DNA of 64,000 nucleotides from Patiriisocius marinistellae (GTDB lineage Bacteria > Bacteroidota > Bacteroidia > Flavobacteriales > Flavobacteriaceae). Of this stretch, positions 1 through 64,000 are shown piece after piece (position 1 is the stretch's first letter; every line of letters begins with the position of its first letter). Both the position numbers and the translations under genes were made by a program. Under the pieces are notes generated by a model. It ran no database searches and had not been told where the DNA came from. It saw only the letters and a list, made by a program, of their open reading frames with translations. Location of the stretch: NCBI RefSeq assembly GCF_009014635.1, contig NZ_BKCF01000001.1, positions 806,001 to 870,000 on the forward strand. Direction: 5' to 3'.

Positions 1-233
1 CTCATATTTTTACTTTAGACAAACAATTTACTGTTTCAAAACCATTAAAGCATTATGAAAATTTGTTAGAAAACCTAAGCTTTTATCGTGTACATAACTC
101 TCACTTGATTAATTTAAAATATGTTAAGCAGTATACAAAAGGTAACGGAGGCTACCTTACAATGGAGGATGGAACTACTATAAATGTTTCTGCGCGTAGA
201 AAAGATGGGTTTTTAAATACACTTAACAGTTAG
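1..233 (+). CDS. LytTR DNA-binding domain protein, C-terminal part only
   Basis: The frame is open from the window edge (first complete codon at position 3) to a TAG at 231-233. About 76 residues are visible. They match the end of a LytTR DNA-binding domain: the segment SFYRVHNSHLINLKYVK is the typical R-x-H-x-S-x-L-I-N core, followed by a strand pair ending in SARRKDGF. The N-terminal part, presumably a receiver domain, lies outside the window. It is therefore probably a LytTR-type response regulator acting as a cytoplasmic transcription factor. A second LytTR regulator lies convergent at 612-1310, so this may be a paired regulatory locus. Confidence 0.85.
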   Translation, partial: HIFTLDKQFTVSKPLKHYENLLENLSFYRVHNSHLINLKYVKQYTKGNGGYLTMEDGTTINVSARRKDGFLNTLNS

Positions 234-248
234 TTTTTTATAAAAAAA

Positions 249-272
249 GACCACGCTCCTCAATTCGTGGCC
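249..272 (-). terminator. Rho-independent terminator, minus strand
   Basis: Read on the minus strand, GGCCACG and CGTGGTC form a 7-bp stem with one G-U pair around a 10-nt loop, followed directly by seven T. On the plus strand the same stem has a mismatch and no T tract, so it fits leftward transcription best. It would end read-through from the response regulator gene or a short RNA started near 450. Confidence 0.6.
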
Positions 273-452
273 TTCAATAATGCTATAAATGCTAATTTGT
301 TTTTCTAAATTAAAACTATCTCAAAATAATAGCGATAGATTCATTTTTTTAAATTAATAACAATAAAAGCAGGTTAAGTTTGGTAGTGGTAATTTGATAC
401 GTTAGTTGACTTACAATATAAATTTATTTGATTGTAAAAAACCTAACAAATA

Positions 453-483
453 TTTTTAGTGAACAAATGTTTTTTTTAGTGAA
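453..483. promoter_or_regulatory. Tandem direct repeat, LytTR operator-like (pair A)
   Basis: TTTTTAGTGAA occurs at 453-463 and again at 473-483, exactly 20 bp apart. The same 11-mer pair with the same spacing occurs at 1370-1400, next to the response regulator start. LytTR regulators are known to bind tandem direct repeats about two helical turns apart, and this gene neighbourhood encodes two LytTR proteins. Binding by either one is inferred. Confidence 0.55.
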
Positions 484-611
484 ACTTTGAAATTGAGTGG
501 CATTAAGTTTTCTTCGGAAATTTTAATGGATTACAATCATTTTGTTGTTATACATTTCGGCTTAAAAACAAAGACTATTTGAATAGCTTAATTATTTAAA
601 ATTAATAGAAA

Positions 612-1310
612 TTAATTAAGAGTTGGTGTTTCTGCCATTCTAGCACTGAGTTTCTTTTTTCTTGAATACCCCAAAGGAACCTCAACGGAGTCCACTTGGA
701 CAAAATCTGTAGCCACTGCTACAACTTTTCTAAGGTTTATCCAGTAGGAACGATGACATTGAAAAAAATGTGCTTGATTTAAGGCTTCAGAAATACATTT
801 TAAGGTGTGTGGCACCAAGTATTCTTTTGCTGATGTAACTATATAACAATAGTTATCAAAAGCTTTTAAATATTGAATACTGGATTGATTGATGGTATAT
901 TTTTTTCCTTCAGTTTTAAAGCTGAGTTTCTCTTCGTCTTGGTTAATAGTATGCCAGGCTAGTGTTATATTACTTAAAAGTCCTGCCTCTGTAAATGGTT
1001 TAACTATATAACCTAATGGGTTTGTTTCTTTAACGCGGGATAATGTAACTGGATCTGTTTGAGAGGTTAAAAATAGATATGGAATCTGCTCATTACTTAA
1101 ATAATGAGCTATATCAACCCCATCTTTATTACTTTGTAGTTGAATATCTAATAAGACTAATGTGGGTTGTGTTTTAGAAATTTGGGCGACTGCCTCTTCA
1201 TATTCATCACTACTGCCAGCTATGGCTATATTATTTTTTTTCAAAGCCATTTTTAGGCTCATTACTATTAGCGGTTCATCCTCTACGATATAGACGTTTA
1301 GTTTGTTCAA
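612..1310 (-). CDS. LytTR-family two-component response regulator
   Basis: Residues about 4-120 form a receiver domain: acidic pocket EDE at 10-12, phospho-acceptor Asp55 in LLDIQL, Thr in FLTSQ and Lys in YIVKPF. Residues about 130-225 form a LytTR DNA-binding domain with the core QCHRSYWINLRKV. At 232 residues it has the usual length of a LytR/AlgR regulator. The start codon is TTG: the next in-frame ATG would remove the first receiver strand, and an in-frame stop lies just upstream. It lies 96 bp after the sensor kinase gene on the same strand, and that gap carries a tandem operator-like repeat, so autoregulation is plausible. The signal sensed is unknown. Confidence 0.92.
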   Translation of the reverse strand: MNKLNVYIVEDEPLIVMSLKMALKKNNIAIAGSSDEYEEAVAQISKTQPTLVLLDIQLQSNKDGVDIAHYLSNEQIPYLFLTSQTDPVTLSRVKETNPLGYIVKPFTEAGLLSNITLAWHTINQDEEKLSFKTEGKKYTINQSSIQYLKAFDNYCYIVTSAKEYLVPHTLKCISEALNQAHFFQCHRSYWINLRKVVAVATDFVQVDSVEVPLGYSRKKKLSARMAETPTLN

Positions 1311-1369
1311 GAAGTTTTTTGATTGTCAGTTACATACAATCTACAAATAACAAATGGACTTTTATCCTT

Positions 1370-1400
1370 TTTTTAGTGAACGCATACTTTTTTTAGTGAA
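1370..1400. promoter_or_regulatory. Tandem direct repeat, LytTR operator-like (pair B)
   Basis: TTTTTAGTGAA at 1370-1380 is repeated at 1390-1400 with a 20-bp period. Each copy extends leftward into a longer T run. It sits about 60-90 bp upstream of the TTG start of the LytTR response regulator and just after the kinase stop codon, the position expected for an activator or autoregulatory site. Confidence 0.6.
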
Positions 1401-1406
1401 TAAATT

Positions 1407-3335
1407 TTATAAGATTTCAAAACGCATCATTACCACTTTTGCTTCTGTGCCTTTTGGAGATGCAGGTAGGAGTGTGAGAGTTGCTTTTAATTTTTTACAT
1501 AAACCTTCGATTAATTGAAGTCCAAAAGAGCTATCCTTAACTTTAGGGGGCATTCCTTTGCCATTATCTGTTACCGTTAATACTAGAGTTGCCGCTTGTT
1601 TTTTAAATGAAATATGTAATAAACTGTTTTCAGTTACAGGATGAAACGCATGTTTTAAAACGTTTGTAATTAATTCGTTTAAAATTAGGCCTAAAGGTGT
1701 TATTGTTTCAATGTCTAGCAATAAAGATTGTGCATCTACTTTATATTTGAGTTTTGTGGTTTCAAATTGATGACTTTCTATAACATCTTTTGTAAAATCT
1801 TCGATATATTCTTTACTATCAATACCAACTAATTTGTTTTTACTATAAAGTTTTTGATGAATAAGTACCATAGAGCGCACTCTATTTTGAGCTTCTTTTA
1901 TGGCTATTTTAGCTTCAGCGTCTTGTGCGGTTTCACTTTGAATAAAAAGCAATGAGCTTACCATTTGAAAGCTGTTTTTTACTCTGTGATGTGTTTCTCT
2001 TAATAATATGTTTTTTTCATCTACTGTAGCTTCAAGTAAATTTTTCTGTTTTGCAAGTAAAATATTTTTTTTCCTGTTTTTGTAAAAGAAAAACCCCAAA
2101 AACAATGCAAATGTAAATGCTACTGCAGCTAAAATTGAATAAAGTTTACTCTCGTTTTCTTTTGCTTTAATTTGTGCTGAGCGTAACTCTTCTGTTTTAT
2201 TAAACTCATATTGAAGTTCTTGTTCTGTTTGCTTTTTTATGTTTTTTTCATTAAAAATACTGTCTTTAGTTTTTAAATAAAGTTCATGATTTTCGAGAGC
2301 TAAGTCATAATCTAAAGTAGCCTTATAGCCTTGATATAGGCAATTACATGCTTTTTTAACAACTTCGAGATTTGAATCTGCTATTGCTATTGTTTTTGCT
2401 TCCTCACAATCAGCTTTAGCATTTTTGTAGTCTTGAATATTTAAATAAAGATTTCCTTTATAAAACAAAGATTCAGCAAGCATTGTTGTAATGTTATTTT
2501 TTTTGTAAAATGCCACTACATCTTCTAGATATGGAAGTGCCATTTGATTTTCATTTAATCCAGTATATGCAACTCCAATATTTAAATCTGAATTTTTTAT
2601 AATTCGTTCTTGAGCATTCCCTTTTTTCTTTAATTTTTTCCCTTCTAGAAAAGCATCGAGTGCATTTTTAAATTGATTTTTCTTTAAAAAAACATCACCT
2701 TTATTATTAATAAATACTCCAGCGAACATATATAAATTGTTTCGTAAAGCTGTTGAATATCCTTTATCGTAAAATGATATTGCTTTTTCATATTCATCAA
2801 TGCTATTATAATAATTAGCTAAACTATTTAGGGTTGATAATCCCATCATTTTATAACGTCTTCGCTCTTCACCTGTAAGTGGTATTGTATCAATTTTGTC
2901 TAATAACTGTTGAGACTCTAGTGTTTTTGAAATTGACAGAGGCATGTTCCCTTTTTTTTGATAAACACCTCCTTCGGTTGAAATTAAAGACGCGTTAACA
3001 AGAGGTTGTCGAGTAGGAGATAAAAAGGGTTTTGCTTTTTTTATGTAAAATAAAGACGAATCTAGTTTAGCATTGTAATAATAATAATTAGCATAATAAT
3101 AATAGGTAAGTGCTATGTAATCCTCGTTATCATTATCAATTGCTATTTGCTCTGCCTCTTTTATGTAGTTAATTGTGTGGGTGGCGTATCTTTCTTTATT
3201 GGGTATTGAACATAGATAATCAAATTTTTCTTTAACTGTTGTGAGTTTATTTGCTATTGTAATTAGCGAATCAACTTTTTTTTCTTGTTGTGCAAAACAA
3301 AATAATGGAAGTAGTAATATGAAGATTATTTTCAA
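1407..3335 (-). CDS. TPR-containing sensor histidine kinase (HisKA_2 type)
   Basis: An N-terminal signal sequence ends near FAQQ. Residues about 30-380 are helical repeats resembling tetratricopeptide repeats and would lie in the periplasm. One membrane helix (about 397-418, ending FFFYKNRKK) leads to a HisKA_2 phospho-acceptor region with RETHHRVKNSFQMV near residue 446. The ATPase domain follows with NELITNVLKHAF, DNGKGMP and FGLQLIEGL. This is the common Bacteroidota layout for a kinase paired with a LytTR regulator, here the gene just downstream. The start is TTG: it is the only start that keeps the signal peptide, and a stop lies 11 codons upstream. The ligand of the TPR domain is unknown. 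Confidence 0.9.
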   Translation of the reverse strand: MKIIFILLLPLFCFAQQEKKVDSLITIANKLTTVKEKFDYLCSIPNKERYATHTINYIKEAEQIAIDNDNEDYIALTYYYYANYYYYNAKLDSSLFYIKKAKPFLSPTRQPLVNASLISTEGGVYQKKGNMPLSISKTLESQQLLDKIDTIPLTGEERRRYKMMGLSTLNSLANYYNSIDEYEKAISFYDKGYSTALRNNLYMFAGVFINNKGDVFLKKNQFKNALDAFLEGKKLKKKGNAQERIIKNSDLNIGVAYTGLNENQMALPYLEDVVAFYKKNNITTMLAESLFYKGNLYLNIQDYKNAKADCEEAKTIAIADSNLEVVKKACNCLYQGYKATLDYDLALENHELYLKTKDSIFNEKNIKKQTEQELQYEFNKTEELRSAQIKAKENESKLYSILAAVAFTFALFLGFFFYKNRKKNILLAKQKNLLEATVDEKNILLRETHHRVKNSFQMVSSLLFIQSETAQDAEAKIAIKEAQNRVRSMVLIHQKLYSKNKLVGIDSKEYIEDFTKDVIESHQFETTKLKYKVDAQSLLLDIETITPLGLILNELITNVLKHAFHPVTENSLLHISFKKQAATLVLTVTDNGKGMPPKVKDSSFGLQLIEGLCKKLKATLTLLPASPKGTEAKVVMMRFEIL

Positions 3336-3708
3336 TGGAAGTAGTTGACAGTTAGTGTTGTGAATTTACTAAATTCTAATTAAACATAATTGCTAAATAA
3401 TTGTTGTAGCTAATTTAAAGCAAAATGATGCTTCATCTATCTGCAAAAAAAGTCAAAAATGGAAAAGTCATCACAGGTGTGATGACTTTTCGCCCCAAAT
3501 TTGATTAATACCTTAAGTATCAACCTACTTATGTATAACAAAGCTAATTAAAAATAAGATACTCACTTGTAAGATTTTTCCTGTGTTAAAAAAACAGGTG
3601 TAACTACGTAGGAATGTTCTAGTTATGTGCTTTTTTAAAAGGTATTTCGGAATATAAAAAATATACATATCATAACTATTATCTATTCTAGATTGAATTG
3701 TAATATCT
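3336..3708. other. Divergent intergenic region
   Basis: This 373-bp stretch separates the minus-strand kinase from the plus-strand phosphoesterase. No credible gene is present. It holds a perfect 12-bp inverted repeat at 3463-3490 and a weak 5-bp one at 3580-3598. The octamer ACAGGTGT is found in the loop/stem of the first and just after the second. Confidence 0.6.
3463..3490. promoter_or_regulatory. Perfect 12-bp inverted repeat with 4-nt loop
   Basis: AAAAGTCATCAC and GTGATGACTTTT are exact complements around the loop AGGT. The T run is only four long and no gene ends here, since both neighbours start outward. It could be a terminator for an unseen transcript or a binding site. The sequence does not decide between these. 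Confidence 0.45.
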
Positions 3709-4959
3709 TTGATAAAAACCTTATTTTATATGATTCGTTGGGTAATATTTATTGCAATTTATATTCTTATAGATATTTATGCATTCCAAGCCGTCAAGAC
3801 ACTTACTCGAAATTCTATAATTCACTGGCTCTATATTCTGAGCTCGCTAGTGGTGTTAATATTATTGATTATTCAACTCAATAAATTAGGAGGCAGTAGG
3901 ATGATGTCTCCTGGAGGGATGTATTACTTTGGACTATTTCTGGCTTTTTTTGTGCCAAAAATGCTCATTATAATTTTTATGTTTGGTGAAGATATTATAC
4001 GCTTATTTGTTGGATTATTTTCAAAAATAGGAGGTGGAAATGAAACTTTTTATTTGCCCTCGCGTCGCAAATTTATAAGTACTATTGCTCTTGGAATTGC
4101 AGCAATTCCATTCGCTGGTCTTCTCTATGGGATGGTAAAAGGTAAATACAATTACAAGGTTTTAAAATATGCTATTGAGTTTGATGACTTGCCTGAAGAG
4201 TTTCACGGCTATACGCTCACGCAAATAAGTGATATTCATAGTGGTAGTTTTGATAATATTAATAAAGTAGAATATGCCGTAAGCTTAGTAAATGAACAAG
4301 AAAGCGATGTTATTTTATTTACAGGAGATTTAGTTAATAATGTAGCTGATGAAATGGAACCCTATACTCATATCTTCGGAAATTTAAAAGCTAGAGATGG
4401 CGTGTTTTCAGTATTAGGTAATCATGATTATGGTGACTATGTACAATGGAAAAGTAAAACAGAAAAAATCCGAAATTTAGATAAATTAAAAGCATTGCAA
4501 CGAAATATGGGTTGGGATTTGTTATTAAATGAACACCGAACAATTACCCGTAACGGACAGTCTATTAAATTATTAGGTATTGAAAATTGGGGGTCTGGAG
4601 GTTTTAAAAAAGCGGGTGATCTTGTTAAGACATGTGAAGGTTGTAACGTTTCAGACTTTAAAATTTTAATGAGTCATGATCCTTCTCATTGGCAGGAACA
4701 AGTAAAACAAAATAATAAAAATATACAACTTACTCTAAGTGGTCATACACATGGAATGCAATTTGGTATTGATATTCCTGGCTGGTTTAAATGGAGCCCC
4801 GTAAAATATAGGTATGAAAACTGGGCTGGGCTTTATGAGGAGTTTGGACGCTATATTCATGTCAACCGTGGTTTTGGATATCTTGGATACCCTGGAAGAG
4901 TAGGAATGTGGCCTGAGGTGACAGTTATTACATTAAAAAAGAAAGGGAAAATAGTCTAA
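3709..4959 (+). CDS. Membrane-anchored calcineurin-like metallophosphoesterase
   Basis: The N-terminal 140 residues hold about four hydrophobic helices. The catalytic domain follows with the family motifs in order: DIHSG near residue 175, GDLVNN, GNHDYGDY, SHDPSHW and SGHTHGMQ. These are the metal ligands of the YkuE/YaeI group, some members of which hydrolyse UDP-diacylglucosamine or other phosphoesters; the substrate here is unknown. RRKFIS just before the third or fourth helix looks like a weak twin-arginine motif but is internal. The start is uncertain: TTG at 3709 gives 416 residues and ATG at 3730 gives 409. The next gene begins 62 bp downstream behind its own TAnnTTTG element. Confidence 0.88.
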   Translation: MIKTLFYMIRWVIFIAIYILIDIYAFQAVKTLTRNSIIHWLYILSSLVVLILLIIQLNKLGGSRMMSPGGMYYFGLFLAFFVPKMLIIIFMFGEDIIRLFVGLFSKIGGGNETFYLPSRRKFISTIALGIAAIPFAGLLYGMVKGKYNYKVLKYAIEFDDLPEEFHGYTLTQISDIHSGSFDNINKVEYAVSLVNEQESDVILFTGDLVNNVADEMEPYTHIFGNLKARDGVFSVLGNHDYGDYVQWKSKTEKIRNLDKLKALQRNMGWDLLLNEHRTITRNGQSIKLLGIENWGSGGFKKAGDLVKTCEGCNVSDFKILMSHDPSHWQEQVKQNNKNIQLTLSGHTHGMQFGIDIPGWFKWSPVKYRYENWAGLYEEFGRYIHVNRGFGYLGYPGRVGMWPEVTVITLKKKGKIV

Positions 4960-4983
4960 GGTGTGATATTGCAGTATAAATGT

Positions 4984-4991
4984 TATATTTG
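4984..4991 (+). promoter_or_regulatory. Promoter -7 element before the thioredoxin-like gene
   Basis: TATATTTG matches the Bacteroidota -7 consensus TAnnTTTG and lies 30 bp before the ATG at 5022. No well-spaced TTTG -33 element is evident. Confidence 0.45.
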
Positions 4992-5021
4992 TAATATACA
5001 CGTTACGAAAAAATAAGTCAA

Positions 5022-5318
5022 ATGTCAAAATTTGGAGAATTAATTGAAACAAAAATCCCAGTCTTATTGGACTTTTATACAGAGTGGGATGATGCATGCA
5101 AATTGATGCATCCTGTTTTACGTGACGTTGCAGCTGCGTTAGGGGATAAAGCCCGTGTAATAAAAATTGACGTAGAAAAAAACTCAGAACTTGCTGAAGC
5201 TCTTAGGGTTAAAGGACTTCCAACACTTATGATTTATAAAAGTGGGGAAATGAAATGGCGTCAAAGCGGAGAGCAGGATGCATCTACGTTAATTGGTCTT
5301 GTCAAAGAATATATTTAA
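5022..5318 (+). CDS. Thioredoxin-like protein with a single active-site cysteine
   Basis: At 98 residues it covers a whole thioredoxin fold: the strand VLLDFYTEW, the long helix after the active site, the cis-proline loop GLPTLMIYKSGE and the last helix. At the active site the usual WCxxCK reads WDDACK: the first, nucleophilic Cys is Asp and only the second remains. It cannot act as a normal dithiol reductase. A redox-inactive, binding or monothiol role is possible. There is no signal peptide, so it is cytoplasmic. Confidence 0.85.
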   Translation: MSKFGELIETKIPVLLDFYTEWDDACKLMHPVLRDVAAALGDKARVIKIDVEKNSELAEALRVKGLPTLMIYKSGEMKWRQSGEQDASTLIGLVKEYI

Positions 5319-5484
5319 ATAAATATATAGAAGTACTAGTCTAACACATCTTAAAGTGTTAAAAAAACACATAATAGAGCATAATTTTTTCGTTAAAAGG
5401 CTTTTATTTGGGTTTAAGTGCTAATTTTGCATGTTTTGTATTCTTTTTTATTTAGAAAAAAATTTCAATTAAACCATATTTGTT

Positions 5485-6906
5485 ATGTATACTAAAATAA
5501 TAACATTCATATTCCTTACTTGTTTGTCTGTTTGTGTCTCTAAAGCTCAAGTAGGTATAGGAACGACAAGCCCAGCTGCATCATCAATGTTAGATATTTC
5601 TTCAACAACCCAAGGACTTCTAGCTCCACGAATGACAACTGCACAACGAACAGCTATTACAATGCCTGCTAATAGTCTTCTTGTCTATGATACTACAATC
5701 AAGTCATTTTACCACTATGATATTTCTACAACGTCATGGATTAAAATAAATTCAGCATCAAATCAAAGGACTAACTATAAACTTATCAAATCTGTTTCAG
5801 ATTTAGCTTCCGAGCTTGTTGCGGGAAGTAATACTAAATACTTATTACAAGCAAATACCTTTTATGAGATTAATGGAACTATAAATTTAAATTTTCCAAT
5901 AGATTTAAATAATGCTTATGTTGCTGGATTAGATACTAATGAAGATATTTTAAGTAGAGCTAGCGGTAGAGTTTTTGAAGGATCAACAGGGGGAAGTATT
6001 AGAAATTTAACAATAACTGGTGGAGGTACTGCTTTTAATATAACAGGTGGATCTTCATTAATAATACAAAGTTCAATAATTACAGGCATGGCCAGTGTTG
6101 GGAATATATCTAATGTAGGACTCTATTTTGGTAATATTGTACAGTTTATAGGAAACACTAACGGAGTTACTTATTCTAATATTGGAAATTTACTTTTAAA
6201 CAATCAAGGCTGGCTAGGAAATAACAGTGGGACTTATGAAACATTTGTTGGTACTTTTGGCTTAATACAAAAGGCTAGCGGTTTTAGTAACGTACTTTCT
6301 GGAAGGACAGGTATGAACACTACCGGAATTACTTCAATCACTGGCGATGCAGTCTTAAGTCAAGTAGTTTTTTACGGAGGAGGAACTTACGTAAATGGTT
6401 CGTCCAGTTATACTGGGTATAATTTTAGTAAAGATTGGACTGTTAATTCTACAGGAATTCCACGTGAAGAAGATGGAGCTGCTACCGCAAATATTTATTA
6501 TACAAGCTCTAGTGTTGTAACTATTACTAACTCTACACCAATTAAACTTCCAGTAACCACTGCGCCTATTCGAATGTTTAGGACATCTACTCGTCCTGGA
6601 GCAAATAGTAGTAATAGCGTAGTGTATGAAGGTAAAAAATCAAGAGCATTAAATGTAATAGGCTCAATCTCATTTACGGCTATTCAAGGTATGCGTTTTA
6701 CATTTTCTATTTATAAAAATGGGGTTCAACAACCAGGGTCTGAAGTTGTTTATGATGTTGTGGATACTAATGCAAGACAAGGACTTTCTATAGTTGGTAC
6801 AGTGGTGGCTAATCCATCAGATTATATAGAGATTTATGTAGAACGTAATACAGGATCTGGTTCAAATCAATTTTTAATAACAAGCTATAATCTATTATTA
6901 AATTAA
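5485..6906 (+). CDS. Secreted surface protein, fibre/adhesin-like
   Basis: A signal peptide (about residues 1-21, ending SKA) precedes the sequence QVGIGTTSPAASSMLDISS, a start often seen in secreted Flavobacteriia proteins annotated as fibre or adhesin-like. The middle is rich in Gly, Asn, Thr and Ser with repeated short strands, which suggests a beta-helix. The C-terminal 130 residues look like a separate beta domain. No enzymatic motif is visible. There is no clear type IX sorting domain at the end, so the route to the surface is open. It is monocistronic: its own TAnnTTTG element lies at 5422-5429 and a terminator follows at 6951-6984. Confidence 0.65.
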   Translation: MYTKIITFIFLTCLSVCVSKAQVGIGTTSPAASSMLDISSTTQGLLAPRMTTAQRTAITMPANSLLVYDTTIKSFYHYDISTTSWIKINSASNQRTNYKLIKSVSDLASELVAGSNTKYLLQANTFYEINGTINLNFPIDLNNAYVAGLDTNEDILSRASGRVFEGSTGGSIRNLTITGGGTAFNITGGSSLIIQSSIITGMASVGNISNVGLYFGNIVQFIGNTNGVTYSNIGNLLLNNQGWLGNNSGTYETFVGTFGLIQKASGFSNVLSGRTGMNTTGITSITGDAVLSQVVFYGGGTYVNGSSSYTGYNFSKDWTVNSTGIPREEDGAATANIYYTSSSVVTITNSTPIKLPVTTAPIRMFRTSTRPGANSSNSVVYEGKKSRALNVIGSISFTAIQGMRFTFSIYKNGVQQPGSEVVYDVVDTNARQGLSIVGTVVANPSDYIEIYVERNTGSGSNQFLITSYNLLLN

Positions 6907-6907
6907 C

Positions 6908-7570
6908 TTATAATTTTGAAAACCTATAGTTATTTTCAACTATAAAACTTAAAACCTTCGGTAAAGCATAGCGAAGGTTTTTTTCTGCCTTTAAGCTATC
7001 ATGGAAAACTATAATACTTCCGTTTGAGATGTTTTTTAATACGTTTTCAAGACATTTTTCTTCGGAAATGTTAGCATCATAATCCATACTCAATACATTC
7101 CACATAATTATTTTATATCCTTTCTCTCTAATTTTTTTTGCTTGCCGAGAAGTCATTTTACCATACGGCGGACGGTAGAGATTGCAGATTGTTGTTTTCT
7201 GATAATTATTTTCGTTTAGTTTAATTGTTCTTGTAAATGTATTTTCAAATAACTCAACGTCCTTTATATAATTTTTAAAATTCGTTTTCCACCCGTTTAA
7301 ATGATGTTGGGTATGATTACCAACGGAATGTCCATTGTTTAATATTTCAGCAAAAATTGAAGGATGCTTATTTACATTATCGCCTATACAAAAAAATGTA
7401 GCTTTTGCATTGAACTTATAAAGAGTTTCTAATACCCAGGGAGTTATTATTGGTATTGGGCCGTCGTCAAAGGTGAGGTATATGGTTTTTTCATTATTTG
7501 GTCTTGACCATTCACGTGTAGAGAATAGTCGTTGAATGAGTTTTGGTGGACTTACCAATAATGAATTCAT
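6908..7570 (-). CDS. Polysaccharide deacetylase (NodB homology domain)
   Basis: The NodB domain is complete. TFDDGP supplies the catalytic Asp and metal-binding Asp, HSVGNHTQHH the two metal His, YRPPYGK motif 3, and IIVFHDS near the end the catalytic His strand. At 220 residues it is little more than the catalytic domain. No signal peptide is obvious, though the N-terminus is somewhat hydrophobic. The family removes N- or O-acetyl groups from cell-wall or exopolysaccharide sugars. It follows the GT117 gene by 90 bp on the same strand and may be co-transcribed. Confidence 0.85.
   Translation of the reverse strand: MNSLLVSPPKLIQRLFSTREWSRPNNEKTIYLTFDDGPIPIITPWVLETLYKFNAKATFFCIGDNVNKHPSIFAEILNNGHSVGNHTQHHLNGWKTNFKNYIKDVELFENTFTRTIKLNENNYQKTTICNLYRPPYGKMTSRQAKKIREKGYKIIMWNVLSMDYDANISEEKCLENVLKNISNGSIIVFHDSLKAEKNLRYALPKVLSFIVENNYRFSKL
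6951..6984 (+). terminator. Terminator of the surface protein, inside the convergent gene
   Basis: AAAACCTTCG (6951-6960) and CGAAGGTTTT (6972-6981) form a perfect 10-bp stem with an 11-nt loop, and the T run continues to 6984. It follows the stop at 6906 but lies within the last codons of the minus-strand deacetylase, so one sequence serves as coding region and terminator. Confidence 0.7.
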
Positions 7571-7660
7571 GTTTAAAGGTACAGCTATAATAATTAAGGG
7601 TTACATGATTTCTAAAGTTTCAGAATGCATATAACCCTCAGTTTTTAAAATAAATAAATT

Positions 7661-10600
7661 TTAATTTTCAATAGGTGCTGTCTCCTCTTCTTCAATTAAT
7701 TCCATCAAGGTGGAATCTAATGGTATGTTCATATCTACTTGTTGTTGAGGTTTACTATTTACATCGATTCCCTCATCTGGAGAATAGAGGTATGGAAAAA
7801 GTTTAATGTAACCATTAAATTGATTTGCTTCTTTTTCTGCCATTTCGCGATTGTCTTTTTCTAAAAGAATGTTTACAAGTGCACGATAGCGTTCCATATC
7901 TGTATAGATTTCCCTCCTTAAATCAATTTGTTCTTTCGTCTTTAGACTACTAAAATAGAGTAGCTTTTCTTGATAGATAACTTCAAGTTGATTATAGATT
8001 TCTTTCGCTTTTTTAGGTTTGCCTACTTCATAATATCCTAGAACGTATGGTTCAAGTAATGAGTAAAATTCAAATTTATCAACGGGCATTTTTTCCATTG
8101 CTAAGTCTAGTATTTCTTCGGCTTTGTCTAATTTATCTTCATTTATTAATGTTTCGGCAAGTCTTGCAATGTTGCTTCTATAGGTAAGACCATTTCTTCT
8201 TGTCTCTACATCATGATAGATATCTGGATCACCACTATTTCCCCAGTCCCAACTTTTAACAAGGTTGTACATTTTGTCACTATCAATACGCCCCATATCA
8301 AAAGGATTGTCTTTATCTACTTCGGTTTGAAGTGGCACTAACTTATAGACAACTCCATCTAACTGTAAAAAGTCTTTCATCCATAGATAATCATCGTCGC
8401 CAAAACTTCCGCCAGAAAAATAAATAGGGCGTTCCCAGTTGTTGTTAGCTATAATGTCTAACATTAATAACCTGTTTTTATAGATAACATCACCGTCAAA
8501 ACTAATAGTGATTTTATCTACAATTTTATCTGCATCTTTTTGTTGTACAATTCCGTTTTTAAGAACATTTTCTTTATTTACAGGAACTGTAATATTCTTT
8601 GCGGGAAAGGTATTAACTACTTGACCACTTCGAGGAATTTGATATTTTGTAACAGGACTGTCATCTGCAACAAAATTCATCCAAGTTTTAATGTCAACGG
8701 TGTCTTTTTTAGTTTCTTGGAAAATAACGTAATCTCTTGAACCCCATTTATACTTATCATGTGTTAATTGTGACGGTATGGGATCACTATCAAAAGCCTT
8801 CTTTTTCATGTCATCGATATACCAATCAGTAGCAAAAAGAGCAGTGTTTATAACTCGAACATCACGTCTATACCCTTCAATGTTTTGCAGATACCAGAGT
8901 GCAAAGGTGTCATTATCTCCAATGGTAAAAATAATTCCATTTTCATCAATGCTGTCTAGATACATACGCGCCATTGATTGTGCTGTATACCTATTTGAGC
9001 GATCATGATCATCCCAGTTTTGTGTTGCTAGGAGTACTGGAGAAGCAAGTGTAGCGACTCCAAGAATTACGGGCAATGCAATTTTAGGGTTTATATATTC
9101 TTTTAAAATTTCGTAAAGTGCATATACTCCGTATCCTATCCAAATTGCAAATACATAGAATGAACCTACGAGTGCATAATCTCTCTCTCGTGGTTCAAAA
9201 GGACGTTCGTTAAGGTACACTTTTAAGGCGAGTCCAGTAAAGAGGAAAAATACAAGCAAGACCCAAAAACTTTTCGAATCATTTTTAGCGTGGAACACTA
9301 ATCCTAGAATCCCAATAATAAGCGGTAAAAAGAAATAAGTATTTCGGCCTTTATTTTCAAGGTCCATTGTAGGGATGTTTTTTTGATTTCCTAAGCGTAA
9401 TTGGTCGACAAAAGATATTCCACTTATCCAATTTCCGTGGAGATTATCATAACGTCCCTGAACATCATCTTGTCTTCCTGAAAAATTCCACATAAAATAA
9501 CGCCAATACATATAGCCAAATTGATACTCAAACATGAATCCAATATTTTGAATAAATGATGGTTTTTCAATATCAAAATAAGGACTAAATTGCGTTAAAA
9601 ATTTGTCGTAATCTTCACTGTCTACAAGCCCTTTATCGTAGGCTGTTCTAAATTTATCAACTTCATCTATAAGAAGTTGTTCGTTGGAGAATTCAGGCTT
9701 TATTTTAAAGTTAACTGCACCCGTAATTTCCATGTAATTAGCATTGTGCTCAATACTCCACATACGCGGAAGGAAAGATTTTTGCGAATCTGCAAAATTC
9801 TGTTTGGCATTTTTTATATCATTAACAATAACATATTTATTCGTCTCTAAGTCTTTTTCATATTTAGGTTTATCGTCTAAAAATGGTTCATTTTCGTCAA
9901 GTCCTACATAGTCTTCTGTAAATTGTGGCCCATAAAATAAATGTGTTTCAGGATATTGTTCTCTATTGTAGTATGCAAGTAACTCCCTAGCGTTATTAGG
10001 ATTATTTTCATTAATAACCGTGCCTGCATTTGCGCGTACAGGTAGCATTAACCAGCTAGAAAAGCCAATAAGAATAAACAGTGTGCATAATAAAATAGTG
10101 TTGAGCTTTACAAAATTTTTACTACGAGTATATCTTAGGCCGAAATAAAATGCGGCAATAAAAAGAATTCCAGCTATAATAGTACCAGAATTAAAAGGCA
10201 TCCCCATTGTGTTCACAAAGAAGAGTTCAGTAGCACTAAAAAACTTTAATGTGCTAGGAAGCAGTAATTTAAATATAAAAAGTAAAATTGCAACGGTAAC
10301 AACATTTGCAACGATGAAATTTTTTACAGTAACTTTTTTGTAATTTTTAAAAAAGTATAAAAATCCAATAGCTGGGATTGTCAATAGACCCATAAAGTGA
10401 ACACCAAAAGAAAGTCCAACAATAAAAGCAATTAAAATAAGCCATTTATCACCTCTTGGGGTGTTCATCTCACGTTCCCAGCGTAATGCTGCGTAAAACA
10501 AAACACTCATTATAAAAGCAGCCATAGCATATACTTCAGCCTCAACAGCGCTGTACCAAAAACTATCAGTAAACGTAAATGAGAGTGCTGCAACTGCTGC

Positions 10601-10972
10601 TGCACCTAGAATAGCTTTTTGATTTGTGGGATTGAGTTCACTATTTTTTGAAACGATATTGGTTAGCAAAATTGTGACAGACCAGAACATAAACAATATT
10701 GTAAATGCACTTGCAAAGACTGACATTAAATTAATGGTCAATGCAATATTTGAGGGGTCCATTGCAAAAATGGAAAAGAAAGCACCCATCAATTGATATA
10801 AAGGTGCTCCAGGTGGATGCCCTACTTCTAAGTTGCTAGCGGTGGTTATATACTCTCCAGCATCCCAAAAACTAGCAGTAGGTTCAACTGTTAGCCAATA
10901 GGTAATTAGGGCAACCGTAAAGACAAACCAACCTAAAATAATATTCCATTTCTTGAATGTAAAAGCACCCAT
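7661..10972 (-). CDS. GT117-family (DUF2723) membrane glycosyltransferase-like protein
   Basis: The protein has 1103 residues. The N-terminal half contains many membrane helices with the DUF2723 hallmark region near residues 30-60 (ASFWDAGEYI, then EVGHPPGAPLYQ), which resembles the first loop of GT-C protein O-mannosyltransferases, including the acidic catalytic position. A large soluble part follows, containing FTIGDNDTFALWYLQ. The C-terminal 200 residues are helical and TPR-like. The expected role is transfer of a sugar from a lipid carrier onto exported proteins at the inner membrane. This is inferred from family and topology; the substrate is not known. Length is typical for Bacteroidota members. 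Confidence 0.85.
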   Translation of the reverse strand: MGAFTFKKWNIILGWFVFTVALITYWLTVEPTASFWDAGEYITTASNLEVGHPPGAPLYQLMGAFFSIFAMDPSNIALTINLMSVFASAFTILFMFWSVTILLTNIVSKNSELNPTNQKAILGAAAVAALSFTFTDSFWYSAVEAEVYAMAAFIMSVLFYAALRWEREMNTPRGDKWLILIAFIVGLSFGVHFMGLLTIPAIGFLYFFKNYKKVTVKNFIVANVVTVAILLFIFKLLLPSTLKFFSATELFFVNTMGMPFNSGTIIAGILFIAAFYFGLRYTRSKNFVKLNTILLCTLFILIGFSSWLMLPVRANAGTVINENNPNNARELLAYYNREQYPETHLFYGPQFTEDYVGLDENEPFLDDKPKYEKDLETNKYVIVNDIKNAKQNFADSQKSFLPRMWSIEHNANYMEITGAVNFKIKPEFSNEQLLIDEVDKFRTAYDKGLVDSEDYDKFLTQFSPYFDIEKPSFIQNIGFMFEYQFGYMYWRYFMWNFSGRQDDVQGRYDNLHGNWISGISFVDQLRLGNQKNIPTMDLENKGRNTYFFLPLIIGILGLVFHAKNDSKSFWVLLVFFLFTGLALKVYLNERPFEPRERDYALVGSFYVFAIWIGYGVYALYEILKEYINPKIALPVILGVATLASPVLLATQNWDDHDRSNRYTAQSMARMYLDSIDENGIIFTIGDNDTFALWYLQNIEGYRRDVRVINTALFATDWYIDDMKKKAFDSDPIPSQLTHDKYKWGSRDYVIFQETKKDTVDIKTWMNFVADDSPVTKYQIPRSGQVVNTFPAKNITVPVNKENVLKNGIVQQKDADKIVDKITISFDGDVIYKNRLLMLDIIANNNWERPIYFSGGSFGDDDYLWMKDFLQLDGVVYKLVPLQTEVDKDNPFDMGRIDSDKMYNLVKSWDWGNSGDPDIYHDVETRRNGLTYRSNIARLAETLINEDKLDKAEEILDLAMEKMPVDKFEFYSLLEPYVLGYYEVGKPKKAKEIYNQLEVIYQEKLLYFSSLKTKEQIDLRREIYTDMERYRALVNILLEKDNREMAEKEANQFNGYIKLFPYLYSPDEGIDVNSKPQQQVDMNIPLDSTLMELIEEEETAPIEN

Positions 10973-11105
10973 ATTGTGTTCAATTTTTTATTGGGACGAA
11001 TTTACTAATAATTAGTCTATCCCAAGTAGTAAAACACCCTAACGTAAGAGAAGTGTCCTTATTTTAAGCCGAAATATAATTTCGTAAATTTTTTATAATA
11101 AAATG

Positions 11106-11136
11106 TTTGTCTTAATTAAAGAAAATATTAAATTTG
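11106..11136 (+). promoter_or_regulatory. Promoter of tRNA-Gln
   Basis: TTTG at 11106-11109 and TAAATTTG at 11129-11136 are separated by 19 nt, a full match to the Bacteroidota sigma consensus. Transcription would start about 40 nt before the tRNA. Confidence 0.8.
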
Positions 11137-11183
11137 CATCCGCTTAACGACCGATTAATTTCGGAAGTAAGCAAAAAAGGTAT

Positions 11184-11254
11184 TGTCCCATGGTGTAATG
11201 GTAACACTCCGGTTTTTGGTATCGTCATTCTAGGTTCGAGTCCTAGTGGGACAA
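11184..11254 (+). tRNA. tRNA-Gln (anticodon TTG)
   Basis: The acceptor arms TGTCCCA and TGGGACA pair perfectly, with discriminator A at 11254. The D arm (GGTGTAATGGTAACAC) and the T arm (CTAGGTTCGAGTCCTAG) are canonical. The anticodon loop TTTTGGT gives TTG, reading CAA. The anticodon stem has one mismatch at its outer end and one G-U pair. CCA is not encoded. The overall sequence closely resembles Gln tRNAs of Flavobacteriia. Confidence 0.93.
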
Positions 11255-11259
11255 CAAAA

Positions 11260-11288
11260 AGCTCAACTGAAAGGTTGGGCTTTTTTTG
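11260..11288 (+). terminator. Terminator of tRNA-Gln
   Basis: AGCTCAAC and GTTGGGCT pair with one G-U around TGAAAG and are followed by seven T. It lies six bases after the tRNA end. Confidence 0.85.
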
Positions 11289-11374
11289 TTTTATAAAATT
11301 AAATGCTTGTAAATCATTACTTTTAGTTGTTTATATAATATATTAGGGGTGTTTTTCAGTTTCCTTAAAAAAAT

Positions 11375-11382
11375 TACATTTG
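11375..11382 (+). promoter_or_regulatory. Promoter -7 element before the secreted hypothetical gene
   Basis: TACATTTG matches TAnnTTTG and lies 20 bp before the ATG at 11402. A T-rich TTTTC stretch sits at the expected -33 position. Confidence 0.45.
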
Positions 11383-11401
11383 TACAACTAAATTAAACAA
11401 T

Positions 11402-12001
11402 ATGAAAAAACAAATTACATTAGTGCTTGCATTGGTCATTACCGCTGCAACATTTGCACAGAAAGCAAAAGTTCTTGAAGGAGATTTTAAAGACCTTAAA
11501 GGTATCACAGAATACAACTTAGTTTTTGACTACTCAGATCTAGAAATTCCTAAGTATGACAATGAGGAGGATTTTTTGAAAGATAAAATGGCTAAAAGAG
11601 AAGAAAAAAAAGCTGGAGATGGTGAGCGTTTTAAGAAATCTTGGTTTTCAGATAGAGAAGAACGTTATGAGCCTAAGTTTATTGAATCTTTTAATAAGCG
11701 TTATGATGAATTTCAAGTAGGTAAAGATTTACCTAATGCAGAATATACGATGAAAATTCATACAACATTATTATATGCTGGATATAATGTAGGGGTTATG
11801 CGTCAACCATCAAAAGTAGACGCAATTATATCTGTATATAAAACAGGTTCTCCAGACAATATAATTTTCTCAGTAAAGTATAAGAAGGCAGAAGGTAATG
11901 GTGCAATGGGGTATGATTTTGATTCTGGGTATAGAATTTCTGAATCTTATGCAAAACTTGCTAAAACGTTAGCAAAAACAATTAATAAGAAAGCTTGGTA
12001 A
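11402..12001 (+). CDS. Secreted or periplasmic protein of unknown function
   Basis: The first 19 residues are a clear signal peptide ending TFAQ. The mature 180 residues are rich in Lys, Glu and Asp, with a charged middle part (about 60-90, including KREEKKAGDGERFKK) and a C-terminal half of alternating strands. I recognise no catalytic motif and no named family; similar short exported proteins are common in Flavobacteriia. It is a single-gene unit, with its own promoter element upstream and a bidirectional terminator directly after it. Confidence 0.7.
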   Translation: MKKQITLVLALVITAATFAQKAKVLEGDFKDLKGITEYNLVFDYSDLEIPKYDNEEDFLKDKMAKREEKKAGDGERFKKSWFSDREERYEPKFIESFNKRYDEFQVGKDLPNAEYTMKIHTTLLYAGYNVGVMRQPSKVDAIISVYKTGSPDNIIFSVKYKKAEGNGAMGYDFDSGYRISESYAKLAKTLAKTINKKAW

Positions 12002-12021
12002 TAAACCATTTTTAAATATTG

Positions 12022-12060
12022 AAAAAGCCAGATTGCAAATTAAGTAATCTGGCTTTTTTA
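12022..12060. terminator. Bidirectional terminator between convergent genes
   Basis: A 13-bp perfect stem (AAAAAGCCAGATT and AATCTGGCTTTTT) flanks an 11-nt loop, with T or A runs on either side. It serves both the secreted hypothetical gene and the halogenase gene whose stop is at 12073. Confidence 0.88.
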
Positions 12061-12072
12061 TTTTCTTAATAT

Positions 12073-13329
12073 TTAATGCCCAATGCCATCCTGTTTTTTT
12101 TCCATATCAATAATATGTGCCACTGTCTTAACAAGGCGATTATGATTTTTTACAAAAGGATTGGTTTCATCCCAAACATAACCAGCTAGAACAGCACAAA
12201 TCTGTTTTTTAATCTCTGGGTTTTCTTTGTAATGGAAGAAGATTTTTTGGAGATTCCCTCCGTACCATTCTTTTACATAGGTAGAGAAAACATTTACTCC
12301 TTTTTTAATATAATTTGAATATTCTTCTTCCCAATCAACAGTTTCTCCTTCTAATTGACGAGCAATCAATTTTGCCGCTAGTAGCCCAGATTCAGTTGCA
12401 AAGGTTACCCCGCTTGAAAATACGGGGTCTAAAAACTCGGCACTATTACCCGTTAATGCAAACCCATTTCCGTAGAGCTTCTTTACAGATTTTGAAACAT
12501 TTTTAATCATTATTGGTTCAAAATCATAAGGGATTTCTTCAAAGCGGGCCTTAAAATAACTAGAGAGTTTCATCATTGCAATCAATTTCTCGCTATTTGT
12601 GCCCTCAAATGATTCCATATAATCAGTAGGCCCAACATAACCTAAACTTGTTTTTCCGTTTGAAAATGGAATAACCCAAAGCCAAACTTCTTTATCAATA
12701 ACATCAAACGTAATGCGTGTTCCTTCTACACCATCAGGTCTCCTCAAATCATCAACATGAGTAAATATTGAAGAGTGCTTGCCTAATTTTGAAGGAGTGT
12801 CTAGATCTAATAAGCGCGGTAAAACTCTTCCGTGACCGCTAGAATCTATAATAAACTTGGCAGAAATATTAGTCTTTATACCCTCATTGTTTTCAATGGT
12901 AGTAATTGAAGAGCCGTCATCATTAAAGTGAACATCAATTACTGCATGCTCAAAAGTTATATCAACACCACGTTTTATAAGTTCTTGAGCCATTGCATTA
13001 TCAAAATCAGCTCGAGGAACCTGCCATGTCCAGTCCCATCCTTTAGTGTGTTTAACTGCAAAATCAAATTCACAAACTATATCTTTACTAAGAAAGCGAG
13101 CGCCATGTTTTTTTTCAAAACCTTGAGCTTTTAAGCAATCTAGCAAGCCCACTTCCTCAAAATGCTCCATACATTTAGGTAATAAACTTTCACCTATAAC
13201 AAATCTTGGAAATTTACTTTTTTCTATTACTTTTACTGTGAATCCTTTTTTGTGTAGATATGCAGATGCAACGGAGCCTGAAGGACCTGCTCCTATTATT
13301 AGCACATCAACAGTTTCATCTCTCCTCAT
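12073..13329 (-). CDS. Flavin-dependent halogenase/oxygenase of the pigment cluster
   Basis: A Rossmann FAD motif GAGPSGS lies at residues 13-19, with GESLLP near 46-51. WLWVIP near residue 217 fits the WxWxIP motif that separates flavin-dependent halogenases from ordinary monooxygenases. KK at 73-74 before HGARF is a candidate for the catalytic Lys region. At 418 residues it is shorter than tryptophan halogenases and closer to the phenolic type. It is divergent from the ammonia-lyase that opens the pigment operon. Flexirubins are known to carry ring chlorine in some species, so halogenation of the aryl head or resorcinol is plausible; ring hydroxylation is the alternative. Confidence 0.75.
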   Translation of the reverse strand: MRRDETVDVLIIGAGPSGSVASAYLHKKGFTVKVIEKSKFPRFVIGESLLPKCMEHFEEVGLLDCLKAQGFEKKHGARFLSKDIVCEFDFAVKHTKGWDWTWQVPRADFDNAMAQELIKRGVDITFEHAVIDVHFNDDGSSITTIENNEGIKTNISAKFIIDSSGHGRVLPRLLDLDTPSKLGKHSSIFTHVDDLRRPDGVEGTRITFDVIDKEVWLWVIPFSNGKTSLGYVGPTDYMESFEGTNSEKLIAMMKLSSYFKARFEEIPYDFEPIMIKNVSKSVKKLYGNGFALTGNSAEFLDPVFSSGVTFATESGLLAAKLIARQLEGETVDWEEEYSNYIKKGVNVFSTYVKEWYGGNLQKIFFHYKENPEIKKQICAVLAGYVWDETNPFVKNHNRLVKTVAHIIDMEKKQDGIGH

Positions 13330-13432
13330 TGTTTCTGTTAAGAATAATAATTATATTAAATTTGTTCCTCAAATTTAACTATATTATTTAAGTTGAATTA
13401 ACTACAACCAAAATTAAAACGAAATACGTTAC

Positions 13433-14959
13433 ATGTTAACAATCAAAGGAGAGTTAGGAGTAGAAGAATTTTACAGTATTATATTTAGAGACGAAACTAT
13501 TGAGGTCCATGAGGATGTTATAGATACAGTTCAAAAAAGCTTTAATTTCTTAAAGCAGTTTTCTGAAAATAAAGTAATCTATGGTGTTAACACAGGTTTT
13601 GGGCCTATGGCGCAATACAAAATTGAAGATGCACAGCGCATTCAATTACAATATAACCTTATTCGTAGTCATGCATCGGGTACAGGAAATCCTATTGCCC
13701 CTAAATATGTGAGAGCAGCAATGCTAGCAAGAATGAATACTCTCTCTCTGGGAAATTCTGGCGTACATGTATCGGTAATTGAGTTAATGACAGAGTTGAT
13801 AAATCGTAATATAATTCCGCTAATTTATGAGCATGGAGGTGTAGGTGCTAGCGGTGATTTAGTGCAATTGGCACATTTAGCATTGGTGTTAATTGGTGAG
13901 GGAGAGGTTTTTTATAAGGGAGAAAGAAAAAAGACTGTAGATGTTTTCAAAATGGAAAATTTGCAGCCCATTTCCGTAGAACTGAGAGAAGGTTTAGGAT
14001 TGATGAATGGGACATCAGTAATGACAGGGATAGGAATTGTCAACACAATTTATACACGCAGATTATTAGATTGGATGATTAAATGCTCATCAGCAATAAA
14101 TGAAATTGTTGAGGCGTATGATGATCATCTAAGTGAGGAGATTAATCAAACAAAAAAGCATAAAGGGCAGCGTAGTATTGCAAATGCAATGCGTGATCAC
14201 CTTAAGGATAGTACATTGACCAGAAAACGTGAGCATCACCTCTATACTGGTGATAATAATGTAGAGGTTTTTCATGAAAAAGTACAAGAATATTACTCTC
14301 TGCGTTGTGTGCCACAAATTTTAGGACCAGTGTTAGATACCCTAAATATGGTGGAGAAAATAATGATTGAGGAAGTGAATTCTGCAAACGACAATCCTAT
14401 TGTAAATGTTGAAAAGCAGCAGGTGTATCACGGCGGAAATTTCCACGGTGATTATGTTTCGTTAGAAATGGATAAATTGAAAATTGTTGTAACAAAGATG
14501 ACGATGCTTGCCGAAAGACAACTTAATTACTTACTAAACTCTAAGCTTAATGATATATTACCTCCTTTCGTTAATCTTGGAAAATTGGGGTTAAACTTTG
14601 GGATGCAAGGGGTACAATTTACGGCAACATCGACAACTGCCGAAAATCAAATGTTATCAAACCCTATGTACGTGCATAGTATTCCTAATAATAATGATAA
14701 CCAGGATGTTGTGAGTATGGGAACAAATGCAGCATTAATTGCAAAAAAAGTAATTGAAAATGGTTTTGAGGTTATGGGAATACACATAATTACAATCGTA
14801 CAGGCCATTGAGTATTTAGGTGTAAAAGATAAAGTGTCTTCAAAAACTAGAGAGATGTATGATGAGATTCGTGAAATTGTTCCTGCCTTTGAAGAAGATA
14901 TAATTATGTATCCTTATGTTAACCAAGTGAAGGATTATATCATTAATAAAGAAAACTAA
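13433..14959 (+). CDS. Tyrosine ammonia-lyase (aromatic amino acid lyase)
   Basis: The catalytic MIO group would form from Ala139-Ser140-Gly141 in GGVGASGDLVQLAHLAL. Tyr50 in VIYGVNTGFGPM and NSANDNPI are further family signatures. The substrate-binding loop reads RSHASG at 78-83. From memory the whole protein resembles the characterised Flavobacterium johnsoniae tyrosine ammonia-lyase, whose loop is RSHSSG, so conversion of tyrosine to 4-coumarate is preferred over histidine or phenylalanine lyase activity. The acid is the aryl starter of flexirubin. It is the first gene of the rightward cluster; the WG-repeat gene follows after 15 bp. 508 residues is the usual length. Confidence 0.92.
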   Translation: MLTIKGELGVEEFYSIIFRDETIEVHEDVIDTVQKSFNFLKQFSENKVIYGVNTGFGPMAQYKIEDAQRIQLQYNLIRSHASGTGNPIAPKYVRAAMLARMNTLSLGNSGVHVSVIELMTELINRNIIPLIYEHGGVGASGDLVQLAHLALVLIGEGEVFYKGERKKTVDVFKMENLQPISVELREGLGLMNGTSVMTGIGIVNTIYTRRLLDWMIKCSSAINEIVEAYDDHLSEEINQTKKHKGQRSIANAMRDHLKDSTLTRKREHHLYTGDNNVEVFHEKVQEYYSLRCVPQILGPVLDTLNMVEKIMIEEVNSANDNPIVNVEKQQVYHGGNFHGDYVSLEMDKLKIVVTKMTMLAERQLNYLLNSKLNDILPPFVNLGKLGLNFGMQGVQFTATSTTAENQMLSNPMYVHSIPNNNDNQDVVSMGTNAALIAKKVIENGFEVMGIHIITIVQAIEYLGVKDKVSSKTREMYDEIREIVPAFEEDIIMYPYVNQVKDYIINKEN

Positions 14960-14974
14960 CTAAACTTTATAAAG

Positions 14975-16105
14975 ATGAAAAAAACAACACTTTTTATTTT
15001 AACGTTTATGCTTACTGGCGGAATGTTCTTCGCTCAAGAATTAGCATTAGTAAGGGAGAATGACCAATTTGGGTATATAGATACCTCAGGAAAATTTACT
15101 ATAAAACCACAGTTTGAAAAGGCAGCGTCTTTTTCTGATGGTCTCGCAGCAGCCATGAAAAATGATAAATGGGGTTTCATTGACAAATCAGGAAACTTTA
15201 TTATTGAAGCTAAGTATGACAGAGTAAAACCTTTTATGTCTGGTTATGCATTGGTTCTTGAGGAAAAACAATGGAATTATATTGGTAAAAACGGGCAGGT
15301 TTTGCAAACACCTGTTAAGGAAAAATATTATGATTTTAATGAAGATGGACTCGCTTTTTATTCAGTAGAAAAACAATATGGACTCATTAATACAAAATCT
15401 GAAGTGATTCTTACTCCTTCTTATGATGCTATTAAGCCTTTTGTAAATGGGTATGCGCGTGTAAAAAAAAGTGGTAAATGGGGTATGATAGATAAGACGG
15501 GTAAAATATTTGTTCCAGTAGAATATGACGAAATTGGAGATTATAATAATAATGGTATAAGTGTTCGAAAAAATGATTTTTTTGGAATTTTATTAAATGG
15601 AAAAATGAATACAATTTCGGGTGCTGATAAAGTTTGGGATTTCCCAGAAGGAGAGAAATTAACATATGCTAGAAAGGATAAGCTCATTGGATTTGTAAAT
15701 AACAAAGGAGAATGGGTTATTGCTCCTACTTTTCATAAAGCTCGTGCATTTAGTAATGGATTAGCACCAGTTTTTAATGATGATGACTGGGGTTTTATTG
15801 ATGAAACAGGAAAAGAAGTAATACCGTTTCAATATAGGGATGCAGAGACATTTGCAGAAAATGGTCTTGCGCCAGTTAAAGTAAAAAAATTATGGGGTTT
15901 CATTGATAAATCTGGAAAAATGGTAATTCCTGACGAGTATTTGATTTCTGCGGGAGGATTAAGCATTTTTAGTAAAGATAATTTAAAGGGTTTTTACAAT
16001 GGGTTTGCTCGTGTGAGATTTAAAAAAGAATGGGGCTTTATAGATGAAAAGGGTAATGCGTTAGGAGGAAAATGGTATGAAAATGCAGAAGTGTTTTCAG
16101 AATAA
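14975..16105 (+). CDS. Secreted WG-repeat protein
   Basis: A signal peptide (residues 1-20, ending FFAQ) is followed by repeats of about 45 residues carrying WGFIDKSG or close variants: KWGFIDKSG, KWGMIDKTG, DWGFIDETG, LWGFIDKSG, EWGFIDEKG. This is the WG repeat family, thought to form a beta-propeller-like or solenoid surface, without known catalysis. It sits between the ammonia-lyase and fabG with 15-bp gaps on both sides, so it is probably co-transcribed with the pigment genes. Its place in the pathway is unknown; a periplasmic or outer-membrane scaffold is possible. Confidence 0.85.
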   Translation: MKKTTLFILTFMLTGGMFFAQELALVRENDQFGYIDTSGKFTIKPQFEKAASFSDGLAAAMKNDKWGFIDKSGNFIIEAKYDRVKPFMSGYALVLEEKQWNYIGKNGQVLQTPVKEKYYDFNEDGLAFYSVEKQYGLINTKSEVILTPSYDAIKPFVNGYARVKKSGKWGMIDKTGKIFVPVEYDEIGDYNNNGISVRKNDFFGILLNGKMNTISGADKVWDFPEGEKLTYARKDKLIGFVNNKGEWVIAPTFHKARAFSNGLAPVFNDDDWGFIDETGKEVIPFQYRDAETFAENGLAPVKVKKLWGFIDKSGKMVIPDEYLISAGGLSIFSKDNLKGFYNGFARVRFKKEWGFIDEKGNALGGKWYENAEVFSE

Positions 16106-16120
16106 TATAAGCAACAACTA

Positions 16121-16873
16121 ATGGCTGAAAAAGTAATAAAGAAAAAATACGCTTTAGTAACGGGCGGATCAAGAGGTATAGGTAGTGCGGTCTGTAAGCA
16201 ACTTGCTCAAGATAGTGAATATCATATTTTGATTAATTATAATAGCAATGAAAATGCTGCAAAAGCTACCTTGCAAGAAGTAGAACAGGCTGGAGGTCAA
16301 GGAACAATTATAAAATTTAATGTAACAGATTCAGAAAGCGTAAAATCTTCACTCGATGCTTGGGCGGAAGTTAATAAAAATGCTGTTATTGAAGTGATTA
16401 TAAATAATGCAGGCATTACAAAAGACGGCATGTTTATGTGGATGCAGCCTGATGATTGGCATAATGTAATCAACACAAGCCTTAATGGCTTTTTCAATGT
16501 AACAAATCATTTAATCCAAAAACTTTTAGTGAATCGTTATGGCCGCATAGTTAATATGGTTTCAGTTTCAGGATTAAAAGGTAATCCCGGACAGGTAAAT
16601 TATTCGGCAGCTAAAGGAGCTGTGATTGCTGCAACTAAAGCACTTTCTGCAGAAGTCGCAAAGCGAAATATTACAGTAAATGCAGTCGCTCCAGGCTTTA
16701 TTAAAAGTGATATGACGGCAGATTTAGATGAAAAGGAGTTAAAGAAAATGATACCAGCAAATCGTTTTGGCGAAGCCGAAGAAGTAGCGCAGTTAGTTTC
16801 GTTTTTAGTTTCCAAAAAAGCATCATATATTACCGGCGAAGTCATTAATATTAACGGAGGTATTTATTCTTAA
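16121..16873 (+). CDS. 3-oxoacyl-ACP reductase (FabG-type SDR)
   Basis: This is a complete 250-residue short-chain dehydrogenase: cofactor motif TGGSRGIG near residue 13, NNAG near 92, Ser in MVSVSG, Tyr-x-x-x-Lys in NYSAAKG, and a C-terminal NINGG. These are the features of NADPH-dependent beta-ketoacyl-ACP reductases. In this operon, one base before a ketosynthase gene, it would reduce each keto intermediate of the polyene. It is a cluster paralogue rather than the housekeeping fabG, judged only by position. Confidence 0.9.
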   Translation: MAEKVIKKKYALVTGGSRGIGSAVCKQLAQDSEYHILINYNSNENAAKATLQEVEQAGGQGTIIKFNVTDSESVKSSLDAWAEVNKNAVIEVIINNAGITKDGMFMWMQPDDWHNVINTSLNGFFNVTNHLIQKLLVNRYGRIVNMVSVSGLKGNPGQVNYSAAKGAVIAATKALSAEVAKRNITVNAVAPGFIKSDMTADLDEKELKKMIPANRFGEAEEVAQLVSFLVSKKASYITGEVININGGIYS

Positions 16874-16874
16874 T

Positions 16875-18095
16875 ATGCATAGAGTTGTAATAACAGGAAT
16901 GGGAATTTATTCTTGCATTGGTAAAAACAAACAAGAAGTAAAGGAGTCATTGTATAATGGGTCTTCAGGTATTATTTATGATGAAAAGCGCAAAGATTTT
17001 GGATTTCGCTCATGTTTCACAGGACATGTTGAAGAGCCCAATTTAAAAAAAGAATTGACTAGAAGACAGCGCACTAGCATGGGTGAAGAAGCAATGTACA
17101 GCTATGTCTCAACTGTTGAAGCTCTTGACCAAGCTGGAGTTGATCAGGCATATCTTGAAGCTAATGAAGTGGGTATTCTCTTCGGAAATGATAGTACGGC
17201 AAAATCCGTTATTGATTCAATTGATGTTATTAGAGATAAAAAAGACACAACATTAGTTGGATCTGGTGCTATTTTTAAAGCAATGAATTCTACAGTGACA
17301 ATGAACTTGTCAACTATATTTAAATTGACAGGAGTTAATTTTACCATCAGCGCAGCTTGCGCTAGTGGGTCGCATGCCATTGGAGTAGGTTACCAAATGA
17401 TAAAAAGTGGCATGCAAGAAATGATTATTTGTGGAGGTGCACAAGAAATCAATATGCTTGCTGTTGCAAGTTTTGATGGATTAGGTGTCTTTGCAACAGA
17501 AAAAAATAACGCTGCAAAAGCATCAAAACCTTTTGACAAAGACAGAAATGGGCTGATACCCAGTGGTGGTGCAGCTACATTAATATTAGAAAGTTATGAG
17601 TCTGCTATAAAACGTGGAGCAACTATCCTTGGCGAAATTGTAGGCTACGGCTTTTCGTCTAATGGTGATCATATTTCTACCCCTAATGTTGAGGGTCCAT
17701 CAAGAGCAATGCGAAAAGCACTTGATCAGTCTGGATTAAACACGAGTGTTGTTGATTATGTAAATGCACATGCAACTTCAACTCCAGTAGGAGATGCAAA
17801 TGAAGCTAAAGCTATTTTTGAGGTTTTTGGAGAAAATGGGCCCTATGTAAGCTCAACAAAATCAATGACGGGGCACGAATGTTGGATGGCTGGAGCTAGT
17901 GAAGTGATTTATAGTATGTTGATGATGGAACACGGTTTTATTGCCCCTAACATAAATTTAGAACATCCAGATGAAGACTCAGCAAAGTTAAATTTGGTCA
18001 AGAAAACGTTAGATAAAAAAATAGATGTATTTTTGTCGAATTCCTTTGGTTTTGGAGGAACAAATTCAGCATTAATAATAAAAAAATTGCCCTAA
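16875..18095 (+). CDS. Beta-ketoacyl-ACP synthase (FabF-like)
   Basis: The full catalytic triad of an elongating ketosynthase is present: Cys162 in SAACASGSH, His in NAHATSTPVGD, and His in TKSMTGHECWMAG with the preceding Lys. 406 residues is standard. It starts one base after fabG and is followed ten bases later by an acyl carrier protein, so reductase, synthase and carrier form a unit. It may elongate the aryl polyene or provide an acyl chain for the resorcinol. Which one cannot be read from the sequence. Confidence 0.9.
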   Translation: MHRVVITGMGIYSCIGKNKQEVKESLYNGSSGIIYDEKRKDFGFRSCFTGHVEEPNLKKELTRRQRTSMGEEAMYSYVSTVEALDQAGVDQAYLEANEVGILFGNDSTAKSVIDSIDVIRDKKDTTLVGSGAIFKAMNSTVTMNLSTIFKLTGVNFTISAACASGSHAIGVGYQMIKSGMQEMIICGGAQEINMLAVASFDGLGVFATEKNNAAKASKPFDKDRNGLIPSGGAATLILESYESAIKRGATILGEIVGYGFSSNGDHISTPNVEGPSRAMRKALDQSGLNTSVVDYVNAHATSTPVGDANEAKAIFEVFGENGPYVSSTKSMTGHECWMAGASEVIYSMLMMEHGFIAPNINLEHPDEDSAKLNLVKKTLDKKIDVFLSNSFGFGGTNSALIIKKLP

Positions 18096-18104
18096 TAATA
18101 TCAC

Positions 18105-18347
18105 ATGAATAAAGAAGAAATCGTTGAAAAAGTCAACTTCTTTCTTGTAGATGAGTTTGAAGTTGAAGAAGATGATATGAGTCCGGATGCCAATTTAAAG
18201 GAAACTTTAGAGTTGGATTCCTTGGATTTCGTTGACCTTGTGGTTGCGGTGGAGTCTAATTTTGGAACAAAGTTAATAGGTGAGGATTTCAATGGGGTGG
18301 AGACACTTCAAGATTTTTACGATTTAATTGAACGTAAAATTAGTTAA
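18105..18347 (+). CDS. Acyl carrier protein 1 of the pigment cluster
   Basis: An 80-residue acidic protein with the phosphopantetheine site LELDSLDFVDLVV (modified Ser near residue 39). The four-helix pattern and length fit a free-standing type II acyl carrier protein. It is the first of two in the cluster; the other is at 28947-29201. Being next to FabG, ketosynthase and an acyltransferase suggests it carries the chain those enzymes handle. Confidence 0.92.
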   Translation: MNKEEIVEKVNFFLVDEFEVEEDDMSPDANLKETLELDSLDFVDLVVAVESNFGTKLIGEDFNGVETLQDFYDLIERKIS

Positions 18348-18375
18348 ATCTAGCTAATATTAAGATTTTACTTTT

Positions 18376-19263
18376 ATGAGTTCAGAATGGGAAGGTAAAT
18401 CCAAGGGTACTGTTTTTGGGTACAAGGTGTTTGTGTTTCTTATTAAAACATTTGGTGTAAAAGCTGCTTACACACTTCTTTTTTTTGTAGCTAGTTATTA
18501 CGTGTTTTTTGCGCCAAAAAATACAAATGCAATTTATTATTATTTCAGAAAAAGATTAAAATATGGAACACTTAAAAGTGCTATCCATGTATTTCGAAGT
18601 TACTTTATTTTTGGTCAGACTATAATTGATAAAGTTGCGATATCTACAGGTCTTAGAGACTCATTTACCTATGATTTTGATGGCCGTCAAAATATTATAA
18701 AATTATTACAAAAAAAGCAAGGGGGAATTTTAATTAGTGCGCATGTTGGGAACTTTGAAATTTCAGAATTTTTCTTTGCTGAATTAGATGAAACCGCAAC
18801 TATAAGTCTTGTGGTTACCGATGCAGAACGTGAAGCCATTAAGGAGTATTTAAGCCAATATACAAGAAGGTCACACACTAAATTTATAGTAATAAAAAAA
18901 GATATATCACATATATTTGAAATTAATGCAGCCCTTGCACGTAATGAAATAGTGTGTATGACTGGTGATCGTTATATTAAAGATACAAAGCATATTGAAG
19001 GAGTGTTACTTGGTGAAAAAGCAAAATTTCCTGCTGGTCCATTTATGATTGCTTCACGATTAAAAGTACCTGTCATATTTGTTTATGTGATGAAAGATCC
19101 AAATCAACATTATCATTTATATGCCCGTACAGCTGATGTTAAACATAGAGATGCTCAACATTTGTTACAAGAATATACAGAAAGCGTTGAGTGGATGTTA
19201 AGTAAATACCCAAGACAATGGTTTAATTATTTTGATTTTTGGGGAGAAAAAAATAAAAAATGA
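18376..19263 (+). CDS. LpxL/HtrB-like acyltransferase
   Basis: The 295-residue protein has an N-terminal hydrophobic helix (about 15-50) and the acyltransferase motif ISAHVGNFEISEFF, which corresponds to the HxxxxE catalytic pair of lipid A late acyltransferases, followed by a MTGDRYI region and FPAGPFMIA. Members use acyl-ACP donors at the inner face of the membrane. Lying between an acyl carrier protein and darA, it is likely a pigment-pathway acyltransferase rather than a lipid A enzyme. Joining acyl chain and resorcinol is one possible role, competing with the BtrH-like protein downstream. Its stop overlaps the start of darA by 4 bp. Confidence 0.85.
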   Translation: MSSEWEGKSKGTVFGYKVFVFLIKTFGVKAAYTLLFFVASYYVFFAPKNTNAIYYYFRKRLKYGTLKSAIHVFRSYFIFGQTIIDKVAISTGLRDSFTYDFDGRQNIIKLLQKKQGGILISAHVGNFEISEFFFAELDETATISLVVTDAEREAIKEYLSQYTRRSHTKFIVIKKDISHIFEINAALARNEIVCMTGDRYIKDTKHIEGVLLGEKAKFPAGPFMIASRLKVPVIFVYVMKDPNQHYHLYARTADVKHRDAQHLLQEYTESVEWMLSKYPRQWFNYFDFWGEKNKK

Positions 19264-20186
19264 AAGAAGTTTTAGTTGTTTATTATTCTCAAACAGGGCA
19301 GCAACAAGATATTCTCAAGAATATAATGCAACCTTTTAATGGAACAGCTACAAATATTACCTATCATGAAATTAAGCCAATAAAGGACTATCCTTTTCCA
19401 TGGCCAAAATTAGATTTTTTTGATGTCTTTCCAGAATCCTTTTTACAAATCCCAACTGAATTAGAGGCCATTCCAGTTTCAGTTCTTAATAAAAAATACG
19501 ATTTAATTATTCTTGGTTATACCGTCTGGTATTTAACACCTTCAATTCCAATAAACTCCTTCCTAAAATCTAATGAGGGAAAAAAATTGCTTAAGGATAC
19601 ACCTGTTGTCACTGTAATTGGAGCACGTAATATGTGGATTATGGCGCAAGAAAAAATGAAGCATTTATTAGTAAACTGTGGCGCCAGACTGGTAGGAAAT
19701 ATTGCTTTGGTGGATCGAAATATTAACCATATTAGTCTTATCACAATTCAACATTGGATGTTAGATGGAAAAAAAGACCGCAAATGGGGTGTTTTTCCAA
19801 AGCCTGGTGTTTCAGAAAAAGATATTTCCGAAGCATCAAAATTTGGACACACTATTCAAGAAGCTTTAATGTCTAATCAATATGATAACCTTCAGGATAA
19901 TCTTCTTAAAAAAGATGCAGTAACAGTAATTCCTTCTTTAATTGCGACAGATAAAAGAGGGAATGTTGTTTTTTCAAAATGGGCAAATATGCTTATTAAA
20001 AAAGGAGGCCCTAATAGCCCTAAAAGGCGTAAAATTCTACCCTACTTTAATTATTATATGATATTTGCGATATGGGTTATAGCTCCTATTGTTTTTATTG
20101 TATTTTTACTCACTTACTTGCCTCTGTATGGTAGGATTAAAAAGCAGAAGCAATATTATGCTTCAGTGCAATTAAAGCAAGATTAA
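19260..20186 (+). CDS. darA: Dialkylresorcinol biosynthesis protein DarA
   Basis: The first 180 residues form a flavodoxin-like alpha/beta fold starting EVLVVYYSQTGQQQDI, with a phosphate-loop-like SQTGQ. A membrane helix lies near 265-295 (MIFAIWVIAPIVFIVFLLT). This matches the proteins named DarA in flexirubin and dialkylresorcinol clusters. DarA acts with DarB to condense, cyclise and aromatise two acyl precursors into the 2,5-dialkylresorcinol; the chemical share of each is a matter of published work, not of this sequence. The gene shares single-base overlaps with darB (stop 20184-20186, start 20186). Confidence 0.88.
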   Translation: MKEVLVVYYSQTGQQQDILKNIMQPFNGTATNITYHEIKPIKDYPFPWPKLDFFDVFPESFLQIPTELEAIPVSVLNKKYDLIILGYTVWYLTPSIPINSFLKSNEGKKLLKDTPVVTVIGARNMWIMAQEKMKHLLVNCGARLVGNIALVDRNINHISLITIQHWMLDGKKDRKWGVFPKPGVSEKDISEASKFGHTIQEALMSNQYDNLQDNLLKKDAVTVIPSLIATDKRGNVVFSKWANMLIKKGGPNSPKRRKILPYFNYYMIFAIWVIAPIVFIVFLLTYLPLYGRIKKQKQYYASVQLKQD

Positions 20187-21319
20187 TGAGAGACGTATAC
20201 ATTACAAGAACAAGCAAATTTTTACCTAATAATCCTGTCAATAATGATGAAATGGAGAAATTGCTTGGTGAGGTAAATGGAAAAGAATCCCGAGCTAGAC
20301 GTATAGTACTTCGAAACAACAAAATTGAGACGCGCTATTATGCAATTGATAAAGAAGGGAAACCTACACACAGCAATGCGCAAATTGCAAAAGAAGCTGT
20401 TGAGGGACTTTTAGATGAACATTTCACAAAAGACGACATTGAATTATTGTCATTTGGAACAGGAAGTGCAGATCAAACATTGCCTTCTCATGCTGCTATG
20501 GTTCATGGAGAATTAAAAGGTAGTAATATGGAAATAAACTCACCTACTGGGGCTTGTTGTAGCGGCATGAATGCGCTTAAATATGGATACCTGTCAATCA
20601 AAGCCGGTGAGGTTGAAAATGCAGTTTGTGGCGCATCTGAGCGTGTTTCTGGATGGTTGAGAGGAGGTATTTACGAAGATGAAGTGACTCATCTATCTAC
20701 ACTAGAAGAAAAACCTATTTTAGCATTTAATAAAGATTTTTTACGATGGATGCTAAGTGATGGAGCAGGAGCATTTTTATTACAGCCAGAACCTACTGGA
20801 GACGTAAACTTAAAAATTGAGTGGATGGATGGATATTCATTTGCTAATGAGTTAGAATCTTGCATGTTTTCAGGATCCGATAAAAATGAAGACGGTACTT
20901 TAACATCTTGGAATGAAATACCTGTGGAAGATTGGACAAAAAAATCTGTATTTGCATTAAAGCAAGATACAAGATTATTGGGTGAAAACGTTCTTGTCAA
21001 AGGTGTTGAAAGTATGGTGCGAAGTATGAATAAGCACAATGTTACTGTTAATGATATTGATTATTTTTTACCACATATTTCATCGCATTTTTTTAAGGAA
21101 AGACTTTATAGTGAGATGGAAGAAAGAGGAGTAGCTGTTCCTTGGGATAAATGGTTCATAAATTTGAGCGAAGTGGGAAATATAGGGGCTGTATCTATTT
21201 ATTTAATGATTGATGGCCTTATAGCAACAGGTAAATTGAAAAAAGGAGATAAAATATGGTTGATCGTTCCAGAAAGTGCACGTTTCTCGTATTTCAATGC
21301 GCTTCTAACTGTGTATTAA
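20186..21319 (+). CDS. darB: Dialkylresorcinol ketosynthase DarB (KAS III fold)
   Basis: This 377-residue thiolase-fold enzyme has the active-site region TGACCSGMNALKYGY with two adjacent Cys at 124-125, HISSHFFKERLY as the His region, and LSEVGNIGAVSIY as the Asn region. That is the Cys-His-Asn triad of FabH-like enzymes. Its place right after darA identifies it as DarB, the synthase that joins a beta-ketoacyl and an enoyl thioester to start resorcinol formation. The hotdog gene follows after one base. Confidence 0.92.
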   Translation: MRDVYITRTSKFLPNNPVNNDEMEKLLGEVNGKESRARRIVLRNNKIETRYYAIDKEGKPTHSNAQIAKEAVEGLLDEHFTKDDIELLSFGTGSADQTLPSHAAMVHGELKGSNMEINSPTGACCSGMNALKYGYLSIKAGEVENAVCGASERVSGWLRGGIYEDEVTHLSTLEEKPILAFNKDFLRWMLSDGAGAFLLQPEPTGDVNLKIEWMDGYSFANELESCMFSGSDKNEDGTLTSWNEIPVEDWTKKSVFALKQDTRLLGENVLVKGVESMVRSMNKHNVTVNDIDYFLPHISSHFFKERLYSEMEERGVAVPWDKWFINLSEVGNIGAVSIYLMIDGLIATGKLKKGDKIWLIVPESARFSYFNALLTVY

Positions 21320-21320
21320 T

Positions 21321-21755
21321 ATGAATATATTGCCTAGAAAAATAACTGATAAAGCAGTTGTGGAAAATTTAATTCCACAAAAAGCACCGTTTGTTATGGT
21401 AGATTCATTACATGCTTTCTCTTCGGAAATGATAACAGCAGGGCTTACCGTTACTGCAGATAACTTATTTACAGATAACAATAACTTTCAAGAATCAGGT
21501 ATTATAGAACACATGGCTCAAAGTGTTGCATTGCACACTGGGTATGATTTTTTTTTAAAAGAAGAGCATGCTCCTACTGGATATATAGGTGCCATTAAAA
21601 AAATTACCATTGAAGAATTACCTAAAGTGGGAGATACATTAATTACCACAGTCCATATTCTACAAGAATTTATGGGAATAACACTAGTATCAGTATCAAC
21701 TAAATGCAATGGAGAAGTGATTGCAATAGGCGAAATGAAAACAGCACTAGCATAA
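21321..21755 (+). CDS. Hotdog-fold 3-hydroxyacyl-ACP dehydratase-like protein 1
   Basis: 144 residues with the N-terminal FabZ-like region LIPQKAPFVMVDSL, the central helix SGIIEHMAQSVALHTGY (Glu and His in IIEHMAQ) and long beta strands afterwards. The canonical GHFPxxPxxPG segment is replaced by DNNNFQESG, as in the ApeI/ApeP group of aryl-polyene clusters. The probable role is dehydration of 3-hydroxyacyl-ACP during polyene elongation. It sits one base from darB and one base before a second hotdog gene, and the two may form a heteromer. Confidence 0.82.
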   Translation: MNILPRKITDKAVVENLIPQKAPFVMVDSLHAFSSEMITAGLTVTADNLFTDNNNFQESGIIEHMAQSVALHTGYDFFLKEEHAPTGYIGAIKKITIEELPKVGDTLITTVHILQEFMGITLVSVSTKCNGEVIAIGEMKTALA

Positions 21756-21756
21756 T

Positions 21757-22215
21757 ATGAAAACCGATATTGAAAACTTCGATATTCAAAATTTCCTTCC
21801 GCATAGACCTCCTATGTTAATGGTGAATAAACTGTTGTTGCTTACACAAACCAAAGTTTCATCAACTTTTAAAATTGAAAAAAATTGTGTTTTTGTAGAT
21901 GACAATAACTTCTTTAAAGAAAGCGGATTAATAGAAAATAACGCTCAAACGTGCTCAGCAATCGTAGGGCAAAACTTTTTTGACGATGATGATGTTGAGG
22001 GTAAGGGGAATAAGGTTGTTGGCTTTATTAGTACCATAAAAACAGCAAAAATCTACGCATTACCTAAAGTTGATGATACCATTATTACAAAGGCTTCACT
22101 TATATCAAGGTTTGATACAGAGGAGTACACCATGTGCACCATGCAAACTTCTACTTTTAACAATGAAGAATTAATCGTAGATTGTACGATGAATTTAATC
22201 ATTCAAGAAGTATAA
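21757..22215 (+). CDS. Hotdog-fold 3-hydroxyacyl-ACP dehydratase-like protein 2
   Basis: 152 residues, clearly related to the preceding gene: NFLPHRPPMLMVNKL at the N-terminus, then DNNFFKESGLIENNAQTCSA in the central helix. Where the first copy reads IIEHMAQ, this one reads LIENNAQ, so His is replaced by Asn while Glu is kept. Tandem, diverged hotdog pairs often act together. This copy may be the structural or the specialised partner in polyene dehydration. Confidence 0.8.
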   Translation: MKTDIENFDIQNFLPHRPPMLMVNKLLLLTQTKVSSTFKIEKNCVFVDDNNFFKESGLIENNAQTCSAIVGQNFFDDDDVEGKGNKVVGFISTIKTAKIYALPKVDDTIITKASLISRFDTEEYTMCTMQTSTFNNEELIVDCTMNLIIQEV

Positions 22216-22216
22216 A

Positions 22217-22618
22217 GTGAAGAAAATCGAAGTTCCACAAGACCAAAGCAGTCTTAACAAAGTAAACTCAAAAGAGTTGTATTATGCCGTTGATGAAAAT
22301 GGTGAATATACCACTGCTTTAAGCTCTGGTTGGGATCCTAAAAAAATAGCGCTTGACAATGCCCTCGAGGAAATCGAGCAACGTATTGAAGATGCAAAAA
22401 AACGTGTGCATTCTGGAGTGACAAGTCCTATAGAATATTACATGGAACTTTCAAAAATGGATCTTCCCATATTAGCAAGTTATGTTGGTTTTTGGCAATG
22501 GAAAGTTAAACGCCATTTTAAACCTTCGGTATTCAAGAAATTGAGTGCTAAAAAATTAAAAAAGTATGCTGATGTGTTTGACATTTCAGTAGCAGAACTA
22601 CAAGAGATCCCAAAATAA
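22217..22618 (+). CDS. Small cytoplasmic protein of unknown function in the pigment cluster
   Basis: 133 residues with no signal peptide or membrane helix. A helical segment with heptad-like spacing lies at about 46-65 (LDNALEEIEQRIEDAKKRV), then a conserved-looking aromatic stretch SYVGFWQWKVKRHFKP, and a Lys-rich tail ending in a helix-turn-like segment (KYADVFDISVAEL). The start is GTG, one base after the previous stop. It is followed five bases later by the BtrH-like gene, so the two are probably functional partners. I do not recognise a family. Confidence 0.75.
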   Translation: MKKIEVPQDQSSLNKVNSKELYYAVDENGEYTTALSSGWDPKKIALDNALEEIEQRIEDAKKRVHSGVTSPIEYYMELSKMDLPILASYVGFWQWKVKRHFKPSVFKKLSAKKLKKYADVFDISVAELQEIPK

Positions 22619-22623
22619 ATCCT

Positions 22624-23628
22624 ATGAAGATAGATTTTACACACAACCAGTCTGCGCATTGCGAAAATGGGGTGGTTTCAAATTTAATGAAGCATAATGG
22701 GTTCAAAATTAGCGAACCTATGGTTTTTGGAATAGGGTCCGGATTGCTTTTTTGTTATATACCTTTTTTAAAAGTAAATTATGCGCCGGTTGTGACCTAT
22801 CGTGCTATGCCAGGGCAAATTTTTAACCGCTTTGCAAAAAGAGTGGGGATAAAAATAAAGCGCGAAAAATTTAAAAACCCAAAAACTGCAAAAGCTAGAT
22901 TAGATGAAAACCTAGCAAAAAATAATCCCGTAGGATTGCAAGTGGGCGTTTATAACTTAATGTATTTCCCAGACGAATATCGCTTTCACTTCAACGCGCA
23001 TAATCTAGTGGTCTACGGAAAAGAGGATAACAAGTACCTTATTAGTGACCCCGTAATGGAGAACGTCACTACGCTTACCGATAAAGAATTAGAAAAAGTG
23101 CGTTTCGCCAAAGGTGCCTTCGCTCCTAAAGGGCATATTTATTACCCAACTGAGTTTCCAAAAAAACTTTCGCTGGAAAAAGCAATCATCAAAGGAATCA
23201 AGCATACTTGTCGCGATATGGCAGCACCTGTTCCATTTGTGGGAGTCAATGGAATCAAAACCATTGCGAAACTTATTAGAAAATGGCCTAAGAAAAAAGG
23301 TGCGAAAAAGGCAAATCATTACCTTGGACAAATCGTTCGTATGCAAGAAGAAATTGGAACTGGTGGTGGCGGTTTTAGGTATATTTACGGAGCATTTTTA
23401 CAAGAATCTGGGAAACTTTTAAAGAACGAAAAGCTTATAAAACTTTCTTCGGAAATGACTGAAATTGGAGACCAGTGGCGTGATTTTGCATTAGAAGCAT
23501 CCCGAATCTATAAAAACCGAAGTAACAACACAGCACTAGATAAATACGACGAAGTAGCCACCCAACTAGAAGCAATTGCAGACAGAGAGAAAGTATTCTT
23601 TAAGAAATTAAAAAAAGCAGTCTCTTAG
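22624..23628 (+). CDS. BtrH-like (BtrH_N / DUF4872) acyltransferase
   Basis: The N-terminal 160 residues have the BtrH_N pattern: HCENGVVSNLM with Cys13 as candidate nucleophile, GIGSGLLFCY, and HFNAHNLVVYGKEDNKYLISDP with a conserved His and Asp, together resembling a papain-like Cys-His-Asp set. The C-terminal half (about 190-334) is helical, as in DUF4872. BtrH of butirosin synthesis moves an acyl group from a carrier protein to an amine. By analogy this enzyme could move the finished aryl-polyenoyl chain from its carrier to the dialkylresorcinol hydroxyl, making the flexirubin ester. That assignment is inference. Confidence 0.82.
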   Translation: MKIDFTHNQSAHCENGVVSNLMKHNGFKISEPMVFGIGSGLLFCYIPFLKVNYAPVVTYRAMPGQIFNRFAKRVGIKIKREKFKNPKTAKARLDENLAKNNPVGLQVGVYNLMYFPDEYRFHFNAHNLVVYGKEDNKYLISDPVMENVTTLTDKELEKVRFAKGAFAPKGHIYYPTEFPKKLSLEKAIIKGIKHTCRDMAAPVPFVGVNGIKTIAKLIRKWPKKKGAKKANHYLGQIVRMQEEIGTGGGGFRYIYGAFLQESGKLLKNEKLIKLSSEMTEIGDQWRDFALEASRIYKNRSNNTALDKYDEVATQLEAIADREKVFFKKLKKAVS

Positions 23629-23661
23629 ACCAATTAAAATAATTGTCATTTAAATCTACCA

Positions 23662-24405
23662 ATGATAAAAATCAACAACCTCTCAAAAAAATACAAAGGT
23701 GCCGAAATGTTTTCAGTAAGTTCTTTGGATTTAGAGGTTGAGGAAGGAGAGATCTTTGGATTATTGGGGCCTAATGGTGCCGGGAAAACAACGTTAATTT
23801 CTATGTTGAGTTCTTTAATACAACCTACCTCAGGAGATTTTACTATTGACAGCTTGGACTTTAAAAATAACAAACGTAAACTTCAACAACACATAGGTAT
23901 TGTTCCACAGGAATATGCGTTATATCCAGACTTGACAGCTTTTGAGAACTTGATGTACTTTGGGAGTATGTATAATTTAAAGGGTGAGTCATTTAAAAAC
24001 GATATTAAAAAGCAACTCGAAATTTTAGGGTTAGCAAATTTTTCAAATAAAAAAATTAAAACATTTTCTGGAGGAATGAAACGGCGTGTTAACCTAATAG
24101 CGAGCATACTTCATAAGCCTAAAGTGTTGTTTCTAGATGAACCTACAGTGGGAGTAGATGTGCAATCAAAAAACGTAATCATCGCTCATTTACAAGCATT
24201 GAACAAACAAGGAACGACCATTATTTATACCTCTCATCACTTAAATGAAGCCGAAACTTTCTGCACACGAGTAGCTATTATTGATAAGGGAATCATCGTT
24301 GCAAAAGGAACTCCAGAAGCACTTATTAAAAATCAACCTGAAGCCAATACTCTAGAAGATGTATTTTTAGCACTTACAGGAAATGCCCTCAGAGATTATG
24401 CATAA
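23662..24405 (+). CDS. ABC transporter ATP-binding protein
   Basis: All ATPase motifs are present: Walker A GPNGAGKTT near residue 38, Q-loop VPQEYALYP, signature FSGGMKRRVNL, Walker B VLFLDEPTVGVD and the switch His in YTSHHLNE. The 247-residue size and the CcmA/DrrA-like sequence fit ABC-2 exporters. Its stop lies inside the next gene, the matching permease. It probably powers export or membrane translocation of the pigment or a precursor. Confidence 0.93.
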   Translation: MIKINNLSKKYKGAEMFSVSSLDLEVEEGEIFGLLGPNGAGKTTLISMLSSLIQPTSGDFTIDSLDFKNNKRKLQQHIGIVPQEYALYPDLTAFENLMYFGSMYNLKGESFKNDIKKQLEILGLANFSNKKIKTFSGGMKRRVNLIASILHKPKVLFLDEPTVGVDVQSKNVIIAHLQALNKQGTTIIYTSHHLNEAETFCTRVAIIDKGIIVAKGTPEALIKNQPEANTLEDVFLALTGNALRDYA

Positions 24406-25672
24406 ACTCTGGGCTTCAACAGTAAAGGAATTCAAATTGTTATCTCGCGATATAGGTGGGATGGCTATTCTGTTTTTAATGCCACTCGCATTACTTGTTG
24501 TAATTACCATTATTCAAGACAGTAGTTTTAAAGCGGTAAATAGTATTAAAATTCCTATTTTACTTGTAGATTATGATGGCGGAAATGTAGCACAAACAAT
24601 AATAGAAGGACTGTCAAGTTCAGAAACCTTCCAGGTGATTAAAGGACCTTCTGAAGCTAAAGCAAAAGAACAAGTATTTAGTGGTGATTACCAATTAGCA
24701 ATTGTAATCCCCTCAAAATTATCAGAAGACTTGGCGGAAAAAGTAAACGATAACGTAGAAGGTATTCTCTCAGCTTTTGGATTAGAGGAAGAGGGAGAGG
24801 ATTCACTTCCCAAGGAGAAAAAAGAAATTAAAGCAAAAGAAGTTAGGTTGTATTTTGATCCAGCCACGCAGGGTTCCTTTAAAAATCAAGTAAAAAATGG
24901 AATCGATAAAATGATTTCTAAAATTGAAACTCAAACAATTTATAAATCATTTCAAGAGCAAATAGGCGATGAGGAAACACCGCTTTTTGAAACAGAATCT
25001 TTTATTAGTTTTAAAGAAATAGTGCCAATAGAAAATGAAAAAGAAATCATTCCTAACAGCGCACAACACAATGTGCCAGCATGGGCATTGTTTGCTATTT
25101 TCTTTATTATCGTTCCTTTGTCTATAAATATGGTCAAAGAAAAACATCAAGGAACTTTTGTGAGATTACGTACACAACCCGTTAATTATGCAACTATTTT
25201 GGGCGGTAAAACGCTCGTTTATTTAGCGGTTTGTTTAATCCAGTTTGCATTAATGCTATTAGTTGGAATTTTTATCTTTCCATTAATTGGGTTACCTATT
25301 TTAGATGTTTCGGGCAGGCTAACATTGTTATTCATAGTGGCGCTTTTTGCAGGTTTAGCAGCAATTGGATTAGGGCTTTTAATTGGTACTATTGCAAAAA
25401 CGCAAGAACAAGCAGCCCCTTTTGGAGCTACGTTTGTCGTTATTCTTGCAGCCCTTGGAGGTGTTTGGGTGCCTGTTTTTATAATGCCAAAATTTATGCA
25501 ACTCGTATCACAAGTTTCTCCCATGAATTGGGGATTGAGTGCATTTTATGACGTTTTTTTAAGAAATGCTTCTATAAAAGCAATTGTTCCCGAAATCAGT
25601 TTATTATTTTTGTTTTTCCTCCTCACAACACTAATCGCCATCATTTATAATGAAAAGAAGCAAGCCGTCTAA
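24383..25672 (+). CDS. ABC-2 type transporter permease
   Basis: The protein has one N-terminal membrane helix (about 25-45), a large extracytoplasmic domain (about 50-230) and five or six C-terminal helices starting at PAWALFAIFFIIVPLSI, which is the ABC-2 membrane layout of DrrB/YhhJ-like exporters. ATG at 24383 gives 429 residues; ATG at 24398 (MHKLWAS) is an equally good start. It overlaps the ATPase gene upstream and the thioesterase gene downstream by 23 bp each, so translation is coupled. Substrate inferred from context: the pigment or its lipid precursor. Confidence 0.9.
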   Translation: MPSEIMHKLWASTVKEFKLLSRDIGGMAILFLMPLALLVVITIIQDSSFKAVNSIKIPILLVDYDGGNVAQTIIEGLSSSETFQVIKGPSEAKAKEQVFSGDYQLAIVIPSKLSEDLAEKVNDNVEGILSAFGLEEEGEDSLPKEKKEIKAKEVRLYFDPATQGSFKNQVKNGIDKMISKIETQTIYKSFQEQIGDEETPLFETESFISFKEIVPIENEKEIIPNSAQHNVPAWALFAIFFIIVPLSINMVKEKHQGTFVRLRTQPVNYATILGGKTLVYLAVCLIQFALMLLVGIFIFPLIGLPILDVSGRLTLLFIVALFAGLAAIGLGLLIGTIAKTQEQAAPFGATFVVILAALGGVWVPVFIMPKFMQLVSQVSPMNWGLSAFYDVFLRNASIKAIVPEISLLFLFFLLTTLIAIIYNEKKQAV

Positions 25673-26096
25673 CGCTAAAAAAATACAGCACACAAGTAAA
25701 ATTCGTGTGCGGTTTGCCGAATGTGATCCACTTGGCATTGTATGGCACGGCAATTATATTCAATATTTTGAAGACGGTCGTGAGTCCTTCGGAAATGAGC
25801 TTGGCATTGGCTATCTTAACCAAAAAGAACATAATTTTTCCTCACCTATTGTTAAATCGTTGTGTGAACATAAATTACCATTAAAATATGGTGATATTGC
25901 TATAATAGAAACAACATATATTGATTGTGACGCTGCAAAAATGATTTTTCAATATAAAATTTTTACGCCTGAAGGATTGCTTGCTTGCACAGGTGAAACT
26001 ACCCAAGTATTTGTAGCATTAGGAGGCGAATTATCATTAACGTTTCCAGATTTTATGGTAAGATGGAAACAAAAAATGGGACTTTTAGATGAATAA
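25650..26096 (+). CDS. Acyl-CoA/acyl-ACP thioesterase (4HBT hotdog)
   Basis: The 148-residue protein has the 4-hydroxybenzoyl-CoA thioesterase signature FAECDPLGIVWHGNYIQYFEDGR near residues 22-45, with the catalytic-type Asp and the WHGNYI segment. Such enzymes hydrolyse acyl or aryl thioesters. Here it may release a chain from carrier protein or CoA, or edit stalled intermediates. It overlaps the permease gene by 23 bp and the next ketosynthase by 8 bp. Confidence 0.88.
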   Translation: MKRSKPSNAKKIQHTSKIRVRFAECDPLGIVWHGNYIQYFEDGRESFGNELGIGYLNQKEHNFSSPIVKSLCEHKLPLKYGDIAIIETTYIDCDAAKMIFQYKIFTPEGLLACTGETTQVFVALGGELSLTFPDFMVRWKQKMGLLDE

Positions 26097-27243
26097 AACG
26101 TACGTTTCACATAATAATATTATTTCATCATTAGGCTTTAATAGTGCTGCTGTGGTGGAAAAAGTTGCAAGTGAAACTACTGGACTTGAGCTTGTTGATG
26201 ACAAAACAATTTTACCACAACCATTTTATGCTTCGGTTATTAATAAATCAAAGCTCAATCTCGCATTCGCGGAAATTTCCGAAGATCAAAATAGATATAC
26301 TCGTTTAGAAAAAATGATGTTACTGTCATTAGCCGATGTGGTAAAACAATCAAAAAATACTATTTCTGATAGGACGGGATTGATAATCTCTACTACAAAA
26401 GGAAATATTGATGTGTTAGAAAACAACAGCAAATTTCCGAAGTCAAAATCCTATTTAAGTGAATTAGCTACAACCGTTGCAAATTTTTTTAATTTTAAAA
26501 CTCAACCTATTGTTGTTTCAAATGCATGTGTGTCTGGCGTGCTTGCAATAGCGATAGCAAAACGTTACATTAATGAAGGAGTTTTTGATGAGGTATTTAT
26601 AGTAAGTGGAGACTTAGTCACTCAGTTTATTTTAAGTGGTTTTAATTCCTTTCAAGCTTTAAGTACTGAGATGTGCAAACCTTATAGTGATGATAGAACT
26701 GGAATTAATATAGGAGAAGTTGCTGCGAGTATTTTAGTAACAAAAGATAAAAATAATTTGAGTAATGAAGCCTGCGAAATCGCTGGCGATAGTTCGTGCA
26801 ATGATGCAAATCATATTTCAGGACCTTCAAGAACGGGAGAAGGATTGTTTAGAAGTGCAAAAGTTGCATTAAAAGAAGCTGGTGTAAAAGCAAGTGATAT
26901 TGACTATATTTCGGCACATGGAACGGCAACTTCTTTTAACGATGAAATGGAGTCAATTGCCTTTGAAAGACTAGGAATGAGTCACATTCCTTTAAATAGT
27001 TTGAAGGGGTATTTTGGACATACTTTAGGAGCATCAGGATTATTAGAAACAATTGTTGGGATGTATTCATTAAATCAAAATAAGCTATTTACCTCGCTCG
27101 GGTTTTCAGTAAAAGGAACTTCAGCACCGTTAAATATTATTACAAAAAACACTTCTACTTCTTTAAACACTTTTCTCAAAACAGCATCAGGTTTTGGGGG
27201 TTGTAATACGGCAGTGGTTTTTAAGAAATTTAATAATCAATAA
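26089..27243 (+). CDS. Beta-ketoacyl-ACP synthase, second copy
   Basis: The 384-residue protein keeps the triad: Cys147 in SNACVSGVLAIA, His in SAHGTATSFNDEMES and His in LNSLKGYFGHTLGASG. It is shorter and more diverged at the N-terminus than the synthase at 16875. The ApeR/ApeO-like synthases of aryl-polyene clusters show similar diversity. It may act on the aryl starter or on a particular chain length. The methyltransferase gene follows after 7 bp. Confidence 0.85.
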   Translation: MNKTYVSHNNIISSLGFNSAAVVEKVASETTGLELVDDKTILPQPFYASVINKSKLNLAFAEISEDQNRYTRLEKMMLLSLADVVKQSKNTISDRTGLIISTTKGNIDVLENNSKFPKSKSYLSELATTVANFFNFKTQPIVVSNACVSGVLAIAIAKRYINEGVFDEVFIVSGDLVTQFILSGFNSFQALSTEMCKPYSDDRTGINIGEVAASILVTKDKNNLSNEACEIAGDSSCNDANHISGPSRTGEGLFRSAKVALKEAGVKASDIDYISAHGTATSFNDEMESIAFERLGMSHIPLNSLKGYFGHTLGASGLLETIVGMYSLNQNKLFTSLGFSVKGTSAPLNIITKNTSTSLNTFLKTASGFGGCNTAVVFKKFNNQ

Positions 27244-27250
27244 TAAAACT

Positions 27251-28321
27251 ATGCAAGAACAACCAGATAGCGCATTTGATGCCATTCAACAAGCTCACCA
27301 AATAGCATTTGCACCTTTTGTTTTTCAGGCAACAGTTTCTTTAAGAGATTTGGGTGTTTTTGAGTTTATTTTTAAGAATCGAAAAAAAGGAGGGAAAAAA
27401 ATTAAAGAAATTGCATCTCAATTATCGCTATCAATGTATGGTGTGGGTGTTTTATTAGAAATTGCCGAAAGTGCTAATATTGTAATTAAAGATAAAGATG
27501 GAAATTTTCTGCTTACAAAAACGGGTTATTTTTTAACATATAATGAAACCGTAAATGTTAATGTCAATTTCACAAATGATGTGTGCTATAAAGGTCTTTA
27601 TCATTTGCCCGAAGCTATTAAAAATGGAACTCCCGCAGGTTTAAAAGAGCTAGGTTCATGGCCAACAATTTATGAAGGTTTGTCAAAACTACCTCCACAA
27701 ATACAAAAGTCTTGGTTTGAATTTGATCATCATTATAGTGATGATATTTTTGATGAAGCTCTTGAAAAATTATTTACTTACAGGCCTAAAAGAATTGTTG
27801 ATGTGGGAGCAAATACTGGAAAGTATGCACTGCGTTGTCTTGATAAAGACCCTCAAGTTGAGATGACGCTCTTAGATCTTCCAGGACAACTTAAAAAAGC
27901 GTTAGCATCCATTGAAAAGAAAGGTTTTAAAGAAAGAGTAACAGGTCAAGAAATTGATTGGCTCTCAAAAGAAGAGAAAACAATACCTAAAGGAGTTGAT
28001 GTAATATGGATGTGCCAGTTCTTAGATTGCTTTTCTGAAGAGGAAATTTCTACCATTCTCAACACTGCAGTTGAGGCTATGGATGCAAATACAAGACTTA
28101 TTATTATTGAGACATATACAGATAGGCAGAAGTTTGATAATGCAAAATTTATCCTTGAAGCAACATCTATTTACTTTACAGTAATGGCAAACGGGAATAG
28201 TAAAATGTATCCTTCAACAGTGCTAATTGACCTTGCTAAAAAAGCTGGCCTTTATATTGATGAGGATGTCACACTTGGAGAATATCATACTATGTTTGTG
28301 TGTAAAAAAGAACAATCTTAA
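27251..28321 (+). CDS. SAM-dependent O-methyltransferase
   Basis: The N-terminal 110 residues form a winged-helix dimerisation domain (KEIASQLSLSMYGVGVLLEIAESANIV would be the recognition part). The C-terminal part has the SAM motif RIVDVGANTGKYALRCL and acidic strand MTLLDLPGQ, as in the plant-caffeate/acetylserotonin O-methyltransferase family. Aryl-polyene clusters carry methyltransferases that methylate the aryl head group. Ring or hydroxyl methylation of the flexirubin aryl end is therefore likely. I chose ATG at 27251 because an upstream start at 27194 would overlap the preceding ketosynthase by 50 bp and add residues unlike the family. Confidence 0.85.
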   Translation: MQEQPDSAFDAIQQAHQIAFAPFVFQATVSLRDLGVFEFIFKNRKKGGKKIKEIASQLSLSMYGVGVLLEIAESANIVIKDKDGNFLLTKTGYFLTYNETVNVNVNFTNDVCYKGLYHLPEAIKNGTPAGLKELGSWPTIYEGLSKLPPQIQKSWFEFDHHYSDDIFDEALEKLFTYRPKRIVDVGANTGKYALRCLDKDPQVEMTLLDLPGQLKKALASIEKKGFKERVTGQEIDWLSKEEKTIPKGVDVIWMCQFLDCFSEEEISTILNTAVEAMDANTRLIIIETYTDRQKFDNAKFILEATSIYFTVMANGNSKMYPSTVLIDLAKKAGLYIDEDVTLGEYHTMFVCKKEQS

Positions 28322-28323
28322 TT

Positions 28324-28944
28324 GTGGTTAATAAAGATTTTGACATAAAGGCTTTTGCATATTTTAAAGATGGAAAAATTTCATTAAACGGGAGTGTGCT
28401 TTACAGTTCTTCGGAAACGGAACTACCTGAAATTTTAAAGGATATCTATAAAAAATTAGAGACTGATTATCGCAAATTTTTTAAGATGGATGTATTAAGT
28501 AAGGTAGCGTTTTTAACAGCAGATATGCTTTTGAAATCTCAAAACCTAGCTTCCGAAGAAAATGATATTGCTGTTATATTATCAAATAATGCGTCAAGTT
28601 TAGATACTGACAGAAACCATCAAAATACAATAGCAGATAAAGATAATTATTATCCTAGTCCTGCGGTATTTGTATATACTTTAGCAAATATTTGCATTGG
28701 AGAGATTAGTATAAAGTATAAGCTATTTTCTGAAAATAGTTTTTTTATATTTGAAGCCTTTAATGCGCAATATTTACATGCGTATGCAAATCAACTTTTA
28801 ATATCTAAAAAGGCTAAAAGTGTGCTTTGTGGATGGGTAAATGTTGATGAAGAAAAATACGAGGCGTTCCTCTATCTCGTAAATGAAACTAATGAAAAAG
28901 GTAACCACACAATTGCCGAAATTAACAGATTATACAACAACTAG
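28324..28944 (+). CDS. Truncated ketosynthase-like protein without active Cys
   Basis: 206 residues, GTG start two bases after the methyltransferase stop. Segments such as DIAVILSNNASSLDTDRNH, YYPSPAVFVYTLANICIGEISIKY and FNAQYLHAYANQLL follow the N-terminal half of a ketosynthase. However, the nucleophile elbow has no Cys (FFIFEAFNAQ), and the His-containing C-terminal half is missing. It ends just before an acyl carrier protein gene. It is probably a structural or regulatory partner in the ketosynthase complex. Its length and clean boundaries argue against a recent frameshift. Confidence 0.7.
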   Translation: MVNKDFDIKAFAYFKDGKISLNGSVLYSSSETELPEILKDIYKKLETDYRKFFKMDVLSKVAFLTADMLLKSQNLASEENDIAVILSNNASSLDTDRNHQNTIADKDNYYPSPAVFVYTLANICIGEISIKYKLFSENSFFIFEAFNAQYLHAYANQLLISKKAKSVLCGWVNVDEEKYEAFLYLVNETNEKGNHTIAEINRLYNN

Positions 28945-28946
28945 TT

Positions 28947-29201
28947 ATGAGTGATTTAAAAGAAGAATTAAAAGGAAAAATTATTGAGCAATTAAATTTA
29001 GAAGACCTTACAGTTACTGAAATTGCTGATGATGAGGTGCTTTTTGGTGATGGCTTAGGGCTAGACTCTATTGATGCTTTAGAGCTAATTGTAATGCTAG
29101 ATAAAGATTACGGGATTAAACTTGCAGACCCTAAGGAAGGGAAAGCAATTTTTGAATCTGTAAATTCAATGGCAGCCTATATCGAAGCGAATAGAAAATA
29201 A
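28947..29201 (+). CDS. Acyl carrier protein 2 of the pigment cluster
   Basis: 84 residues with the phosphopantetheine motif GLGLDSIDALELIVML (Ser near residue 39). It is acidic and helical, with the size expected for a discrete carrier. It lies two bases after the truncated ketosynthase and one base before a ketosynthase/chain-length-factor pair, so it is the likely carrier of the aryl-polyene chain, leaving the first carrier for the other branch. Confidence 0.92.
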   Translation: MSDLKEELKGKIIEQLNLEDLTVTEIADDEVLFGDGLGLDSIDALELIVMLDKDYGIKLADPKEGKAIFESVNSMAAYIEANRK

Positions 29202-29202
29202 T

Positions 29203-30405
29203 ATGGGTGCTAGTATTGCAATAACAGGAATGGGAATGCTTTCTGCAATTGGGAACAATGTGCAAGAAAACTACGACTCGTTAGTGCAAGGAAAAACAGG
29301 AATTTCTAAAATATCTAGGTTAAGTACTATTCATAAAGATAGTATTATGGTAGGCGAAATTCCATACACAAACTCAGCAATGGAAGCTATGCTTGGACTT
29401 CCAAAAAATCATAGTTTCTCTCGTACAAGTTTATTAGGTTCTCTAGCGGCAAAGCAAGCGGTTGCAAGTGCTGGAATAAGAGATATTTCTAAATATAAAA
29501 CGGGACTTATTTCTGCGAGTACTGTGGGAGGAATGGATATGACTGAGCAGTATTATTATGATTATCTTGAAAATGAAACACATCGCAGATTTATTAAGGA
29601 GCATCCTTTAGGGGATGGAACTAATAAAATTGCACAACAAATAGGGCTAAATGAAAGTCTTGTAACAACAATAAGTACAGCGTGTTCTTCTGCAGCAAAT
29701 GCAATAATCATGGGCTCCCGTTTAATAAAAGCGGGAAAATTAGACCGTGTTATCGTAGGAGGCACAGATTGCCTATCAAAGTTTACCATTAATGGGTTTA
29801 AAACTTTGATGATTTTAAGTGATACTTACAATACTCCCTTTGATGAAAATCGAAAAGGATTAAATCTAGGAGAAGCTGCGGCATACATTGTACTTGAATC
29901 TGATAAAATAGTCAAAGCAGAAAACCGAAAAGTACTTGGTTATGTAAAAGGCTATGGAAATACTAATGATGCTTTTCATCAAACCGCATCTTCTGAAAAC
30001 GGTGATGGAGCAACAGCTGCAATGGAAAAAACTTTAAAAGTAGCAGGTGTCAATCCTTCACAGGTTGATTATATTAATGCACATGGTACTGCAACCCCTA
30101 ACAATGACCTTTCAGAAGGAAGGGCTATTATTAGAGTTTTTGGAAAAAAAGTACCGCCTTTTAGTAGCACAAAAGCATTCACAGGTCACACACTTGCTGC
30201 TGCAGGTGGTGTTGAAGCAATTTATTCAATACTTGCGTTGCAAAACAACACTATTTTTCCCAATCTGAATTTTAAAACACAGATGAAAGAATTCAATATT
30301 ACTCCTGAGACTCATCTTGTTGAAAAGGAATTACAAATGGTACTTTCAAATTCGTTAGGATTTGGAGGAAACTGTACTTCTGTTTTATTCTCAAAGGAAC
30401 CATAA
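29203..30405 (+). CDS. Beta-ketoacyl-ACP synthase, third copy (pairs with the CLF-like gene)
   Basis: The 400-residue protein has Cys161 in STACSSAANAI, His in NAHGTATPNNDLSEG, and Lys/His in SSTKAFTGHTLAAAGG, so it is catalytically complete. Its stop TAA shares its last A with the ATG of the next gene, a ketosynthase homologue lacking the Cys. Translationally coupled synthase plus inactive partner is the arrangement of type II polyketide KS-CLF and of aryl-polyene synthases, so this is the likely main polyene elongation enzyme. Confidence 0.9.
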   Translation: MGASIAITGMGMLSAIGNNVQENYDSLVQGKTGISKISRLSTIHKDSIMVGEIPYTNSAMEAMLGLPKNHSFSRTSLLGSLAAKQAVASAGIRDISKYKTGLISASTVGGMDMTEQYYYDYLENETHRRFIKEHPLGDGTNKIAQQIGLNESLVTTISTACSSAANAIIMGSRLIKAGKLDRVIVGGTDCLSKFTINGFKTLMILSDTYNTPFDENRKGLNLGEAAAYIVLESDKIVKAENRKVLGYVKGYGNTNDAFHQTASSENGDGATAAMEKTLKVAGVNPSQVDYINAHGTATPNNDLSEGRAIIRVFGKKVPPFSSTKAFTGHTLAAAGGVEAIYSILALQNNTIFPNLNFKTQMKEFNITPETHLVEKELQMVLSNSLGFGGNCTSVLFSKEP

Positions 30406-31475
30406 TGATGAAAAAAGTATATATCAATAGTGTAGGTTCTATTTCGTCTCAAAAGACATTTGATAATGACGAATTTTTAAATGACATTATCAATTATCAT
30501 ACGACTAATATTTCAGTAGTAAACCCTAATTATAAAGAATATCTTGATGCAGGTTCAGCACGCCGCATGGCAAAAGGAATAAAAATGGGAGTTGTGGCTT
30601 CAAAAATAGCGATGGATGAAGCGGGTGTTGAAAGTGTTGATGCCGTCATTACAGGAACGGGAATGGGTTGTGTAATAGATTCAGAGAAATTTGTGAGCAG
30701 GTTAATTGATAATAATGAAGAATATTTAACACCTACTTCTTTTATTCAATCCACGCACAATACAGTAGGTGGTCAAATTGCTTTGGGTATACAATGCAAA
30801 GGGTACAATTTTACCTATGTGCATTCAAGTAGTTCTTTTGAATCTGCATTAATTGATGCAAAATTACAGTTAACTCTTGATGAGGCCTCTACAATTTTAG
30901 TGGGTGGTATTGATGAGTTGGGCCCACATATGATACAAGTGCACGGCTTAATAAAACACATTAAGCAAGAAAAAACTATTGATAATCTTGCTATTTTAAA
31001 CTCGGGAACTGAAGGAGCTGTTTTTAGTGAAGGTGCTAATTTTTTCGTGCTTTCTAATGGAAAGGAAAATACTTGTTATGCAGAGTTAGTAGATGTTGAA
31101 ATACTAAATACTTTATCAAAGGAAAGACTTGAGCAACAAGTACGATCATTTTTAAATCAAAATAAAATGACTATTAATGATGTTGATGTTATTGTATTAG
31201 GGAATAATGGCGATGTAAGTTTTGATGAATATTATAGTGTATTGACAAATGGATTGTTTAAAAATACACAGCATACGGCTTATAAACATTTGTCTGGAGA
31301 ATTTAAAACCGTATCATCTTTTGGGTTTTGGTTAGGGGCAAAAATGTTGAAAACGCAGTCCATTCCTCAAATCGTTAAATTAAACGATAACGCCCCAAAG
31401 GCGATTAAAAATGTGTTGATTTACAACCAGTATCGTGGAGAAAATCACACCTTCGTGATGCTTCGTACATGTTAA
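30405..31475 (+). CDS. Chain-length-factor-like ketosynthase homologue
   Basis: 356 residues aligning along the thiolase fold (GTGMGCVIDSEKF, TPTSFIQSTHNTVGGQIAL), but the active-site Cys position reads VHSSSSFESAL, all Ser. The first catalytic His motif reads LGNNGDVSFDEYY and the second HLSGEFKTVSSFG, so the triad is lost. This is what is expected of a chain-length factor that dimerises with the active synthase encoded just before it. It overlaps the next gene, a deacetylase, by 7 bp. Confidence 0.82.
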   Translation: MMKKVYINSVGSISSQKTFDNDEFLNDIINYHTTNISVVNPNYKEYLDAGSARRMAKGIKMGVVASKIAMDEAGVESVDAVITGTGMGCVIDSEKFVSRLIDNNEEYLTPTSFIQSTHNTVGGQIALGIQCKGYNFTYVHSSSSFESALIDAKLQLTLDEASTILVGGIDELGPHMIQVHGLIKHIKQEKTIDNLAILNSGTEGAVFSEGANFFVLSNGKENTCYAELVDVEILNTLSKERLEQQVRSFLNQNKMTINDVDVIVLGNNGDVSFDEYYSVLTNGLFKNTQHTAYKHLSGEFKTVSSFGFWLGAKMLKTQSIPQIVKLNDNAPKAIKNVLIYNQYRGENHTFVMLRTC

Positions 31476-32245
31476 AATTTACAACAGTTAATATTATTTT
31501 TAGTGTTCTATTGTTAAGTGCAATTGTAGCACGCTTTTTTATTGCTTTTTCGTGGAACGTTTTTACACTTATACTTTTTACATGGTTTGCACTAACTGTT
31601 TTTGGTTCTGCGTTTATTCGCTGGAATTATTTTTTTAAATCTTTAAGTAGTAGTCCAAATACAATTGAAAATCAAATAGCAATAACGTTTGATGATGGTC
31701 CTAATCCAGGGTTTACTCCACAAATATTATCATTATTAAAATTGCATAATGCTACTGCCACCTTCTTTTGTATTGGTGTACATATTAAAAAATATCCAGA
31801 ACTATTTAAGCAAATTATCGCAGAAGGCCACACTGTAGGAAATCATACATATACTCACAGTGAGGGTTTTGGCTTTTTTTCAACTAAAAAAGTAATAGCC
31901 GAATTAGAACAAACAAATGCACTAGTCAAAAAAATTACAGGGCTAGAAATGCAATTGTATCGTCCAGTTTTTGGAGTGACAAATCCACGTATAAAACGAG
32001 CATTAAAAGCCTTACCGTTAATATCCATAGGGTGGAATAAACGCTCTCTAGACACGCGACCTTTAGCTGTGCATATCATTAAAAAGCGTGTTACTAATAA
32101 TTTAAAAAAAGGTGATATTATTTTGCTACACGATAGCAGCGAAAAGACCATTGCCGTTTTGGAACACTTATTGCTAACTTTGCAATCTAAACAAATGCAG
32201 TCTGTTTCGGTGGACACACTGCTCAAAATCAAGGCATATGTATAA
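31469..32245 (+). CDS. Membrane-anchored NodB-type deacetylase in the pigment cluster
   Basis: Two hydrophobic helices at residues about 7-25 and 28-45 anchor the protein. The NodB domain follows: TFDDGPNPGFTP, HTVGNHTYTHS, LYRPVFGVTNP and ILLHDSS, keeping the metal-binding Asp-His-His and catalytic residues. The proline motif RPPYG reads RPVFG, a variant. It is translationally coupled to the genes on both sides. A role in deacylating a pigment intermediate or modifying the envelope is possible. It is not closely similar to the deacetylase at 6908. Confidence 0.82.
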   Translation: MLKFTTVNIIFSVLLLSAIVARFFIAFSWNVFTLILFTWFALTVFGSAFIRWNYFFKSLSSSPNTIENQIAITFDDGPNPGFTPQILSLLKLHNATATFFCIGVHIKKYPELFKQIIAEGHTVGNHTYTHSEGFGFFSTKKVIAELEQTNALVKKITGLEMQLYRPVFGVTNPRIKRALKALPLISIGWNKRSLDTRPLAVHIIKKRVTNNLKKGDIILLHDSSEKTIAVLEHLLLTLQSKQMQSVSVDTLLKIKAYV

Positions 32246-32867
32246 GCTTATTATTATCTTATTACTAGGTTGTTTTTCCACACAAGTTATGGCACAAGAA
32301 CGTGTGATGACAGCTTCGGAAATTTCTGCTTTTAAAACTGCCGTTATTGAAACCTCCCGTGCATCAAAAACCATTAAAAGTGACTTTATCCAATACAAGC
32401 ATCTTGATTTTTTAGATAACGATATTGAAACCATTGGAAAACTACAATTCAAAGCCCCAGGATTCGTAAAATGGGAATATACAAAACCGTACGTCTACAG
32501 TGTGATTTTTAGAGAAGATAAATTACTTATTAATGACGGAGGAACTAAAAATGCTATCGATATTGGAAGTAGTAAAATGTTTAAAAAGCTTAACGATTTA
32601 ATCGTAAAAAGCGTTAAAGGCGATATGTTTGATGATAACGATTTTACTGTAACTTACTTTATAACCGACAAAGCAAATAAAGCAGTTTTTGTTCCAAAGG
32701 ATAAAAAACTTACAGAGTACATAGCATCTTTTGAATTACTTTTTGATAAAAAAGAAGCTTCGGTTACTGAAGTTAAAATGATAGAACCGTCACAGGATTA
32801 CACGCAAATTATATTTAAAAACCGACTTGTAAATACAACCATTAACGATGCGGTATTTACTCAGTAG
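32238..32867 (+). CDS. LolA-like outer-membrane lipoprotein carrier
   Basis: Signal peptide at residues 1-20 (ending QVMAQ), then about 190 residues with the LolA pattern: KTIKSDFIQYKHLDFLDNDIETIGKLQFKAPGFVKWEY, typical of the first strands of the hydrophobic half-barrel. Aryl-polyene clusters also carry LolA-like genes. It probably carries the lipophilic pigment or a lipoprotein across the periplasm. It overlaps the upstream gene by 8 bp and the downstream lipoprotein gene by 20 bp. Confidence 0.85.
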   Translation: MYKLIIILLLGCFSTQVMAQERVMTASEISAFKTAVIETSRASKTIKSDFIQYKHLDFLDNDIETIGKLQFKAPGFVKWEYTKPYVYSVIFREDKLLINDGGTKNAIDIGSSKMFKKLNDLIVKSVKGDMFDDNDFTVTYFITDKANKAVFVPKDKKLTEYIASFELLFDKKEASVTEVKMIEPSQDYTQIIFKNRLVNTTINDAVFTQ

Positions 32868-33465
32868 TGTACTTTTATTTGCAGTGTTTTCTTGCTCGCC
32901 AAAAATTTTAAAAGGATTAGAGGAACAGCCTTCAGAAATTTCTCAAATTACAAATCCATATTTTGCTGATACCGCGCAAGATTATGTGTACAAAGCAAAG
33001 ATTGATGTATATGGAAAATATTTTGGCGGAATCCTTATCATAAAAAAAGTAAATGACACTTCGCACAGAGTGGTATTTACAACCGAATTTGGAAGCAAAT
33101 TATTTGATTTTCTCTACGAAGGCAATACCTTTACCAAGAAATTTATAGTGCCAGACCTTGACCGCAATATCATTGTCAACACATTGCAAAAGGATTTTAA
33201 GATATTGATTACTGAAAAAGTTGATGTACAATCTGAATATATTTCTGAAATACCTGAAATTTTGTATAAAACAGAATTCGGTAATCGATATAATTATTAT
33301 GGATTTAGTGACGAAAAAAAATTAGTTGTCATATTAAATGCCTCAAAATCGAAAGAGAAAATTATTTTTACTTTTCAAAGAACTAATAATGAAGTTATAA
33401 AAAAACTAAGAATTCAACATCTAAATATTAAATTAAATATTGACTTAGAATATCTCAACAAATAA
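32848..33465 (+). CDS. Putative lipoprotein of the pigment cluster
   Basis: A short signal peptide with a lipobox-like LLFAVFSC places the lipidated Cys at residue 16. The mature part of about 190 residues is mostly beta strand (DYVYKAKIDVYGKYFGGILII) and lacks catalytic motifs. Position after a LolA-like carrier recalls the lipoprotein next to LolA in aryl-polyene clusters, a possible LolB-like acceptor at the outer membrane. That role is inferred from order and size only. Confidence 0.72.
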   Translation: MRYLLSSVLLFAVFSCSPKILKGLEEQPSEISQITNPYFADTAQDYVYKAKIDVYGKYFGGILIIKKVNDTSHRVVFTTEFGSKLFDFLYEGNTFTKKFIVPDLDRNIIVNTLQKDFKILITEKVDVQSEYISEIPEILYKTEFGNRYNYYGFSDEKKLVVILNASKSKEKIIFTFQRTNNEVIKKLRIQHLNIKLNIDLEYLNK

Positions 33466-33470
33466 GAATT

Positions 33471-33836
33471 ATGCTTATAAAAGATTTATATACACTTACA
33501 AGTTTTGAAAATAATGACGGAGCTGTAACTGCGCAAATTCATTTGAATAAAGACAACAATATTTTTAAAGGGCACTTTCCTGGAAATCCAGTAATGCCTG
33601 GTGTTTGTATGATTCAGATTATTAAAGAACTTACTGAAAAAGCAACTGAGTCATCTTTGTTTTTGTCACAGACTTCAAACATTAAGTTTATGGCAATCAT
33701 TAACCCAAATATAACTCCAGACTTAAATCTCAATATTTCAATAACTGAAACCGAAGATGGTTTCAAAATTAAAAACGATTCTTCTTTTGGAGATACGTTA
33801 GCACTTAAAATGAGTGCGCTATTTACTAAAATTTAA
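33471..33836 (+). CDS. FabZ/FabA-like hotdog protein with altered active site
   Basis: 121 residues. GHFPGNPVMPGV near residues 36-47 is the classic dehydratase loop including the catalytic His. Five residues further on, the catalytic Glu of FabZ (LxEAxAQ) reads Gln in CMIQIIKELTEK. It may dehydrate weakly, isomerise, or serve as a binding partner. It is the third hotdog dehydratase-like protein in the cluster and the only one keeping the GHFP motif. Confidence 0.8.
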   Translation: MLIKDLYTLTSFENNDGAVTAQIHLNKDNNIFKGHFPGNPVMPGVCMIQIIKELTEKATESSLFLSQTSNIKFMAIINPNITPDLNLNISITETEDGFKIKNDSSFGDTLALKMSALFTKI

Positions 33837-33838
33837 CC

Positions 33839-34324
33839 ATGAAATATTTATTAATTCTTTGTTTGCTTATTGTAACTTCAGTTTCTGCTCAAAATGTGGT
33901 GGAGGTAAGAAAAGCATATACGAGTATTGAAAATGACAAAGGGGCAATTGAGTCTTTATATGGTCAATTAGAACATATTTTCGAAGATAAATTTACATTG
34001 TCTGCTTACAAAGGAGCGGTGATGACAATGCTCGCTAAATATGAAAAAGGCGGCAAGCAAAAGAAAGCGTATTTTAAAAATGGTGTGGGGTTGATTGAAA
34101 ATGCAATCAAGGCAGAACCTAACAATATTGAATTAAGAACCATTAGATTGAGTATTCAAGAAAATGCACCTAAGTTTTTAAAGTATCATAGTAGCATTGT
34201 TGAAGACAAAACATTTATAATTGATAATTTTAAGAAAACGAAAAGTAAAGAGGTGTGTGCGTTTGTTAAAGATTATGCGATGCAATCAAGTTCTTTTACT
34301 GAGGAAGATAAAATACAGTTTTAG
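33839..34324 (+). CDS. Secreted or periplasmic helical protein of unknown function
   Basis: 161 residues with a signal peptide of about 17 residues ending SVSAQ. The rest is predicted mainly helical (YGQLEHIFEDKFTLSAYKGA and EKGGKQKKAYFKNGVGLIEN), reminiscent of a TPR-like repeat pair. No cofactor or catalytic motif is seen. It is the last gene of the tight run before a 115-bp gap with a new promoter element. The role is unknown. Confidence 0.7.
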   Translation: MKYLLILCLLIVTSVSAQNVVEVRKAYTSIENDKGAIESLYGQLEHIFEDKFTLSAYKGAVMTMLAKYEKGGKQKKAYFKNGVGLIENAIKAEPNNIELRTIRLSIQENAPKFLKYHSSIVEDKTFIIDNFKKTKSKEVCAFVKDYAMQSSSFTEEDKIQF

Positions 34325-34405
34325 TCTTTTTCTATTTAAAAAAAACACCAATCTTTATTGCCTCCACAAAAACCTTTAAAAGTGCACCTTTGTGTAGTAA
34401 AATGC

Positions 34406-34413
34406 TATTTTTG
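34406..34413 (+). promoter_or_regulatory. Internal promoter -7 element
   Basis: TATTTTTG matches TAnnTTTG and lies 27 bp before the ATG at 34440. A TTTG at 34389-34392 is somewhat too close for an ideal -33. It suggests a separate transcript for the second half of the cluster. Confidence 0.45.
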
Positions 34414-34439
34414 CCAAACACTACAATTCACAATTAATA

Positions 34440-35627
34440 ATGACACAAACCATTACTAAAAAAATGGAAGCCCTGCGCTGTTGCGTCATTATACCCACTT
34501 ACAATAATGAAAAAACGCTTGCTCGTGTCATCGACGGCGTTTTAAACATCACATCAAACATTATCATCGTTAATGATGGCGCAACCGATGGGACTGCTGA
34601 AATTTTAAACAACTACAAATCTTTAGTCCAAATACACCTTCCCATAAATCAAGGGAAAGGAAATGCATTGCGCGAAGGTTTTAAAAGAGCTGTTGAGTCG
34701 AATTTTGATTATGCCATAACAATCGATAGTGATGGGCAGCATTTTCCAGAAGATATTGCAGTATTTATAGACATGCTTAAAACTTCTGAGGACAAAAATT
34801 TACTGTTAATTGGTGCAAGGAATATGACACAAGAGGGTGTGCCAAAGAAAAGTAGTTTTGGGAATAAATTTTCTAATTTTTGGTTCTGGTTTGAGACAGG
34901 AATTAAATTGCAAGACACCCAATCTGGGTACCGTTTATATCCCTTAAACATAATAAAGGATATCACATTTTTTACTAAGAAATTTGAATTTGAAATTGAA
35001 GTCATTGTAAAATCAGCTTGGCGTGGGGTGAATGTAATGAATGTTCCTGTAAAAGTTTTATATGATGAAAGTGAGCGTGTTTCTCACTTTAGACCTTTCA
35101 AAGATTTTACGCGTATTAGTATATTAAATACGTGGTTTGTAATTGTTACTTTGTTTTATATAAAACCAAGAGATTTTATTCGAAGCTTTAAAAAAAAAGG
35201 TTTTAGAAAGTTTTTAGCTGAAGACCTTTTTGGTGTTAATGACTCACCAATGAAAAAGGCACAATCCATAGCATTAGGGGTTTTTATAGGTATTTCTCCA
35301 CTTTGGGGATTTCATACGTTACTAGTTATTTTTTTAGCAGTAGCCCTTAATTTAAATAAAGTAATTGCTTTTACATTTTCAAATGTTAGTTTACCACCGT
35401 TTATTCCTTTTGTGCTTTTAGCAAGTGTGCAAGTAGGTAGTTGGGTCACGGGATCAGAATTTGAGGTTTCTATGGATTTAATCAATGAAAATTTTGAGAT
35501 AATAAAACATCTTAAGTCTTATATAATTGGTAGCTTTACTTTAGCTATCTTGGCTGCATTAGCATTAGGTTTTGTAGGGTATATTGCATTCTCTCTTGTT
35601 GATAGAAAAAAAGTAAATGTTGTATAA
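34440..35627 (+). CDS. Family 2 glycosyltransferase fused to a DUF2062 membrane domain
   Basis: Residues about 10-235 are a GT-A glycosyltransferase: CVIIPTYNNEKTLARVI, nucleotide-binding IIVNDGATDGT, metal site TIDSDGQH, and DTQSGYRLYP. Residues about 265-390 are DUF2062 with three or four membrane helices (SIALGVFIGISPLWGFHTLLVI). The enzyme part resembles dolichol-phosphate-mannose-synthase-like proteins, so lipid-linked sugar formation is possible. The next gene, MMPL-acyltransferase, starts directly after its stop. In pigment clusters such a fusion may move or modify a lipid-linked intermediate; evidence is positional. Confidence 0.85.
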   Translation: MTQTITKKMEALRCCVIIPTYNNEKTLARVIDGVLNITSNIIIVNDGATDGTAEILNNYKSLVQIHLPINQGKGNALREGFKRAVESNFDYAITIDSDGQHFPEDIAVFIDMLKTSEDKNLLLIGARNMTQEGVPKKSSFGNKFSNFWFWFETGIKLQDTQSGYRLYPLNIIKDITFFTKKFEFEIEVIVKSAWRGVNVMNVPVKVLYDESERVSHFRPFKDFTRISILNTWFVIVTLFYIKPRDFIRSFKKKGFRKFLAEDLFGVNDSPMKKAQSIALGVFIGISPLWGFHTLLVIFLAVALNLNKVIAFTFSNVSLPPFIPFVLLASVQVGSWVTGSEFEVSMDLINENFEIIKHLKSYIIGSFTLAILAALALGFVGYIAFSLVDRKKVNVV

Positions 35628-38600
35628 ATGGATAATTGGTGGTTCAAAACTTTTACCCTTATCAAAAAAAATAAACTACCTGCAATTTTCATTGCTGCAG
35701 GTTGTATTTTCTTACTCATTTTTCTCGCTTCGAAAATCAAATTTGAAGAAGATATTACCAAGATACTCCCAGCAACCGAAGAGACCCGCAACATTCAAAA
35801 GATTTTAAAGAGTGTTAATTTTACAGATAAAATCATAGTTAATATTTCTCGCAAAGCGGAAGGAAACACCAGCGACCTTACCCAATATGCCACTTCGTTT
35901 TTAGACAGTCTTAATGCCAATCTTGGCGACTTTGTAAAGGACATTCAAGGACAAGTAAATGACCAAGGCATAGACACTACCTTAGATTTTGTTTATAATA
36001 ACCTACCCCAATTTTTAAACAACGAAGATTATAAAAATCTAGAAAGTAGGTTAATGCCAGATAGTATCCAAGCAATCATCCAGTCTAACTACCGAACGCT
36101 CGTATCTCCTTCCGGCATAATAGCACGAAAAGTAATTTTAAAGGACCCGTTAGGATTGTCATATACAGGTTTAAAAAAATTACAAAAGCTTGGCGTGGGA
36201 GATGATTTTAAATTGAAAAATGGATTTGTCATAAGTAAAGACGAACAAAATTTATTGCTATTTATAACACCCCAATATCTGGCAGATGATGCAGCTAAGA
36301 ATGAAGAGTTTTCAGACAAATTGTATGAATTACAAAATGATCTCAACGCTTCTTTTTATGATGAAGCCTCCAGTGAATACTTTGGCGCAGCACTAATTGC
36401 AGTGGCAAACGCCAAACAAATAAAGCATGATATTCAATTTACCATTGGGATTGCGATAACTATTTTAATGGTCATTTTTATTCTCTTTTATAAAAAATTA
36501 ATCATCCCGTTTATTCTTTTTACACCCACTATTTTAGGAGCTCTTTTAGCTGTGTCACTATTGTATTTAATTCGTACAGAAATATCTGCAATTTCGTTGG
36601 GAATTGGCTCCGTTTTATTGGGGGTGACATTAGATTATTCATTACATATTTTGACTCATATTCGTAACAATGAAGGTGTAGAAAGTCTATATAAAGAAAT
36701 TGCAAAGCCTATTTTAATAAGCTCATTGACAACGGCACTTGCATTTTTGTGTCTCTTGTTATTAGACTCACAAGCCTTGCAGGATTTGGGTATTTTCGCA
36801 GCGGTAAGTGTAATAGGAGCAGCAATTTTTGCTTTATTATTTATTCCACAAGTATATAAAGTGAAAACTAAAGCCATCGCTAAAAAAACGAGTATTGATA
36901 ATATTGCCAATTATAAATTTCACCATAACAAATGGCTTATTACTGGAATTACGGGTTTGCTTATAATGAGCGCTTTTACCTACAATAAAGTCACCTTCAA
37001 CAATGACCTCGCCACGCTTAATTATGAGCCTTCGGAAATTTTAAAAGCCAAAAGGAATCTAGATGCATTAACAAATCTAGAGTCAAAATCGGTTTATGCT
37101 GTAGCCTATGGAAATACTACCGAAGCAGCTTTAAAAGCAAATGACAGTCTATTTAATGGACTGAAAAATCTAGAGTCCCAACATAAAATAATGAGCTTTA
37201 GCAACCTTGGGGCATTGGTACAATCAAAAGAAAGCCAAGCGAAAAACATCAAAAAATGGAACCTCTTTTGGACGTCTGAGAAAATATCAAACTTGAAACA
37301 AAATATGATTTCCAGCGGAAACGAATTAGGTTTTAAGCCGTCGTCCTTTGATGGGTTTTATGGTTTGCTGCAAAGAGATTTTAAAACGCTTTCGATAGCT
37401 GAATATGGGGCGCTTTCGAGTATTACAATTGAAGATTTCATTTCTGAGGAACTTGATATTACTACAGTTACTTCGGTTGTGAAATTAGAGGACGAATATG
37501 CCTATGAAGTGAAAGCTGCATTTGCTGATAGCGACAGTATATTAATAATTGACCGCAAACAAATGAATGAATCATTGTTGGGGTCATTGCGAGATGATTT
37601 CAACAAACTCATCTGGTATTCAATGGCAGTTGTGCTATTGTTGTTGCTACTCTATTATAGGAGTTTTTCTCTCACAATTGTTACAATGCTGCCAGTATTT
37701 TTAACATGGGGGATCACGGTAGGGGTAATGGGAATTCTAGGAATAGAATTTAATATATTTAATATCATTATTTCTACATTCATTTTTGGTTTAGGTATTG
37801 ATTATTCTATTTTTATAACAAATGGATTGTTGCAAGAATTAAAGACGGGGCAGCCCACATTGGGAACGCATAAAACGTCTATTTTACTTTCGGTATTAAC
37901 CACTATTTTGGGTATTGGTGTTTTAATTTTTGCTAAGCATCCTGCGTTATATACTATATCAATCGTTTCCATTATTGGAATATTTTCTGCAATGTTGCTT
38001 GCATTTACCTTACAGCCATTATTATTTGTGTTGTTTATAGGAAGTAAAAGAAAACGCCCTATTACGTTACGTTATTTAGTACATTCGGTTGGATCTTTTT
38101 TATATTTTGGAATTGGCGGCTTGCTTTTTTCTTTAGTGAGTCCATTACTGAAAATTTTGCCCGTTTCGAAGAAAAAAAAGATGGGTGTTTTTCATAATGG
38201 CATTTCAAAGTTGATGAAAAGTGTATTATACACAAACCCATTTGTAAAGAAAAATGTCTTGAACACACACAATGAAGATTTCAAAAAACCCGCATTTTTA
38301 ATTGCAAATCACACGTCGTTCTTAGACATCCTAGCCGTGGGAATGTTGACGCCTAAGCTTATTTTTCTGGTAAATGACTGGGTGTATAATTCGCCTGTAT
38401 TTGGAAGAGTAGTTAAGCTTGCTGGTTTTTATCCTGTGTCAAAAGGCATAGATGAAGCTGTGGCTCATTTACAAACAAAAGTAGCACAAGGCTATTCGTT
38501 AATCGCTTTTCCAGAGGGTACCCGTTCAACAACGAATAAAGTAAAACGATTTCACAAAGGCTCATTTTTCTTAGCTGAAAAATTGGGGTTAGATATTATT

Positions 38601-39314
38601 CCAGTTATTATTCACGGAAACAGTGAAGTACTTCCCAAGAATAGTTTTATCATTAAAGATGGAAGCATAACTGTGAAAATCTTAAAAAGAATCCCAAAAG
38701 ATGATACAGAATTTGGTCCTACGTACAGCGAAAAAGCAAAGCAAATAGGAGCTCATTTTAGAGATGAATTTCAATTGTTGAGAGATGACGTTGAGAACGC
38801 AAATTACTTTCACAAACTTATTTTAGAAGAGTATCGCTATAAGGGTAGCTCGTTGCATAGTAAAGTGAAAATGGACTTGAGGGCAAATGGTTTGAGCTAC
38901 AAAACTATTGCAGCTACTCTACCTAAAAATAGTACGATTACACATATTTCAAATTCAAGTGGGCAATTAGACTTCTTATTAGCTTTAGATAGTGCCAACC
39001 GAAAAATTACAACTAGGATTGAAAATTCTAAGACGCTTAAAATTTTAAGGCAAAGTTATTTGACACTTTCAGATTTAAAATTAAATTTTGTTATAAAGAC
39101 TTCGGAAATTTTAAACTTAGATAATGATGTGCTGATAATTAATTCAGATGGTTTTTCGGAATCTGAATTTTTAGCATTTCAAAAACAAACATTACAATGG
39201 GTAGTACTCATAGATTCGCCGCAGCAAATTTCCGAAGCATTTCTTATTTTGGAAGGATTTGAAATCTTGCGTACAGCGACAAATCTTAGTATATTTAAAA
39301 AAATTGAGCAATAG
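35628..39314 (+). CDS. MMPL/RND transporter fused to a PlsC acyltransferase and a degenerate C-terminal domain
   Basis: 1228 residues. Two MMPL halves (about 15-425 and 430-820) each have a periplasmic loop and a bundle of helices, with the paired motifs GVTLDYSLHI and GLGIDYSIFI that are typical of RND-type lipid exporters. Residues about 870-1060 are a PlsC-like 1-acyltransferase: NHTSFLD near 894 and FPEGTRS near 960. The last 160 residues resemble a worn Rossmann or methyltransferase fold without a clear SAM motif. Fusing acyltransferase and transporter suggests acylation coupled to export of the pigment. The next gene starts one base after the stop. Confidence 0.88.
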   Translation: MDNWWFKTFTLIKKNKLPAIFIAAGCIFLLIFLASKIKFEEDITKILPATEETRNIQKILKSVNFTDKIIVNISRKAEGNTSDLTQYATSFLDSLNANLGDFVKDIQGQVNDQGIDTTLDFVYNNLPQFLNNEDYKNLESRLMPDSIQAIIQSNYRTLVSPSGIIARKVILKDPLGLSYTGLKKLQKLGVGDDFKLKNGFVISKDEQNLLLFITPQYLADDAAKNEEFSDKLYELQNDLNASFYDEASSEYFGAALIAVANAKQIKHDIQFTIGIAITILMVIFILFYKKLIIPFILFTPTILGALLAVSLLYLIRTEISAISLGIGSVLLGVTLDYSLHILTHIRNNEGVESLYKEIAKPILISSLTTALAFLCLLLLDSQALQDLGIFAAVSVIGAAIFALLFIPQVYKVKTKAIAKKTSIDNIANYKFHHNKWLITGITGLLIMSAFTYNKVTFNNDLATLNYEPSEILKAKRNLDALTNLESKSVYAVAYGNTTEAALKANDSLFNGLKNLESQHKIMSFSNLGALVQSKESQAKNIKKWNLFWTSEKISNLKQNMISSGNELGFKPSSFDGFYGLLQRDFKTLSIAEYGALSSITIEDFISEELDITTVTSVVKLEDEYAYEVKAAFADSDSILIIDRKQMNESLLGSLRDDFNKLIWYSMAVVLLLLLLYYRSFSLTIVTMLPVFLTWGITVGVMGILGIEFNIFNIIISTFIFGLGIDYSIFITNGLLQELKTGQPTLGTHKTSILLSVLTTILGIGVLIFAKHPALYTISIVSIIGIFSAMLLAFTLQPLLFVLFIGSKRKRPITLRYLVHSVGSFLYFGIGGLLFSLVSPLLKILPVSKKKKMGVFHNGISKLMKSVLYTNPFVKKNVLNTHNEDFKKPAFLIANHTSFLDILAVGMLTPKLIFLVNDWVYNSPVFGRVVKLAGFYPVSKGIDEAVAHLQTKVAQGYSLIAFPEGTRSTTNKVKRFHKGSFFLAEKLGLDIIPVIIHGNSEVLPKNSFIIKDGSITVKILKRIPKDDTEFGPTYSEKAKQIGAHFRDEFQLLRDDVENANYFHKLILEEYRYKGSSLHSKVKMDLRANGLSYKTIAATLPKNSTITHISNSSGQLDFLLALDSANRKITTRIENSKTLKILRQSYLTLSDLKLNFVIKTSEILNLDNDVLIINSDGFSESEFLAFQKQTLQWVVLIDSPQQISEAFLILEGFEILRTATNLSIFKKIEQ

Positions 39315-39315
39315 A

Positions 39316-40854
39316 ATGACAGAAAAATACGACGTTGTTATTGTAGGAAGTGGCATGGGAGGTCTTGTTGCAGGAATTACACTTGCCAAGGAGGGGAAGA
39401 GCGTTTGTGTTTTAGAAAAGAATAACCAATTTGGTGGGAATCTTCAAACCTTTTCACGGGATAAAACTATTTTTGATACTGGAGTTCATTATTTAGGAGG
39501 GCTAGATGAGGGACAAAATTTACACAAATATTTTTCTTATTTAGATATTATGGATGATGTAGAGTGGTTGCGGCTTGATGATGATGGGTTTGATATAATT
39601 TCTTTTGGTGACGATGAAAAATCGTACCCACATGCTCAGGGTTATGAAAATTTTATTCGTGTTTTAGTCAAAGATTTTCCAGAGGAGGAAGGCGCTATTC
39701 GTTCTTATTGTGAGAAGTTAAAACAAATGTGTGACAGTTTTCCTTTGTATAATGTAAAAGCTGGGTCGCCTAATTACAATGTTACGGGGATGTTTAACTT
39801 AAATGCTAAAGATTTTATTGCCTCGTTAACTTCTAATCAAAAACTGCAAGCTGTTCTTGCAGGAAGCAATTTATTATATGCAGGAGCCGGAGACAAAACA
39901 CCATTTTTTGTACATGCACTTTCTGTTAATTCTTATATTGAAAGCTCTTACCGTTGTTTAAATGGTGGTAGTCAAATCACAAAAGCGCTTTTACGAAGAC
40001 TTAAAGAAAATGGAGGGGCAGCATATAAACGCCATGAAGTTGTTGATTTTTTAATGGAAAATAAGGAAGTTGCTGCCGTCAAAATTGCTAACGGAAAAAC
40101 GATTCACGGAGATATATTTATTTCAAATATTGAGCCTAAACTCACTATTAAAATGATAGGAGAGGAGCATCTTCGTAAAAGTTATGTAAAGCGTATTGAA
40201 GAGATAAAAAGTACTGTAGCGGCATTTAGTTTGTACATTGTTTTAAAACCAAATACGTTTAAATATAGAAACCATAATTACTATCATTATAAAGACAGTA
40301 ATGCTGTATGGGATGTCCACAATTATAGTGAAGAAAGTTGGCCAGAATCATATATGGTATCAATGGGAATTCGAAAAAATGCAAATGAGTACGGTGATAC
40401 TATAACTGTGATGACCTATATGCATTATGATGATGTACGTCAATGGGAGGATACTTTTAATACCGCGGCAGATAAAAACGAACGTGGACAAACTTATGAA
40501 GCGTTTAAAAAAGAAAAAGAAGAAAAATTAATTGCTGAGGTAGAAAAAAAATTTCCAAATATTAGAGACTGTATTCAATCTGTCTATTCATCTACACCAC
40601 TTTCATACCGCGACTACATAGGCTGTAATGAGGGAGCCATGTATGGTTATGAAAAAGATGTCAATAATACTATGCAATCCATGATATCACCACGGACAAA
40701 AATTAAAAATCTATATTTTACGGGTGCGAGTTTAAATATGCATGGCATACTTGGCGTTACTATTAGTGGTATGTTAACGTGCTCAGCAATATTAGGTCTT
40801 GATTATATAGTTGATAAAGTAAATAAAGAATATCAAAAGGAATTGGCCAATTAA
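39316..40854 (+). CDS. CrtI/retinol-saturase-like FAD oxidoreductase
   Basis: The N-terminal dinucleotide motif VVIVGSGMGGLVAGITLAK is at residues 7-25, then EKNNQFGGNLQTF and the phytoene-desaturase-like middle. FTGASLNMHGILGVTISG closes the FAD site near the C-terminus. At 512 residues it fits carotenoid desaturases or all-trans-retinol 13,14-reductases. In a polyene pigment cluster it could oxidise or reduce the acyl chain or resorcinol side chain. I chose the ATG at 39316; the longer frame from 39259 overlaps the previous gene and adds residues before the FAD motif. Confidence 0.85.
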   Translation: MTEKYDVVIVGSGMGGLVAGITLAKEGKSVCVLEKNNQFGGNLQTFSRDKTIFDTGVHYLGGLDEGQNLHKYFSYLDIMDDVEWLRLDDDGFDIISFGDDEKSYPHAQGYENFIRVLVKDFPEEEGAIRSYCEKLKQMCDSFPLYNVKAGSPNYNVTGMFNLNAKDFIASLTSNQKLQAVLAGSNLLYAGAGDKTPFFVHALSVNSYIESSYRCLNGGSQITKALLRRLKENGGAAYKRHEVVDFLMENKEVAAVKIANGKTIHGDIFISNIEPKLTIKMIGEEHLRKSYVKRIEEIKSTVAAFSLYIVLKPNTFKYRNHNYYHYKDSNAVWDVHNYSEESWPESYMVSMGIRKNANEYGDTITVMTYMHYDDVRQWEDTFNTAADKNERGQTYEAFKKEKEEKLIAEVEKKFPNIRDCIQSVYSSTPLSYRDYIGCNEGAMYGYEKDVNNTMQSMISPRTKIKNLYFTGASLNMHGILGVTISGMLTCSAILGLDYIVDKVNKEYQKELAN

Positions 40855-40864
40855 ACGTTTAATT

Positions 40865-41752
40865 ATGAACGCAATAAAAACAATACCCATCACTACAGTT
40901 GATAATCTTTCAAAAGAGGATTTTGTTGAACATTACTTAAAAACTCAACGTCCTGTTCTTATTAAAGGAGGTTGGACAAAAGACTGGCCAGCATATAAAA
41001 AATGGGATATTAATTATATGCAATCTCTTGCAGGTGATATTGAAGTACCTTTATACAATAATGAAAAAACGGAAGGTAAAGGTAAATCTGTTGCCATAGC
41101 AAAAAAAATGAAGCTGTACGATTATCTTGAAATTTTAAAAACACAGCCTACAGATTTACGAATGTTCTTTTTCAATATTTTAGACAATCTACCACAGCTG
41201 TTAAAAGATTTTGATTATCCAGATATAGGCATGAAGTTCTTTAAAAGATTACCCGTAATGTTTTTTGGAGGTAAAGGCTCAAATGTACTAGCGCATTATG
41301 ATATGGACCTTGCAAATTTGGTGCATTTTCACTTTCACGGTCATAAACGAGTACTTCTTTTTGACCCATCTCAAAGTAAATATATATACCGTGTGCCATG
41401 GTCAGTACATAACTTAGAAGCGATTGACATGGACAATCCAGATTTTGAAAAATACCCAGCACTCAAAAATTTACAAGCTACCGAAGTTTTTATGGAACAT
41501 GGTGATGCGCTCTTTATGCCCAGTGCATATTGGCATTACATCAATTATCTTGATGGTGGTTTTTCAATTACACTACGCTCATTTGTAAAAAAACCAGGTA
41601 CATTGGCAACACTTCTTTACAATGTTATTATTCTTCGCAATTTTGAAAACTTAATGCGAAAAAGTTTTGGTCAAAAATGGGTAAATTATAAAGAGCAAAA
41701 AATGGTTAAAAAGGTGAATAAAAAATACCGAAATTCAAAAATCAATGCATAA
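40865..41752 (+). CDS. JmjC/cupin_8-type Fe(II)/2-oxoglutarate oxygenase
   Basis: 295 residues. The N-terminal RPVLIKGGWTKDWPAYKKWD is typical of cupin_8 proteins. Iron ligands are visible as the H-x-D of AHYDMD and the distal His in MPSAYWHYINY after GDALFMP. HKRVLLFDPSQ is the strand linking them. Most relatives hydroxylate proteins; some act on small molecules. In this cluster, ring or chain hydroxylation is a possibility, but no substrate is indicated. It overlaps the next gene by 8 bp. Confidence 0.83.
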   Translation: MNAIKTIPITTVDNLSKEDFVEHYLKTQRPVLIKGGWTKDWPAYKKWDINYMQSLAGDIEVPLYNNEKTEGKGKSVAIAKKMKLYDYLEILKTQPTDLRMFFFNILDNLPQLLKDFDYPDIGMKFFKRLPVMFFGGKGSNVLAHYDMDLANLVHFHFHGHKRVLLFDPSQSKYIYRVPWSVHNLEAIDMDNPDFEKYPALKNLQATEVFMEHGDALFMPSAYWHYINYLDGGFSITLRSFVKKPGTLATLLYNVIILRNFENLMRKSFGQKWVNYKEQKMVKKVNKKYRNSKINA

Positions 41753-43421
41753 TAGAGTCGCATTATTTCTCTTCGGAAATTTGATGTTGTTACTTATTTC
41801 TTCCTGCGGTGTTCAAAAATCGTTAAAGGACATTCCAGATGTAAGCAACTATAATAATGACATACCCGAAAGAGTAAAAATTAACGACACTACGTACCAC
41901 GCTGGAAATAATTTTCTAACAAGAAATCAGTTTGGCCTTTGGGAACTCTACGTTGAAGGCGATCCTTATCAAAGAGGCCTCGTTATGGGAAGTCTCACAA
42001 GAGAACTTATTGAAACCCAAGAACGTGTGTTTTTAACCAAAGTAAACGATTTAGTGCCTAACAAAACATGGCAAGGCTTTTTACGCAGTTTTTTAAAATG
42101 GTATAACCGAAAAATTTATAAACATGTCCAACCCGAATTTAAAGCCGAAATCTACGGAGTGTCAAAATACGGATCAGATGAGTTTAATTCGCTAGCGACA
42201 CCTTATTTGCGATCTTTATATTTACACAGTGCACATGATATAGGGCACGCGTTGCAAGATTTAGCATTAGTAGGTTGTTCTTCATTTGCCGCTTGGAATG
42301 AAAAAACAGAAGATGGAAGCTTACTAATTGCACGTAACTTTGACTTTTATGCAGGTGATGAATTTGCAGAACAAAAAATAATTGCCTTCATTAATCCAGA
42401 TAGTGGCAATCCCTACGTAAGTGTTACTTGGGGTGGTTTTACAGGAGTGACTAGCGGCATGAATACTGCAGGACTTACAATAACTATTAACGCGTCAAAG
42501 TCTAAAATTCCGTTGATAGCGAAGACTCCTATTTCTATTTTGAGCAGGGAAATTTTGCAATATGCGACAACTATCGAAGAGGCAATTGCCATTGCTAAAA
42601 AGCGAGAAGTTTTTGTTAGCGAAACCATTTTGATAGGGAGTGCTAAAGATGGCAAGGCGGCATTGATTGAGGTGTCTCCTAAAAACTTTGGTATCTACGA
42701 AGTTGAAAATAGCAATCAATTAATTTGCTCCAATCACTTTCAAAGTGATACTTATGAAGACGACAAACGCAACTCAAAAAGCATTGAGGAGAGTCACAGC
42801 AAATACAGGTTTGACCGCATGCAGGAAATTTTGAAAGAAGATGAGGGAAAAATGACTGTTAAAGATGCCGTAGCATTATTGCGTAATCGTAAAGGACTGG
42901 GTGATAAAAAAATAGGCTTCGGAAATGAGAAGGCATTAAACCAAATGCTTGCACATCATGGGATTGTTTTTAAGCCTGAAAGTTTAGAAGTTTGGATTTC
43001 TGCAAACCCATATCAAATGGGCGAATTTGTAGCGTATGATTTAAATAAAGTGTTTAATAATAGAGAAAATAATCCAGCGGAAACAACGCTTTCTATTTTA
43101 GAAAACGTTATTCCTGCAGATCCTTTTTTGAAAACCGAATCTTATAAAAACTATGAGGAATATCGCATTATTGAAAGAACAATAGAAAACGCTATTAATA
43201 ATGAGGTGGAAGTTTCCGAAGAAAGTCTGAATAATTTGCAATCGAAGAACCCAGAATACTGGAAAGCGCATTACCTTGCAGGGAGGTATTATTATGAGTA
43301 TAAAAGGTTTGATGAAGCTTTAAAGGCATTTAAAATTTCAAAAACAAAAGAGATTACAACGTTGCCTGATGCTGAAAACTTAGAGAGGTATATAAAAAAA
43401 GCATTAAGGAAGTTAAAATAA
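41745..43421 (+). CDS. C45-type Ntn-hydrolase/acyltransferase lipoprotein
   Basis: The signal peptide ends in a lipobox LLLISSC (lipid Cys about residue 21). In the middle, LALVGCSSFAAWNEKTEDGSLLIARNFDFY has the C45 autoproteolysis site: Cys178 would become the N-terminal nucleophile, as in isopenicillin-N and acyl-CoA:6-aminopenicillanate acyltransferases. The last 90 residues look like a TPR (HYLAGRYYYEYKRFDEALKAF). It would sit on the outer face of the inner membrane or on the outer membrane. It could transfer or hydrolyse an acyl group of the exported pigment. Confidence 0.82.
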   Translation: MHNRVALFLFGNLMLLLISSCGVQKSLKDIPDVSNYNNDIPERVKINDTTYHAGNNFLTRNQFGLWELYVEGDPYQRGLVMGSLTRELIETQERVFLTKVNDLVPNKTWQGFLRSFLKWYNRKIYKHVQPEFKAEIYGVSKYGSDEFNSLATPYLRSLYLHSAHDIGHALQDLALVGCSSFAAWNEKTEDGSLLIARNFDFYAGDEFAEQKIIAFINPDSGNPYVSVTWGGFTGVTSGMNTAGLTITINASKSKIPLIAKTPISILSREILQYATTIEEAIAIAKKREVFVSETILIGSAKDGKAALIEVSPKNFGIYEVENSNQLICSNHFQSDTYEDDKRNSKSIEESHSKYRFDRMQEILKEDEGKMTVKDAVALLRNRKGLGDKKIGFGNEKALNQMLAHHGIVFKPESLEVWISANPYQMGEFVAYDLNKVFNNRENNPAETTLSILENVIPADPFLKTESYKNYEEYRIIERTIENAINNEVEVSEESLNNLQSKNPEYWKAHYLAGRYYYEYKRFDEALKAFKISKTKEITTLPDAENLERYIKKALRKLK

Positions 43422-43502
43422 TTAGTGCAATATTGCGTGTAGATGGAATACTATTAAAACCAATTATAAACGTTAATAGAAGAATTAAATTTAAAAAAGC
43501 TA

Positions 43503-44789
43503 ATGACCCCAATAATAGAATCAGCATCACCACAAGAAATTAAAGCACTTCAAGAAACCGAAATGCAAAAGATGCTAGCGTACATTGGGGAGCATTCTAC
43601 ATATTATAAAAAACTCTTTAAGAGTAATAAGATTAATATTTCCGAAGTAAAAACGCTTCAAGATTTACAGCAATTACCATTAACGACGAAGGATCAATTG
43701 CAACAAAATAATGATGATTTTATTTGTGTTCCAAAAGGGAAAATAATTGATTATGTCACTACTAGTGGTACATTGGGAGAACCAGTAACGTTTGCACTTT
43801 CAGAGAAAGATTTACAACGATTAGCTTATAATGAAGCAATTTCTTTTGCCTGTGCTGAGGTAAAACAAGATGATGTTATGCAACTAATGACTACAATGGA
43901 TCGTAGGTTTATGGCGGGTTTGGCTTATTTTCTAGGCGCACGCAAGTTGGGTGCAGGGATTATAAGAGTGGGTAGTGGGATTCCTGAATTGCAATGGGAT
44001 TCTATTTTAAAATTTAACCCTACATATCTTATTTGTGTACCTTCTTTTTTACTTAAAATGATAGAATTTGCCACAAACAACGGGATTGATTTGGCTAAGA
44101 GTAGCGTAAAAGGGGCGATTTGTATTGGAGAGCCTATTCGTAATGAAAACTTTGGCTACAACACTTTAGCTTCAAAAATAAAAAAGGGATGGAATATTAA
44201 ATTATATTCCACGTATGCTAGTACTGAGATGAGTACAGCATTTAATGAATGTGGGGAAGGAAAAGGAGGACATCATCACCCCGAACTTATTATAGCTGAA
44301 ATTTTAAACGATAAAGACAAGCAGGTAAAAGATGGAGAAGTTGGTGAATTAGTTATAACAACACTAGGAGTTGAGGCAATGCCACTACTGCGTTTTAAAA
44401 CAGGCGATATGGTACGAGCACACACAAGCCCTTGTAATTGTGGTAGAAATACGATGCGTCTTGGTCCTGTAGTGGGTCGTAAAAAACAAATGATAAAATA
44501 TAAAGGAACTACATTGTATCCTCCAGCAATGTATAATGTACTCAATGATTTTGAAGCTATTGACTGTTTTTTAATTGAAATCTCTCACAATGAGTTTGAG
44601 ACGGATGAAATACTCATAAAAATAGCAACATCAAATGAGAGTGAAGAATTTTTACAAGAAGTTAAAGATCATTTTAGGGCAAAGTTGCGGGTTACGCCAA
44701 CGGTTGAATTTCACGATAAAAAAACTTTAAATTTATTGCGTTTACCTAAGATGAGTAGGAAACCAATTGACTTAATCGACTTAAGGTAA
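43503..44789 (+). CDS. PaaK-like aryl-CoA/ACP ligase
   Basis: 428 residues. TTSGTLGEPVTF is the ATP/AMP-binding loop, YSTYASTEM the adenylate motif, and LRFKTGDMVRA carries the conserved Asp. A Cys pair in SPCNCGRNTMRLG is also typical of phenylacetate-CoA ligases. In the flexirubin pathway an enzyme is needed to activate 4-coumarate from the ammonia-lyase, and this is the only adenylate-forming enzyme in the cluster. It may load CoA or the acyl carrier directly. It is the last gene of the cluster, with an 81-bp gap upstream. Confidence 0.87.
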   Translation: MTPIIESASPQEIKALQETEMQKMLAYIGEHSTYYKKLFKSNKINISEVKTLQDLQQLPLTTKDQLQQNNDDFICVPKGKIIDYVTTSGTLGEPVTFALSEKDLQRLAYNEAISFACAEVKQDDVMQLMTTMDRRFMAGLAYFLGARKLGAGIIRVGSGIPELQWDSILKFNPTYLICVPSFLLKMIEFATNNGIDLAKSSVKGAICIGEPIRNENFGYNTLASKIKKGWNIKLYSTYASTEMSTAFNECGEGKGGHHHPELIIAEILNDKDKQVKDGEVGELVITTLGVEAMPLLRFKTGDMVRAHTSPCNCGRNTMRLGPVVGRKKQMIKYKGTTLYPPAMYNVLNDFEAIDCFLIEISHNEFETDEILIKIATSNESEEFLQEVKDHFRAKLRVTPTVEFHDKKTLNLLRLPKMSRKPIDLIDLR

Positions 44790-44818
44790 TTGTGTTAATG
44801 GGAATTAAACTATTAGTT

Positions 44819-46321
44819 TTACCACGCCATTTTAGTGACACTTTCTTCTCTAACTAACCAGGTTAAGCCAGTATCACTATTAGTGTCAATATCAAATACA
44901 GAATAGCTACGTATAAGTTGGTTTGAGTTTTCTGGATTGATTCTAATAATTTTACTAATACTATTTTTATTGCTTTTGTGAATTGCAAAACCATTCATCA
45001 CAGGTTTCCACACATTATCGCGAAGAACAAAAAGATAATGTTTTTCAAACTCCTTGTCTCTAAGCTGCGCGCTGAAAAGTAAATAATCCCTATCGCACCC
45101 ATTAAAAGTGAGTGTTGTTAAAGTGCCTCCGCGAGTTTTAGGAATAATAATTGGTGGACAATTAACCATTGAAGAAACAATTGTAGTGTTATCTTCAGCA
45201 GTGTCAATGCTGCTTATCTGTGCGGTAATCATATCATTATTACCGTTGAATCTACCATTAATTGTGCTTTTTGAATTTATTTTTAACGAAGCTGTTAAAT
45301 TATTTGATAACTGTTCTTTTTTATTCTGTAACGCTAAATCTGCATCTTCTTGGCTTATAGATTTAAGAATTACACGATGAATTTTCTTTTGCAAAACATT
45401 GCTACTGTCAATACGCTCTTCAATAAGTAATGTGTTATTGCTTATTGCATTTACATTATTATTTGATAAAGTGGTTGAAGTATTATCCAATGGAATACTC
45501 GTTGTTTTTAAATTTGTTTGCACATTTTGATTCCCGTCTTCTTCAGCAACATCTCTAAGGGTTTGATACAAATCTCTTTCTGCTTGTTCTTGACTCACTT
45601 TTTGAATAACAATGTTTGATGAGTTGTTTTTTTCTGAAATTTTAACAGGTTCAATATTTTCATTAGCAATAAGCGTAGTTGTGTCCTTTAAATTTGTTTG
45701 CACATTTTGATTTCCCTCTTCTTCAGCAACATCTCTAAGAGTTTCATACAAATCTCTTTCTGCTTGTGCTTGACTCACTTTTTGAATCACAATATTTGAT
45801 GAGTTGTTTTTTTCTGAAATTTTAACAGGTTCAATATTTTCATTAGCAACACGAGTAGTTGTGTTCTTTAAATTGGTTTGCACATTTTCAGCTCCTTCCT
45901 CCATTGCAATTTTATTAAGTTCGTTAACTAAATCTCTTTCTGCTTCAGAGGTTGATATTTTCTTAAGATCTAATTTGTACTTTACAACAGGTTGTTTGGT
46001 AGTTATTTTACTTTTGCTGTTAATTACATTAGCGCTTGCTTCAAGTAGAGCAAGAGCCTCCACATGTTCTTTTTTAAGTCTTTCAATTTTTTGTTTTAAA
46101 AGCTCAAGATTTTTCTTGGCAACAATAATTTCATTAGCCTCAGCGCTTATTTTGTTTTTTGATACCTCCACAACAACAGTGTCTTTCTGGCTAACAGTAG
46201 TGGGGTACTGATTTGCTATAGTAACTTGAGCAATTGTTGAATTTTGTAAAAAGCTAACAAATGTCAATAAGGAAAAACATATGCATTTGAGTATCGTATG
46301 ATTTATACGAGTACACAACAT
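44819..46321 (-). CDS. Secreted repeat protein with a C-terminal domain shared with the next gene
   Basis: 500 residues: N-terminal signal sequence (about 1-31, ending TIAQ), coiled-coil-like region (about 60-95), then 60-residue repeats containing NVQTNL and KISEKNNSSNIVIQKVSQ with ERDLYxTLRDVAEE. The C-terminal 115 residues (from CPPIIIPKTRGGTL to VTKMAW) are closely similar to the end of the protein at 46490-47119. No enzyme motif is seen. The repeats are near-identical at DNA level and so recent or maintained by recombination. The gene is convergent with the pigment cluster. Function unknown. Confidence 0.75.
   Translation of the reverse strand: MLCTRINHTILKCICFSLLTFVSFLQNSTIAQVTIANQYPTTVSQKDTVVVEVSKNKISAEANEIIVAKKNLELLKQKIERLKKEHVEALALLEASANVINSKSKITTKQPVVKYKLDLKKISTSEAERDLVNELNKIAMEEGAENVQTNLKNTTTRVANENIEPVKISEKNNSSNIVIQKVSQAQAERDLYETLRDVAEEEGNQNVQTNLKDTTTLIANENIEPVKISEKNNSSNIVIQKVSQEQAERDLYQTLRDVAEEDGNQNVQTNLKTTSIPLDNTSTTLSNNNVNAISNNTLLIEERIDSSNVLQKKIHRVILKSISQEDADLALQNKKEQLSNNLTASLKINSKSTINGRFNGNNDMITAQISSIDTAEDNTTIVSSMVNCPPIIIPKTRGGTLTTLTFNGCDRDYLLFSAQLRDKEFEKHYLFVLRDNVWKPVMNGFAIHKSNKNSISKIIRINPENSNQLIRSYSVFDIDTNSDTGLTWLVREESVTKMAW
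45511..45960. repeat. 180-bp in-frame tandem repeat (two near-identical units, one partial)
   Basis: Units begin at 45511, 45691 and 45871 (all at AATTtGTTTG), an exact 180-bp period. The first two units differ at only about a dozen positions; the third diverges after roughly 90 bp. They encode 60 residues each in the minus-strand gene at 44819-46321, so copy number can change without breaking the frame. Confidence 0.9.
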
Positions 46322-46489
46322 AATTTTTAAATATATGTAAGAGAGGAGAGTTATTCTTAATTAAAACTAAAGAATAAAATTACATTAAGCAACTGTTTGT
46401 TAAATAATTAGACAAAGTGTTTCAATAAAATTGAATTAGAGATTTTTCTTACTAAACACAAACTATAGGAACAATAATGGTATAGGTTT

Positions 46490-47119
46490 TTACCATGCCA
46501 TTTTAGGAACGCTCTCCTCAAGTAAGAGCCAAGCGTAACCTGTTTCGCTATTCTCGTCGATATTAAACACAGAATAATAGCGTAAAAGTTCATTGGGTTT
46601 TTCAGGATTTACTCTTATAATTTGTAATGTTTCAGGCTTGTTACTTTTGTGAATTGCAAAACCATTCATTACGGGTTTCCATTGATTATTTCGTAAAACG
46701 TACAGAAAATATTTATTAAAATTTTCATCCTTTAATTTAGCGGTTAACAAAAGTAAATCACGGTCAAATCCCTCAAGCACAAGAGGAGAAATTGTGCCTC
46801 CATAGGTTTTGGGGACTAATAACTTCGGAAATCTATTATCCTGAAACGAAATGTGAGTAACACCATTATTAGTGTCTATCTTATTTATCCTAGCATAAAA
46901 AGGGACAAGATCGCCATTATAATTTCCAATTACTGCATTATCAGGGATGGAAGGCTTGGTTATCTTGGATGGTTCAATAGTGGGTTTTGGTTTTGGAGAG
47001 GTTTTTTGTGTGGTCTTTGGACCAATAATATTTTTATTTTTTTTAGTTGGGGTTCCACAACTAATTAAAATAGTGCAGGTAAGAGTAAAAACTAAAATAG
47101 TTGTAACTGATAGTTTCAT
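46490..47119 (-). CDS. Lipoprotein paralogous to the downstream repeat protein
   Basis: 209 residues. The signal peptide ends in TCTILISC with the lipobox Cys near residue 21, followed by a Lys/Pro-rich linker (about 25-60). The C-terminal domain (about 95-209, FPKLLVPKTYGGTI to VPKMAW) is shared with the protein at 44819-46321; both contain WKPVMNGFAIHKSNK and the ending KMAW. The ancestral domain was therefore duplicated here and one copy gained the repeat stalk. Domain function unknown. Confidence 0.78.
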   Translation of the reverse strand: MKLSVTTILVFTLTCTILISCGTPTKKNKNIIGPKTTQKTSPKPKPTIEPSKITKPSIPDNAVIGNYNGDLVPFYARINKIDTNNGVTHISFQDNRFPKLLVPKTYGGTISPLVLEGFDRDLLLLTAKLKDENFNKYFLYVLRNNQWKPVMNGFAIHKSNKPETLQIIRVNPEKPNELLRYYSVFNIDENSETGYAWLLLEESVPKMAW

Positions 47120-47234
47120 ATATAAATATAGCCACTTCTAAGAGAAAAGAATTGCGAAGTGGCTTGGGTTATTTTTAAATTACTAAATATAGGTTTGTTT
47201 TAAATATGCAAAACAGAAATCTTAAGTAACATTT

Positions 47235-48059
47235 TTATTGAATTTTAAATGTAATGACAGGCATATTTGCATGATTCACAAGATCTTCACTAATACTACC
47301 ATTAAAAAAATGAGATAAACCTTTTCTACCGTGGGTGCTCATCCCAATCAATTGAGCATTTTTGAATTTTGTAAATTGAAGTATTCCTTTTTCAACTGAA
47401 AAAGCATTATGTATATTAAGCGTATAATTTTCGGCACCCATGCCTCGAACAAAGTTTTCCATTAGCTTAGTTGCTTCTTCAGTGGTTTTAAAACCTGCAG
47501 GGGTATTAACATATAGTAGGTGCATTTTTGCTCCTACCACTTTTGCAAATTTTAATCCTTCATTAAAGCTCCAACGACTCTCTTCTCCAAAATCTGTTGC
47601 AAACACAAAGTCTTTAATATCAAGTTTAGCATGGTCGTTTTTAATAACTAGCACAGGCACTTTTGATGTTCTAACCACTTTTTCTGTGTTACTACCTATA
47701 AATAATTCTTTAAAACCACTAGCACCATGACTTCCCATTACAACAAGATCAATATCTTTTTCTTTTACTGTCTGGTTAATGTCATTATAAATTTCATCGT
47801 GCCCAATAGCTGAGTGAACTTCAATAGGATATAAATACTCTTTCTTTAGAAGTTCTTCGAAGTTTTTTTCTGCTAATTTTATAAAATATAAAGCCTCTGG
47901 CATTCCGCTAGTATTTTGAATGCCACGAATTTGTGAGGGCATGTCTAACGAATGTTCAAGATAAATTTCACAGTTATTTTTAAGTGCAATTTCCGCAGCT
48001 ACTTTTAAAGCATTTTCAGCTTGTTCTGAGAAATCAGTAGGAACTAAAATACGTTTCAT
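47235..48059 (-). CDS. Universal stress protein, tandem UspA domains
   Basis: 274 residues with two Usp domains. The first starts MKRILVPTDFSEQAENAL and ends with VVMGSHGASGFKELFIGS, where the G-x2-G-x9-G(S/T) ATP-binding motif is recognisable. The second starts DFVFATDFGEESRWSFNEG and ends with IGMSTHGRKGLSHFFNGS. Fused pairs of this length are common in Bacteroidota. It is cytoplasmic and probably ATP-binding, with a role in stress survival. I chose ATG at 48059 because it opens directly into the conserved first strand; a longer frame to 48125 adds unrelated residues. Confidence 0.92.
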   Translation of the reverse strand: MKRILVPTDFSEQAENALKVAAEIALKNNCEIYLEHSLDMPSQIRGIQNTSGMPEALYFIKLAEKNFEELLKKEYLYPIEVHSAIGHDEIYNDINQTVKEKDIDLVVMGSHGASGFKELFIGSNTEKVVRTSKVPVLVIKNDHAKLDIKDFVFATDFGEESRWSFNEGLKFAKVVGAKMHLLYVNTPAGFKTTEEATKLMENFVRGMGAENYTLNIHNAFSVEKGILQFTKFKNAQLIGMSTHGRKGLSHFFNGSISEDLVNHANMPVITFKIQ

Positions 48060-48148
48060 AAGCAATGGATTAAGGATTGTGTTAGTAACTACTAAGTTAC
48101 AAAAAAAACCCCGTTGGCGAGTCATTTTTTTTAAACAGAAATTTGTAT

Positions 48149-48196
48149 TATATTTGCACCTAATTTAGTAAAAGAGAGGGGACATAGCGTCCCCTC
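48149..48196 (+). promoter_or_regulatory. Promoter element and leader hairpin of rimP-nusA-infB
   Basis: TATATTTG at 48149-48156 is a -7 element. Some 20 bp later GAGGGGAC (48176-48183) and GTCCCCTC (48189-48196) form a perfect GC-rich stem with loop ATAGC, followed by a TTTT run. No gene ends here on the plus strand, and the rimP ATG is at 48215. The hairpin therefore lies in the leader and could attenuate the operon or limit translation of rimP. Confidence 0.6.
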
Positions 48197-48214
48197 TTTT
48201 TATAACTGTATTTG

Positions 48215-48679
48215 ATGATAGAAAAGGTAACTACATTATTGAACGAAGCGCTTTCTGATAATCCGTCATTGTTTTTGATTGATTTAGAGATTATTAGCGA
48301 TAATAGGATTGTTGTAACGCTTGATGGAGATGAAGGAGTGAGAGTTGAAGATTGTATTGCTGTGAGTCGTGCAATAGAACACAACCTTGACAGAGAAGAG
48401 GAAGATTTTTCATTGGAGGTCATGAGTGCTGGGGTTTCCGAGCCCTTGACAATGCCACGACAGTATAAGAAAAATTTAGACAGAACATTAAAAATCAAAA
48501 CAGTGAAAGGTGAAACAATAGAGGGTCAATTGACTAACGTTTCCGAAGAAAAAATTACGCTAGAGTGGAAGGCACGTGAGCCAAAACCTGTAGGTAAAGG
48601 AAAGGTGACTGTGAAGAAAAAAGCAGAATTGCCTTACAACGAGATTGTAGAAGCAAAAGTGATGGTAACATTTAATTAA
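48215..48679 (+). CDS. rimP: Ribosome maturation factor RimP
   Basis: 154 residues with the two RimP parts: an N-terminal alpha/beta domain (VTLDGDEGVRVEDCIAVSRAIEHNLD, then DFSLEVMSAGVSEPL, near the usual SPGxxRPL) and a C-terminal SH3-like barrel (KTVKGETIEGQLTNVSEEKITLEW). It helps 30S assembly. It is first in the classic order rimP-nusA-infB; nusA starts 7 bp later. The ATG at 48215 is preferred to the TTG one codon earlier. Confidence 0.95.
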   Translation: MIEKVTTLLNEALSDNPSLFLIDLEIISDNRIVVTLDGDEGVRVEDCIAVSRAIEHNLDREEEDFSLEVMSAGVSEPLTMPRQYKKNLDRTLKIKTVKGETIEGQLTNVSEEKITLEWKAREPKPVGKGKVTVKKKAELPYNEIVEAKVMVTFN

Positions 48680-48686
48680 AAATGAT

Positions 48687-49919
48687 ATGGAAAATTTAGC
48701 GTTAATTGAATCATTTTCTGAATTCAAAGACGATAAACAAATTGACAGAGTAACGCTAATGGCGATACTAGAGGAGGTTTTTAGAAACGCCTTAAAGAAA
48801 AAATATGGTAGCGATGATAACTTTGATATTATTGTAAACCCAGATAAAGGAGATTTAGAGATTTGGAGAAATCGTGTTGTTGTAGCTGATGGTGATGTAA
48901 TGGATCCTAATGAAGAGATTTCATTGTCTGAAGCACGCAAGATTGAAGATGATTTTGAGGTAGGCGAAGATGTGTCAGAAGAGGTAAAGTTAATCCAGTT
49001 AGGTCGTCGTTCTATTTTAGCTTTACGTCAAAATTTGATTTCAAAAATTTATGAGCATGATAACACTATTATCTATAAGCAATTTAAGGAGCTTGAGGGT
49101 GATATGTATACTGCTGAAGTTCATCACATTCGTCACAGAGCGGTTATATTGTTAGATGATGATGGAAACGAAATCATCATGCCAAAGGATAAACAAATTC
49201 CTTCAGATTTTTTTAGAAAAGGAGATAACGTACGTGGAATTATTGAAAGCGTAGAATTAAAAGGAAACAAGCCGTCAATTATTATGTCTCGTGCTAATCC
49301 ATTGTTCTTAGAACGTTTATTTGAATCTGAAATTCCTGAAGTTTTTGACGGTTTAATCACTGTAAAAAAAGTAGTACGAATCCCTGGTGAAAAAGCTAAA
49401 GTTGCTGTTGATAGTTATGATGACCGTATTGATCCTGTAGGAGCTTGTGTTGGAATGAAAGGGTCAAGAATACATGGCATTGTTAGAGAATTAGGAAATG
49501 AAAATATTGATGTAATTAATTACACAACAAATCTTACTCTTTTTATCACACGTGCTTTAAGTCCGGCTAAAGTTACTTCTGTGAAAATTAATGAAGAGAC
49601 AAAAAGAGCTGAGGTTATCTTACGTCCAGAAGAAGTAAGTAAGGCAATTGGCCGTGGAGGTCATAATATTAGATTGGCAGGTCAATTAACTGGATATGAG
49701 ATTGATGTATTGCGAGAAGGTGCTGAAGAAGATGTAGAATTAACTGAGTTTAGTGATGAGATTGAAGGATGGATAATTGATGAATTCAAGAAAATAGGGC
49801 TTGACACAGCAAAGAGTGTTTTAGATTACGACTTTAAGGATCTTGTCTCTCGTACAGATCTTGAAGAGGAAACTATTCAAGAAGTAATCAGTATATTAAA
49901 AGAAGAATTTGAAGACTAA
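48687..49919 (+). CDS. nusA: Transcription termination/antitermination factor NusA
   Basis: 410 residues in the expected order: N-terminal RNA-polymerase-binding domain (LALIESFSEFKDDKQIDRVT), S1 domain around 130-200 (GDMYTAEVHHIRHRAVILL), then KH1 and KH2 with DPVGACVGMKGSRI and AIGRGGHNIRLAGQLTG. It lacks the acidic C-terminal repeats of the E. coli protein, as usual outside proteobacteria, but ends with an acidic stretch (ISILKEEFED). It modulates pausing and termination and may act on the leader hairpin upstream of rimP. Confidence 0.97.
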   Translation: MENLALIESFSEFKDDKQIDRVTLMAILEEVFRNALKKKYGSDDNFDIIVNPDKGDLEIWRNRVVVADGDVMDPNEEISLSEARKIEDDFEVGEDVSEEVKLIQLGRRSILALRQNLISKIYEHDNTIIYKQFKELEGDMYTAEVHHIRHRAVILLDDDGNEIIMPKDKQIPSDFFRKGDNVRGIIESVELKGNKPSIIMSRANPLFLERLFESEIPEVFDGLITVKKVVRIPGEKAKVAVDSYDDRIDPVGACVGMKGSRIHGIVRELGNENIDVINYTTNLTLFITRALSPAKVTSVKINEETKRAEVILRPEEVSKAIGRGGHNIRLAGQLTGYEIDVLREGAEEDVELTEFSDEIEGWIIDEFKKIGLDTAKSVLDYDFKDLVSRTDLEEETIQEVISILKEEFED

Positions 49920-49981
49920 GGACTAAAATGTTATTTTTGAACGTAGTTTTCACGATATTATAGAAATAGGAAAGCATATTT

Positions 49982-52801
49982 ATGGCTGAAGTAAAATCAA
50001 TAAGACTTAACAAAGTACTCAAAGAGTTTAATATCTCTATTGACCGTGCTGTGGAATTTTTGGGTTCCAAGGGGCACGAAATCGATCGTAAGCCCACTAC
50101 TAAAATTAGTAGTGCGGAATACGAAGTGCTTGCAGATGAATTTGCAAAGGACAAAGAGAAAAAAGTTGAGTCAAAAGAAGTTGGCGAAGAGAAACGAAAA
50201 GAGAAGGAAGAACTTCGTCTCGAGCGTGAGCGTGAACTTGAGGAAAAAGAAAATCAAAGAGCGGAGGCTTCTAAGGTGATTAAAGCTGAGGCTAATCTTG
50301 CAGGTTTAAAACAAGTGCGCAAAATAGAGCTTGATGCTAAAGGCAATCCTATTCAAAAAGAACAGAACCCTGCTCCTGTTGAAGCGCCCAAAGAGGCTCC
50401 TCAAAAAGAAGCTCCTCAAAAATTAGAAGCTAAAAAACCTGAGCCGCCAAAAGTTGAAAAGGTTGTCGAAGCAACTAAAAAAGAAACGCCAAAAGCCACA
50501 ACACCAAAAGTTGAAAAGCCTGTTGTGAAAACAGAAACTCCTAAGGTTGAGGTGAAACCAGTGGCGCCTACGGTTGAAAAGAAAGTTGAAGAACCAGTAG
50601 AAAAGAGTTCTCCAGATACTGCTGAAGCAGCAGATGGTGAAGGAACAGGTATAGTTGAGACAAAATATAAAAAGCTAAACGGTCCTAACTTTACAGGTCA
50701 AAAAATTGATTTAACTCAATTTAAAAAACCAGAAAAGAAAAAACCAGCTTCATCTGGAGAGAAAAAAGGACGTCGTCGTCGTATCAGTAAAGATAATGGT
50801 AAATCTGGAGCTAATTCTGGAGGAGGAAATAGGAAAGATAATAGAGGAGGTTCACGCAGAGGTTCTCAAAGGTCTAATGTGCCCAAAGAAGAACCTACTG
50901 AGGCAGAAGTGCAAAAACAAGTACGTGAAACTTTAGAAAAACTTCAGGGTAAGTCTTCTAAAGGAAAAGGTGCTAAATATAGGAGAGAAAAACGTGATAC
51001 TCACCGTCAAAAAACGGAAGAAGAATTAGCAAAGCAAGAAATTGATAACAAATTGCTTAAAGTGACTGAATTTGTTACTGTAAGTGAGGTTGCTACCATG
51101 ATGGACTTGCCAGTAACAAAAATTATTTCTGCATGTATGTCATTGGGAATGATGGTTACAATGAACCAGCGTCTTGATGCAGAAACAATATCTATTGTTG
51201 CTGAAGAATTTGGTTACGAAGTAGAATTTGTAAATGCTGATATTGAAGAGTCAATTCAAGAAGTTGAAGATGCTCCAGAAGACTTAAAAGAAAGAGCGCC
51301 TATTGTTACTGTAATGGGTCACGTTGATCACGGTAAAACATCATTACTAGATTACATTCGTAAAGAAAATGTTATCGCCGGTGAAAGTGGTGGTATTACA
51401 CAACACATTGGTGCATATGGAGTACAATTAGAAAATGGACAAAAAATAGCATTTCTCGATACGCCAGGTCACGAAGCCTTTACAGCAATGCGTGCACGTG
51501 GTGCTCAAGTAACAGATTTAGCAATTATTGTAGTTGCGGCAGATGATGACATTATGCCACAAACAAAAGAAGCTATTTCTCACGCACAAGCAGCGGGAGT
51601 ACCTATCGTATTTGCTATAAATAAAATTGACAGACCTAGTGCAAATCCTGAAAAGATTAAAGAAGGATTAGCTCAAATGAATCTTTTAGTAGAGGATTGG
51701 GGTGGAAAAATTCAATCACACGATATCTCTGCTAAGACAGGTGAGGGTGTAAAAGAATTATTGGAGAAAGTTTTATTAGAAGCCGAATTGTTAGAGCTTA
51801 AAGCAAATCCAGATAAAGCCGCAAATGGAACAGTAGTAGAAGCCTTCTTGGATAAAGGTCGTGGATATGTATCTACAATTCTTGTACAAGGCGGTACTTT
51901 AAAAGTTGGTGATTATGTTTTAGCTGGACAACACAGTGGTAAGGTTAAAGCAATGCAGGATGAACGTGGTAAAAAAGTAAAAACTGCTGGACCTTCAATA
52001 CCGGTATCTATTTTAGGATTAGACGGGGCACCACAAGCTGGTGACAAGTTTAGTGTTTTTGAAGATGAACGAGAAGCTAAGGATATAGCAAGTCGTCGTA
52101 CACAGTTACAACGTGAGCAGTCTGTAAGAACACAACGTCATATTACACTTGATGAAATTGGACGTCGTATTGCGCTTGGTGACTTTAAAGAATTAAACAT
52201 TATTCTCAAAGGAGATGTTGATGGTTCTGTAGAGGCATTGACAGATAGTTTCCAAAAACTATCTACTGAGGAAATTCAAGTAAACATTATTCATAAAGCA
52301 GTAGGGCCTATTACTGAGAGTGATGTGTTATTGGCTTCTGCGTCAGATGCGATTATAATTGGATTTAACGTTCGCCCAATGGGTAATGCTCGTCAAATTG
52401 CAGATAAAGAAGAAATCGACATCCGTATGTATTCAATTATATATGCGGCAATCAATGACTTGAAAGATGCAATGGAAGGAATGTTATCTCCAGAAATGAA
52501 AGAGGAGATTACGGGTACTGCAGAAATTAGAGAAACATTTAAAATTTCTAAAGTAGGTACTATTGCAGGTTGTATGGTATTAACTGGAAAAATTATAAGA
52601 AATGCAGGAATACGTTTAATTCGTGAGGGTGTAGTTGTTTACACAGGCGAGTTAGAAAGCCTAAAGCGTTTTAAAGATGATGCAAAAGAAGTTGCAAAAG
52701 GATACGATTGTGGTATGCAAATTAAAAACTACAACGATATCTATGAAGGCGACATCATTGAATCATTCCATGAAGTAGCTGTAAAGAAAAAGTTGAAATA
52801 A
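49982..52801 (+). CDS. infB: Translation initiation factor IF-2
   Basis: 939 residues. The N-terminal domain ([23 protein letters not shown]) is followed by a long low-complexity linker rich in Lys, Glu, Pro and Ala (about 60-330). The GTPase core begins near 440 with G1 [10 protein letters not shown]3 DTPGHEAF and G4 NKID. Domains II to IV follow, including [13 protein letters not shown] and [18 protein letters not shown] at the fMet-tRNA-binding end. Length and layout are normal for the phylum. It is the last gene of the operon, with a terminator at 52822. Confidence 0.98.
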
Positions 52802-52821
52802 ACTTTTTAACACTATAAATT

Positions 52822-52856
52822 AAAAATCCCGTTTCTTTTAGAGACGGGATTTTTTG
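52822..52856 (+). terminator. Terminator of the rimP-nusA-infB operon
   Basis: AAAAATCCCGT and ACGGGATTTTT pair perfectly; further pairs including one G-U extend the stem towards the loop, and T follows. It begins about 20 bp after the infB stop. Confidence 0.9.
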
Positions 52857-53011
52857 GTTTAAATATTACCTTGAAAAGGCTTTACTTCTGAAATGTATTC
52901 AATTTTTAAATGACTTAAACAAAAAAACATTTTTAGCTAATAATCTTAATAGCCAAATTTTTTCTCTAACGAAATGAATGTTTTGATTTTAAAAAACAAG
53001 TTGTAAACAAA

Positions 53012-53051
53012 AAAAGTAACTTCGAAAACTAATATTTCCGAAGCTACTTTT
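53012..53051 (-). terminator. Terminator of the SPOR lipoprotein gene
   Basis: On the minus strand AAAAGTAGCTTCG and CGAAGTTACTTTT form a 13-bp stem with one G-U pair and lead into further T. It lies 31 bp past the stop of the minus-strand gene. One stem arm contains part of the dispersed CTTCGGAAAT word. Confidence 0.75.
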
Positions 53052-53081
53052 AAGAGAATAATGCGTGAATTTATTTAATGG

Positions 53082-53471
53082 CTACTTTTTCTTTTCTAGA
53101 ATAAAAGCCGCGCTAAACTCTTTTTGAATTTCCATTAAAGCTCTGTCTGCTTCTAATCTGTTTGTGAAGTTTCCAGCCCAAACTTTAAAATTTGGTGTTT
53201 CGTATTCGAGCGAAGCAGGCCAACTCCCAAAACGCATTCTATATTTTTTCATAACAGCATTAGCGCCGTTTGAATCTCCATAGTAGAGTTGGATGGTGTA
53301 GCCGTCAGCTAACTTATTATCTTTCTCTAATTGCTTTTTAATTTTGAGAAGCTCACTAATTTGAGTGTCTGCATTTACAGTGACAACAGGGGTTTGAGCT
53401 TTTACTGTTTCTAAAGAACACGCAGCTAACAAGCTGAAAATAAATATGTTGAATACAAGTGTTTTTTTCAT
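53082..53471 (-). CDS. Small SPOR-domain lipoprotein
   Basis: 129 residues with a lipobox SLLAAC (lipidated Cys near 18). Residues about 50-125 are a SPOR domain: DGYTIQLYYGDSNGANAVMKKY, then FKVWAGNFTNRLEADRALMEIQKEF, with the two-repeat pattern of the fold. SPOR domains bind denuded peptidoglycan glycans, often at the septum. The short protein would be anchored in a membrane by its lipid and bind the cell wall. It stands alone between the infB operon and the ACIII operon, on the opposite strand from both. Confidence 0.88.
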   Translation of the reverse strand: MKKTLVFNIFIFSLLAACSLETVKAQTPVVTVNADTQISELLKIKKQLEKDNKLADGYTIQLYYGDSNGANAVMKKYRMRFGSWPASLEYETPNFKVWAGNFTNRLEADRALMEIQKEFSAAFILEKKK

Positions 53472-53595
53472 TATAATTGTTTATTAATGCAAAGGTACAA
53501 GAGTTTAGCTTTCGTAGTGTGGGTTTTATTATTTAGAATAATTATAAATTAGTCGTTAACACTTTGTTTAGATTTCGCAAACGGACTTTATATAG

Positions 53596-53603
53596 TATTT
53601 TTG
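53596..53603 (+). promoter_or_regulatory. Promoter -7 element of the ACIII operon
   Basis: TATTTTTG fits TAnnTTTG and lies 92 bp upstream of the actA ATG, giving an untranslated leader of about 85 nt. The -33 element is not well defined. Confidence 0.4.
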
Positions 53604-53695
53604 CATCGTTATTTATGGCACTTTTTAAGACAAAAATTACGTTTTAAAAACTAACCAATTACGTGCCAAACTATTGACGATAATTAACCATTAGT

Positions 53696-55033
53696 ATGCA
53701 AAAGGTGAATTTTAAGAAGCTATCCTCTATCTTGTCAGTATTCTCGTTGGCGTTTATGCTAACTATTTCTACAACTGTATTTGCTCAAGACTCAGCAAAT
53801 GAAGCTGCGCTTACGGAAGCTGCTGCTCCGGCAACAGATGGTGTAGGCGATGCTGCTGCAGGTGAGGCATTATTTAAGGCAAATTGTGCATCATGTCATA
53901 ATTTGTATAAGAAAAGAACCGGGCCAGCATTGTTTGGTGTGGGTGATAAATACGAAAGTGCTTGGTTGTATGAGTGGATAAAAAATAGTGCGGGCTTAAT
54001 TGCTAGTGGTGATGCCCGTGCAATTGAAATTTTTGAGGAATATAATAAGTCCCCAATGACTGCTTTTCCTGGTTTAAGTGATACTGATATTGATAATATC
54101 ATTGCTTACACGTATACTGAAAAGAAAGCCCCGGCTGTTGCTGAAGTGCCTGCAGGTACTGATGGTGGAAATGGCGGAGGTGGAGTTTCAAATAATATTA
54201 TACTTGGGGCTTTAGCGTTAGTTTTCTTGTTGTTGGTGGTTATGTTGTTTTTGGTAACAAACACCTTGAAGAAAATTGCCTCAGCAAATGGTGTTGAGTA
54301 TCCTACAAAAGATCCAAATAGAACCCCTATCTGGAGAGTATTTGTTGAGAATCAATTTTTGATGTTGGTGTCTTCAATATTTTTATTGTTAGCCTCTGCT
54401 TATTTTATGTATGGTTTCTTTATGCAGGTGGGTGTAGATCAAGGTTATGCGCCTGTGCAGCCTATTCACTATTCACACAGAATTCATGCTGGTGCAAATG
54501 AGATTGACTGTAACTACTGTCACTCTTCGGCAAGAAAAAGTAAAACATCTGGAATTCCTTCATTGAATGTATGTATGAACTGTCACAAAAGTATAGGCGA
54601 AGTTGCTGAAGGCGTTCAAGTTGAAGGTTTGAGTGAATATGGAGTAGATTACAATAAGGAAATCCAAAAATTATATAAAGCTGTTGGTTGGGATGAAGCT
54701 GAGCAAACTTATACAGGTAAAACGGAGCCGGTTAAGTGGGTTCGTATCCATAATTTGCCTGATTTTGCATATTTTAATCACTCACAACACGTAACTGTTG
54801 CTGGTGTAGCATGTCAAACATGTCATGGTCCGGTTGAGGAGATGGAAATAATGACTCAGCATGCTCCTTTGACGATGGGGTGGTGTATTAACTGTCACCG
54901 TGAGACAAATGTAAATGTTGCTGGTAACGATTATTATGAAAAAATCCATGATGAGTTATCTAAAAAATATGGAGTTGAGCAGTTGACTGCAGCGCAGATG
55001 GGTGGACTTGAATGTGGTAAGTGCCACTATTAA
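53696..55033 (+). CDS. actA: Alternative complex III subunit ActA, multihaem cytochrome c
   Basis: Signal peptide at residues about 1-30 (ending VFAQ). A small class I cytochrome c domain follows with CASCH near 65 and a downstream Met-containing segment. A membrane helix lies near 163-185 and another near 220-243. The C-terminal domain has five further haem motifs: CNYCH, CMNCH, CQTCH, CINCH and CGKCH. The last five match the pentahaem ActA of ACIII; the N-terminal cytochrome is an added sixth haem domain. The subunit passes electrons from quinol oxidation towards the oxidase. Confidence 0.92.
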   Translation: MQKVNFKKLSSILSVFSLAFMLTISTTVFAQDSANEAALTEAAAPATDGVGDAAAGEALFKANCASCHNLYKKRTGPALFGVGDKYESAWLYEWIKNSAGLIASGDARAIEIFEEYNKSPMTAFPGLSDTDIDNIIAYTYTEKKAPAVAEVPAGTDGGNGGGGVSNNIILGALALVFLLLVVMLFLVTNTLKKIASANGVEYPTKDPNRTPIWRVFVENQFLMLVSSIFLLLASAYFMYGFFMQVGVDQGYAPVQPIHYSHRIHAGANEIDCNYCHSSARKSKTSGIPSLNVCMNCHKSIGEVAEGVQVEGLSEYGVDYNKEIQKLYKAVGWDEAEQTYTGKTEPVKWVRIHNLPDFAYFNHSQHVTVAGVACQTCHGPVEEMEIMTQHAPLTMGWCINCHRETNVNVAGNDYYEKIHDELSKKYGVEQLTAAQMGGLECGKCHY

Positions 55034-55111
55034 TAGAAATTTTAATAATTTCTAAAAGTGCAGAAATCTCTTAGGAGAAATTAAAAATTAAAGAAAATTA
55101 AAAGTTTATAA

Positions 55112-58100
55112 ATGGCATCAAACAAGAAATACTGGAAAAGTGTTGAGGAGCTGAATGAAAACAGCACTATTGTTGAGACGCTACAAAAAAATGAGTTTGT
55201 TACGGAAATCCCTACAGACGAGTTTTTGGGCGACAAAGAAACCCTTGAGGCTACATCAACCACACGTCGTGATTTCTTAAAATACGTTGGATTTACAACT
55301 GCGGCTGCGTCACTTGCTGCTTGTGAAGGTCCCGTAATTAAGTCTATTCCTTACGTTATTGCGCCAGATGAGATAGTTCCTGGTGTGTCTAATTATTATG
55401 CAACTACAATTGCTGATGGTTTTGACTTTGCAAATGTTTTGGTGAAAACTCGTGAAGGGCGTCCTATTAAAATAGAACGTAATGATTTGGACGGTGTAAA
55501 TGGAAGCGTAAATGCTCGTGTTCATGCTTCAGTTTTGTCATTGTATGATAATAATAGGTTGAAAACACCTTTAGTGGGTGGAAAAGAATCAAGTTGGGCT
55601 GATTTTGATGCTGCTGTGGCGCAGAAGATGAATGAGATGCAAGGCAAAGATATTGTGTTAATGACACAAACTTTTGCAAGTCCATCAACTTCTAAGTTAA
55701 TAAAAGAATTTACAGGGAAGTATCCTAACGTACGTCATGTGGTGTATGATGCAGTATCTTCTTCTGAAGCGCTTGATGCGTTTCAAACTGTTTATGGAAC
55801 TCGTGCTATGGCGGATTATGATTTCAGCAAAGCTGAAGTTATTATTTCTGTCGGTGCAGATTTCTTGGGAGATTGGCAAGGTGGAGGTTATGATGCTGGT
55901 TATGCGAAGAGCCGTATTCCTGAAAATGGTAAAATGTCTCGTCACGTGCAATTTGAAGCGAACATGACATTGTCTGGTGCAAATGCAGATAAGCGTGTTC
56001 CAACTTCTCCGTCTCAGCAAATGCAAGTGCTTAAAGCTTTAACTGGAGGAAGTGCTTCGGGTTTGCCAGAGAATATTGCTCAGGCCGTAGCTAGTGCAAA
56101 AGCGCAATTAGCAAAAGCTGGGAGTAAAGGTGTTGTTATTACTGGACTGCCTAGTGTAGATGCTCAAGTTGTTGCTTTAAGGGCAAATGCGGGTAGTGTT
56201 GTGATGGATGCTCAAAAACCAAAAATGACTCGTCAAGGTAGTGCTTTGGAAGTTTCTAAAGTTATGCAAGGCGTTCTTAACGGAAATATAAAAGGTTTAA
56301 TAACTGTAGGTGTTGATCCAGTTTATTCATTTCCGAATAATAAAAAATTTACCGAAGCATATCAAAAATTAGAAATGTCATTGGCATTTGCAATGAAGAA
56401 AGATGCTACGGCTGAATTGGCGCAATTAGTTGCTGCAACTCCGCATTATTTAGAATCTTGGGGTGATGCACAATTAAAAAAAGGAACTTTTAGTCTAATG
56501 CAGCCTACAATTCGTCCTTTATTTTCAACAAGACAATTTCAGGATAGTTTGTTGCAATGGACGGGAAATTCAAAAAAATATTACGATTATATTAAAGAGA
56601 CGTGGTCTGGGGTTTTAGGAACGACGTCTTGGAGTAAGGCATTAGAAGCAGGAGTATTGGTTTCTGGTGTGGCTGTTGATAATGAAGTGGCTTCTGCGGG
56701 AGCTATAAATTTAGAGAGTGCAACATCTAATAATGCTTTAAGTTCAACCGCTCAAAGTGGTGGAATGGAGCTTACTTTATATACTAAAACAAGTATGGGT
56801 GATGGGCAGCAAGCAAATAACCCATGGTTGCAAGAGATGCCAGATCCTATTTCAAGAGCCTCTTGGGATAATTACGTTACTGTATCTGCAATGGATGCAA
56901 AAGATTTGGGTTTGACAAATGAGAATGTTGCAAATGGAGGACTTAACGGTAGTATAGTAAATGTTAAGATGGGCGATGTTGTTGTTGAAAATGTGCCGGT
57001 ATTAATTCAACCAGGACAGGCTAAGAATTCTGTAGGATTAGCATTAGGATATGGTAAAAAAGCAGCAGTGCAAGAAGAAATGCAAACAGGTGTAAATGCT
57101 TATGCTTTGTATGATAATTTTTCAACGGTTCAAAATGTAACTTTAGAAAAAGTATCAGGAACGCATGAATTTGCATGTGTGCAATTACATAATACAATGA
57201 TGGGTAGGGATATCATCATTGAGACCTCTTTAGAGATATTCAATACTCAAAATGTGAGTGATTGGAATCCTATTCCAAAAGTTTCTAAAGATCATGAAGA
57301 AATTCCTGTTACTTCACCAGATGCCGATTTATGGACGTCTTTCGATCGTAGTGTGGGTCATCATTTTAATCTTGCTATAGATTTGAATGCTTGTACTGGT
57401 TGTGGTGCTTGTGTTATAGCTTGTCACGCAGAAAACAACGTTCCTGTTGTAGGTAAAAGTGAAATGAGACGTAGCCGTGATATGCACTGGTTGCGTATTG
57501 ATAGATACTATTCTTCAGAAGAGAGTTTTGTTGCAGATGGTGAGAAAAAAGATAGTATGTCTGGATTGAGTGAATCTTTATCTCAATTTGGTGAAATGGA
57601 GAACCCAGCGGCAAATCCACAAGTTGCTTTTCAGCCTGTAATGTGTCAACATTGTAATCATGCTCCTTGTGAGACTGTGTGCCCAGTTGCTGCGACATCG
57701 CATAGTCGTCAAGGTCAAAATCATATGGCGTATAACCGTTGTGTTGGTACAAGATACTGTGCAAACAACTGTCCTTATAAAGTACGTCGTTTTAACTGGT
57801 TTTTGTACAGTGAGAATGATGAATTTGATTACAACATGAATAATGATTTGGGTAGAATGGTATTAAACCCAGATGTAAATGTGCGTTCACGTGGAGTTAT
57901 GGAAAAGTGTTCTATGTGTATTCAAAAAACACAATTGTCAATTCTTGAAGCAAAACGTGATGGGCGTCCTGTAAGCGATGCACAATTTCAAACAGCATGT
58001 TCTGCTGCTTGTGATAAAGGAGCAATGACTTTTGGTGATATTAATGATCACGACAGTAAAGTATATAAAGATAAAAAAGATAAGAGAATGTATCACTTAT

Positions 58101-58168
58101 TAGAAGCAGTAGGGACAGAACCTAATGTATTCTATCAAACTAAAGTGAGAAACTCTAAAGAAGCATAA
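55112..58168 (+). CDS. actB: Alternative complex III subunit ActB, iron-sulphur protein
   Basis: 1018 residues. A twin-arginine signal, TTRRDFLKYVGF, lies near 50-61, followed by a lipobox-like SLAAC near 70. The middle part (about 75-640) resembles molybdopterin oxidoreductases but has no obvious cofactor-binding Cys cluster, as known for ActB. The C-terminal part (about 745-1018) has ferredoxin motifs CTGCGACVIACH, CQHCNHAPCETVCP, CVGTRYCANNCP and CSMCIQ, with a last CSAACDKGAM, enough for four clusters. It is the large extracytoplasmic subunit of the quinol-oxidising complex. Confidence 0.95.
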   Translation: MASNKKYWKSVEELNENSTIVETLQKNEFVTEIPTDEFLGDKETLEATSTTRRDFLKYVGFTTAAASLAACEGPVIKSIPYVIAPDEIVPGVSNYYATTIADGFDFANVLVKTREGRPIKIERNDLDGVNGSVNARVHASVLSLYDNNRLKTPLVGGKESSWADFDAAVAQKMNEMQGKDIVLMTQTFASPSTSKLIKEFTGKYPNVRHVVYDAVSSSEALDAFQTVYGTRAMADYDFSKAEVIISVGADFLGDWQGGGYDAGYAKSRIPENGKMSRHVQFEANMTLSGANADKRVPTSPSQQMQVLKALTGGSASGLPENIAQAVASAKAQLAKAGSKGVVITGLPSVDAQVVALRANAGSVVMDAQKPKMTRQGSALEVSKVMQGVLNGNIKGLITVGVDPVYSFPNNKKFTEAYQKLEMSLAFAMKKDATAELAQLVAATPHYLESWGDAQLKKGTFSLMQPTIRPLFSTRQFQDSLLQWTGNSKKYYDYIKETWSGVLGTTSWSKALEAGVLVSGVAVDNEVASAGAINLESATSNNALSSTAQSGGMELTLYTKTSMGDGQQANNPWLQEMPDPISRASWDNYVTVSAMDAKDLGLTNENVANGGLNGSIVNVKMGDVVVENVPVLIQPGQAKNSVGLALGYGKKAAVQEEMQTGVNAYALYDNFSTVQNVTLEKVSGTHEFACVQLHNTMMGRDIIIETSLEIFNTQNVSDWNPIPKVSKDHEEIPVTSPDADLWTSFDRSVGHHFNLAIDLNACTGCGACVIACHAENNVPVVGKSEMRRSRDMHWLRIDRYYSSEESFVADGEKKDSMSGLSESLSQFGEMENPAANPQVAFQPVMCQHCNHAPCETVCPVAATSHSRQGQNHMAYNRCVGTRYCANNCPYKVRRFNWFLYSENDEFDYNMNNDLGRMVLNPDVNVRSRGVMEKCSMCIQKTQLSILEAKRDGRPVSDAQFQTACSAACDKGAMTFGDINDHDSKVYKDKKDKRMYHLLEAVGTEPNVFYQTKVRNSKEA

Positions 58169-58193
58169 CTAACTAAGAAATAGTATAAGAAAT

Positions 58194-59975
58194 ATGGCGT
58201 CGCATTACGAAGCACCTATTAGAAGACCCTTAGTTTTAGGAGATAAAAGCTACCACGATGTTACTGTGGATGTTGCTGCTCCTGTAGAGGGAAAAGCAAA
58301 CAAATCTTGGTGGATTGTGTTTACTATTGCCTTGGTTGCATTTTTATGGGGAATTGGTTGTATAGTTTACACCGTTTCTACTGGAATTGGAGTCTGGGGA
58401 TTAAACAGAACTGTGAATTGGGCATGGGATATTACTAACTTTGTTTGGTGGGTAGGTATTGGTCACGCAGGAACATTGATTTCTGCTGTATTATTATTAT
58501 TTCGTCAAAAATGGAGAATGGCTATTAACCGCTCTGCAGAGGCCATGACTATTTTCTCTGTAATTCAAGCCGGTTTGTTTCCAATTATACACATGGGGCG
58601 ACCATGGTTAGCATATTGGGTTTTGCCAATACCAAATCAATTTGGATCTTTATGGGTAAACTTTAACTCACCACTTCTGTGGGATGTATTTGCAATTTCA
58701 ACATACCTTTCAGTTTCTTTAGTGTTTTGGTGGACTGGATTGTTGCCAGATTTTGCAATGATTAGAGATAGAGCTGTAACTCCTTTTACCAGAAGAATAT
58801 ACGGTATTTTATCGTTTGGATGGTCTGGTAGAGCAAAAGACTGGCAACGTTTTGAAGAGGTGTCATTGGTGTTGGCGGGTCTTGCTACACCACTTGTACT
58901 TTCTGTTCATACTATTGTATCTTTTGACTTTGCTACATCAGTAATCCCTGGATGGCATACTACTATATTTCCTCCGTATTTTGTTGCGGGTGCTGTATTC
59001 TCTGGGTTTGCGATGGTGAATACGCTTCTCATTATTATGAGAAAGGTTTCTAACTTAGAGGATTATATAACAATTCAGCATATTGAATTGATGAACATTG
59101 TAATTATGATTACGGGTTCTATTGTGGGTGTGGCTTACATTACAGAATTGTTTATTGCATGGTATTCTGGAGTTGAATATGAGCAATATGCATTTTTAAA
59201 CAGGGCGACTGGACCTTACTGGTGGGCTTATTGGGCTATGATGACTTGTAATGTATTTTCTCCTCAATTTATGTGGTTCAAAAAATTGCGTACAAGTATT
59301 ATGTTCTCTTTCTTTATTTCGATTATAGTAAATATAGGAATGTGGTTTGAGCGTTTTGTAATTATTGTTACTTCATTACATAGGGATTATCTACCGTCAT
59401 CATGGACAATGTTTTCGCCTACGTTTGTTGATATTGGTATTTTTATTGGAACTATTGGCTTCTTCTTTGTGTTGTTCTTATTATATTCAAGAACATTCCC
59501 AGTAATTGCTCAAGCAGAGGTTAAATCTATTCTTAAAGGATCTGGTTATAAATACAAGAAATTAAGAGAAGAGCATGGTGATGATGTAAAACATTATAGT
59601 CCTGTTGTAAGAGTTCCAAAAGCAAATACAGCACCAGCTAAAGATGGTGTGTCAAGTGGTAACAAACACAATCCTACTGTGAATGCAGATGCACTTGTAA
59701 GTTCAGAATTTCAAAAAGATCAAATTGATTCTTTATTAAATAAATTAGGGACCTTTGATGCAAGTACACAAACCGCTGATGACCTAAAAAAGATTAGTGG
59801 AGTTGGGCCTGTGATGGAGCAGAAATTACATCAATTAGGTATTTATACATTCGCTCAGGTGAGTAGAATGACTAATGAGGATTACGATTTATTAGACGAA
59901 ATAATTGGCGAGTTCCCAGGTAGAGCAAAGCGTGATGACTGGGCTGGACAAGCAACAAAACTAAAAAACAACTAG
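58194..59975 (+). CDS. actC: Alternative complex III subunit ActC (NrfD-like) with a helix-hairpin-helix tail
   Basis: Residues about 40-450 hold roughly ten membrane helices with NrfD/PsrC features (WWVGIGHAGTLISAVLLLFRQKWR and WHTTIFPPYFVAGAVFSGFA), the quinol-binding subunit. After a linker of about 70 residues the last 65 (from 527, DDLKKISGVGPVMEQKLHQL to ATKL) form a helix-hairpin-helix-like domain, similar to tails found on other respiratory and ribosomal proteins. The tail is absent from the basic ActC family and its role is unknown. ActD follows one base after the stop. Confidence 0.93.
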   Translation: MASHYEAPIRRPLVLGDKSYHDVTVDVAAPVEGKANKSWWIVFTIALVAFLWGIGCIVYTVSTGIGVWGLNRTVNWAWDITNFVWWVGIGHAGTLISAVLLLFRQKWRMAINRSAEAMTIFSVIQAGLFPIIHMGRPWLAYWVLPIPNQFGSLWVNFNSPLLWDVFAISTYLSVSLVFWWTGLLPDFAMIRDRAVTPFTRRIYGILSFGWSGRAKDWQRFEEVSLVLAGLATPLVLSVHTIVSFDFATSVIPGWHTTIFPPYFVAGAVFSGFAMVNTLLIIMRKVSNLEDYITIQHIELMNIVIMITGSIVGVAYITELFIAWYSGVEYEQYAFLNRATGPYWWAYWAMMTCNVFSPQFMWFKKLRTSIMFSFFISIIVNIGMWFERFVIIVTSLHRDYLPSSWTMFSPTFVDIGIFIGTIGFFFVLFLLYSRTFPVIAQAEVKSILKGSGYKYKKLREEHGDDVKHYSPVVRVPKANTAPAKDGVSSGNKHNPTVNADALVSSEFQKDQIDSLLNKLGTFDASTQTADDLKKISGVGPVMEQKLHQLGIYTFAQVSRMTNEDYDLLDEIIGEFPGRAKRDDWAGQATKLKNN

Positions 59976-59976
59976 T

Positions 59977-60513
59977 ATGGCTTCAAAAGTGGTTCATGCA
60001 ATTTATAACGATGATGACATTCTAATGCAAGCGGTGAAACAAACGCGAGCAGAACGTTATCATATTGAAGAAGTATATACGCCTTTCCCTGTTCATGGTT
60101 TAGATAAAATAATGGGATTAGAGCCTACACGACTTGCAATAACAGCATTTATGTATGGTTTAGTAGGATTGAGTGTAGCTGTTACAATGATGAATTTTAT
60201 AATGATTGAAGATTGGCCTCAAGATATTGGAGGTAAACCAAGCTTTAGTTATATAGAAAATATGCCAGCATTTGTTCCTATTATGTTTGAGTTAACAGTC
60301 TTTTTTGCTGCTCACTTGATGGTTATTACGTTTTATATGCGTAGTAAATTGTGGCCTTTTAAGAAAGCTGAAAATCCAGATATTAGAACAACTGATGATC
60401 ATTTTTTGATGGCAGTTGATGGAGGGAATCATGACTTAGAGAAACTTTCTAAGTTTTTATATGATACAGGAGCATTAGAAATAAGTATAGTAGAATCTGA
60501 AGATGATCATTAA
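59977..60513 (+). CDS. actD: Alternative complex III subunit ActD (DUF3341)
   Basis: 178 residues. The N-terminal half is a small soluble domain (VVHAIYNDDDILMQAVKQTR, YTPFPVHGLD, which is the DUF3341 signature). Two membrane helices follow (about 50-72 and 100-122), then a cytoplasmic tail. Length and order match ActD, a structural subunit at the membrane interface. The actE frame begins within its last codons. Confidence 0.93.
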   Translation: MASKVVHAIYNDDDILMQAVKQTRAERYHIEEVYTPFPVHGLDKIMGLEPTRLAITAFMYGLVGLSVAVTMMNFIMIEDWPQDIGGKPSFSYIENMPAFVPIMFELTVFFAAHLMVITFYMRSKLWPFKKAENPDIRTTDDHFLMAVDGGNHDLEKLSKFLYDTGALEISIVESEDDH

Positions 60514-60514
60514 T

Positions 60515-61192
60515 ATGAAGAATATTATCAAATATAGCATTGCTTTGATAGCATTATTGGGTATGATTTCCTGCGGAAGTGATAACAAACCTAATTATCA
60601 ATATATGCCAAATATGTATGAGCCTGTAGGATACGAAACTTATGGCGAATATGGTGTTTTCGAAAATGGAATGGAGGCAATGTTACCTGTTGAAGGAACA
60701 GTTGCTAGAGGATGGCAACCTTATGACTATAAGAATACAACAGATGAGTTAAATAGAGCTAAAGATGACCTTAAAAATCCTCTCCCAATAACAGAGGAGA
60801 ATTTAGCAGCGGGATCACAATTGTATACGATCTATTGTGCGGTCTGTCACGGTGATAAAGGAGATGGAAATGGAATATTAATGCAACGCGAAAAAATATT
60901 AGGTATCCCAAGCTATGCTGCTGAAGGTCGTAATATTACTGAAGGTGGAGTTTACCATGTGCAAATGTACGGTTTGAATACAATGGGATCTTATGCGTCC
61001 CAGACTAATGAGATGGAACGCTGGCAGATTACACATCATGTTATGAATTTGAAAGCAGTATTAGAAGGAAGACCAATTAGTACGCCAGTTCAAACTGAAG
61101 ATGGAAATACACAACAGCTAGTTTCACCGAGTGATACTTCTGCTGTAGATAATGAGTTAGAGGCTGAAATAAACTCTAATTTAGAAAACTAA
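60515..61192 (+). CDS. actE: Alternative complex III subunit ActE, lipid-anchored cytochrome c
   Basis: 225 residues from ATG at 60515. That start gives a normal signal peptide MKNIIKYSIALIAL with lipobox LLGMISC (Cys near 20); an upstream in-frame ATG at 60503 overlaps actD and is less likely. One haem motif, CAVCHGDKGDG, lies near residue 108, with a later Met-rich segment as axial ligand candidate (NTMGSYASQTNEM). It is a monohaem cytochrome of ACIII that may hand electrons to the oxidase. Confidence 0.93.
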   Translation: MKNIIKYSIALIALLGMISCGSDNKPNYQYMPNMYEPVGYETYGEYGVFENGMEAMLPVEGTVARGWQPYDYKNTTDELNRAKDDLKNPLPITEENLAAGSQLYTIYCAVCHGDKGDGNGILMQREKILGIPSYAAEGRNITEGGVYHVQMYGLNTMGSYASQTNEMERWQITHHVMNLKAVLEGRPISTPVQTEDGNTQQLVSPSDTSAVDNELEAEINSNLEN

Positions 61193-61224
61193 CTAATTAA
61201 GCAACAAAGAGAATAGTTAAAGAT

Positions 61225-62619
61225 ATGGACTATAAGCTACCTAGTAAATTAAAATTGTTTGCAATCATTTTTATGGTGATTGGAGCTCTTGGTATTGCGG
61301 CAGGATTTTTAACAGCACCTAGTACTACTGCTGAAGTTAAAGAAATGATGGCTTCTCATGGCGATGGTCATGGAAACGATCATACATCTGAAAGTGGACA
61401 TGCTGATGTAAGTCATGAAGTAGATTCACATAATAATAAGACGGATAATTCAATAGATCATGGAGTTGTGGATGTTGAATCGCATGATAGTGCTAATGCT
61501 CACGATAGTGAAGAAGCACACTTAGAACATACTCTGCATCAATTACAAAATAGACCTTGGTCTGCATTGTATGTTGCGTGTTTCTTTTTCTTTATGATTT
61601 CATTAGGCGTATTGGCATTTTATGCTGTTAATTGGGCAGCACAGGCAGGTTGGTCACCAGTATTATTTAGAGTAATGGAAGCAATTACCGCTTACTTAGT
61701 TCCAGGAGGTATAATTATGTTTGTATTACTAGCTTTATCTGGATTTCATGTTAATCATTTGTTTGTTTGGGCAGACCCAGAAGTTGTTGCTCATGATGTT
61801 TTAATTCAAGGTAAGTCTGGATGGTTGAATGGAACAGGTTTACTGATTAGAGCAGCTATATTTTTAGGTGGTTGGATATTGTACCGCACATATGCAGTTA
61901 AATTTTCTAGAAAAGATGATGATGCTTCTGATAATACTTACTATAAAAAATCATTTAGAATTTCCGCAGCATTTCTTGTGTTCTTTATTTATACAGAATC
62001 AATGATGTCTTGGGATTGGATTATGAGTTTTGATCCCCACTGGTTCTCTACTTTATTTGGTTGGTATGTGTTAGCTGGTATGATGGTTTGTGGGATTACT
62101 ACAATCGCATTGATTACTATAATACTAAAATCTCAAGGATATTTAGAGTTTGTAAATGACAGTCATATTCATGATTTAGCTAAGTTTATGTTCGGGTTTA
62201 GTATTTTTTGGACATACCTTTGGTTCTCACAGTTTATGTTGATATGGTATGCAAATATTCCAGAAGAGGTTACATATTTTATAACGAGAATTGAAGATTT
62301 TAAACTTCCTTTCTTTGGTATGGTTGCAATGAATTTCTTATTCCCAGTGTTATTATTAATGAATAGTGACTATAAGCGTGTTAATTGGTTTGTAGTTTTA
62401 ACAGGAATCGTAATTCTTGCTGGACATTATATTGATATTTTTGTAATGGTAATGCCAGCAACAGTAGGAACAAGCTGGTTTATTGGAATTCCAGAAATAG
62501 GATCTGTATTGTTTTTCTTTGGTCTATTTGTTTTTGTCGTATTTACAGCATTAACAAAAGTTCCATTACTTGCAAAGAACAATCCTTTCATTAAGGAAAG
62601 TAAGCACTTTCACTATTAA
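61225..62619 (+). CDS. actF: Alternative complex III subunit ActF
   Basis: 464 residues with about ten membrane helices. An N-terminal helix (about 9-30) is followed by a His- and Asp-rich loop (about 40-110, many His in HGDGHGNDH and similar), which looks metal-binding. The core resembles ActC/NrfD (TESMMSWDWIMSFDPHWFSTLFGWYV). It is the second large membrane subunit of the complex. The His-rich insertion near the N-terminus is longer than I would expect for the core family. Confidence 0.92.
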   Translation: MDYKLPSKLKLFAIIFMVIGALGIAAGFLTAPSTTAEVKEMMASHGDGHGNDHTSESGHADVSHEVDSHNNKTDNSIDHGVVDVESHDSANAHDSEEAHLEHTLHQLQNRPWSALYVACFFFFMISLGVLAFYAVNWAAQAGWSPVLFRVMEAITAYLVPGGIIMFVLLALSGFHVNHLFVWADPEVVAHDVLIQGKSGWLNGTGLLIRAAIFLGGWILYRTYAVKFSRKDDDASDNTYYKKSFRISAAFLVFFIYTESMMSWDWIMSFDPHWFSTLFGWYVLAGMMVCGITTIALITIILKSQGYLEFVNDSHIHDLAKFMFGFSIFWTYLWFSQFMLIWYANIPEEVTYFITRIEDFKLPFFGMVAMNFLFPVLLLMNSDYKRVNWFVVLTGIVILAGHYIDIFVMVMPATVGTSWFIGIPEIGSVLFFFGLFVFVVFTALTKVPLLAKNNPFIKESKHFHY

Positions 62620-62644
62620 TTAATTATTTAGAAGACAGATAACG

Positions 62645-63712
62645 ATGACCGCATTTTTAGTTGTATTAGTAATCATTCTTTTCGGTATTACCGTACTGCA
62701 GTTGAGTAAGATATTAAACATGTCTAAATCAGCTGAGAAATTAGGTGAGGGCTCAGAAGTAGCTTCAGAAAAAGACAATAATATTAACGGATGGTTAATG
62801 TTAGGATTTGTATTTTTTACTTATTTATTATTAATAGTTTGTTTTTACAAATGGTGGGATGTTTTATTACCTCAAGCAGCCTCAGAACATGGTTCAACAA
62901 TTGATACCTTAATGTTTATTTCTATGACGTTAATTTTTGTTGTAGGTTTTTTTACTTTATGGTTATTAAGTTACTTTTCGTTTAAGTATAGAGGGAATAG
63001 TACAAATCGTGCATTGTTTTTTGCTGATAATGATAAATTAGAATTTATTTGGACAATTATTCCTGTTATTGTTTTAGCTGGATTAATTATATTCGGACTT
63101 TTCACATGGACTGATATTATGAATGTAGATACTGAAGATGATCCTATGGTTGTTGAATTGTATGCATACCAATTTGACTGGAGAGCACGTTACAGTGGTG
63201 AAGATAATACTCTAGGAGAGGCTAATGTTAGACTTATTGAAGGGGTGAATCAATTAGGTGTAGATGCTTCAGATCCTAATGCTCAAGATGATGTAGTTGT
63301 TAATGAGTTGCATTTACCTGTTGGAAGAAAAATATTATTTAAAATACGTTCACAAGATGTATTACACTCAGCTTATATGCCTCATTTTAGAGCTCAGATG
63401 AACTGTGTGCCTGGTATGATTACACAATTTTCTTTTACTCCTTCTATCACAACTGAGGATATGCGTATGGATGATGAAGTTGTGGCTAAAGTGAGAAAAA
63501 TTAATAATATTAGAAGAGAGAAAAGCAAAGACTTAGCTGCAAAAGGAGAAGAAGCATTAGAACCTTACGAATTTGATTACCTGTTACTTTGTAATAAAAT
63601 TTGTGGTAGTAACCATTATAACATGCAAATGAAGATTGTTGTTGAATCTCAAGAAGATTACGATGCTTGGCTTGCAACACAGCCTAACATTGCAACAGCA
63701 TTAAAGAAATAA
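62645..63712 (+). CDS. coxB: Cytochrome c oxidase subunit II
   Basis: 355 residues. Three hydrophobic helices: residues 2-20, about 48-70 and 82-110; a fourth, about 135-155, precedes the cupredoxin domain. The CuA site is complete: HSAYMPHF (first His), then CNKICGSNHYNM with both Cys, His and Met. It receives electrons from the ACIII cytochromes. The gene lies 25 bp after actF and 14 bp before coxA, so quinol oxidation and oxygen reduction are encoded in one operon. Confidence 0.95.
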   Translation: MTAFLVVLVIILFGITVLQLSKILNMSKSAEKLGEGSEVASEKDNNINGWLMLGFVFFTYLLLIVCFYKWWDVLLPQAASEHGSTIDTLMFISMTLIFVVGFFTLWLLSYFSFKYRGNSTNRALFFADNDKLEFIWTIIPVIVLAGLIIFGLFTWTDIMNVDTEDDPMVVELYAYQFDWRARYSGEDNTLGEANVRLIEGVNQLGVDASDPNAQDDVVVNELHLPVGRKILFKIRSQDVLHSAYMPHFRAQMNCVPGMITQFSFTPSITTEDMRMDDEVVAKVRKINNIRREKSKDLAAKGEEALEPYEFDYLLLCNKICGSNHYNMQMKIVVESQEDYDAWLATQPNIATALKK

Positions 63713-63726
63713 AAAGCTTAAAAGAT

Positions 63727-64000
63727 ATGTCAGCACACGCAAATGAACTCGCAGTTGATCACCATGATGATCACGGGCATCATCACAAGGAAACTTTCAT
63801 AACTAAATACATATTTAGTCAAGACCATAAAATGATTTCTAAACAATACCTTATTACTGGTTTGTTTATGGGAATTATTGGAATATCAATGTCAATTCTT
63901 TTTAGAATGCAATTGGCATGGCCAGACCATCAGTTTACTATTTATGAAGTATTACTTGGAAAATGGGGAGAAGATGGTGTGATGGATCCTAGTATGTATT
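63727..64000 (+). CDS. coxA: Cytochrome c oxidase subunit I, N-terminal part only
   Basis: The frame opens with ATG at 63727 and runs past the window end. The 91 visible residues start with a His/Asp-rich segment (DHHDDHGHHH) and continue KYIFSQDHKMISKQYL with the first membrane helix, typical of Bacteroidota heme-copper oxidase subunit I. Haem ligands lie outside the window. Confidence 0.92.
   Translation, partial: MSAHANELAVDHHDDHGHHHKETFITKYIFSQDHKMISKQYLITGLFMGIIGISMSILFRMQLAWPDHQFTIYEVLLGKWGEDGVMDPSMY

Follow-up and report, generated by a model that had tools for sequence, protein, structure and literature searches.

The 10-base word CTTCGGAAAT, strongly over-represented in a 64-kb stretch of the Patiriisocius marinistellae genome (hereafter the window), acts as a signal at the level of DNA. 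It is probably the core of a ~40-bp DNA-uptake sequence used by a group of marine Flavobacteriaceae, which takes in the window's genus and, in the family sample analyzed, 15 or more others; its function is predicted, and the putative reader is a DUF5689 lipoprotein together with an outer-membrane barrel. A sequence-only reading of the window had already proposed a DNA-level signal, and this is borne out by copies in all six reading contexts, an excess between genes, and flanks that recur in four coding contexts as well as in intergenic DNA.

Copies in the window

All 19 exact copies counted in the sequence-only reading were found, 13 on the forward strand and 6 on the reverse. The number expected by chance is 0.13 (100 dinucleotide shuffles, none of which reached 19) or 0.12 (order-2 Markov model), within the 0.1–0.2 estimated earlier. 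Contexts were assigned by a mechanical ORF call, which places 17 copies inside genes (10 on the gene strand and 7 on the opposite one) and 2 between genes, the number previously called intergenic. One of these, reported to lie inside a terminator stem, does supply the 5' side of a hairpin resembling a terminator (−20.1 kcal/mol, z −6.6).

Exact copies of CTTCGGAAAT (exact match and ORF call, with alignment to the sister species G007 or folding where indicated):
512..521, +, intergenic
4374..4383, +, coding, gene strand, codon offset 2
7060..7069, +, coding, opposite strand
17180..17189, +, coding, gene strand, in a ketoacyl-synthase gene; retained in G007 (alignment)
19824..19833, −, coding, opposite strand
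21421..21430, +, coding, gene strand, codon offset 1
23447..23456, +, coding, gene strand
25787..25796, +, coding, gene strand
26275..26284, −, coding, opposite strand
26433..26442, −, coding, opposite strand, codon offset 2
32314..32323, +, coding, gene strand; the aligned place in G007 reads CTTCTGAAAT (alignment)
37030..37039, +, coding, gene strand
39100..39109, +, coding, gene strand; convergent with the copy at 39228
39228..39237, −, coding, opposite strand
41771..41780, +, coding, gene strand
42917..42926, +, coding, gene strand; retained in G007 (alignment)
43638..43647, −, coding, opposite strand
46823..46832, +, coding, opposite strand
53034..53043, −, intergenic, 5' arm of the terminator-like hairpin, followed by a T run (folding)

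Variant and partial copies (word search):
28409..28418, +, variant CTTCGGAAAC (T10C), 8-base core unchanged
28549..28558, −, partial copy, CTTCGGAA core followed by GC
43212..43221, −, variant CTTCGGAAAC (T10C)
48539..48548, −, variant CTTCGGAAAC (T10C)

Abundance, context, and orientation

Genome-wide, the word occurs 833 times (428 on the forward strand and 405 on the reverse), or once per ~4 kb, whereas the reversed word, used as a control, occurs 16 times (4 and 12), ~50-fold fewer. It ranks first among all 10-mers in an 864-kb sample of the genome, with 250 copies versus 1.5 expected. A short word this far above chance throughout a genome is what an uptake sequence should look like. Counts in 20-kb stretches are near Poisson (n = 43, mean 5.8, variance 5.9). 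Two local features noted earlier, the closer packing of copies within the pigment cluster and the lack of exact copies after position 53043, are weak, each lying within about what Poisson scatter allows.

In the same 864-kb sample, 92 of the 250 copies are intergenic where only 9% of the DNA is (4-fold enrichment, p 8e-33), and 158 lie inside or overlap coding sequence. The coding copies fall in all six reading contexts and encode many peptides, with no gene-strand bias (86/71), which extends the four or more contexts, on either strand, seen in the window alone. When two copies lie <100 bp apart they are usually convergent inverted repeats able to form hairpins (17 of 20 pairs). Use of many frames, intergenic excess, and inverted pairs are all expected of an uptake sequence; the spacing of sites, which is random rather than even, counts against that reading.

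Strand bias relative to replication, a check suggested by the sequence-only reading, was measured in one closed genome from a different genus (G391); the assembly that contains the window is split into 30 contigs. The G391 origin was set at dnaA because GC skew gave no clean origin. There, 47 of 100 copies are on the leading strand, so there is no bias (the share differs from 75% at p 2e-9), and in zones of mostly one-signed skew the figure is 30 of 53. Equal use of the two strands in the window's genome and the lack of replication skew in G391 both fit an uptake sequence. Neither the orientation toward replication typical of Chi nor the strong origin-to-terminus skew of KOPS/SRS elements was seen in G391, which weighs against an FtsK-orienting role and also against a Chi with strong skew.

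An extended motif around the core

The word sits within a motif of ~40 bp consisting of a T-rich stretch at −8 to 0, T12, A14, A23–25, and T28, with an A-tract at 23–28. The flank signal is sharpest at intergenic sites (T12 0.90, A14 0.74, T28 0.65), and its elements recur in four coding contexts with 19–49 sites each, judged element by element and with exceptions. T10C variants have the same flanks as CTTCGGAAAT, and one-base variants share most of the extended motif; it was not seen around two control words. Beyond the AT tracts, no shared flanks were found among the copies. The layout, in which AT tracts come after the core at intervals of roughly one helical turn, is that of a Haemophilus-type uptake signal sequence (USS), and a site flanked in this way is probably bent.

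Flank conservation had also been proposed as a check, and here the flanks recognize sites beyond the genome from which they were derived. A profile trained on the window's genome separates sites from control words of the same letters with an AUC of 0.91 within the genus, and with AUCs of 0.76, 0.70, 0.74, and 0.79 in other genera (z 4.6, 2.0, 2.4, and 4.7). In the small samples from G022 (24 sites) and G017 (13 sites), the flanks do not show up at individual positions.

Turnover and lineage spread

Sister species share few of their sites. In G007, 2 of the 14 window copies that could be aligned are retained and 12 are not exact, a turnover that favors the uptake reading. Conservation above background, seen from the window's genome, is weak (5/29 versus about 7%, p 0.06), which counts against it. 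The word is present in relatives, as the sister-species check had asked, in a patchy but genus-coherent manner. Its 9-mer form marks 32 of 394 Flavobacteriaceae genomes (≥90% complete) in 16 genera, and none of 264 genomes (≥95% complete) elsewhere in Bacteroidota has ≥200 copies; these counts, together with one of 15/41, were read by eye from tables, that of 32/394 twice. Within the window's genus, 6 of 11 genomes are poor in the word. Cultured species that carry it include Aequorivita lipolytica, Cochleicola gelatinilyticus, and Psychroserpens luteolus. Lineage-specific presence common to related species is again expected of an uptake sequence.

The word was not obtained in samples of 60–80 kb from each of G003, G004, G008, G010, G011, and G039. 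The top 10-mer in G004 is a variant form, TTTCTGAAAT (8 copies versus 0.4 expected), perhaps a relic. A de novo search for other dialects, with loci pooled from Winogradskyella, Psychroserpens, Dokdonia, Mesonia, and Gilvibacter, yielded nothing convincing, although the derivation of all loci from one homologous region makes this a weak test. Nonlabens has a different palindrome, evenly spaced and at comparable density. Outside the family, a few genomes have counts that are low yet well above those of the reversed word (172/22 in G485, 135/12 in G494, and 73/0 in G645), probably owing to composition.

Candidate import machinery

The uptake sequences known so far function together with type IV pili, whose apparent absence here counts against the uptake reading. 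In nine genomes (seven word-rich and two not), no match to the pilus/type II secretion ATPase family (PF00437), and thus none of the pilus ATPases of the Haemophilus or Neisseria type, exceeded the cut-off; six of the nine have sub-threshold matches. ComEC was found in 15 of 16 genomes, as was DUF5689 (14 over the cut-off). A conserved locus encodes a nuclease, a TonB-type barrel, and a DUF5689 lipoprotein, and carries, besides DUF5689, a CarboxypepD-reg domain (PF13715). Among the 80 loci kept, from 372 relatives found, barrel and lipoprotein occur together in all 80, and the nuclease adjoins them in 78. The predicted structure of the barrel has a TonB-dependent-transporter fold, with the plug region modelled poorly, and no Pfam TonB-receptor or plug match was obtained in it at E 0.001. 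The fast-evolving lipoprotein combines DUF5689 with a cleaved-adhesin-like domain.

The locus also occurs in relatives that lack the word (Winogradskyella and small-genome assemblies of the window's genus) and is therefore no predictor of it. Neither DUF5689, the barrel, nor ComEC separates carriers from noncarriers, and no protein whose presence predicts the word was found. A second DUF5689-like protein with a T9SS tail occurs in G005, G006, G007, and G009 (weakly in the last). It was considered as a specificity factor and rejected after a survey of 54 genomes: among the matches listed, the best in G000 is confined to the C-terminal tail, other word-rich genera have few full-length matches, and the protein occurs in word-poor genomes of the window's genus.

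A predicted uptake sequence and its alternatives

We propose that competent cells, as those of the window's genus may be, would bind free DNA on the outer membrane at the AT-tract-flanked, probably bent site. Because no type IV pilus/type II secretion ATPase was found, the proposed reader of the word is the DUF5689 lipoprotein, presumed to lie at the cell surface and paired with the barrel. DNA bearing the word would be imported in preference to foreign DNA, with ComEC completing import, and imported homologous pieces with the word would replace pieces without it. The word would thus accumulate genome-wide, as has been proposed for Haemophilus and Neisseria. We found in the literature consulted neither a convincing uptake sequence for Bacteroidota nor a demonstration of competence for any carrier genus, and the latter counts against uptake.

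The sequence-only reading had shortlisted uptake sequences, Chi, and FtsK-orienting sequences; the tests favor the first. A Chi-type hotspot, at which the word would stop RecBCD- or AddAB-like degradation of self DNA and load RecA, could explain a short, sharp, and strongly over-represented word and shares the logic of self-marking. We nevertheless consider it unlikely given the even leading-strand share in G391, the number of word-poor genomes within the genus, and the 40-bp motif with spaced AT tracts and convergent hairpin pairs, which to our knowledge are not features of Chi. FtsK-orienting sequences are strongly skewed, and although a density of one per about 4 kb would suit a KOPS-like polar sequence, the absence of skew in that closed relative makes this extremely improbable.

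A structural site that organizes the chromosome or binds a nucleoid protein, unrelated to import, is about as unlikely as Chi, or slightly more so. The AT-tract architecture, the intergenic enrichment, and the palindrome of Nonlabens would suit such a site; the fast turnover between sister species, the random spacing, and the scarcity of the word in close relatives, which must organize chromosomes too, would not. Some copies do lie within hairpins, as might be expected if the word were a by-product of terminators, codon bias, a repeated protein family, or a mobile element. We think this very improbable, considering the six reading contexts and many peptides, the large coding share, the lack of common flanks beyond AT tracts, and the far rarer reversed word. 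The original description as unlike a protein motif or transposon is supported, and none of the three outcomes named as refuting the signal (near-Markov counts, a single gene family, or codon bias) came out.

If the uptake reading is correct, marine flavobacteria seemingly without type IV pili would have a convergent uptake sequence laid out like that of Haemophilus, and pilin receptors would not be required for sequence-selective DNA import. If, as proposed more tentatively below, a TonB-type transporter recognizes self DNA, the mechanism would be new. The uptake reading would also lead one to expect these marine bacteria to be sexual and naturally competent, and word-tagged DNA would offer a practical handle for transforming genera that are hard to engineer. 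The puzzles of origin, drive, and receptor posed by known uptake sequences could then be approached in an independent system, in which close relatives with or without the word serve as controls.

Comparison with known systems

The USS of Pasteurellaceae has the core AAGTGCGGT, occurs on both strands, is enriched between genes, and forms lineage dialects. The over-represented core here is CTTCGGAAAT, unrelated to it and in a different phylum. The two share a core of ~9–10 bp, many genomic copies, and flanking AT tracts; here a T-rich stretch also lies upstream, pilus/secretion ATPases over the cut-off are lacking, and the uptake function is predicted. For Haemophilus influenzae, 1,465 cores with AT tracts and a predicted bend are reported (PMC7811141).

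In Neisseriaceae, the DNA uptake sequence (DUS) forms inverted pairs in terminators and genus dialects. It is likewise a 10-bp word in many copies, but its core is unrelated, spaced AT tracts are a feature of CTTCGGAAAT, and no counterpart of the pilin receptor ComP was found in carriers of the word. For Neisseria meningitidis, 1,892 copies are reported (PMC7811141).

A parallel for the proposed machinery is found in Riemerella, placed in Flavobacteriaceae by the papers on it. There, adjacent genes for a DUF5689 protein and an outer-membrane protein with a carboxypeptidase-regulatory domain (pfam13620) are reported to be essential for transformation, as are a helix-hairpin-helix and a DUF1343 protein (PMC8459023), and tonB mutants are impaired in it (PMC8383284). 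A preference for self DNA has been reported for R. columbina; in the same study Flavobacterium johnsoniae, unlike R. columbina, showed no competence, which counts against the uptake reading (PMC7965970). The k-mer table in that paper differs from our result in holding only A+T-rich words, none like CTTCGGAAAT. The combination of DUF5689 and CarboxypepD-reg is common to both, a match by domain description only (PF13715 here, pfam13620 in the paper). The literature consulted ties uptake sequences to Pasteurellaceae and Neisseriaceae. Beside these, CTTCGGAAAT might, as a more tentative proposal, be a third and independently evolved uptake sequence, one that Bacteroidota would recognize without a pilus tip, through an outer-membrane importer of two parts. 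These would be the fast-evolving lipoprotein at the cell surface (DUF5689/cleaved-adhesin-like) and, beneath it, the barrel with the TonB-dependent-transporter fold; the nuclease gene adjoins theirs.

Abundance of the word

The window contains 19 copies of the 10-base word CTTCGGAAAT (13 on the forward strand and 6 on the reverse), versus 0.13 expected (0.12 by an order-2 Markov model). The strong over-representation claimed by the sequence-only reading is thus real, and it extends to the whole genome (G000; 3.34 Mb in 30 contigs), in which we counted 428 forward and 405 reverse copies (833 in all), versus 4 and 12 (16) for the reversed word, a composition control with the same letters read backwards. 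In an 864-kb sample of this genome (the window plus 40 stretches of 20 kb), it is the top over-represented 10-mer (250 vs. 1.5 expected). The core is sharp, in that single-base changes are mostly found near expectation in this sample. The exceptions, numbered along the word, are G5T (48 vs. 4.5 expected), G5A (17 vs. 4.5), T3A (21 vs. 1.7), T3G (21 vs. 1.6), T10C (21 vs. 0.7), and T10A (19 vs. 2.1), with smaller excesses for others (e.g., A7C, 9 vs. 0.8; A7T, 7 vs. 1.1).

An extended motif

The word is part of a motif of about 40 bp. In the same numbering, the flanks of the copies are nonrandom, with T at −8, −5, and −2 to 0, T at 12, A at 14, A at 23–25, and T at 28. Because this pattern is strongest at intergenic copies (T12 0.90, A14 0.74, T28 0.65) and recurs in four coding contexts with 19–49 sites each (some elements are missing in some, e.g., T28 is 0.30 in one; the remaining two contexts are small, with 8 and 3 sites), it is not simply a codon artefact. 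Variant words (G5T, T3G, T10C, and others) have similar flanks, except T3A and T10A, in which T12 is low, and the same comparison found no motif flanks around two control words. Other over-represented words in the 864-kb sample are the TTCTGAAAT forms (AATTTCAGAA, 105 vs. 11) and AAGCCGAAAT (35 vs. 1.7); sites of the latter have the downstream flanks of the motif and lack the upstream ones.

Conservation of the flanks, a check proposed along with the original observation, was evaluated using a profile of the flanks alone, trained on G000 and applied to sites of CTTCGGAAA (the 9-mer used for wider counts) and to same-letter control words. The profile separates sites from controls in other genomes, with an AUC of 0.91 in sister species, 0.76 in G391 (a closed genome of another genus), 0.79 in nine further genomes, 0.70 in G022 (24 sites, z 2.0), and 0.74 in G017 (13 sites, z 2.4). 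The position-by-position pattern was not seen in the last two, at 24 and 13 sites. Sparse sites in genomes that are not rich in the word score too (AUC 0.70 for 10 sites and 0.81 for 8 sites); such high-scoring sites are perhaps relics.

Placement and turnover of sites

Intergenic DNA makes up 9% of the 864-kb sample and holds 92 of the 250 exact copies (p 8e-33); because ORF calling was mechanical, with a 90-codon minimum, some "intergenic" sites may fall in small genes. Genic copies lie on the strand of the gene (86) or on the other strand (71), with one partial overlap, and all six reading contexts are represented, as anticipated for a DNA-level signal. The number of copies per 20 kb scatters about as a Poisson process would (mean 5.8, variance 5.9), and spacing is random but for an excess of close neighbors (37 gaps of <300 bp vs. 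20.3 ± 4.2). Among the 20 pairs <100 bp apart, 17 are convergent inverted repeats, two are divergent, and one is tandem. Strong hairpin folds were obtained for four chosen examples (z −4.8 to −7.3), including the window copy at 53034. A separate feature of the window is as follows:

Window 53696-58168: genes named ACIII in the sequence-only reading (multihaem cytochrome c at 53696, Fe-S subunit at 55112)

The word is also present in sister species G007, mostly at other places. Of 14 alignable window copies, two are exact there (17180 and 42917), one differs by one base, and 11 differ by at least three; counted the other way, two of the four G007 copies within the aligned part are common to the window. 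In other sampled pairs, 5 of 29 G000 copies are exact in the relative, against a background of ∼7% among 10-column windows overall (p 0.06), and 5 of 12 when counted from the relatives' side. Word-rich species therefore carry the word largely at different places, while having some sites in common, as expected of a word that keeps accumulating.

Candidate import machinery

The PF00437 ATPase of type IV pili and type II secretion was not matched above cut-off in any of nine genomes (seven word-rich, two not), with weak sub-threshold matches in six. Searches of 16 genomes found ComEC in 15, all but the 59%-complete G009, and DUF5689 also in 15 of 16 (14 above cut-off). In G000, the DUF5689 gene adjoins that of a 952-aa protein with a CarboxypepD-reg domain, and a divergent Exo_endo_phos_3 nuclease gene lies beside this barrel/DUF5689 pair. 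The DUF5689 protein has a lipobox-like N-terminal cysteine, invariant across 50 aligned proteins. The locus is conserved:

L034:10784-16277: Exo_endo_phos_3 nuclease gene, divergent from the genes for the barrel and the DUF5689 lipoprotein

Using the barrel, we found 372 relatives and kept 80 loci. The lipoprotein accompanies the barrel in all 80 (in some it is much longer, 658–731 aa) and the nuclease in 78; in the remaining two, the contig stops at the barrel gene. Among the matches at these loci, identity to the proteins of the window's genome is 37%–65% for the lipoprotein versus 59%–75% for the barrel, and the lipoprotein therefore evolves faster. The predicted barrel structure (mean pLDDT 76, plug region poor) resembles TonB-dependent transporters; no Pfam TonB-receptor model matched the protein. 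The lipoprotein model (mean pLDDT 87.5) contains a domain of ∼190 residues like the gingipain cleaved-adhesin domains, probably in the C-terminal half, which also has a profile match to a solved DUF4955 protein.

Distribution across lineages

Five of the 11 genomes of the genus are word-rich, with 833, 605, 474, 345, and 239 copies of CTTCGGAAAT (the last in a 59%-complete genome). The other six, all assemblies of 1.7–2.1 Mb, are word-poor (6–34 copies vs. 9–18 reversed); these (G001–G004, G008, and G010) keep comEC in six of six cases and DUF5689 in five of six. For wider counts, carriers were defined by two limits, at least 200 CTTCGGAAA copies and a threefold or greater excess over the reversed control, with table counts made by eye. 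Across the family, 32 of 394 genomes from 16 genera are carriers, the best being 1,166 copies versus 93 reversed (G274). None of 264 genomes sampled from the phylum outside the family reaches 200 copies (maximum 172, by eye); a few from other families have modest counts that far exceed the reversed control, at 172 versus 22 (G485), 135 versus 12 (G494), and 73 versus 0 (G645).

Fifteen of 41 genomes tested behind the 80 fetched loci pass both limits (by eye), including Ulvibacter sp. 3-376-3Z (817 vs. 58 reversed), Cochleicola gelatinilyticus, Aequorivita lipolytica, Altibacter sp., Psychroserpens luteolus, and Subsaximicrobium wynnwilliamsii. The limits were missed by six named Winogradskyella, two Dokdonia, one Nonlabens, and one Gilvibacter genomes tested; one Mesonia genome is low and one intermediate. 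On the barrel-protein tree, the carrier label requires seven changes versus a mean of 13.0 when shuffled (0 of 500 shuffles as low), so that the carrier state is clustered, yet repeatedly gained or lost.

A perfect palindrome, GCTTTCGCGAAAGC, occurs in L100–L102 (G020) and L201 (Nonlabens sp. 3-981), loci from genomes without CTTCGGAAA. Its 10-base core, TTTCGCGAAA, has 17 copies in these 81 kb, 11 of them coding (all three frames) and six between genes; 16 of the 14-mers are perfect, four have one mismatch, none has two, and one has three. The spacing is very even (gap CV 0.30 vs. 0.80 ± 0.16 random, fraction 0.0002). TTTCGCGAAA also occurs 17 times in five Dokdonia loci (L180, L193, L197, L198, and L205; 98 kb) and four times in L183 (a MAG). 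The palindrome was not found in open-licence literature; it could represent a further dialect or serve to organise the chromosome.

Interpretation and comparison with known systems

The sequence-only reading had likened the word to uptake sequences, Chi, or FtsK-orienting signals. In the closed genome G391 (origin placed at dnaA, 3.229 Mb), 47 of 100 CTTCGGAAA copies tabulated from 21 stretches are on the leading strand (p 0.62 vs. one half, p 2e-9 vs. three quarters). Without such a bias, an FtsK-orienting sequence and a strongly skewed Chi are disfavored in this genome, and uptake sequences are the best supported of the three likenesses. Taken together, the core with its spaced AT tracts, the balance between strands, the excess of copies between genes and in hairpins, the turnover of sites, and the patchy occurrence by genus indicate that the word is probably a DNA-uptake sequence. 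We know of no other class (cf. Chi, KOPS, HIP1, and matS) with this whole signature. More tentatively, and with somewhat greater doubt than confidence, the putative uptake sequence might be read by the TonB-type barrel and its lipoprotein. Open-licence literature on Bacteroidetes and Flavobacteriaceae uptake and on Riemerella transformation yielded no described uptake sequence for the phylum, and among the papers listed for the word's letter strings, none is related by title.

Published work offers two comparisons. The Haemophilus USS is described as a core plus AT tracts (PMC7811141), a layout common to the motif here. In Riemerella, R. columbina prefers its own DNA, although the k-mer table of that study gives only A+T-rich words (PMC7965970), and tonB mutants are impaired in transformation, in one case without an iron defect (PMC8383284). 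Genes reported as essential for transformation of R. anatipestifer include comEC, dprA, comF, recA, and two more, together with two neighboring genes, one for a DUF5689 protein and one for a carboxypeptidase-regulatory outer-membrane protein (PMC8459023); judging from domains and pairing, we infer that this pair is orthologous to the locus described here.
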